A stretch of DNA of 38,270 bases from NCBI GenBank assembly GCA_018882895.1, contig VERF01000018.1:1-38270 (forward strand). The letters are read 5' to 3'. How positions within the stretch are numbered: position 1 is the first letter of the stretch; every line of letters begins with the position of its first letter. Source of the DNA: Candidatus Kapaibacterium sp. Lineage in GTDB: Bacteria; Bacteroidota; Ignavibacteria; Kapaibacteriales; Kapaibacteriaceae. Below, in pieces: positions 1 through 38,270 of this stretch. The notes below the pieces were generated by a model. The model had not been told where the DNA came from. It saw only the letters and a list, made by a program, of their open reading frames with translations, and did not search any database. The position numbers and the translations under genes were made by a program.

Positions 1-468
1 GCGTATGACGTGAGAGAGATCCGTGATGCCTCATACATGTGGTCGGCAATCGGCGGTACGCTGCAGACGAATCCGACCTTGGCGACGGCGATCGTCAAGT
101 GGAACGAATCAGATACCGCGGGCACTCTTGTGCTGACGCGCACATTCCCCGGAGGATGCAAGGACGAAACGCGGATCGCCGTGACCTTGCCCGTGTTGGT
201 GTCGGTCGATGAGCCGCGCGACGATGATGCGGCATCTTTCGATTCACCTCGCGTGATGCCCAATCCGGCAAACGACCTTGTGAGGTTGATGGTGCCAATG
301 TCGGCCTCCGTCGAGATCGTTGACATTCATGGGCGGAGTGTTCTAGTTCGGGACGTGGCCTCCGGTACTCACGACGTGGACGTGTCGGCCCTTGCGCAGG
401 GTACGTACTACGTTCGGTTCATCATGCCGATGGCCACACACGTTGCGGCTCTTACGATTCGACGCTGA
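1..468 (+). CDS. T9SS cargo protein, C-terminal part (5' end outside window)
   Basis: The frame is open from the first base, so the gene starts upstream. The visible 155 residues hold part of a beta-rich PKD/Ig-like segment (a tryptophan near the start and a GC pair before the linker) and then a last stretch of about 75 residues that looks like a type A type IX secretion sorting domain: it begins VMPNPANDLVRL, continues with VEIVDIHGRSV and ends with GTYYVRF and a basic tail. In this family the domain targets a folded periplasmic protein to the T9SS translocon and is then cleaved or anchored. The function of the missing N-terminal part cannot be judged. The stop lies 10 bp before the next gene. 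Confidence 0.8.
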   Translation, partial: AYDVREIRDASYMWSAIGGTLQTNPTLATAIVKWNESDTAGTLVLTRTFPGGCKDETRIAVTLPVLVSVDEPRDDDAASFDSPRVMPNPANDLVRLMVPMSASVEIVDIHGRSVLVRDVASGTHDVDVSALAQGTYYVRFIMPMATHVAALTIRR

Positions 469-478
469 CGAGGCATTG

Positions 479-955
479 ATGTTCACGATCCCGCAGGCTG
501 ATTCCGATCCCTCGGTGTTGCGCAGTTCAATTCTGCAGACGGTTGACAACGTGACCCACGGCGAGACGGATCTGATTGCCAACTGTGCCAACGTTGCGTC
601 GGTCCTTTATCACATGTTGGCAGACGTCAACTGGGCCGGGTTCTATCTCTACAAACAGGATGAGCTTGTGCTCGGCCCCTTTCACGGCAAGCCCGCCTGC
701 ATTCGGATCGCGCTCGGCAGAGGGGTGTGTGGCACGGCTGCTCGTCAGAGGCGTACGGTTGTGGTGCCCGACGTGGAGGCGTTCCCCGGACACATCGCCT
801 GTGATTCGGCAAGCCGAAGTGAGGTCGTGGTACCCATGCTTCGGGACGGTGTGCTGATCGGTGTGCTGGATGTCGACAGTCCGGTGCCGGACCGTTTCAG
901 CACCGATGACGTTGCGCTGCTCGAGAGTATCGCTTGCCTCATCATGTCACGTTAA
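479..955 (+). CDS. msrC: Free methionine-(R)-sulfoxide reductase, GAF fold
   Basis: 158-residue single GAF-domain protein of the fRMsr (YebR/MsrC) family, which reduces free methionine-R-sulfoxide in the cytoplasm with thioredoxin as donor. The family signatures are visible: NWAGFYLY near residue 51, GPFHGKPACIRI (Cys74), GVCGTAA (Cys84) and HIACDSASRSEVVVP (Cys108), followed by GVLIGVLDVDS. Cys84 and Cys108 match the redox pair of the Escherichia coli enzyme and Cys74 the third conserved cysteine. The ATG at 479 is chosen because it starts just before the GAF fold and 10 bp after the previous stop; the frame is open further upstream, but that part is antisense-like junk over the previous gene. 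One GCCCCYT word lies inside at 675. Confidence 0.9.
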   Translation: MFTIPQADSDPSVLRSSILQTVDNVTHGETDLIANCANVASVLYHMLADVNWAGFYLYKQDELVLGPFHGKPACIRIALGRGVCGTAARQRRTVVVPDVEAFPGHIACDSASRSEVVVPMLRDGVLIGVLDVDSPVPDRFSTDDVALLESIACLIMSR

Positions 956-980
956 GCCCCCTGACATGCTCGAAGGGGGC
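956..980. promoter_or_regulatory. Inverted pair of the GCCCCCT word between msrC and the next gene
   Basis: GCCCCCT (956-962) and its reverse complement AGGGGGC (974-980) form a perfect 7-bp stem with an 11-base loop. The left arm touches the msrC stop codon and the right arm touches the next ATG. There is no T-run, so it is not a standard terminator. The same word is dispersed through the window, so the hairpin may be a by-product of that pattern or a weak translation or transcript-end control. Confidence 0.5.
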
Positions 981-2633
981 ATGCGCAGCCCTCTATTTTT
1001 TGTCCTCTTCCTGCTCGCGTGCCGCTTGCCGGCACAGACGCAGATCATCATCACCGAGGTTCATCCGACGCCTGCTTCGGGTGAGCCGGAGTGGATCGAA
1101 GTGGCGAACCTCCACGATCGCCCGGCAACGATGCGGGCGTGGTACGTCTGCGACAACCGCACGTGCATGCCACTTTCCGACGTCACAATTGCGGCAGGGG
1201 GCTTGCTGGTCATCACATCCGATGCCGAGGCCCTTTCCGAAAGTCGCTACGTGCCAGGCACGACCACGGTCATCGAGTGTCGACTGCCGTCGCTAAACAA
1301 TTCGGTCGATCGTGTGGAACTACGTTCGGCAGACTCTGCGGTGATAGACTCGGTAACCTATGACGTCCGGCGTCATATCCGCGGCCGAAGCATCGAGCGC
1401 TGCGGACAGTGGGAGGGCGGCAAGATCATCTACGGCTCAACCTGGGCAGCATCCATGCAGCGAGATAGTGCAAGCTGCGGAGTGCTGAACTCGTGCATCA
1501 CACTTCCGAATGATCTGCGGGTCATGCCCATCATCGTCGGAGATTCGTCACTCCTGATCGCGATACGCAACAGCGGTGCACAAACATCCGAGCCGCGTCG
1601 CTACAATGTCAGACTTGGAGATTTCCGCTCAGGGGGCATGCTTCGACCTCTCGAGCCGGGCAGGAGTTTTGAGTTCGTCATCGAGCGCTCGATGATGAGC
1701 CAGCGCGCGGAGGTGCACCAGACCATGCTTGCCGTGAGCATCGACGGGGGCGACGACCGTCCGGAGAACGATACGGCCGAGAGCACGATCACGCTGCCGC
1801 CGCTGCCGGGTCGGCTTACAATCTCCGAGATCATGGCCGAGCCCGACGATCGGCAATCTGAATACATCGAGATCTGGAACGGAACCGGCCAACGCGTCGA
1901 TCTTGCCGGCTGGAGCATCGGCGATGCTTCGGGACGCCGATGCCTCATCCTGCCCCCCGCCGCCGTGCTTCCCAACGCATACCTGGCGGTTGGCGCCGAC
2001 AGTGCGGTGGGAAGTATGGCAGAGGTTGGTAACTGGACGCTGATGCGACCTGCCCTGAACGTCAACGCCGTTTCCGACACGGTCGCTCTTCGGACGCCGG
2101 AGGGTCTGGAGGTCGATCGCACGCCGTACGATAAGGACTCCCATGCCGACATCCTTACGACACGTGGACGCTCGCTGGAAAGGCGCGCACCCTGGAGCGC
2201 ATCGGTGGACGTGGCGGCTTGGACAACGTGCACACATCCGTCAGGGGGCACGCCGGGTCGGCCGAACAGCATCGGCCGTCCACCGGCGATCATCAGTGGT
2301 ATGAAGAGCTGGCCCGACCCATGTTCGGCTGACGAATCATCGGTCGCCTATCCGTGCATCATCTCGTGGCAGCAGACCATTGAACAGGGCATCGGACGTC
2401 TGCGAATATTCAGACTTGATGGGGTGCAGGTGGCCGAGGTCCTCAACGGCGAGCTCATCGGACAATCGGGTGCCGTGGTTTGGGACGTGAGGGACGCTGC
2501 AACGGGCATGGCGGTTGCGATCGGATCGTACGTTGCCGTTCTGGAATGCACATCCCTTACGACCCCAGAGCAGCATGTTGACCGGTGCCTGATCAACGTT
2601 GGTGAGAGTGCCTTTGTACCCGGAAAAAGATAA
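981..2633 (+). CDS. Secreted protein with two lamin-tail domains
   Basis: 550 residues from ATG 981. The start is set by a clear signal peptide, MRSPLFFVLFLLACRLPAQ, although the frame is open 120 bp further upstream. Two lamin-tail (LTD) domains are recognisable. The first begins right after the signal (IIITEVHPTPASGEPEWIEV). The second lies in the middle (LTISEIMAEPDDRQSEYIEI, then a DLAGWSIGD strand). Between them is a beta-rich CARDB-like segment. The C-terminus resembles FlgD-like or T9SS-associated beta domains (GAVVWDVRDAATG, then IGSYVAVLEC), but I do not see a canonical sorting motif. LTD proteins are cell-surface or extracellular and often sit beside nucleases or adhesins; the exact role is unknown. 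It holds three ARGGGGC words. Confidence 0.75.
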   Translation: MRSPLFFVLFLLACRLPAQTQIIITEVHPTPASGEPEWIEVANLHDRPATMRAWYVCDNRTCMPLSDVTIAAGGLLVITSDAEALSESRYVPGTTTVIECRLPSLNNSVDRVELRSADSAVIDSVTYDVRRHIRGRSIERCGQWEGGKIIYGSTWAASMQRDSASCGVLNSCITLPNDLRVMPIIVGDSSLLIAIRNSGAQTSEPRRYNVRLGDFRSGGMLRPLEPGRSFEFVIERSMMSQRAEVHQTMLAVSIDGGDDRPENDTAESTITLPPLPGRLTISEIMAEPDDRQSEYIEIWNGTGQRVDLAGWSIGDASGRRCLILPPAAVLPNAYLAVGADSAVGSMAEVGNWTLMRPALNVNAVSDTVALRTPEGLEVDRTPYDKDSHADILTTRGRSLERRAPWSASVDVAAWTTCTHPSGGTPGRPNSIGRPPAIISGMKSWPDPCSADESSVAYPCIISWQQTIEQGIGRLRIFRLDGVQVAEVLNGELIGQSGAVVWDVRDAATGMAVAIGSYVAVLECTSLTTPEQHVDRCLINVGESAFVPGKR

Positions 2634-2657
2634 CACGGCAGTGCACGAAACGATCGG

Positions 2658-2665
2658 TAGCTTCG
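2658..2665 (+). promoter_or_regulatory. Possible -7 element (TAGCTTCG) for ppk1
   Basis: TAGCTTCG matches the TAnnTTCG variant seen before asd and murC. It sits 15 bp before the ppk1 ATG in the 47-bp gap after the lamin-tail gene. No clear -33 box is visible. This is weaker than the other promoter calls. Confidence 0.35.
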
Positions 2666-2680
2666 TGCTTCGAGGCACGT

Positions 2681-4822
2681 ATGAAGACCACACCACAACG
2701 ACGTCGATCATCCAACCGAACCGCTCAGCCCCTTTCCAGCGAAACTCTCGGCACCTTGCGGCAGGAGGTCGACCTGCATGACGAGGATCTCTACCTTAAC
2801 CGTGAGCTGTCTTGGATCGAGTTCAACAAGCGTGTTCTGGATGAGGCCGAGGATGCAACCCATCCGCTTCTGGAGAGACTGAAGTTTCTGTCGATCTTCT
2901 CGACTAACCTTGATGAGTTCTTCATGATCCGGGTTGCCGGACTTCAGGAGCAGATCACTTCGGGTGTTACCGACCTTTCGGAAGACGGCATGCCGCCGCA
3001 GGATCAGATCCGCGAGATCCGGTCGCGACTGCTGCCCCTATACAAGCGTCAGGCGTCGATATGGAAAGAGTCGGTAAAGCCCGCCCTGATCAAGGAGGGC
3101 ATTGTAATCCATTCGTTCAGCGATCTGACCAAGCAGGAACGTTCGGAGATCGAGACGGATTTCGTCGACAACATCCTGCCGGTACTCACGCCCCTTGCTC
3201 TCGACCCGGGACACCCGTTTCCGAGACTGCTCAACCGATCGCTGACGGTTGCCTTTGTGCTCTATGACGAGGTAGCTGACGATGATGAGTCAAAGGTGGC
3301 CGTGGTGCAGCTTCCGTCGGCATTGCCGCGCCTGATGAAGCTGCCGCGAACGGGCGGACATCATTACGTTCTGCTTGAGGACATCATTCGTGCCCATGCC
3401 GGCATTCTGTTCCCCGGACACCGCATCGCCGAGAGTCACCTCTTCCGCGTCACCCGCGATGCCGACGTCGAGATCGCTGAAGATGAAGCCAATGACCTCA
3501 TCACGGCAGTTGCCGAGGGGATACGTCAGCGCCGATGGGGCACCGACGCGGTCCGCATGGAGGTTGCCTCCGATATGCCCAAGGGGCTGATGCAGTTCTT
3601 CACGCGGGCTTTGGAGCTCGATGTCAGCGACGTCTATCCGGTGGACATTCCGCTCAATCTGCAGGACTTTCTTGCACTGTTGCAGCTCGATAAGAGGAAG
3701 CTCAAGGACGCCCCCTTCAACTCCCGCGTTCTACCGGAGTTCGAGGTCGACGGGGTGAGTATCTTCGATACGCTCAAGGAGCGCGATCTTCTGGTGCACC
3801 ATCCGTTCGACTCGTTCAGCAATTCCGTTGTGAAGTTCATTGAATCAGCTGTGGACGACCCCAATGTGCTTGCCATCAAGATCACCTTGTATCGGGCGGG
3901 GGGCCGATCACCGGTGATCGACGCGCTGAAGCGCGCCGCAAGCATGGGAAAGAACGTGACGGCCTTTGTGGAGCTCAAGGCACGTTTCGACGAAGAGACC
4001 AACATCGCCTGGGCGCGAGCGCTTGAGCAGGCAGGCGTGCATGTTGTCTATGGTGTGATGGGGCTGAAGGTCCACTGCAAGGTATGCCTGGTGATCCGCA
4101 AGGAAGGTCGCCAAGTGCTGACCTATGCTCACGTGGCTACCGGGAACTACAACCTCTCGACGAGCCGACTTTATACCGACGTTGGGATCTTCACGGGGCG
4201 GCAGGAATTGGAGCGTGACTTCGTGCACCTGTTCAACCTGCTGACGGGCTACTCCCGTCACGCGCAGTGGCAGCACCTTGCTGTTGCACCCCTTAACCTG
4301 CGCGAGACCTTCATCGCTCACATTGAGCGCGAGATTGAACATCAGAAGGCCGGACGTCAGGGATACATCATCGCCAAGATGAATGCCCTGATCGACGCGA
4401 AGATCATTCGAGCACTATATCAAGCGTCAATGGCAGGGGTGAAGATCGACCTCATCGTGCGTGGCGTTTGCTGCCTGCGGCCCGGAATCGCCGGCGTCAG
4501 CGAGAACATCACCGTGCGTTCCATTCTCGATCGATTCCTTGAGCACAGCCGAGTTTTCTGGTTCCGAAACGGGGGAGAGGAAACGGTCTACATCTCCAGT
4601 GCCGACTGGATGCCGCGGAACATGGAACGTCGCGTGGAGATCGCCTTCCCGGTTCTGGATCGGCGTGTAAAAAAGAAGCTCCGCGACCTCCTCACGAGGT
4701 ATCTCGAGGATAACGTCAAGGCTCGTCTGCTGCAGTCGGACGGTTCGTATGTTCGCCTCAGTCCGAGCACGCAGCCCGTGCGCGTGCAAGCCGAACTTCT
4801 TGCGCAGCTCAAACGCCGATGA
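2681..4822 (+). CDS. ppk1: Polyphosphate kinase 1
   Basis: 713 residues, normal for PPK1, which reversibly polymerises the gamma phosphate of ATP into polyphosphate via a phosphohistidine. After about 35 basic, low-complexity residues the N domain starts (LYLNRELSWIEFNKRVLDEA). The head domain is followed by HPFDSFSNSVVKFI and the two phospholipase-D-like catalytic domains (KITLYRAGGRSPVIDAL; VELKARFDEETNIAWARALE). His465 in GLKVHCKVCLV is the expected autophosphorylated residue, and His622 in RFLEHSRVFWF the second conserved histidine. HVATGNYNLSTSRLYTDVG is also typical. The stop overlaps the next start (ATGA), so it is translationally coupled to the permease gene. No exopolyphosphatase gene is nearby. 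Confidence 0.95.
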   Translation: MKTTPQRRRSSNRTAQPLSSETLGTLRQEVDLHDEDLYLNRELSWIEFNKRVLDEAEDATHPLLERLKFLSIFSTNLDEFFMIRVAGLQEQITSGVTDLSEDGMPPQDQIREIRSRLLPLYKRQASIWKESVKPALIKEGIVIHSFSDLTKQERSEIETDFVDNILPVLTPLALDPGHPFPRLLNRSLTVAFVLYDEVADDDESKVAVVQLPSALPRLMKLPRTGGHHYVLLEDIIRAHAGILFPGHRIAESHLFRVTRDADVEIAEDEANDLITAVAEGIRQRRWGTDAVRMEVASDMPKGLMQFFTRALELDVSDVYPVDIPLNLQDFLALLQLDKRKLKDAPFNSRVLPEFEVDGVSIFDTLKERDLLVHHPFDSFSNSVVKFIESAVDDPNVLAIKITLYRAGGRSPVIDALKRAASMGKNVTAFVELKARFDEETNIAWARALEQAGVHVVYGVMGLKVHCKVCLVIRKEGRQVLTYAHVATGNYNLSTSRLYTDVGIFTGRQELERDFVHLFNLLTGYSRHAQWQHLAVAPLNLRETFIAHIEREIEHQKAGRQGYIIAKMNALIDAKIIRALYQASMAGVKIDLIVRGVCCLRPGIAGVSENITVRSILDRFLEHSRVFWFRNGGEETVYISSADWMPRNMERRVEIAFPVLDRRVKKKLRDLLTRYLEDNVKARLLQSDGSYVRLSPSTQPVRVQAELLAQLKRR

Positions 4823-6009
4823 ACATCGACCTTACGATCGCCCTTCGCTACCTGCGGCCCCGCCGCTTCTCGTTCATCGGACTCATCGGCATTCTGTCGG
4901 GCATCGGCATCGTTCTCGGCACAGCGGCTCTGATCATCGTCATGTCGCTCTTCAATGGCTTTCGGGATGTGGCGCATGAGCTCATGACGTCGTTCGGGCC
5001 GCACATACGGGTTACATCCACTACGAGCGCTCCCATCGATGGTGCCTCACGCGGATGGTCGCCGATTTGGCGCACATCACTCGTGGTCCAAGCACCTCAG
5101 GGCACATCGGTCGTGCAGGGTCTGGGCATTTCGGCTGATGATGAGCCGACGCTTCGGTCGCTCACCAAGGCCCTCGTAGGTGGTCGCGTGTCTCCGGCCT
5201 ATAGGGACGGTGTGGCCGGCGCCATCGTCAGCTCCGGCGTAGCACAGTCATTGAATCTCTACCTTGGTGACACGCTCAGGATCGTCAGTCCGAGGCAGGT
5301 TGAGTCGGCACTAACGATGATGACGCTTCCCTTGGGCACGCCGATCATTGTTACAGGTGTGTTTCAGTCGAATGCCTCGCGCGAGGTCGACGCGGCAACC
5401 ATCTACGTGCTTTCCGATGTCATCAAGCCCCTTACCGGCAGGGTCGAGCCCACCGAGTGGCACGTCCGGATCCCACAGCCGGAGAGTGCCGAAGGCATGG
5501 CGTCTCAGATCGCGGCATCACTGGGGTCGGGTGTGCGCGTCGAAACATGGCAGCAGATGAACCGTGGCGTCTATGACACCATGCGTCTTGAGCGACTCGG
5601 TTCGTTCATCGTTCTGATGCTGATCATCATCGTTGCCGCCTTCAGCATCCTTGTGTCGCTCACCATGGGTGTGGTCGAAAAGCGTCACGACATTGCGATG
5701 CTCAAGACCATGGGGTTGACCAATGCGATGGTTGCTCGCGTCTACGTTTGGCAGGGCCTTTTCATCGGCCTTGTGAGCGTGGGACTCGGTACTGCCATCG
5801 GCCTTGCGGCCTGTTATGGACAGCAGACATTCCAGTGGATCAGTTTCGACATGTCTCAAGGTTACCTGATCCCGGCTCTACCGCTGCGGGTGCTGACCTC
5901 CGATGTGCTGGCCATTGCCGTTTCGGCCATCGTGGTGGCCTCGTGTGCGGCGATCTATCCGGCAAGACGTGCCGCGGCCTTGGAGCTGATCTCGTCACAT
6001 ACCCGATAG
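4819..6009 (+). CDS. LolC/LolE-like ABC transporter permease (FtsX fold)
   Basis: 396-residue MacB/FtsX-type permease of the LolCE family, which in diderms extracts lipoproteins from the inner membrane for transfer to LolA. The topology fits: a first membrane helix at about 17-44 (SFIGLIGILSGIGIVLGTAAL), a large periplasmic domain, then three helices near 262-288, 310-335 and 365-385. The sequence before helix 2 (NRGVYDTMRLERLGSFIVL) and EKRHDIAMLKTMGL after it are typical of LolC/E. The ATG overlaps the ppk1 stop by four bases. No LolD ATPase is adjacent, so the ATPase must be encoded elsewhere. The last 55 bp overlap the end of hemW on the opposite strand. Confidence 0.85.
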   Translation: MNIDLTIALRYLRPRRFSFIGLIGILSGIGIVLGTAALIIVMSLFNGFRDVAHELMTSFGPHIRVTSTTSAPIDGASRGWSPIWRTSLVVQAPQGTSVVQGLGISADDEPTLRSLTKALVGGRVSPAYRDGVAGAIVSSGVAQSLNLYLGDTLRIVSPRQVESALTMMTLPLGTPIIVTGVFQSNASREVDAATIYVLSDVIKPLTGRVEPTEWHVRIPQPESAEGMASQIAASLGSGVRVETWQQMNRGVYDTMRLERLGSFIVLMLIIIVAAFSILVSLTMGVVEKRHDIAMLKTMGLTNAMVARVYVWQGLFIGLVSVGLGTAIGLAACYGQQTFQWISFDMSQGYLIPALPLRVLTSDVLAIAVSAIVVASCAAIYPARRAAALELISSHTR

Positions 6010-7091
6010 CCCTCGGCTGTGAGCGAGAGTGTGTCGTCCCGATCCGTCACAAACCCTTCTTCGATCCAGTAGGTCAGGTCCGGCTGAAGTTTCGACCTGA
6101 TGTCGATGCCGAAGCGCGCGCTGACTTCGGCCGCGCGCAGTCCATCAGCGCGCAGATGAAGAAAGACGTGTTCCGTAAGAAGGTCCGATTCTGAAAGATG
6201 CTCATGGTTGGCTTCCGGCAGAGCCCCCTTCATGACGTGTTCGGTCCATGCACTCAGTGATCGGAAGTTCCAGTACCGCGTAGTTCCGACGAACCCGTGG
6301 GCACTCGGCCCCACGGCCAAATAGGGCTCTGCGTGCCAGTAGGTGAGATTGTGACGGCAACGGCGGCCCGGCCTTGCAAAGTTGCTCACCTCGTATTGCT
6401 CGTAGCCTGCACCCCGAAGAGTTGTGATCACGGTGTGATACATCTCGGCATCGACCTCTTCGGGAAGGGGCTTTACCCGACCTTTGAGCAGGTCTGCATA
6501 GAGGGGAGTGCCGTTTTCATAGATGAGCGAGTAGGCCGAGATGTGATCCGGATTCAGTTCGATCATGCGCCGCAGATTGTCACGAAGGGTATCAATGGTC
6601 TGTCCGGGCACGGCGAACATGAGGTCCATATTGACGTTCTCAAACCCAGCCTCGCGTGCCAGCTTCATGGCCTCCACGGCCTGGTCGGCATCGTGGATGC
6701 GGTCGAGAAATTCAAGCTCTGACGTCTGAAACGACTGCACGCCGAAGGACAGACGATTGATCCCGCATCGGCGGTATCCCTGCAGGCGCTCAAGGGTGAC
6801 AGTGCCGGGATTGCACTCCATGGTCCACTCGCAATCGTCAGCAAACGTGAAGTGTCCGCGCAGCAATGCCGTGATGGATCCGATCTCGTCAGGATGCAGC
6901 AGTGAGGGCGTCCCTCCTCCGAAGAACACCGAGGTGAACACGTGTCCCGTGCCGGCAGCTGCGCGCAGGTCGATCTCTCGCCGAAGGGTGTCGACGAATC
7001 GCGCAATATGCTCGGTTGATTCGATGCTGTAGAAGTCGCAGTATGAGCACTTCTTCTGGCAGAACGGCACATGAAGGTAGAGTCCAAACAT
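5955..7091 (-). CDS. hemW: HemW-like radical SAM protein
   Basis: 378 residues. The radical SAM cluster motif CQKKCSYC (Cys11, Cys15, Cys18) and the HemW-type HNLTYW motif are both present, together with GGGTPSLL and the LSFGVQSF strand. The family was long annotated as oxygen-independent coproporphyrinogen oxidase; characterised HemW proteins are heme chaperones. The ATG at 7091 is chosen over the GTG at 7094: it overlaps the signal peptidase stop by one base (TGATG) and begins directly with FGLYLHVPFC. It is the last gene of the lepA-lepB-lepB-hemW run. Its 3' end overlaps the lolC-like gene convergently by 55 bp. Confidence 0.88.
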   Translation of the reverse strand: MFGLYLHVPFCQKKCSYCDFYSIESTEHIARFVDTLRREIDLRAAAGTGHVFTSVFFGGGTPSLLHPDEIGSITALLRGHFTFADDCEWTMECNPGTVTLERLQGYRRCGINRLSFGVQSFQTSELEFLDRIHDADQAVEAMKLAREAGFENVNMDLMFAVPGQTIDTLRDNLRRMIELNPDHISAYSLIYENGTPLYADLLKGRVKPLPEEVDAEMYHTVITTLRGAGYEQYEVSNFARPGRRCRHNLTYWHAEPYLAVGPSAHGFVGTTRYWNFRSLSAWTEHVMKGALPEANHEHLSESDLLTEHVFLHLRADGLRAAEVSARFGIDIRSKLQPDLTYWIEEGFVTDRDDTLSLTAEGYRVCDEISSKAAARLAG

Positions 7092-7723
7092 CACTCGACC
7101 CTTTTGAGTATTCGGTTCCAGCGGATATGGGGCAGTGGGTTCTCTTCACTGCGTCCGCGTGACCAGTAGATGAACAGCGGCGCTCCGACGATTGCCTCGG
7201 TGGGTAGCAGTCCCCAGTAGCGGGAGTCAAATGAGTTTCTGCGATTATCGCCCAGCACAAAGACCGAATCAGCGCCAACGATGATCTCCACCGGACTTGT
7301 CTGAGAGGCAAGGATAGGGTCAGCCGGCACCTTGGCCGATGCCGGATCTGGCAGGGGGCGCCCGTTGATCCAAATGCCCTCGTGTGTGAGAGTGACGGTG
7401 TCGGATGGCAGGCCGATGACGCGCTTGACGTAGGTCTCTGCCTGCTGTGTGCTATCAGTGGCTCGTGAGAAGATCACCACATCGCCACGTCGTAGATCCC
7501 GGAACGTGTAGGCCAGCTTATTCACGATGATGTAGTCACCCGGTTGAAGGGTCTCCTCCATCGAGTGCGAGGGGATCTCAAATGCACCGATCACGAACAG
7601 GCGCAGCAACAGGGCAACGATGATCGCCACCAAGGCACTGGTGGCAATGTCCCTCCAGGTGATTTCCGTGAGCCCCTTGTCCGACATGGTAAATGATGAT
7701 CGTGGAGATGTCTGAGCGATCAT
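7091..7723 (-). CDS. lepB: Signal peptidase I (short form)
   Basis: 210 residues. Type I signal peptidases cleave Sec/Tat signal peptides at the outer face of the inner membrane with a Ser/Lys dyad. One N-terminal membrane helix (about 26-45) precedes IPSHSMEETL with nucleophile Ser54. The lysine is Lys100 in YVKRVIGLPSD, and box E is VLGDNRRNSFDSRYWG. The ATG at 7723 lies 7 bp after the stop of the other signal peptidase; an internal ATG at 7687 (MSDKGLTE) is the alternative. The 7723 start codon lies in the 3' arm of an RNA hairpin (7717-7744). Having two unlike signal peptidases in tandem suggests divided substrate sets, which is inference. Confidence 0.9.
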   Translation of the reverse strand: MIAQTSPRSSFTMSDKGLTEITWRDIATSALVAIIVALLLRLFVIGAFEIPSHSMEETLQPGDYIIVNKLAYTFRDLRRGDVVIFSRATDSTQQAETYVKRVIGLPSDTVTLTHEGIWINGRPLPDPASAKVPADPILASQTSPVEIIVGADSVFVLGDNRRNSFDSRYWGLLPTEAIVGAPLFIYWSRGRSEENPLPHIRWNRILKRVE

Positions 7724-7744
7724 CCGATCATCAGCGGATGATCG
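7717..7744 (-). promoter_or_regulatory. Hairpin spanning the lepB/lepB stop-start junction
   Basis: CGATCATCCG (7717-7726) and CGGATGATCG (7735-7744) are exact reverse complements with an 8-base loop. In the leftward mRNA the 5' arm is the last codons of the upstream signal peptidase, the loop carries its TGA stop and the 3' arm carries the AUG of the next gene. A ribosome finishing the first gene would open the stem. This arrangement fits stop-coupled reinitiation. Confidence 0.55.
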
Positions 7745-8699
7745 TGCCGATGCGGCTCCAGCGGATATTCTTCAGACGCTGCGTGAGTGTGAGCTTCCGT
7801 CCGTCGGGCGTTTCCACCGGCAAAGACCAGTAGACGACCATAGGCGTTCCAACGACGTCTTCCTCGGGAATGAAACCCCAGAAGCGGGAGTCGAGAGAGT
7901 TGTCGCGGTTGTCTCCCATGCCGAACACATAATCACGTTTGACGGTGTAGCTGGTTGCCGGCTTGCCGTCGATCGTGCGAAGGTCGGCGTTCACCTCGTG
8001 TCCTTCGCGTCCGATGAAGACGGCCCACTCGTTGAAATTCTCCGCTGTCAGCTGGATGACGTCTCCCTGCTTTGGGATGCGAATCGGTCCGTAATCATCG
8101 CGCGTATAGCCACGTCCGGCGGGGAACGTCGAGCTCCTGTCGGCCTCGCACACCATGGCACGCTGCTCAGGTGTCCAGCCCATGAACTGTGCGTTCTCGG
8201 GCAGACCATATTCCTTGCCATTGACAAACACTCTTCCGCGACGGATCTCCAGCACATCTCCGGCCACGGCGACGCACCGCTTGAGGTAATACTCGAAGGC
8301 GGCTGGCTTGACCACTTCGCGGTTGCCCGGAAACACGAACACGATCACGTCTCCCTGCTCCGGCTTGATCACCGGTGGGAGCTTGTAATAGGGCAGGGGC
8401 ATGTTCACGAACGGCACGATCTGCGGCGTTGATGGTCCGAAAACAAACTTATTGACGAACAGAAACTCACCGGCCAGAACTGTGCTTTCCATCGAACCGG
8501 TTGGGACGACGAATGACGCCAGGGCCAGGCCATTGATGATCGTTACGACCGTGAGTGACCAAACGATGGTGCGGACCCATGCGATGACGTGTTCTTTGAG
8601 GGTCTCCGGCTTTGGCGCATTCAAACGGTCGTGACGACGCTTCAACAGGAAAGCTCCAACGCGTCCCGTTCGGCCGTAGATGTTTTCGATAAGTGACAT
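7731..8699 (-). CDS. lepB: Signal peptidase I (long form)
   Basis: 322 residues from ATG 8699 (MSLIENIYGRTGRVGAFLLK). The start is set by the 11-bp gap after lepA; the open frame further upstream lies antisense-like over the lepA end. One membrane helix (about 42-63) precedes the nucleophile Ser69 in VVPTGSMESTVL. Lys140 in YYLKRCVAVAGD is the general base and VFGMGDNRDNSLDSRFWG is box E. Compared with its 210-residue neighbour it has a long insertion (about 145-250) between the lysine box and box E, as in long Bacteroidota/Chlorobiota signal peptidases. It is co-directional with lepA upstream and the short lepB downstream. Confidence 0.92.
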   Translation of the reverse strand: MSLIENIYGRTGRVGAFLLKRRHDRLNAPKPETLKEHVIAWVRTIVWSLTVVTIINGLALASFVVPTGSMESTVLAGEFLFVNKFVFGPSTPQIVPFVNMPLPYYKLPPVIKPEQGDVIVFVFPGNREVVKPAAFEYYLKRCVAVAGDVLEIRRGRVFVNGKEYGLPENAQFMGWTPEQRAMVCEADRSSTFPAGRGYTRDDYGPIRIPKQGDVIQLTAENFNEWAVFIGREGHEVNADLRTIDGKPATSYTVKRDYVFGMGDNRDNSLDSRFWGFIPEEDVVGTPMVVYWSLPVETPDGRKLTLTQRLKNIRWSRIGTIIR

Positions 8700-8710
8700 G
8701 GTGCGTGTGA

Positions 8711-10510
8711 TCAGTCCAGTGATAGTACGGCGTGAAATGCTTCCTGCGGGATCTCGACCTTGCCCACCTGCTTCATGCGCTTCTTGCCTTCCTTTTGCTT
8801 CTCGATCAGCTTGCGCTTTCGGGAGATGTCGCCCCCGTAACACTTGGCCAAAACGTTCTTGCGCATGGCACTGATGGATTCACGGGCGATGATCTTCGAA
8901 CCGATGGCGGCCTGGATGGCCACCTCGAACATCTGACGTGGGATCAGCTCGCGAAGCTTTGAGCAGAGCCGCTTGCCCCATTCATGCGCCTTCTGACGGT
9001 GTACGATCGACGACAGAGCGTCTACCTGTTCGCCATTGAGCAGAATGTCCATGCGGACCAACTGTCCGGGCTTGTAATCGGCATACTCGTAATCAAGAGA
9101 TGCATAGCCCCTTGTGTTGCTCTTGAGCTTATCGTAGAAGTCGAATACCACTTCGGCCAGGGGCAGCTCAAATGTCATGTCCACACGGTCGGCCGACAAA
9201 TATGACTGTCCCATCATCGTGCCGCGGCGGTCCATGCAAAGCTTCATGATCGTCCCGACATATTCCGACGGGGCGATGATCTGCGCGCGGATATACGGCT
9301 CGAGGATCTCACTGATAAGGGTCGGGTTTGGCAGCTGCGCCGGATTGTCGACCCATAAGATCTCATCGCGTGTGGTCACCACCTGATAGCGCACGTTCGG
9401 AACCGTGGTGACGATGGTCTGGTTGAACTCACGCTCGAGGCGTTCCTGGACGATCTCCATGTGCAGAAGACCAAGGAAGCCGCAGCGGAAACCGAAGCCG
9501 AGTGCACTTGAGGACTCCGGCTCGAAGGTGATGGCCGAGTCGTTGAGAGACAGCTTGCCGAGTGCTTCGCGCAGATCCTCAAAGTCGTCACTGTCGGCCG
9601 GATAGATGCCGCTGAACACCATCGGCTTGACCTCGCGGAAGCCTTCGATGGGCTGCGTCGTTGGGTTGCCGGCAAGCGTCACCGTGTCACCAACCTTTGA
9701 ATCCTGGAGCTTGCGGATCGCTGCCGTGAAGTAGCCCACATTGCCGGCCGAGAGTTCGCCTGTGCGTTGACGTTGCATAAAGAGCACGCCCACTTCATCA
9801 AGCTCGTAGGTCTGCCCCGTTGCCATGAATAGGATCTTGTCCTTCTCCCGCATCGTTCCGTCGATCACGCGCACATAGACGATCACGCCGCGATAGGCAT
9901 CGAATACGGAGTCGTAGATCAGCGCTCTCAGCGGGGCCTTGGGATCTCCCTTGGGAGGGGGCACGCGTTCAACAACAGCCTCAAGGATCTCATCAATCCC
10001 GATGCCTGCCTTGGCCGATGCAAGGATCATATCGTCCTCCTTGCAACCGATAAGGTCCATCACCTGCTGTTTGACACTTTCGATCGTGGTCACGGCACTT
10101 GGAAGATCGATCTTGTTGATGACCGGGATGATCTCCAGCCCCTGCTCAATCGCCATGAACAAGTTTGAGATCGTCTGGGCTTCCACTCCTTGCGTGGCGT
10201 CGACAACCAGCAGAGCCCCTTCGCAAGCACTCAGAGAGCGAGAGACCTCATACGAGAAGTCAACGTGTCCCGGCGTGTCGATCAGGTTCAGCTTGTAGTT
10301 CTTGCCGGCCTTGTCCACGTAATCCATCTGGATGGCGTGAAGCTTGATCGTGATGCCACGCTCCTGCTCGAGCGGATTGTCATCAAGGATCTGGTTCATT
10401 GTCATCTCGCGCGCCGAAACCCGGCCTGTTCGCTCCAACAGCCGGTCAGCCAGGGTGGACTTCCCGTGGTCAATGTGCGCGATGATGCAAAAGTTGCGGT
10501 AGTTCTGCAT
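8711..10510 (-). CDS. lepA: Elongation factor 4 (back-translocating GTPase)
   Basis: 599 residues, standard for LepA/EF4, a ribosomal GTPase that acts on stalled or mistranslocated ribosomes. G1 is [16 protein letters not shown] near residue 10, switch and G3 follow ([26 protein letters not shown]), G4 is NKIDLPSA and G5 is [11 protein letters not shown]. The C-terminal domain has the LepA-specific [21 protein letters not shown] and ends in the basic [20 protein letters not shown] signature. It leads the lepA-lepB-lepB-hemW run. A heptamer array stands directly upstream; the first heptamers run into a TAATTTG element 7 bp before the ATG. Confidence 0.97.
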
Positions 10511-10517
10511 AAGACCG

Positions 10518-10749
10518 GCAAATTACGGATTACGGATTACGGATTACGGATTACCGAGGACGGATTACGAATTACGGATTACGGATTACGGATTACGAAT
10601 TACGGATTACGAATCAGAACGACAGTAAATCCGTCCTTCGTCCTCCGTCCTCCGTCCTCCGTCCTCCGTAATCCGTAATCCGTAATCCGTAATCCGTAAT
10701 CCGTCCTTCGTCCTCCGTAATCCGTAATCCGTCCTCCGTCCTCCGTTCT
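10518..10749. repeat. Inverted heptanucleotide arrays (GGATTAC / GTAATCC)
   Basis: The left arm (10521-10618) is about 13 units, mainly GGATTAC with GAATTAC and CGAGGAC variants. A short spacer (about 10619-10625) follows. The right arm (10626-10749) is about 17 units in reverse orientation, GTAATCC mixed with GTCCTCC and GTCCTTC. Together they could extrude a long cruciform. The array fills almost the entire gap between the divergent lepA and NTF2-fold genes. Units on one strand fit DRRDKAC like the other arrays in the window. Short open frames across it are repeat translations, not genes. Confidence 0.95.
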
Positions 10750-10756
10750 CTTTTTA

Positions 10757-10776
10757 TTCCGACCCGTCGGTCGGAA
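10757..10776. promoter_or_regulatory. Perfect palindrome, candidate operator
   Basis: TTCCGACC and GGTCGGAA are exact arms around CGTC. The site ends 16 bp before the TAGATTTG promoter octamer of the NTF2-fold gene, so it covers the -33 region. No T-run follows on either strand, which argues against a terminator. The GACC...GGTC core resembles operators bound by TetR-family dimers; the regulator is not in this window. Confidence 0.5.
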
Positions 10777-10792
10777 ATAAGACGGCTATTCT

Positions 10793-10800
10793 TAGATTTG
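10793..10800 (+). promoter_or_regulatory. -7 promoter element TAGATTTG
   Basis: This matches the Bacteroidota sigma-A consensus TAnnTTTG, 44 bp before the ATG of the NTF2-fold gene. It is part of a 14-base block ATTCTTAGATTTGC that recurs exactly at 11207-11220. Confidence 0.6.
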
Positions 10801-10844
10801 CTGCAGTCGGTAACCCCTTCATCACCACATCAGGGACGGATGTC

Positions 10845-11207
10845 ATGGCCAATCCAGATTTCTCGGTTCTCTTCAACGGCATTGATGCCAAGGACCACAA
10901 TGTGTTTCGCGACTTCTTGACCGAGGACGCGCAGTTCCGTTTTGCGAATCATCCGGCCGTGGTCGGACGCGAAGCGATCGTGAGTTTCCTCGAGGGATGG
11001 TTCCAGTCGATTGCCGGGATCAAGCATTCGGAACTCACTGTTCGTCATGGTGAAGGCTTTGCTCTCACCGAGGGAATTGTAACCTATACGCGCCACAGCG
11101 GTTCTTTGCTTGCCGTGCCATTTGCCAATGTTTTTAACATGGTTGATGGTAAGATCAAAGATTATTTGATCTACGTTGACAACTCGACGCTGTATTCTGA
11201 AGCATAA
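10845..11207 (+). CDS. NTF2/SnoaL-like fold protein
   Basis: 120 residues with the layout of the NTF2-like superfamily: an N-terminal helix (VLFNGIDAKDHNVFRDFLTEDAQFRF in pieces), the G-REAIVSFLEGWF helix, and the curved sheet ending in FANVFNMVDGKIKDYLIYVD. Members are small ligand-binding proteins or enzymes such as ketosteroid isomerase-like and polyketide cyclase-like proteins. No diagnostic catalytic set can be assigned, so the substrate is unknown. It is a monocistronic rightward gene with its own promoter, a palindromic candidate operator and a strong terminator, standing between leftward genes. This and the absence of GCCCCYT words here suggest a separately regulated, possibly acquired gene. 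Confidence 0.75.
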   Translation: MANPDFSVLFNGIDAKDHNVFRDFLTEDAQFRFANHPAVVGREAIVSFLEGWFQSIAGIKHSELTVRHGEGFALTEGIVTYTRHSGSLLAVPFANVFNMVDGKIKDYLIYVDNSTLYSEA

Positions 11208-11211
11208 TTCT

Positions 11212-11287
11212 TAGATTTGCAGCTGCATTTCGAGGCATATTTGCCAAGCCCCATGTTCACGCACCGTACATGGGGCTTTCTTTTTTC
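11212..11287 (+). ncRNA. Candidate short transcript (promoter copy to terminator)
   Basis: A second exact copy of the ATTCTTAGATTTGC block, with the TAGATTTG octamer at 11212-11219, starts right at the stop of the NTF2-fold gene and is followed within about 30 bp by a strong terminator. A transcript from about 11225 to 11287 would be about 60 nt and mostly terminator hairpin. It could be a small RNA, or a duplicated promoter fragment with no product. Confidence 0.3.
11246..11287 (+). terminator. Rho-independent terminator
   Basis: AAGCCCCATGT (11246-11256) pairs perfectly with ACATGGGGCTT (11268-11278) around an 11-base loop and is followed by TCTTTTTT. It terminates rightward transcription after the NTF2-fold gene and protects the convergent porin operon. 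Confidence 0.9.
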
Positions 11288-11334
11288 CGATCAGCACGCT
11301 GTGATGCTTTTGCTTTATTGATTGGCCAGTGTTG

Positions 11335-12432
11335 TCAGTTCAGTCGGTAGCTGATCGATATGGTGCCGAATGTATCAGTGGTCTTGAGACCACGCGAAGA
11401 GGGGAATATCTCACTGGCAGACCAAAGCGTGCGCATCTCGGCTCGCAGGATGATGTTGCGTTGAAAGGTCCAATCAATGTTTGTCGAAAGTGACGATGCG
11501 ACAAATCCCATACCCTGGGGCGTGCCCACGATCACCGACATTGGATCTGAAAAGTGTTCTGCTCGGGCAGACACTCGCCAGTTGTCGTGCAGGCGATAGG
11601 AGGCGATGGCTGCAACGCTCCAAACCGTGGCGGTTGAATCGTCAGCTTGCTGTTGCCGTCCTACATCTGCTATCGCGACGCATGTTAGATCCGTGGTTGG
11701 CTTCCACTCTGCCCAGAAGTTGTTGTAGAAGCGCCACGAATCATTCGGCATCGGCCGTTGCAGAGTTGCCGTGCGATCGAACATGTTACCGTAGAACGTT
11801 CCCCAATTGAATGTCATGGTCGAGTCGGGCTTCCACGTGATTCGTGAGCCCCATGCGAGGTCATCATTTGGCGCCACGATACGTTGCCATCCATTTAGGA
11901 TCAGACCTTCGATGGTCAGCTTGTCTGACGGCTGCCAGACAACGGCACCGCCGGTCTCATAGTACGGAGTGGCGTCGGAGCAGTACAGACGCGATAGAAC
12001 GAGGTTCTCCCGTTCGTTGATCGATTCATATCCGATGTGTGAGGGCATGATGCCGGCGCGGATGGCGATCTGCTTCGTTATCTCCATCCCAATCCATGCA
12101 TGTTGGATCGGTTGATAAGCAAAGTCCTCTCCAACATAGTTCACGTCGGCAAACCAACCATTTTGGACCGCAATCGTGGCATGGAAGCCGCGGTGCTCAA
12201 AGCGGAGTCCGAGTTCCATCTGCATCGGGCCGACCCGATCATTCACGGACGGCTGAAGCGTGTAGGATCGTCGTCCGGTAGGCAGATCATTGGCCGAACG
12301 GGAGTAGGCGATTGTTGTGCCACCGAAAACCTTGGTGCCGTCCGACGCAAGCGAGCAGGGCGCAACGATGCAAGCAGCCAGGCCGACAACGAGGAGGCCT
12401 TCGAGACGACGCGCGCGGCAGGGGGCGATCAT
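11335..12432 (-). CDS. Outer-membrane beta-barrel porin (BBP2-like)
   Basis: 365 residues. The ATG at 12432 overlaps the previous stop (ATGA) and gives a basic N-terminus with a hydrophobic signal (LEGLLVVGLAACIVAPCSLA). The mature part is alternating amphipathic strands with many aromatic girdle residues (RFEHRGFHATIAVQNGWFADVNYV; AYQPIQHAWIGMEITKQIAIRAGIMPSHIGYES), and it ends in the beta-signal-like ISISYRLN. The pattern fits the putative beta-barrel porin-2 group. The solute is unknown. It is coupled to an upstream TolB-like lipoprotein gene, so the two may form a surface unit. GCCCCYT words are absent from most of the gene. Confidence 0.75.
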   Translation of the reverse strand: MIAPCRARRLEGLLVVGLAACIVAPCSLASDGTKVFGGTTIAYSRSANDLPTGRRSYTLQPSVNDRVGPMQMELGLRFEHRGFHATIAVQNGWFADVNYVGEDFAYQPIQHAWIGMEITKQIAIRAGIMPSHIGYESINERENLVLSRLYCSDATPYYETGGAVVWQPSDKLTIEGLILNGWQRIVAPNDDLAWGSRITWKPDSTMTFNWGTFYGNMFDRTATLQRPMPNDSWRFYNNFWAEWKPTTDLTCVAIADVGRQQQADDSTATVWSVAAIASYRLHDNWRVSARAEHFSDPMSVIVGTPQGMGFVASSLSTNIDWTFQRNIILRAEMRTLWSASEIFPSSRGLKTTDTFGTISISYRLN

Positions 12433-13364
12433 TGTTCTGATCGCGGTTTGACGACGACCCATGCAAGCTTGCTGGCATCGGCGTTTGCCGTGATGCGAGC
12501 CCCCTGACCTTGGAGGTACAACGACGTCAGCTGTTGAATCCCGAGTTCAGTGCCTTTGATCCATCGCGAAATGGTTCCGTCCTTTGAGAGGAACAGAACA
12601 GACGTGTCCCACAGCCAGCAATAGTCTTCCGCCCCGTTTGGCATTGTCACAAGTACCTGGTTTGGAGTATCAGGTCCGGTTGTGACCATGAGCACGTTGC
12701 GCGTGCTATCGGACTTGTCCACGTACGTCAGTTGACCGCTCGGATGGCGGCGAATGCAACGTCCGATGTTGTTTGCCACGGAAAAGGAAGCGGCCGTATC
12801 AACCCCCAGAATCTCGAGGCGGTGTGGCTGTTTGGCTGATTCATCGCCAACCACGAACACGGCCACCCACGACGAGTCCATCCATGTGTGGTAGCCGATG
12901 CGGGTGTTGGCGATCACCGGTGAAAGGGGCTTGCCATCGGCACTATAGCGCCACAGCTGCTGAGACTCCGTGTACACGCTACCGGTGTCGTTCGGGCGGC
13001 CAACGCGCACCACGGAAAAATCGGTCGTGCCAGGAATGGGCGTCGGCGAAAACTCCTGCTCAGAGGTCGAGGTCAATCGCGATATCGACGATGTTGCCAG
13101 GTCGTACCGGTAGACGTCCGTCAGCCCGCTACCATCGCGATCCGACACAAACAGCAATGCCTTAGAGTCGGCCGTGAACATCGGCTGATTGTCATAGCCC
13201 GGAGCATCAATGACCATCGCTGCATTGCTCACCTCGCCGGTGCGAATGTCGAAATCGGCCATCCATATCTGCGTCTCAGGCAGTGCCTCGGACGTCACCG
13301 TCCGGCATGAAGGAAGCAGGGCGGATACGACGAGCAACGTCAGGATGGTGATTAGGTGCTTCAT
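12429..13364 (-). CDS. TolB/WD40-like beta-propeller lipoprotein
   Basis: 311 residues from ATG 13364 (MKHLITILTLLVVSALLPSC), a lipoprotein signal with Cys20 as the lipidated residue. The body has repeated propeller blades of the TolB/PD40 type (YDNQPMFTADSKALLFVSDRDGSGLTDVYRYDL and similar), expected in the periplasm or at the surface. It is not TolB itself: no Pal-interacting N-terminal domain is seen and tol/pal genes are absent. A 160-bp heptamer array ends 6 bp before the start codon, filling the space to proS. Expression could therefore depend on read-through from proS or on array length. It overlaps the porin gene by four bases. Confidence 0.7.
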   Translation of the reverse strand: MKHLITILTLLVVSALLPSCRTVTSEALPETQIWMADFDIRTGEVSNAAMVIDAPGYDNQPMFTADSKALLFVSDRDGSGLTDVYRYDLATSSISRLTSTSEQEFSPTPIPGTTDFSVVRVGRPNDTGSVYTESQQLWRYSADGKPLSPVIANTRIGYHTWMDSSWVAVFVVGDESAKQPHRLEILGVDTAASFSVANNIGRCIRRHPSGQLTYVDKSDSTRNVLMVTTGPDTPNQVLVTMPNGAEDYCWLWDTSVLFLSKDGTISRWIKGTELGIQQLTSLYLQGQGARITANADASKLAWVVVKPRSEQ

Positions 13365-13370
13365 TTTCAG

Positions 13371-13530
13371 TCTCTCGTCACTCGTCACTCGTCACTCGTC
13401 ACTCGTCACTCGTCACTCGTCACTCGTCACTCGTCACTCGTCACTCGTCACTCGTCACTCGTCTCTCGTCACTCGTCACTCGTCACTCGTCACTCGTCAC
13501 TCGTCACTCGTCACTCGTCACTCGTCTCTG
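13371..13530. repeat. Heptanucleotide array, TCGTCAC/TCGTCTC units
   Basis: About 22 tandem 7-bp units, nearly all TCGTCAC with a few TCGTCTC (complement GTGACGA, that is GAGTGAC/GAGAGAC). The array spans the complete gap between the proS stop and the TolB-like start. It is almost homogeneous, so it is recently expanded or actively homogenised. The rightward open frame with repeated RHSSLVT is only a translation of it. Confidence 0.97.
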
Positions 13531-13533
13531 ACT

Positions 13534-15000
13534 TCAATACGCTCTTGCAAACAGCACGCGCTGAGAGCTTGGCTTTCCTGTGCGAATGCATGTTCCGGCC
13601 TCTTGTGCGTTATTGAGCGGGATGCAGCGGATGGTTGCCTTCGTTTCGTCCTTGATCAGGTCTTCCGTTTCGGAGGTGCCGTCCCAGTGGGCGCTTACGA
13701 AGCCCCCTTTACCATCGAGCGTGGCAACGAAATCCTCCCACGTGTCCACTTGCGTAATGTGGGCATCGCGATAGACGCGCGCGCGCTCGAACATCGAGCT
13801 TTGCACGTCATCAAGCAGTGCCACGATGCTGTTGGCCAGCCCCTCAACGGGAATGCTCTCCTTGGTTTTTGTGTCGCGCCGAGCTACTTCAACGGTTCCA
13901 TTGGCCAGGTCGCGTGCACCGATGGCGATGCGCACCGGAATACCGAGCTTTTCATACTCGGCGAACTTGTAGCCGGGGCGATTCTGATCATCGGTATCGA
14001 TCTTGACTCGGATGCCGCGAGCACGCAAGTCTGATGCGATCTGATTGATGTGCGGATCGAGTTCTTCAAGGGGCTTGGGGATGGGAACGATCACAACCTG
14101 ATGCGGTGCCAGCTTGGGCGGGATCATCAGACCCTCATCGTCCGAGTGGACCATCACAAGAGCGCCCATCAGTCGTGTGCTCACACCCCAAGAGGTTGCC
14201 CACACGTATTCGAGTGTGTTGTCCTTTGAGCTGAACTGCACGTCAAAGGCCTTGGCGAAGTTCTGCCCGAGGAAGTGTGACGTGCCTGCCTGCAGTGCCT
14301 TTCCGTCCTGCATGAGAGCCTCGATGCAGTATGTGTCTTCGGCACCGGCGAAGCGCTCGTTGGCGGTCTTGACGCCTTTGATGACGGGAATAGCCATCCA
14401 CTCTTCGGCGAAGGTCGCATAGACGTCGAGCATCTTGCGTGTCTCCTCGATCGCTTCCTCGCGCGTGGCATGTGCCGTGTGACCTTCCTGCCAAAGGAAC
14501 TCAGCCGTACGCAGGAACAGGCGCGTACGCATCTCCCAGCGCACAACGTTGGCCCACTGGTTGATGAGAAGGGGCAGATCGCGGTATGACTGAATCCAAT
14601 CGCGGTAGGTGTTCCAGATGATCGTTTCCGATGTTGGGCGCACGATCAGCTCTTCTTCGAGGCGGGCCTCGGGGTCGACCACGACGCCGCTGCCGTCTTC
14701 GGCATTCTTCAGACGGTAGTGCGTCACAACGGCGCATTCTTTGGCGAAGCCTTCGATGTGCGCGGCTTCTTTACTCAGAAAGCTCTTCGGAATGAACAGC
14801 GGAAAGTAGGCGTTAACGTGTCCCGTGTCCTTGAACATTCGGTCTAGCGTGTCGCGCATGTTCTCCCAGATCGCAAAGCCATAGGGTTTGATGACCATGC
14901 AGCCTTTGACCGCTGAGTAGTCGGCAAGCCCGGCTTTGCGTACGAGATCGATGTACCACTGCGAATAGTCGTCCGCTCTGGACGTGATGTCTTTGCTCAT
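13534..15000 (-). CDS. proS: Prolyl-tRNA synthetase, archaeal/eukaryal type
   Basis: 488 residues from ATG 15000 ([16 protein letters not shown]). It is a class II synthetase charging tRNA-Pro. The short form without the bacterial editing insertion is evident: [11 protein letters not shown], motif 2 around [35 protein letters not shown], then the anticodon-binding domain ([11 protein letters not shown]) and the C-terminal zinc-binding-like domain ending in the typical terminal tyrosine (FARAY). This type is usual in Bacteroidota and Chlorobiota. The GTAAATTG sequence 7 bp before the start is a weak promoter match. The 3' end borders a heptamer array. Confidence 0.95.
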
Positions 15001-15029
15001 AGGCCGGCAATTTACGGAGCGCAAGCCCC

Positions 15030-15830
15030 CTACCGTTTGCCTTCGAACATATAGACGAGTTGACCGTCGGGGGAGACGTAGATGGCGTTGCGGGGCAACG
15101 AATCCGGACCCGGTATGAGTTCGGCTGCTTCCAGGCCTTGCTCGCGCAGGCGATTGATGCGATTCAGCATGTCTGGCATGAAGTACGTGAAGGCCAGCGA
15201 TGGGATGTCGCGAGCTTCGTGGATGCCGATCTCAGTAAAGCCACTGGTCATGTTCACAAACGAATACGGCTTGTCATCTGCGCGTGCCACGCGCAGGCCC
15301 AGCTTGGTCCACCAAGTCTGCTCCTTGCTCAGCGTGTCGATGGAAGTGCTCAGTTCGGTGAGCTTCCCGCAGATAGGGTTCAACTCTGCGGTAGTGCGCA
15401 CATCGGTCTCGATGCGACGGTCTCGGATCGTAACGAACACGCTGCTTGGTGAGCGCAGACGGATCTCGCGAGTGGCACCGTTTTCGGTCTCTACCTCAAT
15501 TCGGAACCCTTGGGCTACCAGTATTCGCTTCGTTGATTCGAGGTCATCAACGCGGAAGATGATCATTGGCGATGGTTGCGATTTGCGCACGAGTGTGATC
15601 ACCAGCTGACCGTCAGAAAGCGTGAGGGCTGAGTCAACGCGGTCTCCCGGCCTGCGGATCGGTGCGAAGCCCAGACGTGCCCACCACGTAAGCGACTCCA
15701 GCAGATCGCGTGAGGCTAGCTCAATACGTGTTGCCGAAGCAAGGTCGATGGTGCCGCCGGTGGTCTGCGCACTGGACTCAAGAGCGCCTACGATCAGCAT
15801 GATCATTGAAAGAACATGAAATGGTCTCAT
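15030..15830 (-). CDS. Exported VOC/glyoxalase-fold protein
   Basis: 266 residues. A signal peptide ([22 protein letters not shown]) is followed by two repeats that look like vicinal-oxygen-chelate modules. Each begins with a strand and a helix containing LTWWARLGF or QTWWTKLGL and ends in a strand such as [10 protein letters not shown] or [13 protein letters not shown] proteins bind metals and act as lyases, dioxygenases or resistance proteins. The metal ligands cannot be confirmed by eye, and export of such a fold is uncommon. The ATG overlaps the ruvB stop (ATGA), so it is coupled to ruvB without an obvious functional link. Confidence 0.65.
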
Positions 15831-16858
15831 GTGTTGTCTCCCGAGAACAGCGTTGGAGTCGGCCCCGGCCTTTCGGCACCAATGTGCCGATATGCCAGTG
15901 GTGTTGCCACTCGACCCCTTGGTGTTCGTTGCAGAAATCCCTGTTGAATTAAAAACGGTTCGTAGACTTCTTCGAGCGTGCCGGCATCTTCGCCAACCGC
16001 AACGGCGAGGGTAGAGATACCCACCGGACCGCCTGAGAACTTTTCGATGAGTGCCGAGATGACGCGCGTGTCCATCTCGTCGAGGCCGAACTCGTCGACC
16101 TCCAGTGCATCAAGGGCGATCCTTGCTATATCAAGGCTGATGACGCCCCCTGCCTTTACCTGCGCAAAATCGCGCGTGCGCCGAAGCAGTCGGTTGGCAA
16201 TGCGTGGGGTTCCCCGCGCTCGGCGTGCAAGTTCTCGCGCCCCTTCGTCGTCGATGGCGGCTCCGAGCAGTGACGCACTTCTTTCGATCACCAGCTTGAG
16301 ATCAGTCGCGTCATAGTAATCGAGCCGATTGGTGATGCCAAATCTCGACCTCAGCGGAGCTGTAAGAAGACCTTGCCGCGTGGTGGCGCCAACGAGCGTG
16401 AAGCGCGGAATGGACAGTTGGACCGATCGAGCTGCCGGACCGGAGTCGATCATGATGTCGAGCCGGAAGTCCTCCATGGCCGAATACAGATACTCTTCGA
16501 CCACCGGAGACAGGCGATGGATCTCGTCGATAAACAGGATATCGTTCTCGTCGAGACTCGTGAGCAAACCTGCCAGATCGCCCGGCTTTTCGAGAACGGG
16601 CCCCGACGTGATCTTGATGTTAGCCCCCATCTCGCGGGCGATGATGTGCGAGAGCGTGGTCTTGCCAAGGCCCGGAGGTCCGGTCAGCAAGACGTGGTCA
16701 AGTGCTTCACCTCGACCGCGAGCGGCGGCGATGAAGATCCTGAGGTTTTCGACGATCTTTCGCTGACCCGTGAAGTCATCGAACGTGACGGGGCGCAGGG
16801 ATGCGTCCATGTCGTCATCCCGGCGGACCGGATCGGTCGATGTATTAGGGCGGTTCAT
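15827..16858 (-). CDS. ruvB: Holliday junction branch migration ATPase RuvB
   Basis: 343 residues, normal length. RuvB is the AAA+ hexameric motor that migrates Holliday junctions with RuvA before RuvC cleavage. Walker A is GPPGLGKT at 60-67, Walker B is [10 protein letters not shown], and sensor 1 lies in [13 protein letters not shown]. The C-terminal winged helix with [21 protein letters not shown] is characteristic. It starts 4 bp after a TAAGTTTG octamer on its own strand. ruvA and ruvC are not in the window. Confidence 0.97.
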
Positions 16859-16862
16859 CCGG

Positions 16863-16870
16863 CAAACTTA
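16863..16870 (-). promoter_or_regulatory. -7 promoter element of ruvB (TAAGTTTG)
   Basis: On the minus strand TAAGTTTG is followed by CCGG and the ruvB ATG. With this spacing the transcript would start at or next to the start codon, so a leaderless mRNA is likely. No -33 box is evident. Confidence 0.6.
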
Positions 16871-16893
16871 CGACACGTCACTTGGCTGGTGTG

Positions 16894-18237
16894 TCACTTG
16901 TTGCCGTACATCGTTCCGGTTCCTACGGCCACAATACCGTCGTAGCCGCCGTAGTCGAGCTCTCGGTAATAGGCAAAGGCGATGAACGTATTGTTGGCTG
17001 CCGCCGTATTGCCCTCGAACTCCTCGTAGTTGATCTCCAGAGCAGCATCCGAATCGGCACCGATGCGCCCGTTGGCATAGAGGTAGTTGTGGCGGCCGCG
17101 CCTGACCCATTGGCGCAGACGGTAGAGGCGATTAGCCGAGTCGAAGTACATCAGCCAGTTGCGATCAGGCTTCCAGTTGTTGAACGAGCCGGACACGAAG
17201 ATGTCGTCATCACTGGCTCCTCCGGGCGTCGGGTCCAGAAGAAACTCAACGGGTATGAACTCATCATTGACCGACGACACAGACCGAGAGATCATCGCAC
17301 CATCATCGGCGCGCTGCATGAACATGCCGTTTCGGCGGATATCCGAAAGTCCCAGCGGAATCGGCTGCCCGGTCGAGGGGAAGCGCCCAGGATCGGTCAG
17401 ATCCAGCACACGATACTCATTCTGCGCCGGAATCTGAGACAGACGAAAGATCTTGCCTGCCTGCACCATGCCCAGCACATCTGCCGAGATGCTTCCTGGG
17501 TTGCGCAGGGGGCGAATCTTCTCGCTGGCAATGAATGGATCGAACCATCGATGGTTGCGATAGAGCACCACGGTATGGAGGTTGGTCGTTAGCAGGCGGG
17601 CCGTCAGGTCCCGCACCATCGTCTCGATGGTGTAGGCCGTTCCGCTGACGCGGTATCGCGGCTGGTAGAAGTCCGTCATGAAGTTCATTCGGATCGTTGC
17701 CCGAGTGTCAACGGCAAAGAATCTCGTCTCACCAAGCAGCGAGTCGGTGTCGATATCGTAAATGCGTACAACCCAATTGCCGGAAAATCTGATGCGCGTC
17801 TGTTGATTCGGGAGTGTGAAATGCCCCCTGTAGCGCGAATACGTTGCACGCTCCGGCGCGATCTTCCAGTCGATCAGCGTCGTGCGGTTGTTGACGTCGC
17901 TCAGAAACCCATCCTCGTCGGGCGTCCAGTCTGCCGAACAGTGGATGATGCGTGCATAGACGTTCGGGATCGAGGTGGAGGAAATATCAAACTCCACCGT
18001 TATCGACGGCGAGCCGATGTCGCCCGACTTCTCGGCTTCAAGAACGACTATCGGCGGAAGCACTTCGTTGGTGCCACCATAGGCTCGGATCATCCGCAGC
18101 GCAATATCATCCCCTAAGGGGTCCTTCATGCCCGCGGAGCTCGGGTTGACGTTACCTGCAGCGCCACCGGCGGCGCATGCTTCCAATACCGAGGCAGTGA
18201 GAAGGAGGAATAGGATGAGGATGCGCATGCGCATCAT
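16894..18237 (-). CDS. Type IX secretion system plug protein (DUF5103)
   Basis: 447 residues. The order of features matches the DUF5103/T9SS plug family. An export signal with a possible lipobox (ASVLEAC) comes first. An N-terminal domain has SITVEFDISSTSIPNVYARIIHCSADWTP in pieces and the strand SRYRGHFTLPNQQTRIRFSGNWVVRIYD. A C-terminal Ig-like domain has VSGSFNNWKPDRNWLMYFDSANRLYRL. In Flavobacterium the Plug protein closes the SprA pore when no cargo is present. The start overlaps the thioesterase stop (ATGA). Together with the sorting domain at the window start it shows that the cell runs T9SS. The promoter is probably that of bamD. Confidence 0.85.
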   Translation of the reverse strand: MMRMRILILFLLLTASVLEACAAGGAAGNVNPSSAGMKDPLGDDIALRMIRAYGGTNEVLPPIVVLEAEKSGDIGSPSITVEFDISSTSIPNVYARIIHCSADWTPDEDGFLSDVNNRTTLIDWKIAPERATYSRYRGHFTLPNQQTRIRFSGNWVVRIYDIDTDSLLGETRFFAVDTRATIRMNFMTDFYQPRYRVSGTAYTIETMVRDLTARLLTTNLHTVVLYRNHRWFDPFIASEKIRPLRNPGSISADVLGMVQAGKIFRLSQIPAQNEYRVLDLTDPGRFPSTGQPIPLGLSDIRRNGMFMQRADDGAMISRSVSSVNDEFIPVEFLLDPTPGGASDDDIFVSGSFNNWKPDRNWLMYFDSANRLYRLRQWVRRGRHNYLYANGRIGADSDAALEINYEEFEGNTAAANNTFIAFAYYRELDYGGYDGIVAVGTGTMYGNK

Positions 18238-18713
18238 CCACGTCGAGCATTCATCACTTCGCGCTGACGCAGGCGGATCTCCCTGCGCATGGCGGCTTCC
18301 TCGAACCGCAGCTTTTCTTCATCTGTCTGAGGCTCGACCGGGGGAGCCGGAAGGGGCTTGCCGTACTGGTCAATGGCAACAAAGGTCAGGTACGCCTCGG
18401 AGGTGCGCGTGCGGGTGTTATGCAACGGGTCCTCGCGTTCCACCTGAACGAAGATCTCCATCGAAGTCTTGAATGCACGCGTCAACACGGCTGTGATATG
18501 CACAACGTGTCCAAGCTTGATCGGTTCGTTGAAGTTGATCTCATCGACCGATGCCGTAACGCAGACCTTGCCGCTGTGGCGCATCGCGCTGAGGGCAGCC
18601 GCGATGTCGATCCAATGCATCAATCGGCCCCCTAACAGATTTCCAAGGTAGTTGGTATCGTTCGGAAGCACGAGCTCGGTCATCACGACGGTGCTCTCGG
18701 CTGGGGTTTTCAT
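18234..18713 (-). CDS. Acyl-CoA thioesterase, hotdog fold
   Basis: 159 residues with one hotdog domain of the YciA/BFIT type: TELVLPNDTNYLGNLLGGRLMHWIDIAAALSA (strand and central helix, in pieces), then VDEINFNEPIKLGHVVHITAVLTRAF and the final strand SEAYLTFVAIDQYGKPLP. Enzymes of this group hydrolyse acyl-CoA in the cytoplasm. The last 35 residues are a charged helical tail. It shares four bases with bamD upstream and with the plug gene downstream, so it is the middle gene of that run. No lipid gene lies nearby. Confidence 0.85.
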   Translation of the reverse strand: MKTPAESTVVMTELVLPNDTNYLGNLLGGRLMHWIDIAAALSAMRHSGKVCVTASVDEINFNEPIKLGHVVHITAVLTRAFKTSMEIFVQVEREDPLHNTRTRTSEAYLTFVAIDQYGKPLPAPPVEPQTDEEKLRFEEAAMRREIRLRQREVMNARRG

Positions 18714-19456
18714 GGGAGTCCTTGTTCGAGTCGGTCGACAACGTCTTTCTGCTGCGGCTGCCTGACGATGCGTCGGTATGCGGCGATGGTCGTGCGGGCC
18801 TCGTCGTGACGTTTCATGTCGGCAAGTAGCGTGATCTTCGTCACCAATGCCGGCTCAAGCCACTTGCTGTCGGGAAACTCATCAATGATCGCCTCAAGCT
18901 GGATCACCGCCGCCCTTCGGGCAAAGGTCCTCTGGTAATGCTGCGAGGCAAGCCAGTATTTCTCAGCCAGCCGATCCCTGAGATCGCGGATACGCTTTGT
19001 GGCCTCCAACGATAACGAGTCCCGCATGAACATGGACTGGAAGTCCGTATATGCCAGGATGGCCTTGCGTGTGTTCTCCTGGTCCCGATCAGCCGGCAGC
19101 GCCAGCTTGTCATAGCAGAGTGCAGCCTTGTACATGGCCTCACGGATGAATTCACTCGACGGGTAGGAGCGGCGCAGCTGATTGTAGTTGAATGCGCCCA
19201 TGATATACTCGCTGCGCTGAAAGTTGATCTCGGCCAGGTAGAACTGCGCATCGTCGGCATACTGCGATGCCGGATACTGCAGCTTGATCACGTCAAACTT
19301 GGTCTGCGCCTCAAGCCAGTTGCCCTCATCATAGGCTACCTTCCCCTCGGTAAAGAGGTCGTCAACGGTCTTGGTCTTCTTGGCGGTGTCCGACGAGGAA
19401 CATCCGGCAAGAACCAGCACCAGCAGAGCAAGCAGGAGGTAGGGGGCTGAGCGCAT
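18710..19456 (-). CDS. bamD: Outer-membrane assembly lipoprotein BamD
   Basis: 248 residues. The lipoprotein signal MRSAPYLLLALLVLVLAGC has a perfect lipobox (Cys19). TPR-like helices follow: LFTEGKVAYDEGNWLEAQTKFD, YADDAQFYLAEINFQRSEY and FIREAMYKAALCYDKLAL. The order and spacing match BamD/ComL, the essential partner of BamA in inserting beta-barrels. It starts 4 bp after a TAAGTTTG octamer and heads the bamD-thioesterase-plug run. Confidence 0.9.
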   Translation of the reverse strand: MRSAPYLLLALLVLVLAGCSSSDTAKKTKTVDDLFTEGKVAYDEGNWLEAQTKFDVIKLQYPASQYADDAQFYLAEINFQRSEYIMGAFNYNQLRRSYPSSEFIREAMYKAALCYDKLALPADRDQENTRKAILAYTDFQSMFMRDSLSLEATKRIRDLRDRLAEKYWLASQHYQRTFARRAAVIQLEAIIDEFPDSKWLEPALVTKITLLADMKRHDEARTTIAAYRRIVRQPQQKDVVDRLEQGLP

Positions 19457-19460
19457 CGAT

Positions 19461-19468
19461 CAAACTTA
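19461..19468 (-). promoter_or_regulatory. -7 promoter element of bamD (TAAGTTTG)
   Basis: TAAGTTTG on the minus strand is separated from the bamD ATG by only four bases, in the 22-bp gap after era. It is the same octamer and spacing as at ruvB. Confidence 0.6.
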
Positions 19469-19478
19469 CAGGTCGTTA

Positions 19479-20369
19479 TCAGTATCCCATCGACGAGAGC
19501 TGGGCGCGGTCATTGCGCCAATCGCGGCGAACCTTGACGTATAGCTCGAGGTAGACCGGGTGACCGAGGTATTCCTCAATGGTTGCCCGCGCCGTCGATC
19601 CGATCCTCTTGAGCGCAGCACCGCCGGCACCAATGATGATGGCCTTCTGATTGTCGCGCTCCACGATGACGTCAGCCGAGATATACCACTTGCCCTCGTC
19701 GTTCTCCTTGAACTCCGTGATCATCACCTCGGTGGCGTACGGAACCTCTTCGGTGAACTGTTTGAAGACCGACTCACGAATGAACTCTCCGACAAAGAAC
19801 CGGTCGGTCTGATCCGAGGCCATTTCCGGGTCGAAGGCAAACGGAGCCTCAGGTGCGAGACCGCGAAGAATCTTCAGCAGCTCGTCGACGTACTTGTTAT
19901 CCTTGGCAGACAGGGCAATGGTCGTCGTGAACAGACCGCTCTTGCTGGCCTCATCCATCAGTGGCAGCGCTTCCTTGCGAATCCCAACGGCATCCATCTT
20001 GTTGAGAACGAGCACGGTCGGGCGCTTTCTCTTTTCAAGTTCCTCCTGCCACATCGGATCGAGCACCGTCCCGCGGGCAATGGCCTTGGGCGTGTCGACC
20101 ACCACGCAAATGATGTCCGATTCATCGAGAGACTCCTCGACGTATCCCATCATCGAGCGCTGAAGACGATACTTCGGTTTCAGCAGCCCCGGCGTGTCAA
20201 GAAACACAAGCTGCGTGTCTCCGGTGGTGTCGATCCCAAGTACGCGCCGACGCGTGGTCTGCGGCTTTGCCGTGACGATGCTCAGATGCATCTCGAGGAT
20301 CGCATTCAGAAGCGTCGATTTGCCGGAGTTGGGACGTCCGACAATGGCTACGGTGGCACAGCGCGTCAC
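19479..20369 (-). CDS. era: GTPase Era
   Basis: 296 residues, normal for Era, which binds the 3' end of 16S rRNA during 30S maturation. G1 is GRPNSGKST (11-19), the switch I region is TTRRRVLG, G3 is DTPG, G4 is NKMD and G5 is SAKDNKYVDELL. The C-terminal KH domain carries IIIGAGGAALKRIGSTARATIEEYL. The start is GTG (20369), overlapping the stop of the upstream 101-residue gene (GTGA). Confidence 0.97.
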   Translation of the reverse strand: MTRCATVAIVGRPNSGKSTLLNAILEMHLSIVTAKPQTTRRRVLGIDTTGDTQLVFLDTPGLLKPKYRLQRSMMGYVEESLDESDIICVVVDTPKAIARGTVLDPMWQEELEKRKRPTVLVLNKMDAVGIRKEALPLMDEASKSGLFTTTIALSAKDNKYVDELLKILRGLAPEAPFAFDPEMASDQTDRFFVGEFIRESVFKQFTEEVPYATEVMITEFKENDEGKWYISADVIVERDNQKAIIIGAGGAALKRIGSTARATIEEYLGHPVYLELYVKVRRDWRNDRAQLSSMGY

Positions 20370-20671
20370 GCTGCCTCTTTCGTTACGGGTTCAAACGTCA
20401 CACCCGGATGGCTGGCAACCCAGTTGCGCTCGCGTTCTATGATGTCGCGCACGGCCGGCTTCATGAATGCATCCTCCGGCACGATCGTGCATAGGGCTCT
20501 GGCAAGAATCACGGCGGCTGCCTCAAACGGCATTGACCGGTTGATGATGACGAGACGCTTTTCGCGCACCACACAGGCGCCGCCACGAAAAGCCCCCTGC
20601 TCTCTGCGCACCGAGTATTCGAGCGAGTTGGCAAGTGCCGTCAGTTCCTCGAGGAGTTTTTCAGCTTTCAT
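20366..20671 (-). CDS. Conserved-type 101-residue protein of unknown function
   Basis: I do not recognise a family. From ATG 20671 (MKAEKLLEELTALANSLEYSVR) the protein has an N-terminal helix, a strand and glycine turn (REQGAFRGGACVVREKRLVIINR), an alpha-helical segment with alanines (PFEAAAVILARALCTI) and a charged C-terminal helix. There is no signal or membrane segment, so it is cytoplasmic. The start overlaps the membrane-protein gene upstream by 11 bp and the stop overlaps the GTG of era. The frame reads further upstream, but that part lies in the membrane-protein gene. Its steady coupling to era could point to a role near ribosome maturation, which is only inference. Confidence 0.7.
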   Translation of the reverse strand: MKAEKLLEELTALANSLEYSVRREQGAFRGGACVVREKRLVIINRSMPFEAAAVILARALCTIVPEDAFMKPAVRDIIERERNWVASHPGVTFEPVTKEAA

Positions 20672-21209
20672 TCGACGTCTGTGGGTTAGGATTGTGAAGG
20701 GGCTGAAGGGCCCCGAGAGCGATGATCGTAATAGAGGCGAGCATTGAGAGGGCAACAAGGACGTTGACGAGGGTGCTGGAGAACCGGAGAAGGAAGATCC
20801 GCTCGATTTCTCCCGGCTCGGCAAGGGGCAGACCGGTAAGCCGGTCGAAATACATCCAGAGTCGATAGTCCTCACTGGCCACATAGGCTTGAACCGGCAG
20901 GATCAGCACGAAGAGAATGGCCGACATCAGCAGCCAGCCGTGCCGACGGAACTGTGAACGAAGTGAAACGATCACTCCAAGTCCACCAACCGTTGCCGCC
21001 GCCCACGACCAATCAGTCCAGCCGCCCAGCAGAGTGTAGAGCCAGACGCTTTGGATGCGTGCCTGGTCAGACAAGGCAGGGTTCCACTCCAAGGTACCGG
21101 GCACAAAGACGCTGTATCCGACAACCATGCGGGCAATGCCGCCGCCTATCCAGACAACGCCGCCCAGCAGCAACAGGAGCAGAAAGAACTTGGTGGACTT
21201 CGAAAGCAT
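20661..21209 (-). CDS. Four-helix integral membrane protein, unknown
   Basis: 182 residues with four hydrophobic segments: about 8-28 (FFLLLLLLGGVVWIGGGIA), 60-82 (DWSWAAATVGGLGVIVSL), 92-112 (WLLMSAILFVLILPVQAYV) and 145-170 (LVNVLVALSMLASITIIAL). Tryptophans sit at the interfaces. No catalytic motif is visible and the family was not recognised. It starts 5 bp after a TATCTTTG octamer and leads the run to the 101-residue protein and era. Confidence 0.7.
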   Translation of the reverse strand: MLSKSTKFFLLLLLLGGVVWIGGGIARMVVGYSVFVPGTLEWNPALSDQARIQSVWLYTLLGGWTDWSWAAATVGGLGVIVSLRSQFRRHGWLLMSAILFVLILPVQAYVASEDYRLWMYFDRLTGLPLAEPGEIERIFLLRFSSTLVNVLVALSMLASITIIALGALQPLHNPNPQTSNES

Positions 21210-21214
21210 GCGTG

Positions 21215-21222
21215 CAAAGATA
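21215..21222 (-). promoter_or_regulatory. -7 promoter element (TATCTTTG) of the membrane protein/era run
   Basis: TATCTTTG on the minus strand stands five bases before ATG 21209, again the near-leaderless arrangement. It lies between the gene and a REP-like palindrome behind the surA gene. Confidence 0.6.
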
Positions 21223-21243
21223 GAGTGCCGGAGATGACTGCCA

Positions 21244-21270
21244 TCGTCGCCCCGACGCAGGTCGGGGCCC
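21244..21270. repeat. Diverged REP-like palindrome (type 2)
   Basis: GCCCCGAC (21249-21256), loop GCAG, GTCGGGGC (21261-21268). The flanks TCGTC and CCC are as in the copies at 31921-32836, which have GCCCCGGC and GCCGGGGC instead. The two changes compensate each other and keep the stem intact. It sits just after the surA stop. Confidence 0.8.
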
Positions 21271-21275
21271 GGGCC

Positions 21276-22568
21276 CTACCGCACTTCCCAGTACAGTTTC
21301 TTGCGCAGATCGGCTATCCAGTCACGTTCGAGGCGCTGACGCTTTTCCATCAGGGCCAGTTGTTCGAGCTGCTTATAGTCATTGGCAATGGTTGGTGCGT
21401 GTTCCGGCACCAAACGCTTGCGATAGAGGATGTGATAGCCCGGCTTTGTTGGATCGGCTGCATACGGCAGCGGGTCGGACACACCACCGTCGGGTAGGGC
21501 CGTGATGATCGACCGCATTTCGCCCGGCAGGCGCTCGAGTTCCACAAGCCCCATGGCACCACCAAAACCTTGCGTTTCGCGCTCATCGCTGACCTTGCGC
21601 GCTAGATCTTCGAAGTTCTCTCCGGCGGCAACGCGCGCTTTCAGCGCCAAAAGGTCGTCGGTGGCAGCCTTGCGATCCTTGTCGCTTTGGCCAACCTTGA
21701 TAAGGATGTGCCGACTGGTGATGGACGACGAGGTCTTGCTGATGAGCTGAATGATGTGCCATCCGAAGGGTGATTCAACGGGTTGGGATATCTCGTTTGC
21801 TTCGAGTGCAAAGGCAGCAGCTTCGAAGGTCGGCACGAACTTGCCCTTCTCCACCGTGCCGAGGTCACCGCCGTTGGCGGCCGAGGCAACGTCACCGGAG
21901 TAGCGTCGTGCAAAATCGCTGAACGATCCACCGACAGCGACCGAGTCGCGGATGCGCAGCGCGAGCTGCTGCGCCTGCTTGCTGTCTTCGTCAGAGGCCT
22001 TTACGTATTTGACGATGTGGTAAAGGTCGACGCGTTCTGAGATCTTCGGGATCGAGTCTTTGTACTTGGCGTAGAAGTTCTCCACGTCGGTGCGGCTCAC
22101 CTTCACATCGGTGAACATCTTCTGCTGGATCCGTTCAATGTAGAGACGCTTGCGGATCTCCTCGCGGAAATCCTTCTTGATCTTGCTGATGCTCATCCCA
22201 TAGACATCTTCGATGCGCTTCTCGGAGCCGAACTGCTGCACCAGCATCTGGATCTGATAGTCCATGCGCGAGGAGATATCCTCGTCCGTGATCTCAATCG
22301 TCGTGTCCTCCTGAGCCCTCGTCAGCACAAGCTTTTCGTTGATCAGCTGATCAAGGATGGCCCGACGCAGGTCTGCGTCTTTGCGGTTGACGCGTGGGTC
22401 GCGCTGCGCCATTGCCTCGACCTGACCGGCGATGTCGGACTGAAGAATGATCTCACGTCCGACGACGGCAACGATCGCCTCCATGGCATCCTGTGCGCGA
22501 ACCATCAAGCCCCCTGACAGGAGAATGAGGGCTACAAGGATCGGTGTGCGAACGCAGACGGTGGTCAT
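21276..22568 (-). CDS. SurA-like periplasmic parvulin chaperone
   Basis: 430 residues from ATG 22568 (MTTVCVRTPILVALILLSGG), chosen for the signal peptide and the 2-bp gap after the previous stop. The SurA-type N-terminal chaperone region follows (MEAIVAVVGREIILQSDIAGQVEAM; LRRAILDQLINEKLVLTRAQE). Two parvulin domains come next: one around VDLYHIVKYV to SPFGWHIIQLIS with YSGDVASAANGGDLGTVEKG, and a second from SRHILIKVGQ with GGAMGLVELERLPGEM. SurA escorts unfolded outer-membrane proteins from Sec to the BAM complex. It is the second gene of a surA-like pair and lies two operons upstream of bamD. Confidence 0.88.
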   Translation of the reverse strand: MTTVCVRTPILVALILLSGGLMVRAQDAMEAIVAVVGREIILQSDIAGQVEAMAQRDPRVNRKDADLRRAILDQLINEKLVLTRAQEDTTIEITDEDISSRMDYQIQMLVQQFGSEKRIEDVYGMSISKIKKDFREEIRKRLYIERIQQKMFTDVKVSRTDVENFYAKYKDSIPKISERVDLYHIVKYVKASDEDSKQAQQLALRIRDSVAVGGSFSDFARRYSGDVASAANGGDLGTVEKGKFVPTFEAAAFALEANEISQPVESPFGWHIIQLISKTSSSITSRHILIKVGQSDKDRKAATDDLLALKARVAAGENFEDLARKVSDERETQGFGGAMGLVELERLPGEMRSIITALPDGGVSDPLPYAADPTKPGYHILYRKRLVPEHAPTIANDYKQLEQLALMEKRQRLERDWIADLRKKLYWEVR

Positions 22569-22570
22569 GG

Positions 22571-24721
22571 TCACTTCGATCCGGACTTCTGTGAGGGGGC
22601 TCCCCAGATCTTGTCGATGTTGCCGGCATTGTAGCTCACGGCATGCTTGCCGCGCACGCCGGAGAGCCAATTCTCCGTCAACCTCTTCTGCAGAGCGTCC
22701 TGATACACCGGTGCCAGCTCCGAGATGGAGGATTCAAAGGTCTTCTGCTGTGGCGGAATGATGCCGTCGAGACGGATGAATGCCCATCCTGCTTCGAGCT
22801 TTACCGGTCCGATGGTCTGGCCGACCTTGACGTTGGAGGCGACCAGCTGGGCCGACTTCGAGGTCTTTGGCGAAACAGAGGCGAGCTTGCCGCGCTGCTC
22901 TCTCATTCCGTCACGCTGAGTGTAGGCGGCTGCCACATCGGCGATGTCCTTGCCCGCGTCCAGTTCTGACTTGACGATGGTAACGAGGGAATCTGTCAGC
23001 ACGTAGACCTCGGTCAGATCATACTTCTGCTCGGTCATCCAGCGGCCCGGATTACTGTCGAAGAACGCCCGTGCGTCGGTGGTGTCGAACTTGAGTTTGC
23101 TCCAGACTTCCTTCTCTTCGACCTTGAAAAGCAGGATGCCGTCGTTGAACTCCTGCATGAGGGCTGCAAACTCAGGGTATGTCTCTTCGAGGCGCGAGGT
23201 TGCACGCTCAAGGATCACCGGGTCGGCGATCTTGTTGATGGCACGATCCAGACCCGGGCGGTTCAGAGTAAAGCCGCGCATGTCGATGCGACGGCGCAGC
23301 GTATCGGAGAACTGGCGTACCGTCAGTTCAGCGCCGGGCAGACGGAAGATCACCCGCTCGAGCAGCCCCTCCGGAATGGTCCGCGTCCACGACGTATCCT
23401 GCGTGTTCTTGGTCGAATCGATGCTGCGAAGAAGCTCCGACAGCACGCCTTCGTCCCAGCCGGAGTTCATGGACTTGCGCACGGAGTCGAGCACCATACG
23501 CTTATCCTCTTCATAGTACAGTCGACGATACGTGCGCTTGGCAGCATCGTACTCAGCCAGCGAATCGGGTACGCGCGACGAGTCGCGGATGATGATATGG
23601 GTTCCGAAGATTGTCTTGATCTTGGTGGAGATCTGCCCGTCCTTCAGCGCGAAGATGGCATCCTCAAAGGGCTTTACAAGGCGAGAGCCGTTGTTCTCCA
23701 TGCCCGAAGAGCGCGAGTATGCGCCGCCCAGGAAGCCGCCCTTGGCCGACGAGGTCTTGTCGTCCGAATACGCGCGCGCAAGGTCGGCAAACGCATCACC
23801 TGTTGGCGTGAGCTTACGCTGCGTCAGCGTGGTGTTCTGCTGAGACGGCTTCATGTTCAGGATCGAGATCAACGTGTCGGCAAATCGATCTGTTGCCATG
23901 GTGTCTCGGGTATCGTTCGGCGTCAGCAGGATATGGCGGAACTTCACGCTCACACGAGGCGTGCGCTGATGGACCTTGACGATGAAGTACCCGTAGCGCG
24001 ATGGCAGGGGGCGATCATAGAGTCCACCGGCAGGCAGGCTATAGGCGGCATCTTCAACGATCTTGATGATCGATCCGCCGCTGATCCATGGCAGCCGACC
24101 GCCATTGCCGGCCGTTTCTTTATCGTCCGACGAGTCGCGTGCGATCTTGTCGAAGTCGGCGCCAGCCTTGATGCTTGCGATCAGGCGCTCTGCCTTGAGC
24201 CGGCTTGCCAGCGAGTCCCATCCGCGCGTTGACTGTTCGGGAACGGCGCAGAGGATGACGCCGATCTCAAGTTCATAGAGTCGACGTCCGGAGAGTTCGC
24301 GAATGCGGCTTTCGGCAACGGCCTTGTCGAAGTAGAACGTCTCGGACAGAAGGCGACGGTTGTTCTGCAGGTCCACGCGCACAGCTGAATCGTTGGCCAG
24401 CCCCCTGTCACGGGCATCGGCCACCTTCAGTCGGTAGTTGACGTAGAGGCGCAGGAACTCAAGGGCCGTATCGCGAGGGACGCTCGAGAGGCGTGTGTCG
24501 CGCCGCGTGAGGTTCTTCTGGAACGCCCGCTCCACCTCTCCGAGGCGTACAGACTCTGAGCCCACGGTGGCAAGCACAGCGGCGGGATCGTATGAGGTGG
24601 CTGCAGGTGCCGCCTTTGCGGCGGTCCGCTTTGAAGGAGCTGCCTTCTTCTGGGCAACTACCGGAATGGATACGAGACCAAGCAGAAGGAGCACGCAGAT
24701 GCTCCGAACGGATGACATCAT
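22571..24721 (-). CDS. Large SurA/PpiD-like peptidyl-prolyl isomerase
   Basis: 716 residues from ATG 24721 (MMSSVRSICVLLLLGLVSIPVVAQ), an export signal. The in-frame ATG at 24736 is an alternative; starts further upstream lie before the promoter and are unlikely. A basic linker is followed by a chaperone helix region (YDPAAVLATVGSESVRLGEVERAF) and two parvulin-type domains: one with LEIGVILCAV and GRLPWISGGSIIKIVEDAAYSL, the other with VSVKFRHILLTPN and GGFLGGAYSRSSG. A further parvulin-like C-terminal segment has GKLASVSPKTSKSA. It is larger than Escherichia coli SurA, as common in Chlorobiota and Bacteroidota. It is followed after 2 bp by the second surA-like gene. Confidence 0.85.
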   Translation of the reverse strand: MMSSVRSICVLLLLGLVSIPVVAQKKAAPSKRTAAKAAPAATSYDPAAVLATVGSESVRLGEVERAFQKNLTRRDTRLSSVPRDTALEFLRLYVNYRLKVADARDRGLANDSAVRVDLQNNRRLLSETFYFDKAVAESRIRELSGRRLYELEIGVILCAVPEQSTRGWDSLASRLKAERLIASIKAGADFDKIARDSSDDKETAGNGGRLPWISGGSIIKIVEDAAYSLPAGGLYDRPLPSRYGYFIVKVHQRTPRVSVKFRHILLTPNDTRDTMATDRFADTLISILNMKPSQQNTTLTQRKLTPTGDAFADLARAYSDDKTSSAKGGFLGGAYSRSSGMENNGSRLVKPFEDAIFALKDGQISTKIKTIFGTHIIIRDSSRVPDSLAEYDAAKRTYRRLYYEEDKRMVLDSVRKSMNSGWDEGVLSELLRSIDSTKNTQDTSWTRTIPEGLLERVIFRLPGAELTVRQFSDTLRRRIDMRGFTLNRPGLDRAINKIADPVILERATSRLEETYPEFAALMQEFNDGILLFKVEEKEVWSKLKFDTTDARAFFDSNPGRWMTEQKYDLTEVYVLTDSLVTIVKSELDAGKDIADVAAAYTQRDGMREQRGKLASVSPKTSKSAQLVASNVKVGQTIGPVKLEAGWAFIRLDGIIPPQQKTFESSISELAPVYQDALQKRLTENWLSGVRGKHAVSYNAGNIDKIWGAPSQKSGSK

Positions 24722-24789
24722 GGCAGGAATCAGCATGAGATTCTGGAAAAAGAGGTGCGAGATATGACGCGGCTCAGACGAGCGGACTG

Positions 24790-24797
24790 CAAAAATA
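24790..24797 (-). promoter_or_regulatory. -7 promoter element (TATTTTTG) of the surA pair
   Basis: TATTTTTG on the minus strand lies directly after the murC stop (24799-24801) and about 68 bp before the chosen start, giving a leader of about 60 nt. It rules out the long upstream extension of the frame. Confidence 0.5.
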
Positions 24798-24798
24798 G

Positions 24799-26169
24799 TC
24801 AGATGCCGAGCTTGGAACCTACGCGCCATACGTCACCGGCCCCCATTGTCAGGAGGATGTCCCCGGGCCTGAGGAGGTCTTTTAGCGTCTCGGACACATC
24901 TTCGAGGCGCTCAGCATAGTGAACGTGACGGTGTCCGGCATCGCGTGCCGCATCGGCAATGATCCGCCCACTGACGCCTTCGATGGGCTGTTCGCGAGCA
25001 GGATACACGTCCATCAGGACGATTACATCGGCATTGTCAAACGAGGTTGCGAACTCCTTATAGAAGTCACGCGTCCTGCTATAGGTATGGGGCTGAAAGA
25101 CTGCCACAATGCGCCGATTCCACCCGTTTCTGGCTGCCTCGAGCGTTGCCTGGATCTCTGTGGGGTGGTGAGCATAGTCATCGATCACCAGCACACCGTC
25201 GGGCGTTTCGCCCTTGATCTCGAACCGGCGGTACACGCCGCCGAATTCGGCCAGGGCCTGACGGATCACGTCGGGCGCTACTGCGCATTGCAGCGCCATA
25301 CCGCATGCGGCAAGGGAGTTGAGCACATTGTGCTCACCGGGTACGTTGAGCACGATTCTGCCAAGGGGCTCACCACGGTAGGTCAGGTCGTAGGCACTGC
25401 TTTGCTCGCTGTAGGAGATGTTGCTGGCCCGCACATCGCATTGTGGAGTGGTGCCATAGGTGATGATCACGCGCTTGATATCAGGCATCACGTCGCGCAC
25501 GCCCGGATCATCCAGACACACCAGGGCGGCTCCGTAGAATGGTACCTTGTTGGCAAACTCCGTAAAGGCCCCCTTAATGTCATCAAGGTCGCTGTAGATG
25601 TCCAGATGATCGGCCTCGATATTCGTCACCACGGCAATGGTGGGCAGCAGCTGCAGGAACGAGCGGTCATACTCGTCGGCCTCAAGAACCACCCAGTCGC
25701 CCGCACCCAGTCGCGCATTCGAACCGCCGAGTCCGGTGAGCCGCCCACCTACGATCACGGTCGGGTCCAGGCCCGCCTTCATCATTACCAGCCCGCACAT
25801 CGACGTCGTGGTGGTCTTCCCATGCGTCCCTGCGATGGCCAGCGTGTACTTCAGACGCGAAACTTCGGAGAGCATCTCAGCGCGGCGGATCACGGGAATC
25901 TTGCGCTCCAACGCAGCCAACGTTTCGGGATTCTCCGTTGGACGCACTGCCGAGGAGTACACCACTACCTCCGCCCCTTCGATGTTCGATGCTGCATGAC
26001 CCTTGTAGATCACCGCTCCCATCGAAGCTAAATGCTCCGTGGTGGCACTCTCGGCAAGGTCCGAGCCGCTCACTGCAAATCCCTGCGACAGAAGGATCTC
26101 GGCAATTCCGCTCATACCCGAGCCACCGATGCCGACAAAGTGGATGCGTGAGACTGAGGAAAAGGTCAT
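24799..26169 (-). CDS. murC: UDP-N-acetylmuramate--L-alanine ligase
   Basis: 456 residues, normal for MurC, which adds L-alanine to UDP-MurNAc in peptidoglycan synthesis. The N-terminal Rossmann loop is HFVGIGGSGMSGIAEIL (10-26). The ATP loop is GTHGKTTTT (114-122). EADEYDRSFLQL and NIEADHLD are Mur-ligase signatures, and RRFEIKGE and DDYAHHPTEI mark the C-terminal domain. It starts 3 bp after a TATCTTCG octamer. It is isolated from other division-and-cell-wall genes. A four-helix-bundle cassette borders its promoter. Confidence 0.97.
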   Translation of the reverse strand: MTFSSVSRIHFVGIGGSGMSGIAEILLSQGFAVSGSDLAESATTEHLASMGAVIYKGHAASNIEGAEVVVYSSAVRPTENPETLAALERKIPVIRRAEMLSEVSRLKYTLAIAGTHGKTTTTSMCGLVMMKAGLDPTVIVGGRLTGLGGSNARLGAGDWVVLEADEYDRSFLQLLPTIAVVTNIEADHLDIYSDLDDIKGAFTEFANKVPFYGAALVCLDDPGVRDVMPDIKRVIITYGTTPQCDVRASNISYSEQSSAYDLTYRGEPLGRIVLNVPGEHNVLNSLAACGMALQCAVAPDVIRQALAEFGGVYRRFEIKGETPDGVLVIDDYAHHPTEIQATLEAARNGWNRRIVAVFQPHTYSRTRDFYKEFATSFDNADVIVLMDVYPAREQPIEGVSGRIIADAARDAGHRHVHYAERLEDVSETLKDLLRPGDILLTMGAGDVWRVGSKLGI

Positions 26170-26172
26170 GGG

Positions 26173-26180
26173 CGAAGATA
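26173..26180 (-). promoter_or_regulatory. -7 promoter element of murC (TATCTTCG)
   Basis: TATCTTCG on the minus strand is three bases before ATG 26169. The heptamer array begins three bases upstream of it, so any -33 box would have to be made of array sequence. Confidence 0.55.
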
Positions 26181-26183
26181 GAG

Positions 26184-26295
26184 ACTAGTTACTAGTTACT
26201 AGTTACTAGTTACTAGTTACTAGTTACTAGTTACTAGTTACTAGTTACGAGGTACGAGGTACGAGGTATGAGGTACGAGGTACGAGGTACGAGGT
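26184..26295. repeat. Heptamer arrays ACTAGTT x9 and ACGAGGT x7
   Basis: Two different 7-bp units lie head to tail in the same register; cyclically they are TAGTTAC and GAGGTAC. Within each block units are identical except one ATGAGGT. Confidence 0.97.
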
Positions 26296-26338
26296 GCAGT
26301 GCATGTCACGTTTTGGGTGGGGAGCGCACTAAGCATGT

Positions 26339-26740
26339 ATGAACTCAAAAGACATCATCATGAAATCGCGGGAGGACGGGCCGCTGGCCTACGAATCCAT
26401 AATGCTTGGGCGCCTGGTCCGAAAGCTGTGCCATGCGCTTGCGAAGGGTTACCCGTTAGACCGTCCGCTCCTGTCTCAACTGCTGCGTTGCTCCACTTCA
26501 GTTGGAGCAAACATTCGCGAAGCGAAGTATGCCGAGTCACGAAAGGACTTCATACACAAGTTGAAAGTCGCTGAGAAAGAGCTCGCCGAAACCTACTACT
26601 GGATAGGCTTGCTCGAGAGTGAGCCCTCCGTTCTGCCGCCGGAAATCCAAGAGATTGAGGTGTGTGCACAGCATGTCCTCAAGATGCTCAGCCGCACCAT
26701 TGCCAAACTGAGAGAAAACAGCGCAACCCCTAGTAACTAG
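26339..26740 (+). CDS. Four-helix bundle protein (S23/bAvd-like)
   Basis: 133 residues of the family first seen as intervening-sequence proteins in 23S rRNA genes and related to the Avd accessory protein of diversity-generating retroelements. The signature CSTSVGANIREAKYAESRKDFIHKLKVAEKELAETYYWIGLLE is spread over helices 2 and 3; helix 1 is YESIMLGRLVRKLCHALAKG and helix 4 VCAQHVLKMLSRTIAKLRE. These proteins form basic pentameric bundles that bind nucleic acid. The start is ATG 26339; ATG 26360 is possible. The last codons and the TAG stop come from the right heptamer array. No rRNA gene or reverse transcriptase is nearby, so it is an orphan member. Confidence 0.88.
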   Translation: MNSKDIIMKSREDGPLAYESIMLGRLVRKLCHALAKGYPLDRPLLSQLLRCSTSVGANIREAKYAESRKDFIHKLKVAEKELAETYYWIGLLESEPSVLPPEIQEIEVCAQHVLKMLSRTIAKLRENSATPSN

Positions 26741-26779
26741 TAACTAGTAACTAGTAACTAGTAACTAGTAACTAGTAAC
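26731..26779. repeat. Heptamer array TAGTAAC x7
   Basis: Seven perfect TAGTAAC units, the reverse complement of the left outer array of the cassette. The unit contains stop codons on both strands, and because 7 is not a multiple of 3 all six frames are closed. It supplies the stop of the four-helix gene (26738-26740) and of the convergent nitrilase gene (26772-26774). Confidence 0.97.
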
Positions 26780-27557
26780 TACCAACTCTTCTGTCTCCAA
26801 ACAGATCATTCACCGCATTGATCGCCTTATTGCGCGTGTCTGCCGGTGTGATCTCGGCAACAACAACGGCATCATCGGTGGCGGATGCGTCGGCAAGCAC
26901 CGAGCCGTTGTAAGAATAGATGGCCGTTTGACCGTTGAACGAGACATCTTCGCCGGCGTTGTGATCCGTTCCTGTGCGGTTGGCCACCGCCAGATATACC
27001 TTGTTCTCGAGTGCGCGCACCGGCATGGCCATGCGCCAGACGTGTGTGATGAGGTTGGATGGGCAGGCGATCAGGTCCGCCCCCTTCAATGCAAGTGCGC
27101 GGGCGCTCTCGGGGAAGCGCCAGTCATAACAGATCATCACGCCCAGGTTGCAGTCCAAGTGCGGCAGGTGGGTGACGAAGAACCCCGTATCGCCCGATGT
27201 AAAGCCGAGCGTCTCCTTGTAAAAAAGATGCGTCTTACGATACACAAGGGGGCTCGGTAGCCCCTTGCCGGCGATCAATGCGGAGTTGAAGTACGTGACG
27301 GCGGCCTCGGCGAAGCCGCACACGACCACTTTGCCGGCCTGTTCGGCGGCGGTGATGATCTGCGAGGTGTGCGGACCACCCAGGGGTTCAGCGATGCGGG
27401 CGACCTCTTCGGGGCCGATATGCAGGTAGCCCGAGGTGGCCAACTCCGGAAAGACGATCACATCGGCTTCGATGCGGTGGATCTCGTCGACGATGCGGCG
27501 TGTGTTGACGTCGAGGTCACCAAAGCAGGGGGCGAATTGGACGCAGGCGACGCGCAT
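26772..27557 (-). CDS. Carbon-nitrogen hydrolase (nitrilase superfamily)
   Basis: 261 residues from ATG 27557, chosen over a TTG at 27560 because it overlaps the PAP2 stop (TGATG) and starts with MRVACVQFAP. The catalytic triad is visible: Glu38 in VIVFPELATSGY, Lys108 in VYRKTHLFY, Cys143 in VMICYDWRFPE. Members hydrolyse amides or nitriles, for example omega-amidase, N-carbamoyl or deaminated glutathione substrates; the specificity is open. The last residues (GSY) and stop lie in the heptamer array, so the original C-terminus may have been trimmed or replaced. It carries four GCCCCYT words. Confidence 0.88.
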   Translation of the reverse strand: MRVACVQFAPCFGDLDVNTRRIVDEIHRIEADVIVFPELATSGYLHIGPEEVARIAEPLGGPHTSQIITAAEQAGKVVVCGFAEAAVTYFNSALIAGKGLPSPLVYRKTHLFYKETLGFTSGDTGFFVTHLPHLDCNLGVMICYDWRFPESARALALKGADLIACPSNLITHVWRMAMPVRALENKVYLAVANRTGTDHNAGEDVSFNGQTAIYSYNGSVLADASATDDAVVVAEITPADTRNKAINAVNDLFGDRRVGSY

Positions 27558-28270
27558 CAAAACGAGAACGAAATGGCCAGAAGAGGGGTGCTACCGCGCA
27601 TGCCAACGCCGAGGCTGCCGGCCGAAGGGGCGCCGGGCAGAAATGGTTCGGTGACATCGAAGACCTCGGTGCGAAGAAGGTGCACGCCATAGGCCACGCC
27701 GGCGCCCAGGGCATAACCGGCAAGCACGTCGCTGAGGTAGTGTACGCCGAGATTCATCCGCGCGAAGCCCGTCCACAGGGCATAGCCGACCGATGGGACG
27801 ATGACGTACCACTCGGGGTAGCAGAGACTGAGCGAGGTGGCCAAGGCGGCTGCTCCGGCGGAATGTCCGGATGGGAAGGACGACCCTAGCGGATCGCCCG
27901 CAGGGTGACGATTGGTGATCAGCCCGGGAAATGACTGATACGGTCGATCCCGGTCAAAGATCGCCTTGGCGGCAAACACTGCGGCGTAGGTCGCGCCCAT
28001 GGTCAATCCGATTTGCACGCCTGACTCGGCGGCGCGGCGCTGATTCGGACCCTCTTCCATCAGAAAGCTGCCGCCATAGAGCAAGGCCGGAACGCCCACG
28101 GCCAGCGGGAGCAGAGCATCGGAGACGAAGATCGAAGCCGAGGTCACGCTTGCCGACTCGATGTGATTGAGGTCATAGACGATCCGTCCCTCAAACGGGA
28201 TGCCTTCCCCTTCCTGAGCACCGAGCCAGAAGGAGCCGAGAACCATCACGATGAGTACCGAACGCGTCAT
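27557..28270 (-). CDS. PAP2-family membrane-associated phosphatase
   Basis: 237 residues from ATG 28270, preferred over ATG 28273 because it keeps the 4-bp distance to the promoter octamer seen elsewhere. A signal-like N-terminus (MTRSVLIVMVLGSFWLGAQ) is followed by hydrophobic helices and the three PAP2 motifs: KAIFDRDRP (KX6RP), PSGHSAGAAA, and ARMNLGVHYLSDVLAG. Family members dephosphorylate lipids such as phosphatidate or undecaprenyl pyrophosphate on the periplasmic side. The C-terminal FLPGAPSAGSLGVGMRGSTPLLAISFSF in pieces looks like outer-membrane beta strands. It is coupled to the nitrilase gene and transcribed divergently from asd across 36 bp. Confidence 0.85.
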   Translation of the reverse strand: MTRSVLIVMVLGSFWLGAQEGEGIPFEGRIVYDLNHIESASVTSASIFVSDALLPLAVGVPALLYGGSFLMEEGPNQRRAAESGVQIGLTMGATYAAVFAAKAIFDRDRPYQSFPGLITNRHPAGDPLGSSFPSGHSAGAAALATSLSLCYPEWYVIVPSVGYALWTGFARMNLGVHYLSDVLAGYALGAGVAYGVHLLRTEVFDVTEPFLPGAPSAGSLGVGMRGSTPLLAISFSF

Positions 28271-28274
28271 CATG

Positions 28275-28282
28275 CAAAAGTA
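28275..28282 (-). promoter_or_regulatory. -7 promoter element of PAP2 gene (TACTTTTG)
   Basis: TACTTTTG on the minus strand is followed by CATG and ATG 28270, giving the standard 4-bp spacing. It lies back to back with the asd promoter. Confidence 0.55.
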
Positions 28283-28292
28283 GGTGGGCGCG

Positions 28293-28300
28293 TATCTTCG
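28293..28300 (+). promoter_or_regulatory. -7 promoter element of asd (TATCTTCG)
   Basis: TATCTTCG is six bases before ATG 28307 and ten bases from the opposite-strand PAP2 element. Both promoters cannot be occupied by polymerase at once. Confidence 0.55.
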
Positions 28301-28306
28301 CCGTCA

Positions 28307-29290
28307 ATGAACGTAGCAATTATTGGTGCCACGGGGCTTGTCGGACGGACGATGCTCCGCGTTCTTGAGGAACGTCACACTCCCGTCAACCGGCTCGTCG
28401 TGGCCGCATCAAAGCGCTCAGCAGGCGAGACATTCCTGTTCCGAGGTCAGCCCCTTACCGTGGTCGAGCTCACACCGGAAGTGTTCGACGGAATCGACGT
28501 CGCCCTATTCAGTGCCGGCGGGTCTGTCAGCAGAGAGTTTGCGCCCATCGCCGCCGCTCGCGGCTGTGTGGTCATCGACAACTCAAGTGCATGGCGCATG
28601 GATCCGAGCGTGCCCCTTGTTGTGCCGGAGGTCAATCCCGACGATGCTCTGAAGCATCGGGGCATCATCGCCAACCCGAACTGCAGCACCATCCAGCTGG
28701 TGGTGGCCCTGAAGCCCCTTGCCGAGGCGTTTGGACTGAAGCGCGTGGTGGTGAGCACCTATCAGACGCCGAGCGGGGCCGGACAAAAGGGCATTGACCA
28801 GCTTGAGGCCGAGCTTGCCGGGACCGAGCCCGCGACGCGCATCACCCCGCACCGTCTGGCCGGCAACACGGTCTTTCACACGATCGATGAATTGTCAGGG
28901 GGCTCGGAAGAAGAGATCAAGATCGTCCGCGAAACCCGTCGCATTCTGCATAGCGATGCCTTGCCCCTTGCCGTCACGTGTGTGCGTGTGCCCGTCGTCG
29001 GTGGACATGGTGAGGCGGTGGCAGTCGAGACGCTTCGGGCCTGCCCGCCCGACGAAGTGCGTACTCTGCTTTCTGCGTCTCCGGGCATCGTCGTGATGGA
29101 CGACCCAGCCAACGACGTCTACCCGATGCCGTCGACCTCAAACGACACGGACGCCGTATATGTGGGACGCATCCGGCCCGATTCATCCGTCGACCACGGC
29201 GTGCTGTTGTGGATCGTGGCCGATAATCTTCGCAAAGGGGCGGCCACCAACGCCGTCCAGATTCTTGAAGTACTTCAGGCACATCAATGA
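28307..29290 (+). CDS. asd: Aspartate-semialdehyde dehydrogenase
   Basis: 327 residues. It makes aspartate semialdehyde for lysine/diaminopimelate, threonine and methionine synthesis. NADP loop GATGLVGRTM near residue 7, nucleophile Cys126 in IANPNCSTIQ, YQTPSGAGQKGIDQL, and the proton-relay histidine in VPVVGGHGEAV. The ATG at 28307 is chosen because the NADP-binding strand begins at once (MNVAIIGATG) and a promoter octamer stands 6 bp upstream; the longer open frame lies over the PAP2 gene. It overlaps manC by four bases. It has the highest density of the GCCCCYT word in the window (six copies). Confidence 0.96.
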   Translation: MNVAIIGATGLVGRTMLRVLEERHTPVNRLVVAASKRSAGETFLFRGQPLTVVELTPEVFDGIDVALFSAGGSVSREFAPIAAARGCVVIDNSSAWRMDPSVPLVVPEVNPDDALKHRGIIANPNCSTIQLVVALKPLAEAFGLKRVVVSTYQTPSGAGQKGIDQLEAELAGTEPATRITPHRLAGNTVFHTIDELSGGSEEEIKIVRETRRILHSDALPLAVTCVRVPVVGGHGEAVAVETLRACPPDEVRTLLSASPGIVVMDDPANDVYPMPSTSNDTDAVYVGRIRPDSSVDHGVLLWIVADNLRKGAATNAVQILEVLQAHQ

Positions 29291-30363
29291 ACGCCTACGC
29301 AGTGATCATGGCCGGTGGATCCGGTGAACGGTTCTGGCCCCTTTCGCGCACGAAGAAACCCAAGCAGCTGCTGCGGCTGACCTCCGAGCGCATGATGATC
29401 GAAGAGGCGATCGACCGGATCGCTCCGATCATTCCGCCGGAGCGGATTCTGATCATTACGAGCCGCGTTCTGCAGCAGCCGATCATCGATGCGTTGCCGG
29501 GGCTGCCCCCTGAGAACGTGATCGCCGAACCGGCCAAGCGCAACACGGCGCCGTGTCTTGCATTGGCTTGCAGTGTGATCGAAGCACGCGAACGGGGCGA
29601 TGCATTGATGGCCGTGCTAACGGCCGATCATTTCATCGGGAATGTCGAGGCATTTCGTCACGATGTTACGGTCGCCCTTGATCATGCGATGCGGAACGAT
29701 GCACTGGTCACATTGGGAATCCCACCCACGCGTCCGGAGACGGGTTATGGGTACATACGCATGACAGATCGGGCAGCCCCCTCACAGGTGACCAAGGTGG
29801 CTGAATTCAGAGAGAAGCCAACAATCGACGTGGCAATGCAATACCTGCGCAGCGGCGAGTATGTGTGGAACAGCGGAATGTTCTTCTGGCGCACGCACGC
29901 GCTTGCCTCAGCAATGCATTCGGTATTGCCGGAGGTCGGAGCCGGCATTCAGCCGATGACCGAGGCAATTGCATCGAATGATATGAACGCGCTTGAAGCT
30001 GCATTCGCAAGTCAACCCGACATTTCGATCGACTATGGAGTGATGGAGCGCGCGTCGAACGTCTTCGTTGTTCCGGCATCGTTCCCGTGGGACGACGTAG
30101 GATCGTGGGACTCGCTCGACCGTATGCAGCAGCAGGATGCGCAGGGTAATGTTGTTCAAGGGGCTTGCACGGTGATCGATACCAACAACAGCGTGATCGT
30201 CAACGCCCACAGCGACTCACACGTGGTCACCGGCGTCGGCCTGGATGACATGGTGGTCGTGGTCACCCCCGACGCTACCATGGTCTGCCCCAAAGAGCGC
30301 GCCCAAGACGTCAAGCTGATCGTCAAGACCCTTCGCGAACAAGGACGCAGCGATGTCCTCTGA
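29287..30363 (+). CDS. manC: Mannose-1-phosphate guanylyltransferase
   Basis: 358 residues, the single-domain form without a phosphomannose isomerase domain. It makes GDP-mannose for surface glycans. The nucleotide-binding signature GGSGERFWPLSRTKKPKQ lies at 10-27; IAEPAKRNTAPCLALAC, LTADHFIG, ETGYGYIRM, VAEFREKPTIDVA and PWDDVGSWDSLDRM are family motifs. The start overlaps the asd stop (ATGA). Its 3' end overlaps the next small gene by 11 bp. Other sugar genes in the window are the epimerase at 36829 and possibly the TMTC-like protein at 35099. Confidence 0.93.
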   Translation: MNAYAVIMAGGSGERFWPLSRTKKPKQLLRLTSERMMIEEAIDRIAPIIPPERILIITSRVLQQPIIDALPGLPPENVIAEPAKRNTAPCLALACSVIEARERGDALMAVLTADHFIGNVEAFRHDVTVALDHAMRNDALVTLGIPPTRPETGYGYIRMTDRAAPSQVTKVAEFREKPTIDVAMQYLRSGEYVWNSGMFFWRTHALASAMHSVLPEVGAGIQPMTEAIASNDMNALEAAFASQPDISIDYGVMERASNVFVVPASFPWDDVGSWDSLDRMQQQDAQGNVVQGACTVIDTNNSVIVNAHSDSHVVTGVGLDDMVVVVTPDATMVCPKERAQDVKLIVKTLREQGRSDVL

Positions 30364-30706
30364 ACCAAACCAACCGATCGACGCTAATGACCCGATCGTG
30401 CAGAGTGCGATCGAAAGGATTGAGACGGCGTTTGAGATGGACCCCGGCCTTCGCCGGGGTGACGAGCTCCGCTCTCTTCTCATCAACCGCATAACCGAGT
30501 TGCTTACGCGCAATCCGGAGAAGCTCATGGCGATCCTGTATCGGATCGACGTCAAGGAAAATGCGGTCAATGAGATCATGTCGAAGGCGTTTCCCACGGA
30601 GGTGCCGATTCACCTTGCGGACCTTGTCATTGAGCGGCAGCTAGCGAAGGCGCGCACACGGGCCGAGCATAGGAGCAGTCGCGACGTGGCGGGGGAGCGC
30701 GAATGA
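30353..30706 (+). CDS. Small unknown protein interrupted in frame by a REP-like palindrome
   Basis: 117 residues, mostly helical and charged; I do not recognise a characterised family. The core LLINRITELLTRNPEKLMAILYRIDVKENAVNEIM, given here as two helices, and IHLADLVIERQLAKARTR look like a conserved cytoplasmic protein. Residues about 29-38 (MDPGLRRGDE) are the translation of a REP-like element (30442-30459), inserted without breaking the frame. It overlaps manC by 11 bp and hutI by four (ATGA). Function unknown. Confidence 0.7.
   Translation: MSSEPNQPIDANDPIVQSAIERIETAFEMDPGLRRGDELRSLLINRITELLTRNPEKLMAILYRIDVKENAVNEIMSKAFPTEVPIHLADLVIERQLAKARTRAEHRSSRDVAGERE
30439..30463. repeat. Single REP-like palindrome (type 1) inside a gene
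   Basis: CCCCGGC (30442-30448), loop CTTC, GCCGGGG (30453-30459), followed by TGACG as in the arrays at 31971-32800. Compared with the array version (ATCCCGGC/GCCGGGAT) one base pair of the stem differs on both sides in a compensating way. Confidence 0.8.
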
Positions 30707-31956
30707 TAACGATCCTTACCAACATCGCATCGCTCGTGACCGTTCGGTCAGGCGGAGCCCCTTATCTGACCGGTGATAAGATGCGCGATGTGGGGGAGAT
30801 CGCCGGCGGATGCGTTGTGCACGATGAGCACTCGATCCTCTGGGTGGGTGCCAGCGCAGACATGCCTCAGGAGTATCGTCACGGGGCGACGCTGGTGGAC
30901 TGTACGGGGCGCACCGTGATGCCGGGCTTTGTGGACAGTCACACGCACATGGTCTTTGCCGGATCTCGGGCGCACGAATTTGCACGGCGTCTGGCCGGTG
31001 CCACCTACGCAGAGATAGCTGCGGAAGGGGGCGGAATACTCACCACCATGAAGGCCGTGCGCAGCGCAACGGTGGATGAACTTGTCGAGGTGGGACGTCG
31101 GCTGGTGGACTCAGCGGTGCGCCATGGCACGACGACCATCGAGATCAAGAGCGGCTACGGGCTGGACCTCGACAGTGAGCTTCGTCTGCTCGAGGCTGCC
31201 GGACGTCTCAAGCGGGAGGGTCGAGCTCATATTCACGTTACGTTCCTTGGTGCCCATGCCGTGCCCCCTGAATGGCGTCACGACCCCGAGGCATACGTCA
31301 ACATCGTTATCAACGACATGCTTCCAGCCGTCGCCGAGCAGGGCATAGCCGAATTCTGCGACGTCTTTACCGACCGGGGCTTCTTCGACCGTGAGCAGAG
31401 CACTCGCATTCTGCGTGCGGCGCGTGAGCAGGGCCTCAAGCTAAAGGTCCACGCTGACGAGATCGCCCTTGTTGGTGCCTCCGACATGGCCGCCGAGCTT
31501 GGCTGCATCAGTGCCGACCATCTCGAGCACAGCACCATCACAGAGGTCCGCAAGCTCCGCGACGCAGGCGTCGTCTGCACCCTGCTTCCCGGCACGGCCT
31601 ATACCCTGCGTCTGCCATTTCCTGATGCGCGGATGATGATCAGTGAGGGGGCTATCGTGGCCCTTGCCACCGACTGTAATCCCGGTTCATGCTTTACCGA
31701 GAGCATGCAGACCATCCTCTCGCTTGCCTGCATAAACATGGGCATGAGCATCGAGGAGGCCATCGTTGCGGCAACCATCAATGGTGCGGCGGCGCTGGGC
31801 ATCTCACATCTCACCGGCTCGATCGAGTCCGGCAAACGCCCCGACCTCGTTATCTATGACACACCGTCGTACAAAGACGTGGTGTATCATTTTGGGGTGA
31901 ATCATGTGAATGAGACGTTCGTCGCCCCGGCGCAGGCCGGGGCCCATGTGTTTTAA
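30703..31956 (+). CDS. hutI: Imidazolonepropionase with repeat-derived C-terminus
   Basis: 417 residues. HutI opens the imidazolone ring in histidine degradation. Metal ligands start with His80 and His82 in VDSHTHMVFAGSR; GGGILTTMKAVR, EIKSGYGLDL, HVTFLGAHAVPPE, KVHADEIALVGA and ALATDCNPGS are all typical of this amidohydrolase. The start overlaps the previous stop (ATGA). The final residues after FGVNHVNET read FVAPAQAGAHVF, which is the translation of the first type 2 palindrome, and the stop also lies in the repeat. The normal last few residues have therefore been replaced; the active site is untouched. No hutU, hutH or hutG is nearby. Confidence 0.93.
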   Translation: MITILTNIASLVTVRSGGAPYLTGDKMRDVGEIAGGCVVHDEHSILWVGASADMPQEYRHGATLVDCTGRTVMPGFVDSHTHMVFAGSRAHEFARRLAGATYAEIAAEGGGILTTMKAVRSATVDELVEVGRRLVDSAVRHGTTTIEIKSGYGLDLDSELRLLEAAGRLKREGRAHIHVTFLGAHAVPPEWRHDPEAYVNIVINDMLPAVAEQGIAEFCDVFTDRGFFDREQSTRILRAAREQGLKLKVHADEIALVGASDMAAELGCISADHLEHSTITEVRKLRDAGVVCTLLPGTAYTLRLPFPDARMMISEGAIVALATDCNPGSCFTESMQTILSLACINMGMSIEEAIVAATINGAAALGISHLTGSIESGKRPDLVIYDTPSYKDVVYHFGVNHVNETFVAPAQAGAHVF

Positions 31957-32188
31957 TGGGGCATGAAGATGGATCCCGGCCTTCGCCGGGATGACGGGCC
32001 TTCGCCGGGATGACGGGCCTTCGCCGGGATGACGGAACATCGTCGCCCCGGCGCAGGCCGGGGCCCATGTGTTTTAATGGGGCATGAAGATGGATCCCGG
32101 CCTTCGCCGGGATGACGGGCCTTCGCCGGGATGACGGGCCTTCGCCGGGATGACGGAATATCGTCGCCCCGGCGCAGGCCGGGGCCCA
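31921..32188. repeat. 121-bp composite REP-like direct repeats, left cluster
   Basis: Two full 121-bp units (from 31921 and 32042) and a partial third (32163-32188). Each unit has a type 2 palindrome (GCCCCGGC, loop GCAG, GCCGGGGC), a linker with TGTGTTTTAATGGGGCATG, a type 1 palindrome (ATCCCGGC, loop CTTC, GCCGGGAT) and two further 19-bp copies of CTTCGCCGGGATGACGGGC. It starts within the hutI 3' end. Confidence 0.95.
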
Positions 32189-32209
32189 GGATTACCCCTT
32201 CGTTATGAT

Positions 32210-32512
32210 TCACTGTTTAGCAATCTCAGCCCACAGATCTGACCAGCTTGGATTGCGTTCTTCAATTAGGCGAATCTTCCAAGCTCGCTTCCATTCTTTA
32301 ATGGCCTTCTCACGCCGAATTGCCTCTGCCATCGTGGCGTGCAATTCAAAGTAGACCAGCAGCTTAACATCGTACTTTGAAGTGAATCCCGGTAGGAGAT
32401 GATTCTTATGCTGCCATACTCGTTGGAGCAAGTTTGACGTCACCCCGACATATAGGGTGCCGTTTCGGCGCGATGCCAAGATGTAAACAGCGGGTTGAAG
32501 GAAACGTCGCAT
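32210..32512 (-). CDS. Small GIY-YIG endonuclease
   Basis: 100 residues forming one GIY-YIG domain. The motif pair is VYILASRRNGTLYVGVTSN (VYI and YVG standing for GIY and YIG), with the catalytic arginine in LLQRVWQHKN and the metal-binding glutamate in FELHATMAEAIRREKAIKEW. C-terminal helix: WKIRLIEERNPSWSDLW. The ATG at 32512 is chosen because the motif begins eight residues later; the longer open frame upstream is a translation of the repeats (PAKAGIH, RHPGEG). Relatives are annotated as UvrC-like or UPF0213 nucleases, with no proven cellular role. It lies leftward between hutI and cysS inside the REP-like clusters. Confidence 0.9.
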   Translation of the reverse strand: MRRFLQPAVYILASRRNGTLYVGVTSNLLQRVWQHKNHLLPGFTSKYDVKLLVYFELHATMAEAIRREKAIKEWKRAWKIRLIEERNPSWSDLWAEIAKQ

Positions 32513-32577
32513 AACAATACCTGATTTCACTTGTTCCCACTCTAGAGCAATATTCTTCGGTGAGCGTGACAGTTGCG

Positions 32578-32836
32578 CATGGATCCCGGCCTTCGCCGGG
32601 ATGACGGGCCTTCGCCGGGATGACGGGCCTTCGCCGGGATGACGGGCCTTCGCCGGGATGACGGAATATCGTCGCCCCGGCGCAGGCCGGGGCCCATGTG
32701 TTTTAATGGGGCATGAAGATGGATCCCGGCCTTCGCCGGGATGACGGGCCTTCGCCGGGATGACGGGCCTTCGCCGGGATGACGGGCCTTCGCCGGGATG
32801 ACGGAACACCGTTGCCCCGGCGCAGGCCGGGGCCCA
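32578..32836. repeat. 140-bp composite REP-like direct repeats, right cluster
   Basis: It is built from the same parts as the left cluster, with one extra 19-bp subunit per unit, so the type 2 palindromes are 140 bp apart (32671 and 32811). The last one reads GTTGCCCC where the others have GTCGCCCC. The cluster ends 5 bp before the cysS promoter octamer. Confidence 0.95.
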
Positions 32837-32840
32837 GCCT

Positions 32841-32848
32841 TATCTTTG
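32841..32848 (+). promoter_or_regulatory. -7 promoter element of cysS (TATCTTTG)
   Basis: TATCTTTG, then CACA and ATG 32853. The region where a -33 box would sit is entirely REP-like palindrome, so promoter activity must use or tolerate the repeat. Confidence 0.6.
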
Positions 32849-32852
32849 CACA

Positions 32853-34307
32853 ATGCAACTGCACCTCTACAACACTCTTACGAAGCGAATTGATCTCTTC
32901 ACGCCCCTTGACGCGGAGGTCGTGCGCATATATTCCTGCGGACCCACGGTGTACGATGTGGCGCATTTGGGGAACATGCGGGCATTTGTGTTCACGGACG
33001 TGCTTCAGAGGGTGCTTCGCGAGGTAGGGGGCTACCCTGTCCGTTGGGTGATGAACGTCACCGACGTTGATGATAAGACCATCCGCGATAGTTCCGTCGG
33101 CTCGGCCAAGTGGCGCTCGGAGATGGGTCAGCAGTCTGACGATCTGAGGGCGAATCTCAGAGCCTATACCGGGCATTTCGAACAGGAGTTTCGGGCTGAC
33201 CTGACGTCACTGGGCATAGAGATGTCGCACTTCGCACAGATGCCGAGGGCGACGGATTACATCGGTCAGATGCAGGACCTTATCCGCGAGATAATTGCGG
33301 CAGGATATGGCTACACGTCGGAAGGATCGGTGTACTTCGATGTTGCCGCATACTCGAAGAAACACACGTACGGACGTCTCTTCACCATCGACACCGAGAA
33401 CTTCCGCGAAGGTGTCCGCATCGACGCCGATGAATACGATCGTGAGTCGGTGAGTGATTTCGTTCTCTGGAAGGGGCGAAAAGACGACGAGCCGTATTGG
33501 GACTTCGCGCTCAATGGTGAAGACCTGCCCGGACGTCCGGGCTGGCACATTGAATGTTCTGCGATGTCAAAGGAGCTTCTTGGACTTCCGTTCGACATCC
33601 ATACGGGTGGCGTTGACCTGCGCTTTCCGCACCACGAAGATGAGCTCGCCCAGTGCTGCGCCGGCTACCACGTACACGATCAGGCGCGCTTCTGGATGCA
33701 CAACGAGTTCCTGGAAGTCGAAGGAAAGAAGATGTCGAAGTCGCTCGGCAACTTCTTCACACTCCGCGACCTCATGAAGCAGGGATGTGATCCGCTTGAT
33801 GTACGCCTGACGCTTATGCTGGCACACTACCGGGCCGTGCTGAACTTTACATTCGATAGTCTGAGGGCAGCCTCTGTTGCCAGGGGGCGTGTGCAGAATG
33901 TGATATGGGATCTGATCGACGTGGCAGGTGTGCCCGAAGCTGCGGATAAATCATCCATGCCGTTGGCCGTTGCGGAAGCTTTTGCCGACGATCTGAACGT
34001 TCCTCAAGCTCTTGCGCGGATGTACGAGTACCTGGCTGCAAATGCCGACGCAAAGAACTCAAAAGAGCACGCACAACAGGTTCTCAACGCGCTCCGCTCG
34101 ATCAATAACGTGTTGGCCGTATGGTCGTTTTCACCTCGTCCGGCTCTTGTTGTTCCTAATGATGTTCGCAGTATCGCCGATCAGCGATGGGCCGCCCGCA
34201 CTGCCAAGGATTGGGCCGAGGCCGACAGGCTTCGTTCGGAATTGGGTACTCTCGGTTGGTCCATGAAGGACGGCAAAGACGACTACACACTCGAGCCCCT
34301 TTCATGA
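32853..34307 (+). CDS. cysS: Cysteinyl-tRNA synthetase
   Basis: 484 residues. A class I synthetase charging tRNA-Cys. Cys29 in YSCGPTVYDVAHLGN is a zinc ligand and HLGN (38-41) is the HIGH motif. WHIECSAMS and HHEDELAQC carry the other zinc ligands. GKKMSKSLGN is the KMSKS loop. The C-terminal helical domain is complete. The second ligand-binding half and length are normal, with some inserted residues around 80-110 (SAKWRSEMGQQSDDLRAN). The ATG is four bases after its promoter octamer. It overlaps the DUF2520 gene by four bases. Confidence 0.97.
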   Translation: MQLHLYNTLTKRIDLFTPLDAEVVRIYSCGPTVYDVAHLGNMRAFVFTDVLQRVLREVGGYPVRWVMNVTDVDDKTIRDSSVGSAKWRSEMGQQSDDLRANLRAYTGHFEQEFRADLTSLGIEMSHFAQMPRATDYIGQMQDLIREIIAAGYGYTSEGSVYFDVAAYSKKHTYGRLFTIDTENFREGVRIDADEYDRESVSDFVLWKGRKDDEPYWDFALNGEDLPGRPGWHIECSAMSKELLGLPFDIHTGGVDLRFPHHEDELAQCCAGYHVHDQARFWMHNEFLEVEGKKMSKSLGNFFTLRDLMKQGCDPLDVRLTLMLAHYRAVLNFTFDSLRAASVARGRVQNVIWDLIDVAGVPEAADKSSMPLAVAEAFADDLNVPQALARMYEYLAANADAKNSKEHAQQVLNALRSINNVLAVWSFSPRPALVVPNDVRSIADQRWAARTAKDWAEADRLRSELGTLGWSMKDGKDDYTLEPLS

Positions 34308-35086
34308 TCACGAACGTTACGATCATCGGTGCCGGAAAGGTCGGCACGTCAGTGAAGTTCAAGCTCGGTGATGATGGAATTACGGTTGCTGTCAATCTGG
34401 TGTCTGCCAGAGAGTTCTTGTCCCTCGGTACTTCGGTAATTCCGTCTTCCAGTGCTTCCGTCATCGTCCTCGCTTGCCGCGACTCACAACTCACCGATTC
34501 CGTCGCGCTTCTTGCGGAGCACTACGCGCACGCACTTACGGGTGTGCTTGTTTTGCACGTCAATGGTTCGCGCGGAAGCGATGTGCTTTGCCCCCTGAAA
34601 GAGCACGGAGCGCTGATATCGGCGGCACATCCTTTTCAGACGTTTGCCAAGGCGGATGCGGCACTGCTCGACAGTATCGGATGGGGCGTGGAGTGTGATG
34701 ATGATGCTTGGGAATCAACGGCTGAGTTTGTGAGCCTGACAGGGGGCGTTCCCTTTCGTTTGCCACGGACCGATGCCGTTTCAAAGCGTCGATATCATGC
34801 GGCTGCCGTTGCAGCATCGAACTTCACCTATGCCGCCTATGACCTTGCGCGAAAGCTCGCAGAGGATGTGGACATTCCCGTTGAGACGTTCCTTGCCCCC
34901 ATCATGCGGCAGACAGTGGAGAACGCCATTGAGGCGATACAGCAGGGCCGGCCGTTTCCCATCACCGGCCCCCTCGTGCGGGGTGACATGGACGCCGTGC
35001 AACGTCAGCGCCAAGCCATGCCCGACCAGCTGCGTCAGCAGTACGACCATCTCCTCAATGCTCTGGCCGAAGCGATCGGAAGATGA
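34304..35086 (+). CDS. Rossmann-fold/DUF2520 oxidoreductase-like protein
   Basis: 260 residues. An N-terminal NAD(P)-binding fold (VTIIGAGKVGTSVKFKL, GAGKVG at 9-14) is followed by a helical C-terminal DUF2520 domain (RRYHAAAVAASNFTYAAYDLA; FLAPIMRQTVENA; GRPFPITGPLVRGDMDAV). The family resembles ketopantoate reductase and pyrroline-5-carboxylate reductase, but its substrate is unknown; in Bacteroidota and Chlorobiota it is a conserved single-copy gene. Start ATG 34304 overlaps the cysS stop. The 3' end converges with the TPR membrane protein, with only a short heptamer run between. Confidence 0.85.
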   Translation: MITNVTIIGAGKVGTSVKFKLGDDGITVAVNLVSAREFLSLGTSVIPSSSASVIVLACRDSQLTDSVALLAEHYAHALTGVLVLHVNGSRGSDVLCPLKEHGALISAAHPFQTFAKADAALLDSIGWGVECDDDAWESTAEFVSLTGGVPFRLPRTDAVSKRRYHAAAVAASNFTYAAYDLARKLAEDVDIPVETFLAPIMRQTVENAIEAIQQGRPFPITGPLVRGDMDAVQRQRQAMPDQLRQQYDHLLNALAEAIGR

Positions 35087-35088
35087 GG

Positions 35089-35116
35089 TCCTCCGCAATC
35101 AGTAATCCGTAATCCT
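35089..35116. repeat. Short heptamer run (GTAATCC type)
   Basis: About four units: TCCTCCG, CAATCAG, TAATCCG, TAATCCT in one register, of the same kind as the array at 10518-10749. It codes for the C-terminal RITDY and the stop of the leftward gene. Confidence 0.75.
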
Positions 35117-36769
35117 CCCCAGCCCCTTCCTCAGCATCGCTTCCGTTTCCGGCAGGGGATTGCGCGCAAGCCCTGTTTCGAAGTCGGCAGAGGCTTCGGC
35201 GGGACGCCCGGTTCGCAGATAGCTGATGCCGCGGTTGAGATATGCGTCGGCTGAGGCGTTGCCGAGGTTGATGGCGCTGGTATAGGCGCTGATCGATTCG
35301 TCGATCTTGCCCATCATGCCGGCCAGCAGGCCGAGTCGCTCATAGGCGTCGGTACGGGGCGAGGGGTAGGTGAGCAGCGAGCGAAGATCTTCGTAGGCTG
35401 CCTCGGCGTTGCCTGACTCAAACGAGTGGATGCCTCTGTAGATGTAAATGGGCAGGTAGCCATCGGAGAGGTTCTTGCGACGTATCTCGGCAGGACTTCC
35501 AGTGTTGCCGGAACGCTCTAAAATGCTCGTCCAGAGAGTCTCGGTATCGTGCCACATGCCAACCTGACGGAAGGTGAGCACTCCTTGGGTGACTGTAAAC
35601 ACCGTTATGACACCCCATGCGAGCGATCTCCATTTGCGCATCAACATTGCAACGCCGGAAAGTGCAACGCACAACATTCCGACCATCGGGATGTAGGTAT
35701 ACCGGTCGGCCATGATCACCTGTCCAACAGAAATGATATGCAAGACAAGGATGATGGTGATGGTGTACCAGGCGAGGCCAAGAGACGAGAGACGAGAGAC
35801 AAGAGACGAGAGACGAGAGACAAGAGACGCCGTCTCGCCGGTTGATGTCCAAAACCGTCCCACCACCAACACCAAAACGAACACCGGCATTGCCGCGAAA
35901 GCATAATAGTACCCCGGCATTGCAAATGCGCCACCAACGTGCGGGTAGGGATAGAAGGCGTTCAGGGAAAGGGGCCAGATGAACTTGATCCAGTACATCG
36001 CGAAGCCGTAGGAGGCAATGCCGATTCTCTCTGCGATGCTGAACGTAGCCAAGTCGGCAACTGCGCCGTCGGCGGTTTGAAGGCGGAGGGTGATGAGCCC
36101 CATCACAATAGAGACAACCACGAAGGGGAGTTTCTCAACCACACGGCGCACGGTGAAGCCGCCACCGTGCCAGAGGTCGAGCATCACGAGAACCAGCGGA
36201 AGCACGATCGCCGTCGGCTTTGAGAGGCACGAAAGCACGAATGCTACAAAGCAGAGAGCCAGGGCACTCCTGCGTGGTGCGTCTAGATAGCGCAGATAAG
36301 CAATGATCGACGTCACAAAAAATACTCCGAAGAGTACATCTTTACGTCCAGAGATCCACGCCACGCTCTCTACGTGAAGCGGATGAATGGCAAACCACAG
36401 TGCTCCCAGTTCGGGCAGAAGGTCGCCCCCTATCAGACGTCTGAGCAGCAGTAGGACCAGGATTGAGGTGACGATGTGCAGGGTGAGGTTCACAAGACCA
36501 AATGCTCGTGCATTGCGACCCCACAGTTTGTAGTCGATCGCCAGCGACAGTACCGTTAGCGGATGATAGTTGCTGGCCACCGATGTAGAGGGTGTGAAGA
36601 TCTCCATCACGGTGGCCGACGACATGTTCTTCACCAGCCGCTGATTCGTTACGTACGCATTGTCATCATAGGCCGTGAACTGCTTCGTGGAGTCGAACAG
36701 CTTCCAGTAGGCCATGATCGTGGCAAGTGCGATCAGCAAGGGGGCCAGTTTAAGCAGACGTGTTTTCAT
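35099..36769 (-). CDS. TMTC-like multispanning membrane protein with TPR repeats
   Basis: 556 residues from ATG 36769 (MKTRLLKLAPLLIALATIMAYW). The N-terminal two thirds has about ten membrane helices and the loop AYDDNAYVTNQRLVKN, HPLTVLSLAIDYKLWG and HPLHVESVAWISGRKDVLF, as in the bacterial relatives of eukaryotic TMTC O-mannosyltransferases. The last 140 residues are TPR units (AYEDLRSLLTYPSPRTDAYERLGLLAGMMG in part; YLNRGISYLRTGRPAEASADF). A role in protein or lipid glycosylation is likely from the family. Seven AAGAGAC/GAGAGAC heptamers (35780-35828) are inserted in frame as SLVSRLSSLVSRLSSL in a loop between helices. The C-terminus RITDY is also heptamer-derived. Confidence 0.78.
   Translation of the reverse strand: MKTRLLKLAPLLIALATIMAYWKLFDSTKQFTAYDDNAYVTNQRLVKNMSSATVMEIFTPSTSVASNYHPLTVLSLAIDYKLWGRNARAFGLVNLTLHIVTSILVLLLLRRLIGGDLLPELGALWFAIHPLHVESVAWISGRKDVLFGVFFVTSIIAYLRYLDAPRRSALALCFVAFVLSCLSKPTAIVLPLVLVMLDLWHGGGFTVRRVVEKLPFVVVSIVMGLITLRLQTADGAVADLATFSIAERIGIASYGFAMYWIKFIWPLSLNAFYPYPHVGGAFAMPGYYYAFAAMPVFVLVLVVGRFWTSTGETASLVSRLSSLVSRLSSLGLAWYTITIILVLHIISVGQVIMADRYTYIPMVGMLCVALSGVAMLMRKWRSLAWGVITVFTVTQGVLTFRQVGMWHDTETLWTSILERSGNTGSPAEIRRKNLSDGYLPIYIYRGIHSFESGNAEAAYEDLRSLLTYPSPRTDAYERLGLLAGMMGKIDESISAYTSAINLGNASADAYLNRGISYLRTGRPAEASADFETGLARNPLPETEAMLRKGLGRITDY
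35780..35828. repeat. Heptamer array inside a coding region (RAGAGAC x7)
   Basis: Order of units: AAGAGAC, GAGAGAC, GAGAGAC, then the same three again, then AAGAGAC, so a 21-bp superperiod is visible. In the leftward reading frame this gives a 7-residue protein repeat. A gain or loss of one unit would shift the frame. Confidence 0.95.
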
Positions 36770-36806
36770 GCGTGAGAAATTACAAGATGCCCGCAAACAC
36801 TCGGCG

Positions 36807-36814
36807 TATCTTTG
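36807..36814 (+). promoter_or_regulatory. -7 promoter element of the epimerase gene (TATCTTTG)
   Basis: TATCTTTG lies 14 bp before ATG 36829 within the 59-bp gap to the divergent TPR gene. The spacing is longer than at cysS; an out-of-frame ATG at 36824 is ignored. Confidence 0.55.
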
Positions 36815-36828
36815 CGCGGGGAAATGAT

Positions 36829-37824
36829 ATGTTGACGCAGCAAACGATCTTCATCACCGGAATCGCCGGTTTTATTGGCTTTCACCTGGCCCGACGCCTG
36901 GCGAGTGACGGCTGGAACGTTGTCGGCCTCGACAACTGTAACGACTATTACGATCCGACTCTTAAGCAGGCCCGTCTCGACATCCTTGGAGAGAGCGTCA
37001 CCTTCTATCGGGGTGATCTTGAAGACAAGGGGCTGATTGATTCGATCTTCTCCAAGCACAAGCCCGCCATCGTTTGTCACCTTGCCGCGCAGGCCGGTGT
37101 GCGCTATAGCATCGACAACCCGGATGCATACATCTCGTCGAACATTGTCGGCTTCATGAACATCCTTGAGGTGTGCCGGCACCACAAGCCCCTTCACCTG
37201 GTCTATGCAAGCAGCAGCAGTGTATACGGCATGAGCACGCGTGTACCTTTTGCAACGGATGATCCGGTGGACACTCCGGCCAGCCTGTATGCCGCCACCA
37301 AGCGGAGCAACGAGCTGATGGCGTTCTGCTACAGTCACCTGTACGGCATCGCTGCCACGGGATTGAGGTTCTTCACCGTGTATGGTCCATGGGGCCGGCC
37401 CGACATGGCGTACTACTCGTTTGCCCAGAGCATCATGTCGGGCAAGCCCATCAACATCTACAATCATGGCGAGCTGAGCCGCGACTTCACCTACATCGAC
37501 GATGTGGTTGAAAGCGTCGCGCGACTGCTGCCGATCCCCCCAACGGTCACAGGGGCCTCCATGGGTCAGGCCGGTGTTGCGCATCGCGTCTTGAACATCG
37601 GCAACGGAGCCCCCGTCAACCTCCTCGAATTCGTTGAGATCCTCGAATCCAAACTCGGTCGCTCAGCCGTCAAGAACCTCGTCGACATGCAACCCGGCGA
37701 TGTTGTCCAAACCTGGGCTGACTGCTCCGACCTCTTCGAGCTGACGGGCTTCCGCCCGAACACCCCTCTTGCAAAGGGGCTCGATGAGTTCGCTCAGTGG
37801 TTTCGTAACGCATCCCACGGCTGA
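36829..37824 (+). CDS. UDP-glucuronate 4-epimerase-type SDR
   Basis: 331 residues of the extended SDR family. NAD loop GIAGFIG (11-17), DNCNDYYDPTLKQARL typical of CapI/UDP-glucuronate epimerases, SSSSVYG, catalytic Tyr154 and Lys158 in YAATKRSNE, and RFFTVYGPWGRPDMAYYSF. It interconverts UDP-glucuronate and UDP-galacturonate for surface polysaccharide. The ATG at 36829 follows a promoter octamer. The frame is open upstream only over the divergent gene. The last residues ASHG and the TGA stop lie in a palindrome (about 37814-37833) of the type found in the 91-bp repeats downstream. Confidence 0.92.
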   Translation: MLTQQTIFITGIAGFIGFHLARRLASDGWNVVGLDNCNDYYDPTLKQARLDILGESVTFYRGDLEDKGLIDSIFSKHKPAIVCHLAAQAGVRYSIDNPDAYISSNIVGFMNILEVCRHHKPLHLVYASSSSVYGMSTRVPFATDDPVDTPASLYAATKRSNELMAFCYSHLYGIAATGLRFFTVYGPWGRPDMAYYSFAQSIMSGKPINIYNHGELSRDFTYIDDVVESVARLLPIPPTVTGASMGQAGVAHRVLNIGNGAPVNLLEFVEILESKLGRSAVKNLVDMQPGDVVQTWADCSDLFELTGFRPNTPLAKGLDEFAQWFRNASHG

Positions 37825-37883
37825 AGCCGTAGGACGTGCATGTCATCCCGCGAAAGCCGTCATCCCGGCGTAGGCCGGGATCC
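37814..37883. repeat. Repeat hot spot behind the epimerase gene
   Basis: In order: a single CCCACGGC-TGA-AGCCGT palindrome over the epimerase stop, a partial GTCATCCCG fragment, and a type 1 REP-like palindrome in reverse orientation (ATCCCGGC, loop GTAG, GCCGGGAT). No gene is visible. The elements of all interspersed palindrome families except type 2 abut here. Confidence 0.8.
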
Positions 37884-37953
37884 AAGTGACGAGTGACGAG
37901 TGACAAGTGACAAGTGACGAGTGACGAGTGACGAGTGACGCACAACGCCTAAC
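37884..37953. repeat. Heptamer array RAGTGAC x8 plus two decayed units
   Basis: AAGTGAC and GAGTGAC units from 37884 to 37939, then GCACAAC and GCCTAAC in the same register. It is the reverse orientation of the array at 13371-13530. The decayed units form the first bases of the 91-bp repeat. Confidence 0.92.
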
Positions 37954-38270
37954 ACGCTATGCTGCAGCTCAGCCCACGGCTTCAGCCGTGGGATTTCGTG
38001 GGACAACGTGGAACGCGAAAAATTGATCACGCACAACGCCTAACAGGCTATCCTGCAGCTCAGCCCACGGCTTCAGCCGTGGGATTTCGTGGGACAACGT
38101 GGAACGCGAAAAATTGATCACGCACAACGCCTAACACGCTATGCTGCAGCTCAGCCCACGGCTTCAGCCGTGGGATTTCGTGGGACAACGTGGAACGCGA
38201 AAAATTGATCACGCACAACGCCTAACACGCTATGCTGCAGCTCAGCCCACGGCTTCAGCCGTGGGATTTC
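37941..38270. repeat. 91-bp tandem repeat with internal 20-bp palindrome
   Basis: At least 3.6 copies with starts at 37941, 38032, 38123 and 38214; it continues beyond the window. Copies are nearly identical (copy 2 has AGGCTATCC where the others have ACGCTATGC). Each includes CCCACGGCT, loop TC, AGCCGTGGG (37973-37992 in copy 1). The period is exactly 13 x 7. No coding sequence is visible in this stretch. Confidence 0.95.

Follow-up and report, generated by a model that had tools for sequence, protein, structure and literature searches.

Period-7 arrays and an S23 gene in the window

The window, i.e., the whole 38,270-nt stretch of DNA analyzed here, was searched with Tandem Repeats Finder, and the period-7 arrays obtained are listed in Table 1 together with a gene of the S23/23S_rRNA_IVP family (PF05635) that is enclosed by two of them in inverted orientation. 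The S23 ORF matched PF05635 with 60.3 bits in a profile search (curated cut-off 33.8; 2.4e-16). Its 3' arm forms an exact 52-nt inverted repeat with the 5' arm, and the predicted fold of the element is a 52-bp stem around the ORF (MFE -241 kcal/mol, z -9.3). Terminal inverted repeats that close a stem around the ORF are thus present as in an IVS of 23S rRNA, but the element does not lie in a 23S rRNA gene; it sits between protein genes, a Mur-ligase gene and a CN_hydrolase gene. The AlphaFold2 model of the S23 protein is a four-helix bundle (pLDDT 89.6), for which Foldseek returned 2rld and 2gsc as the top matches, followed by Avd; the PDB entries of S23 relatives list five chains (pentamers).

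Table 1. Coordinates of the heptamer arrays and the S23 gene in the window.
Feature	Coordinates	Strand	Remark
First half of gene-less inverted pair, GGATTAC	10522..10611	+	upstream of lepA
Second half of gene-less inverted pair, GGATTAC/GGAGGAC	10630..10750	-	
Solo array, 22 units (20 GAGTGAC, 2 GAGAGAC)	13370..13526	-	directly downstream of proS-like ORF
Upstream (5') arm of S23/IVP element, 9 x TAGTTAC, then GAGGTAC units	26184..26295	+	two joined Tandem Repeats Finder rows
S23 / 23S_rRNA_IVP (PF05635) gene, 133 aa, between inverted arms	26339..26740	+	
Downstream (3') arm of S23/IVP element, 7 x TAGTTAC	26730..26781	-	overlaps the 3' end of the ORF
Weak remnant, GGATTAC-like array	35092..35115	-	Tandem Repeats Finder score 34
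Solo array, GAGAGAC/AAGAGAC	35781..35829	+	within ORF 35099-36796
Solo array, GAGTGAC/AAGTGAC	37885..37940	+	

On one strand, DRRDKAC describes 83 of the 85 in-register units of the seven strong window arrays; it fits 6.2% of all heptamers when any rotation and either strand are allowed. The single grammar proposed in the earlier note for these arrays is therefore retained. Its description of the individual arrays needs revision, since the 5' arm of the S23 element and the second half of the gene-less pair each combine two units rather than one, and since GAGTGAC is the main unit of two arrays (13370 and 37885) that had been thought to differ. That note had also missed the second half of the pair at 10630-10750, which is separated from the first by a loop of 18 nt, and the inverted pairing of arrays in general. 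The main unit of the 13370..13526 array is also the unit of another S23 element of the same genome (contig C126, L034). The array at 35781..35829, read in frame on the minus strand, encodes an SLVSRLS repeat; the orthologue of its host ORF in a congener (G009) has other repeats at this place, and no clean empty site was found there. The window also holds a separate 19-nt repeat family.

Heptamer units across the genome and the genus

Genome-wide, DRRDKAC gave 909 matches (395+514) compared to six (3+3) for the reversed pattern. In 328 kb of stretches sampled from the genome that carries the window (G000), we counted 27 arrays of period 7, one each of periods 8, 11, and 12, and none of periods 4, 5, 6, 9, 10, 13, or 15. 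DRRDKAC fitted 23 of these 27 arrays, whereas letter-shuffled controls gave a mean of 3.2 and a maximum of 9. Both comparisons, for a shared logo against a shuffled control and for other periods being equally common (three arrays at the other periods tested), had been suggested in the earlier note, and both speak for its grammar. Two of three congeners showed a poorer fit, with 6/13 (G005) and 2/5 (G001) arrays following the pattern, whereas all 6/6 did so in G009.

The same genome has seven diverse S23 copies, and 18 of its 23 dispersed arrays are built from units that also make up its own S23 arms. Congeners with S23 genes contained 51 arrays in 782 kb and those without S23 genes contained one in 675 kb, for samples that were contigs chosen by number, non-random and unequal in size, with the S23-positive G008 (the sixth in the genus) left out. 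Based on these results and those given below, we consider it likely that the arrays are the arms and leftovers of small foldback-like, IVS-type mobile elements that carry one S23/IVP gene. A full element would consist of the short gene, encoding an Avd-like four-helix bundle, between two inverted tandem-array arms; in its transcript, the arms would pair into one long stem that leaves the gene in a loop. Arrays that stand alone and inverted pairs that lack the gene would be non-autonomous copies or remnants, and the arms may be homogenized and lengthened via slippage or via copying of one hairpin arm from the other. The common generating process favored in the earlier note over independent microsatellites is supported by the recurrence of units between loci of one genome, and its suggestion of spread followed by local homogenization agrees with the match of units on both arms of the element.

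Several observations count against the element reading. No multi-copy burst of the S23 gene was seen in the G000 genome. Matching between dispersed and arm units was weak in G009 (1/7) and G001 (2/6) and middling in G005 (6/14). G003 has S23 genes, yet 125 kb of its sequence contained no period-7 arrays and three of period 8. Conversely, G006 (97% complete) has no PF05635 match, yet its sample contained one array, and an inverted GAGTGCC/GAGTACC pair lies just upstream of its lepA gene.

Ordinary polymerase slippage, by which heptamer microsatellites would form and expand on the spot, independently of any element, is a very unlikely source of the arrays. Slippage is proposed for bacterial heptamers in the available part of an earlier report (PMC4692102), and the number of units does vary between near-identical copies (five versus three). 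However, slippage explains neither why members of one gene family are flanked by matching inverted arms nor why the same units recur at unlinked loci, and it leaves the near-absence of arrays in S23-negative congeners unaccounted for. Its role is probably to adjust array length.

Inverted arms at S23 genes in other genomes

S23 genes were found at 72 places in 27 of the 60 genomes of the order. An inverted repeat of at least 13 nt was present at 40 of the 69 places with usable flanks (three of the 72, with short flanks, were left out), in contrast to 4/230 mismatched pairs within a genome, 38/4462 between genomes, and 2/69 in direct orientation. Likewise, from 80 named S23 loci of many phyla, three of which were dropped for short flanks, 33/77 had an inverted repeat of at least 13 nt, compared to 2/154 mismatched pairs and 7/77 in direct orientation. 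An exact 13-nt inverted repeat was lacking at 29/69 places of the order and at 44/77 named loci, which we count against the element reading. In a separate set of 22 S23 places, 12 passed the 13-nt threshold, including two (L359 and L364) whose longest match is coding flank and not arms; 7/110 mismatched pairs passed as well because sister elements have units in common.

The annotated S23 elements examined lie between genes, several times within operons, and typed rRNA motifs, a weak check, gave no matches at the 80 named loci. Most cyanobacterial S23 genes examined lie between inverted heptamer arrays with the same layout. The cyanobacterial STRR sequences are heptamer repeats, and the analogy drawn to them in the earlier note is thus closer than thought. 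The unit GGGAGTC had 77 matches in Phormidium, with 27 sites counted among those listed, which may include S23 arms, and no matches in 13 other genomes. The previously published GGGAATC repeat was found in one of 369 genomes, that of a gammaproteobacterium whose S23 gene is flanked by accB- and accC-like genes and shows a 13-nt inverted GGGAATC match. Two loci depart from the layout and count against the element reading: the arms of the L043 element run in the opposite sense, and the gene-adjacent arrays of a Pseudanabaena plasmid (L379) are direct, not inverted.

Filled and empty sites

Relatives of the window element on cyanobacterial plasmids occupy sites that occur both filled and empty. 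At site A, the insert is 428 bp long, its flanks are intact, and GTAAT is present at both ends. The elements at sites A and C are 77.9% identical over 417 aligned bases, and their 600-bp flanks do not align with each other. The empty versions of both sites that were read have no array; therefore, the arms are gained and lost together with the gene. The unrelated and empty sites expected for a mobile element were thus found for the plasmid relatives and do not concern the window element. Only one of sites A-D shows a clear target duplication (GTAAT), with site C resolved in part, which counts against the element reading. Identical blocks in two Calothrix plasmids were rejected as evidence of transposition, as they extend past the element.

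The plasmid sites also bear on the view that the arrays came first, as host signals under selection, either promoter-like or bound by proteins, and that S23 genes insert into or beside them. The arrays at lepA and at the Mur-ligase gene reach a box close to the start codon that resembles TAnnTTTG, the Bacteroidota promoter element; two congeners show a gene-less inverted pair where the G000 genome has the gene, and the pair at lepA in G006 occurs in a genome with no S23 match. However, sites A and C have no array in the empty versions read, and unit length tracks the S23 tree (see below), so that we regard an origin as host signals as highly improbable.

As for how the elements would move, S23 is not known to supply an enzyme for movement, which is also counted against the element reading, and it has no known catalytic activity. 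Y1_Tnp was detected in 19 of 23 genomes, including four of the five S23-negative congeners; its presence regardless of S23 shows no link to the arrays and makes the Y1 transposase a less likely mover. The reverse transcriptase profile PF00078 had no matches in G000, G003, G005, G008, or G009; it matched in 4/23 genomes, including the S23-positive congener G001. Retro-templating by a reverse transcriptase is disfavored by its absence from the G000 genome and from four of the five S23-positive congeners. The polymerase or repair activity templating heptamers that was put forward in the earlier note is not supported, given this absence and a unit length that follows S23 lineage.

Unit length and the shared core

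Units differ by element, and their length is usually 7 nt, yet it is 8, 9, or 12 nt in some S23 lineages. Period 7 as a strict law was rejected, as arm units of 8, 9, 10, 11, 12, 13, 15, 16, and 18 nt were scored. When unit-length class was mapped on the S23 tree (40 rows; loci without a callable period left out, and L065, with a broken ORF, not in the tree), it required 11 changes compared to a shuffled mean of 14.5, and 9 of 1000 shuffles were as low. A repeat of this test with two labels changed by hand post hoc (0/1000) is given no weight. Across phyla, the units have a [TC]AG[TG] core in common, of which DRRDKAC is the local form; DRRDKAC was thus rejected as a universal logo. Stop codons were judged a weak explanation for TAG in the unit, as CAG appears to occupy the core in part of the units.

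For the mode of action of the S23 protein, including its binding of the units, we infer that the protein recognizes one core per unit and that its geometry sets the unit length. Such binding could also serve self-regulation, with the arms as an operator on the S23 mRNA in the manner of TRAP, and the dispersed arrays as a regulon, not remnants. The pentameric relatives, the single core per unit with its cross-phylum [TC]AG[TG] form, and the position of the arms near the start and stop codons are consistent with this proposal. As a replacement for the element reading it is unlikely, considering that one dispersed array lies inside an ORF, that arrays at the same site differ between sister genomes, and that the element occupies different sites in plasmids. 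Self-regulation is compatible with the mobile-element reading as a second role.

A bolder extension of the mobile-element reading, which we propose tentatively, is that S23/IVP proteins form rings that read one [TC]AG[TG]-like core in each unit. The distance between binding sites on the ring might dictate the unit length (7 mostly; 8, 9, or 12), with the remaining bases free to become lineage-specific, and these proteins might make and spread the arrays by protecting hairpin RNA or DNA or by positioning it. The majority of bacterial heptamer arrays (STRR, GGGAATC, and perhaps TAACTGA) could then be products of one transposase-free system. If true, the mobile-element reading would give puzzling repeat arrays in many bacteria a common origin and would join the unexplained dispersed heptamer arrays, a widespread orphan S23 family with solved structures and no assigned function, and the unexplained origin of the rRNA IVS. 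Unit length would become a readout of protein lineage, which opens the question to direct binding and mobility assays.

Relation to known systems

Long inverted ends composed of short tandem repeats are a feature of Drosophila foldback transposons (cf. Galileo), which differ from the present elements in being eukaryotic DNA transposons with a transposase. Among bacterial systems, RAYT is a Y1 transposase, and the REPIN repeats are single palindromes. As far as the available part of the source describes it, the REPIN-RAYT system (PMC3116915) is similar in having a low-copy, diverse gene flanked by a repeat that is dispersed as inverted pairs; in contrast, the present system has tandem arrays instead of single palindromes, and its S23 gene has no known catalytic activity.

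The 23S rRNA IVS has the S23 gene in common with the present elements. In Coxiella burnetii, according to the part of the report available, the IVS of about 430 nt in all contains an S23/IVP ORF and terminal inverted repeats that form a stem, and a varying number of tandem GACAGAT heptamers precedes the ORF; for IVS, excision by RNase III is shown (PMC4990558). The present elements have the same gene family, a stem with the ORF inside, and a similar overall size; they differ in lying between protein genes, in having long tandem-array arms, and in having their units dispersed over the genome.

Heptamer arrays are described for Xanthomonas (GGGAATC, with 70 and 75 convergent close pairs in two genomes) and Nostoc (GGGGA(C/T)T) (PMC4692102) and for Beggiatoaceae (TAACTGA) (PMC4679880), in the portions of these papers at hand. 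They resemble the present arrays in their 7-nt period, mostly intergenic position, and genome-typical unit; those portions name no S23 partner, whereas here the unit is tied to the S23 gene.

The predicted fold of the window S23 protein is like that of Avd from diversity-generating retroelements (PDB 4dwl, 8ub7), and a previous study, in its accessible part, points out that Avd and PF05635 are homologous (PMC10053308). The systems differ in the reverse transcriptase, for which no PF00078 match was found in the G000 genome. S23 genes inside cas operons are reported in the available part of another study (PMC3936711). In Anabaena sp. 90, an S23 gene lies between cas6 and cas4, and a near relative has no S23 gene at this place, which suggests that S23 genes within cas operons are insertions.

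Heptamer arrays of the window and their grammar

The period-7 arrays of the window occur in both orientations, and 83 of the 85 in-register units in the seven strong arrays match the heptamer DRRDKAC on one strand. An 18-nt loop separates the inverted arrays at 10522 and 10630, and the inverted pair at 26184 and 26730 encloses a gene of the 23S_rRNA_IVP (S23) family, PF05635. The RNA of 26184-26781 is predicted to fold at -241 kcal/mol (z -9.3), its outer stem of 52 bp enclosing the ORF; none of 100 shuffled sequences was equally stable.

Period-7 arrays and the S23 gene of the window
Feature	Position	Product	Remark
Period-7 array	10522-10611		Opposite orientation to 10630-10750 (inverted pair)
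Period-7 array	10630-10750		Inverted partner of 10522-10611
Period-7 array	13370-13526		
Period-7 array	26184-26295		Inverted partner of 26730-26781
Period-7 array	26730-26781		Inverted partner of 26184-26295
Weak period-7 array	35092-35115		
Period-7 array	35781-35829		
Period-7 array	37885-37940		
ORF	26339-26740	23S_rRNA_IVP/S23 protein	PF05635 match, 2.4e-16

The earlier note had proposed one grammar, DRRDKAC, shared by arrays of one length, and both points hold in the genome of origin (2.57 Mb, 131 contigs). The pattern RRDKAC(DRRDKAC)3 gave 909 matches there (395 forward and 514 reverse) versus 6 (3 forward, 3 reverse) when the pattern was reversed. A 328-kb sample of this genome contained 27 period-7 arrays versus three at the other periods tested (one each at 8, 11, and 12; zero at 4, 5, 6, 9, 10, 13, and 15). 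The grammar was matched by 23 of these 27 arrays, compared with 3.2 on average, and 9 at most, for letter-shuffled units. Among the congeners it fitted 6/6 arrays in G009 but only 6/13 in G005 and 2/5 in G001; thus, the grammar is strong in the genome of origin and looser in those surrounding it.

Several other repeats were observed in the window. Units of 19 nt, GGCCTTCGCCGGGATGACG, lie in tandem within larger 121- and 140-nt repeats (31919-32188 and 32579-32836) and form a further dispersed palindromic family besides the heptamer arrays. A 91-bp tandem repeat of 3.7 copies (37938-38270) extends to the end of the contig, where it may have interrupted the assembly. The array at 35781-35829 is read in frame within ORF 35099-36796, which encodes a TPR/mannosyltransferase-like protein, and the G009 orthologue has approximately 450 bp of other repeats (a GETASA peptide repeat) at the corresponding position. 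A TAnnTTTG-like box borders arrays a few bases 5' of the lepA and Mur-ligase start codons (10500-10620 and 26160-26200), and arrays ending at such boxes may therefore shift promoters.

S23 genes between inverted arrays in Kapaibacteriales

A PF05635 match was found in 27 of 60 genomes of the order, the genome of origin included, at 72 places in total; the latter genome has seven, six of them above the curated cut-off. At the 69 places with at least 100 bp on each side, exact inverted repeats of at least 13 nt between the 300-bp flanks were present in 40, compared with 4/230 oriented mismatched flank pairs within genomes, 38/4462 between genomes, and 2/69 places in direct orientation. The readable arms are mostly tandem arrays; on the coding strand, purine-rich units usually make up the 5' arm and their complement the 3' arm, but locus L043 has the reversed arm sense. 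Units are element-specific and include GGGTTTT, TAGTTCA/GGGTTCA, GCGAATA, GAGTGAC, TAGTTAC, TACTGGG, GGATTAC/GGAGGAC, and TGATGAC, among others. Two orthologous 208-aa proteins under the PF05635 cut-off, L037 (G000, the genome of origin, C55) and L098 (G009, C60), are preceded by arrays of GGATTAC type in one genome and of TGATGAC type in the second, and followed by 9-nt repeats.

Dispersed arrays share units with S23 arms

In the sample of the genome of origin, the dominant unit of 18/23 arrays away from S23 genes also occurs in the arms of an S23 gene of that genome; the corresponding counts for each congener's own arms are 6/14 in G005, 2/6 in G001, and 1/7 in G009. In Phormidium, three copies of the arm unit GGGAGTC gave 77 matches and zero in 13 other genomes. 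The reversed control CTGAGGG, likewise in three copies, had 84 matches in Thiohalocapsa halophila (locus L268) and is another abundant heptamer family.

Five S23-positive genomes of the genus held 51 period-7 arrays in 782 kb (27, 6, 13, 5, and 0) and five S23-negative ones a single array in 675 kb, with two or more arrays in 4/5 versus 0/5 genomes (p 0.024). The zero count belongs to G003, whose sample held three arrays of period 8 and which has an S23 gene with arms of 8-nt units. A counter-example is G006, which has no S23 match, yet carries an inverted GAGTGCC/GAGTACC pair 32-166 bp upstream of lepA. At this site, the genome of origin has a GGATTAC/GGAGGAC pair and G009 a TGATTAC/TGATGAC pair, in both cases with units also found at one S23 gene of the same genome; G005 has another repeat, no repeat pair was found in G002, G004, and G007, and the G008 sequence consists of Ns. 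Upstream of the Mur-ligase gene, gene-less inverted pairs are present in G001 and G003, and S23 elements (the gene between its two arms) with differing units in the genome of origin (TAGTTAC) and G005 (TACTGGG); in G008, an element of the G005 type lies one gene farther away. Across these sites, therefore, arms and dispersed copies appear to vary in step within a genome.

S23 elements across phyla

Named genomes were scanned using four aligned S23 proteins, and the 80 best among 578 confirmed stretches were kept. These came from Clostridia, Planctomycetes, several proteobacterial classes, Acidobacteria, Bacteroidota, Cyanobacteria, Patescibacteria, and others, including one Methanophagales archaeon. 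Among the 77 of these best 80 with usable flanks, 33 had inverted repeats of at least 13 nt (controls: 2/154 mismatched pairs, 7/77 in direct orientation). The 50 loci from this set with repeats of at least 11 nt had period 7 in 35 cases, 8 in five, 9 in one, and 10, 14, 15, and 16 in four; five had no callable period. In the order, period 7 was found at 22/44 loci and periods 8 and 12 at four each, and four had no callable period.

Cyclic alignment of 35 distinct heptamers (40 named loci from the best 80 of 578) yielded the core [TC]AG[TG], with column counts of 28 (T or C), 30 (A), 33 (G), and 33 (T or G). This logo reached 3.98 bits, whereas 100 shuffles averaged 3.12 and peaked at 3.61. 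For the 24 units of the order itself (31 loci), the value was 4.24 bits versus a shuffled maximum of 3.98, with a logo unlike the cross-phylum one. DRRDKAC is therefore a local form of a wider pattern: as the single grammar of such arrays it stands locally, but the cross-phylum core differs.

Unit length tracks the S23 protein lineage. On a tree of 71 proteins (one dropped for a broken ORF), with unit-length class labelled on 40, the class changes 11 times (shuffles: mean 14.5, as low in 9/1000). Units of 7 nt are carried by many S23 clades in the order, those of 8 nt by the group of L080, L081, and L088, and another group has mostly 10-18 nt.

Occupied and empty sites on cyanobacterial plasmids

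Plasmid S23 genes of cyanobacteria lie between nrdB and nrdA, cas6 and cas4, and cas10 and cmr3, with some next to transfer genes. Of the first eight loci, two of which are the same element in one strain, seven show an exact inverted repeat (11-25 nt). L376 has an exact repeat of 8 nt, yet TCAGGAG/TCAGAAT arms are visible; at L379 the arrays adjoining the gene are direct. L375 and L379 both lie between cas6 and cas4, on two plasmids and with different array units, and a Dolichospermum relative has another repeat and no S23 gene at this site. S23 genes in cas loci are reported in the available text of PMC3936711.

Among the sites designated A-D, site A was filled in three and without the gene in six of the records listed, the latter at 97.4-97.7% identity. 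Junctions read in two filled and two empty records delimit an insert of 428 bp (414 bp in the second) that has GTAAT at each end and lies between intact flanks; one further plasmid has a truncated remnant. Site C is filled in two plasmids and empty in two, and its best split matched 40-42 of 48 flank bases in one empty copy; for the second the figure was 28 of 48. The element at A shares 77.9% identity with that at C over 417 aligned bases that include the arms, and their flanks do not align, as would be expected if gene and arms moved together. Filled and empty forms also occur at sites B and D and at the nrd site; junctions were placed at site A and, in part, at site C.

Related systems and a probable mechanism

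Intervening sequences (IVS) of 23S rRNA have the same gene and terminal inverted repeats, and the Coxiella IVS has tandem heptamers in variable number (available text of PMC4990558). TAACTGA arrays appear without a mechanism in the accessible part of PMC4679880, and the open-access PMC text available to us yielded no statement that ties S23/IVP genes to tandem arrays located outside rRNA. For the S23 protein of the window, the AlphaFold2 model (pLDDT 89.6) matches 2rld and 2gsc, with five chains each, and then, at weaker E-values, Avd (4dwl) and a DGR reverse-transcriptase complex (8ub7). The search for a reverse transcriptase in the genome of origin gave no match.

Beyond the observed layout, spread, site occupancy, and unit sharing, we propose as most likely that a transcript or single strand folds into a hairpin, in which the two arms would pair out of register and be copied from one another, keeping units alike and altering their number. 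S23 would recognise one core per unit, so fixing unit length. Gene loss would leave inverted pairs, and loss of one arm solo arrays.

The GGGAATC repeat of Xanthomonas

GGGAATC is a published repeat (available text of PMC4692102). Three copies in tandem were present in one of 369 gammaproteobacterial genomes, G440, in whose family S23 genes occur in 20/59 genomes at 22 places. Inverted repeats of at least 13 nt were found at 12 of these 22, two via a coding-flank match only, and in 7/110 mismatched pairs. The G440 S23 gene, whose PF05635 match covers part of the profile only, has a 13-nt inverted GGGAATC match. Judging from the flank sequence, it presumably lies between accB-like and accC-like genes, and we take the neighbours of two sister loci to be carA/carB and nrdR. 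Among the sister proteins, L359 is closely related to Xcc0516 (3e-44).

Follow-up and report, generated by a model that had tools for sequence, protein, structure and literature searches.

Inverted arrays of short repeats around S23 genes in several bacterial phyla suggest that gene and repeat form one spreading unit

Genes of the S23/four-helix-bundle family are recurrently found between two inverted arrays of the same short repeat unit, and copies of that repeat lacking the gene occur elsewhere in the same genomes. At least seven bacterial phyla show this layout, which suggests that the S23 gene and its arm repeat form one spreading unit. We consider it probable that gene and repeat are the two parts of a selfish repeat element, resembling REPIN/RAYT systems without their nuclease and related to the intervening sequences (IVS) of 23S rRNA. 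To our knowledge, no maker is known for the heptamer repeats of bacteria (cyanobacterial STRR, Xanthomonas GGGAATC, and the arrays of Beggiatoaceae). Similarly, we know of no function or mobility partner for S23/IVP proteins, though one occurs in rRNA intervening sequences. An element of this kind would give these two old puzzles one testable common cause, and it may explain the heptamer repeats of many bacteria. No earlier report of an association between S23 genes and arrays was found in the open-access literature, subscription journals and preprints lying outside that search.

The cassette described here is located in a window of 38,270 nucleotides (the whole stretch of DNA analyzed), which is part of a Candidatus Kapaibacterium draft genome, G000, of 2,565,285 bases in 131 contigs. 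It separates murC (24799–26169, minus strand) from a nitrilase-like (CN_hydrolase) gene (26772–27560, minus strand), which precedes murC in the ancestral operon. The outer 5′ arm (26184–26248, plus strand) is a tandem array of 9.3 copies of TAGTTAC/ACTAGTT with 100% identity, followed by an inner array of a related unit, TACGAGG (26246–26295, plus strand; 7.1 copies, 95% matches), which is present on the left side only and has no right-hand counterpart. A leader running from the arm to the start codon (26296–26338, plus strand), read directly in the sequence, contains GTCACGTTTTG, which also occurs in a related genome, G008, in the leader of its murC-proximal S23 gene. The S23 gene itself (26339–26740, plus strand) encodes 133 amino acids and is followed by the 3′ arm (26730–26781, plus strand), 7.4 copies of CTAGTAA with 100% identity, the reverse complement of the 5′ arm.

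The original prediction that TAGTTAC units on the left are answered by their exact reverse complement on the right is borne out by a perfect 52-nt inverted repeat (26186–26237 versus 26730–26781, 492 nt apart). This inverted match measures 52 bp, compared with a median of 8 bp in controls, and exact runs in the window are found at period 7 (11 runs, 477 bp), with none at periods 4–6 and 8–12; the arrays are therefore not a product of chance. The 3′ arm supplies the last S23 codons and contains the stop codons of both S23 and the nitrilase gene. The end of a convergent nitrilase gene had been described as rewritten by the cassette; this applies to its last 2–3 codons and the stop, which are array-derived, and to nothing beyond them, while the gene converges with S23 and runs in the same direction as murC. 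GCCCCYT words are absent from the cassette, as had been stated, which is weak evidence because only about 1.2 would be expected. An Rfam search of the window and a search of plasmid DNA with the whole cassette gave no match.

The predicted protein matches PF05635 (60.3 bits with a curated cut-off of 33.8, E 2.4e-16), its sole Pfam match, and TIGR02436 (69.4 bits, curated cut-off 24). Its modeled structure (pLDDT 87.6) is closest to 2rld (Foldseek E 1.2e-5) and 2gsc, and then to 4dwl, the accessory protein Avd of diversity-generating retroelements (DGRs), with a query-based TM-score to Avd (4dwl, 8ub7) of ~0.6–0.66. This agrees with the kinship to bAvd that had been proposed from the sequence, and PF05635 was also tied to Avd in one paper (PMC10053308). 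PF05635 genes are patchily distributed, so that, at the family threshold, genomes of the same genus carry 3–7 copies or none.

The 23S rRNA IVS of Coxiella burnetii contains an S23p ORF and is bounded by inverted repeats of 28 bp, which RNase III cuts; tandem GACAGAT heptamers of variable copy number precede the ORF, and its authors call the IVS selfish (PMC4990558). The cassettes described here share this layout, with terminal inverted repeats around an S23 ORF that occupies their loop and with heptamers just before the ORF. In contrast to the IVS, they are located between or within protein genes, outside 23S rRNA, their arms are mostly tandem arrays with matching solo arrays dispersed in the genome, and their ORF is under purifying selection (dN/dS ~0.05–0.24 among S23 proteins of near relatives). 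It is conceivable, though at a low probability, that the cassette is itself an IVS-type RNA element, whose transcript would form a panhandle cut by RNase III, with S23 accompanying the RNA and spread depending on host or phage reverse transcription. The Coxiella anatomy, the folding of the window cassette as RNA (−251 kcal/mol, z −8.5), and the membership of the Avd fold in a reverse-transcriptase RNP would fit such an origin, whereas the position of this cassette outside 23S rRNA would not. Moreover, the RVT_1 profile has no match in six genomes with several S23 genes each (G000, G003, G005, G008, G009, and G012). The absence of a reverse transcriptase noted earlier thus extends from the surroundings of the cassette to the whole of G000, which also distinguishes it from DGRs, whose Avd (4dwl, 8ub7) has the four-helix fold in common with S23.

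Comparison of the murC site among relatives reveals how the cassette relates to its surroundings. The genes for PAP2, nitrilase, and MurC are co-directional in most readable family members, and murC follows the nitrilase gene after 2–23 bp in G010, G012, G013, G014, G016–G019, and G022. Since the two genes nearly abut in most family genomes examined, the cassette has split an operon; the earlier placement of the cassette in front of a murC promoter is unsupported. The gap measures 170 bp in G001 and 182 bp in G003, where it holds an inverted AGTTAC hairpin without a gene, and 605 bp in G000, where the S23 gene is present. Three states of the site, namely empty, hairpin, and hairpin with gene, are thus seen directly, and the empty sites that the original prediction proposed to look for exist in many relatives. 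Other genomes add further contents: an S23 gene accompanied by ACTGGGT arrays upstream of murC in G005 and G008, ~630 bp of other sequence in G002, G004, and G007, and a short array of a different unit in G020.

Matched arms are not peculiar to this locus. Inverted arms of at least 14 bp were found at 41–70% of about 150 S23 genes in three sets and are rare at other genes, in line with the predicted enrichment of heptamers near such genes. The first set comprised 61 stretches with 63 S23 genes. Here, the median of the longest exact inverted match between 250-bp flanks was 17 bp at S23 genes and 8 bp at 653 neighbor genes, and this match reached at least 14 bp at 28 of 51 S23 genes versus 5 of the 653 others (Fisher p 4e-31). 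Among 80 named loci from Bacteroidota, Chlorobi, Clostridia, Cloacimonadota, Elusimicrobium, and Anaerolineales, matches of at least 13 bp occurred at 50 of 80 S23 genes and 17 of 327 others, several of these 17 being neighbors that share one array and AT-rich DNA lifting the background. On plasmids, mostly cyanobacterial, the corresponding counts of matched inverted arms were 16/20 and 0/83. The 13–14 bp thresholds were picked after the first set and then used on the others, the broad S23 set was gathered by similarity to one S23 branch, and genes were called simply as the longest ORFs. Fragmented drafts, with contigs that break at arrays, make up most of the Kapabacteria genomes, and some S23 genes have no detectable arms.

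The match between the arms is specific to each element. In the first set of a three-set test, the left arm was matched by its own right arm in 34 of 56 cases and by a swapped one in 2 of 224 (0.9%); the values were 33/80 versus 10/320 (3.1%) in the second set and 14/20 versus 0/80 (0%) in the third. Where period-7 arrays stood on both sides, their units were exactly reverse-complementary in 16 of 17 elements. The Kapabacteria set showed no enrichment of direct repeats between the flanks (both groups had a median of 8), so the effect resides in the inverted arms.

The arm unit is mostly 7 bp long, and the original description of the arrays as heptamers therefore holds for most arms but not for all, as units of 8, 10, 11, 12, and 13 bp occur in some Kapabacteria copies. 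Elements share a polarity, with G exceeding C in the 5′ arm of 66 elements and the reverse in 10 (p 3e-11). The unit tracks the S23 clade, and close S23 relatives in different genomes share it. When 40 genomes were tested, AGTTACT was confined to G000, G001, and G003, GTCACTC to G000, G005, G009, and G012, and the 8-mer TGTGCTAA to G001 and G003, which are exactly the genomes whose S23 arms bear these units. GGTTTTG, expected in G000, G005, and G009, was also present in G008, which has a same-clade S23, and at one place in G032. Three of the four units thus occur only in genomes that also have the cognate S23, and many of their arrays are solo. Presence as such is partly circular evidence because the arms themselves count as matches, and the informative part of this comparison consists of the absences and of the places away from S23 genes. 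In unselected stretches of G000, 8 period-7 clusters were counted in 84 kb (9.6 per 100 kb), and none in 277 kb of four congeners without a PF05635 match, three of which contain distant, arm-less S23-like ORFs according to a more sensitive search.

Two genomes deserve separate mention. The GGTTTTG place in G032 (contig C3, 17699–17740) is a single array, and the known S23 genes of G032 carry other units. G006 had been considered as an S23-free genome, but it was rejected and dropped from the null set after the sensitive search gave an S23 piece at a contig edge. This piece has a GTAATTG arm, mismatched to the GAGTGCC hairpin of G006 (L297, L303), and no S23 matching the GAGTGCC unit was found in that genome, which counts against a perfect one-S23-one-unit rule.

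The gene controls, the unit-by-genome test, and the arm exchange already contradict a purely passive association, in which S23 would be ordinary cargo in recombination-prone intergenic sites and heptamers would stem from replication slippage. This account can point to arrays away from S23 genes and to the over-representation of heptameric repeats in many bacteria, including the STRR/SSR of Nostoc, Calothrix, and Xanthomonas (PMC4692102). We nevertheless find it barely credible, as left and right units match exactly within elements and not between them, control genes in the same DNA rarely have comparable arms, the polarity is shared, and three of four units are exclusive to genomes with a cognate S23. 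The STRR/SSR repeats resemble the present arrays in being dispersed, intergenic, and 7 bp in unit length, with many inverted pairs in Xanthomonas; unlike the present work, which tested the link on cyanobacterial plasmids, PMC4692102 does not mention an S23 gene. X. campestris encodes the S23 protein XCC0516, whose structure is 2gsc.

In the REPIN/RAYT (TnpA-REP) system, as in the elements described here, one protein gene is flanked by, and specific to, a dispersed palindromic repeat family with non-autonomous hairpin copies, and here, too, there is one repeat family per protein lineage. The differences concern the protein, which is a helical bundle with PF05635 alone and no Y1 HUH nuclease domain, and the ends, which are 7-bp tandem arrays instead of 20–40-bp REPs. 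The gene-less hairpins look like REPINs (PMC3116915), as would be expected if an unrelated Y1 (HUH) transposase encoded elsewhere in the genome moved the repeats in trans, with S23 as an accessory. Such an arrangement is very improbable in our view, given that the murC-site cassette neither contains nor adjoins a transposase, as the original prediction had noted, and that the occurrence of one S23 lineage per unit argues for specificity carried by S23.

Copies without the gene are present within the window as well, none of them assigned to a strand. An inverted ATTACGG hairpin (10522–10750) has the unit of the G000 S23 gene on contig C79; its site is empty in G002, G004, and G007 and is occupied by an ACTGATG hairpin (the unit of one G009 S23 gene) in G009 and by a GAGTGCC hairpin in G006. 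A solo array of GTCACTC (13370–13526) has the unit of the G000 S23 gene on contig C126, and another of AGTGACG (37885–37940) is the reverse complement of the GTCACTC family. G009 shares the site of the C126 gene; in G005, a close relative, this site lacks S23 and holds an array of the 8-mer CGTACTTC, and an S23 related to the C126 copy is located elsewhere in G005. Cassettes are homologous and their flanks are not in the pairs G000_C126/G005_C83 and G003_C52/G001_C24, and at one locus (G003_C29:60423 versus G001_C150:28492) the cassette is reversed relative to its flanks. Site contents thus differ between sister species, and a change of unit at a site may represent re-insertion or in-place rewriting. 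Neither a target-site duplication nor a defined cut site was visible in the junction comparisons, where array ends blur the boundary. Separately, a hairpin unit, TAATAGCCCCGGGCCTTGGCCCGGGG, lies within or beside arrays in L077 (~9400–9500) and in L295 (the G009 site of the array at 13370–13526), and it forms a tandem repeat in G009.

The solo arrays could also be read as retained binding sites and not as products of mobility, with S23 acting as a nucleic-acid-binding regulator of its own gene, through the arms, and of a regulon. The intergenic position of solo arrays, a promoter-like TAnnTTTG element adjoining array1, the unit cognacy, which suits a binding protein, and the regulatory role proposed for the Beggiatoaceae heptamer arrays, reported without S23 (PMC4679880), speak for this reading. 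We regard it as unlikely, since orthologous sites are empty or hold other units in sister species and are therefore not conserved as a regulon; moreover, it leaves unexplained both the inward-facing arms and the insertions inside methylase frames.

In those insertions, S23 cassettes are nested in DNA-methylase ORFs (L116 9416–9775, L124 9467–9835, and L131 9578–9982), with the S23 gene read in frame +1 and the host frame open throughout; in L124 and L131, the cassette is located shortly before methylase motif I. For two of the three interrupted methylases, a homologue from a Chloroflexota plasmid has the residues on either side of the cassette adjacent to each other (507/515, compared with 501/664 and 611/779), which identifies the cassette as an insertion of ~155–160 codons that keeps the frame. 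The insertions in G024 and G040 may represent one shared event. The arm-poor, high-scoring S23 genes of G014, G024, and G040 were considered as candidates for location in 23S rRNA and rejected, as they gave no Rfam match and lie in methylase genes instead.

On plasmids, S23 genes occupy junctions within operons of the cas, DISARM-like, nrd, and conjugation types. Those at cas and DISARM-like junctions were noted in L260, L264, L268, L269, L270, and L272–L275, from cyanobacterial and Chloroflexota plasmids, and S23 may for this reason be mistaken for a defence component. One paper lists the 23S rRNA IVP among CRISPR-linked proteins (PMC10910872). If the selfish-element reading is true, the “four-helix-bundle” genes in CRISPR, DISARM-like, and other operons would be insertions and not components of these systems.

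The original suggestion that the S23 protein handles the arrays holds as an association; that the protein makes, binds, or transposes them we infer from co-occurrence, motif cognacy, and locus comparison. In the proposed selfish element, the autonomous form would be an S23 gene that makes up the loop between two arrays, both facing inward and built from a short unit, usually of 7 bp. Hairpins without the gene, or lone arrays, that repeat this unit at other places in the genome would be the non-autonomous forms. An S23 oligomer would recognize the unit that belongs to it, probably in the form of a folded ssDNA or RNA hairpin. The arrays would be inserted and lengthened by the replication or repair machinery of the host, which is invoked because the element has neither a nuclease nor a polymerase. 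The concerted identity of the arms could result from hairpin-templated copying or from recombination between them. The one-S23-one-unit rule opens the way to direct binding and genetic tests. More tentatively, and with somewhat less than even confidence, nuclease-free selfish elements of at least seven phyla could form a class in which a small helical-bundle protein sets the unit of the arrays and, by way of host replication, drives their gain, growth, and turnover; this class would be the source of cyanobacterial and other heptamers, and S23-bearing rRNA IVS would be members that landed in 23S rRNA.

Additionally, three other repeat regions were observed in the window. An AGAGACG array (35779–35829), for which a 21-bp period is also perfect, lies within a long ORF (35099–36796, minus strand). 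A different repeat type is present at 31919–32836, where 121- and 140-bp tandem repeats contain the 19-mers GGCCTTCGCCGGGATGACG. Finally, the contig end (37938–38270) carries a 91-bp tandem repeat with CCCACGGCTTCAGCCGTGGG, a REP-like palindrome.
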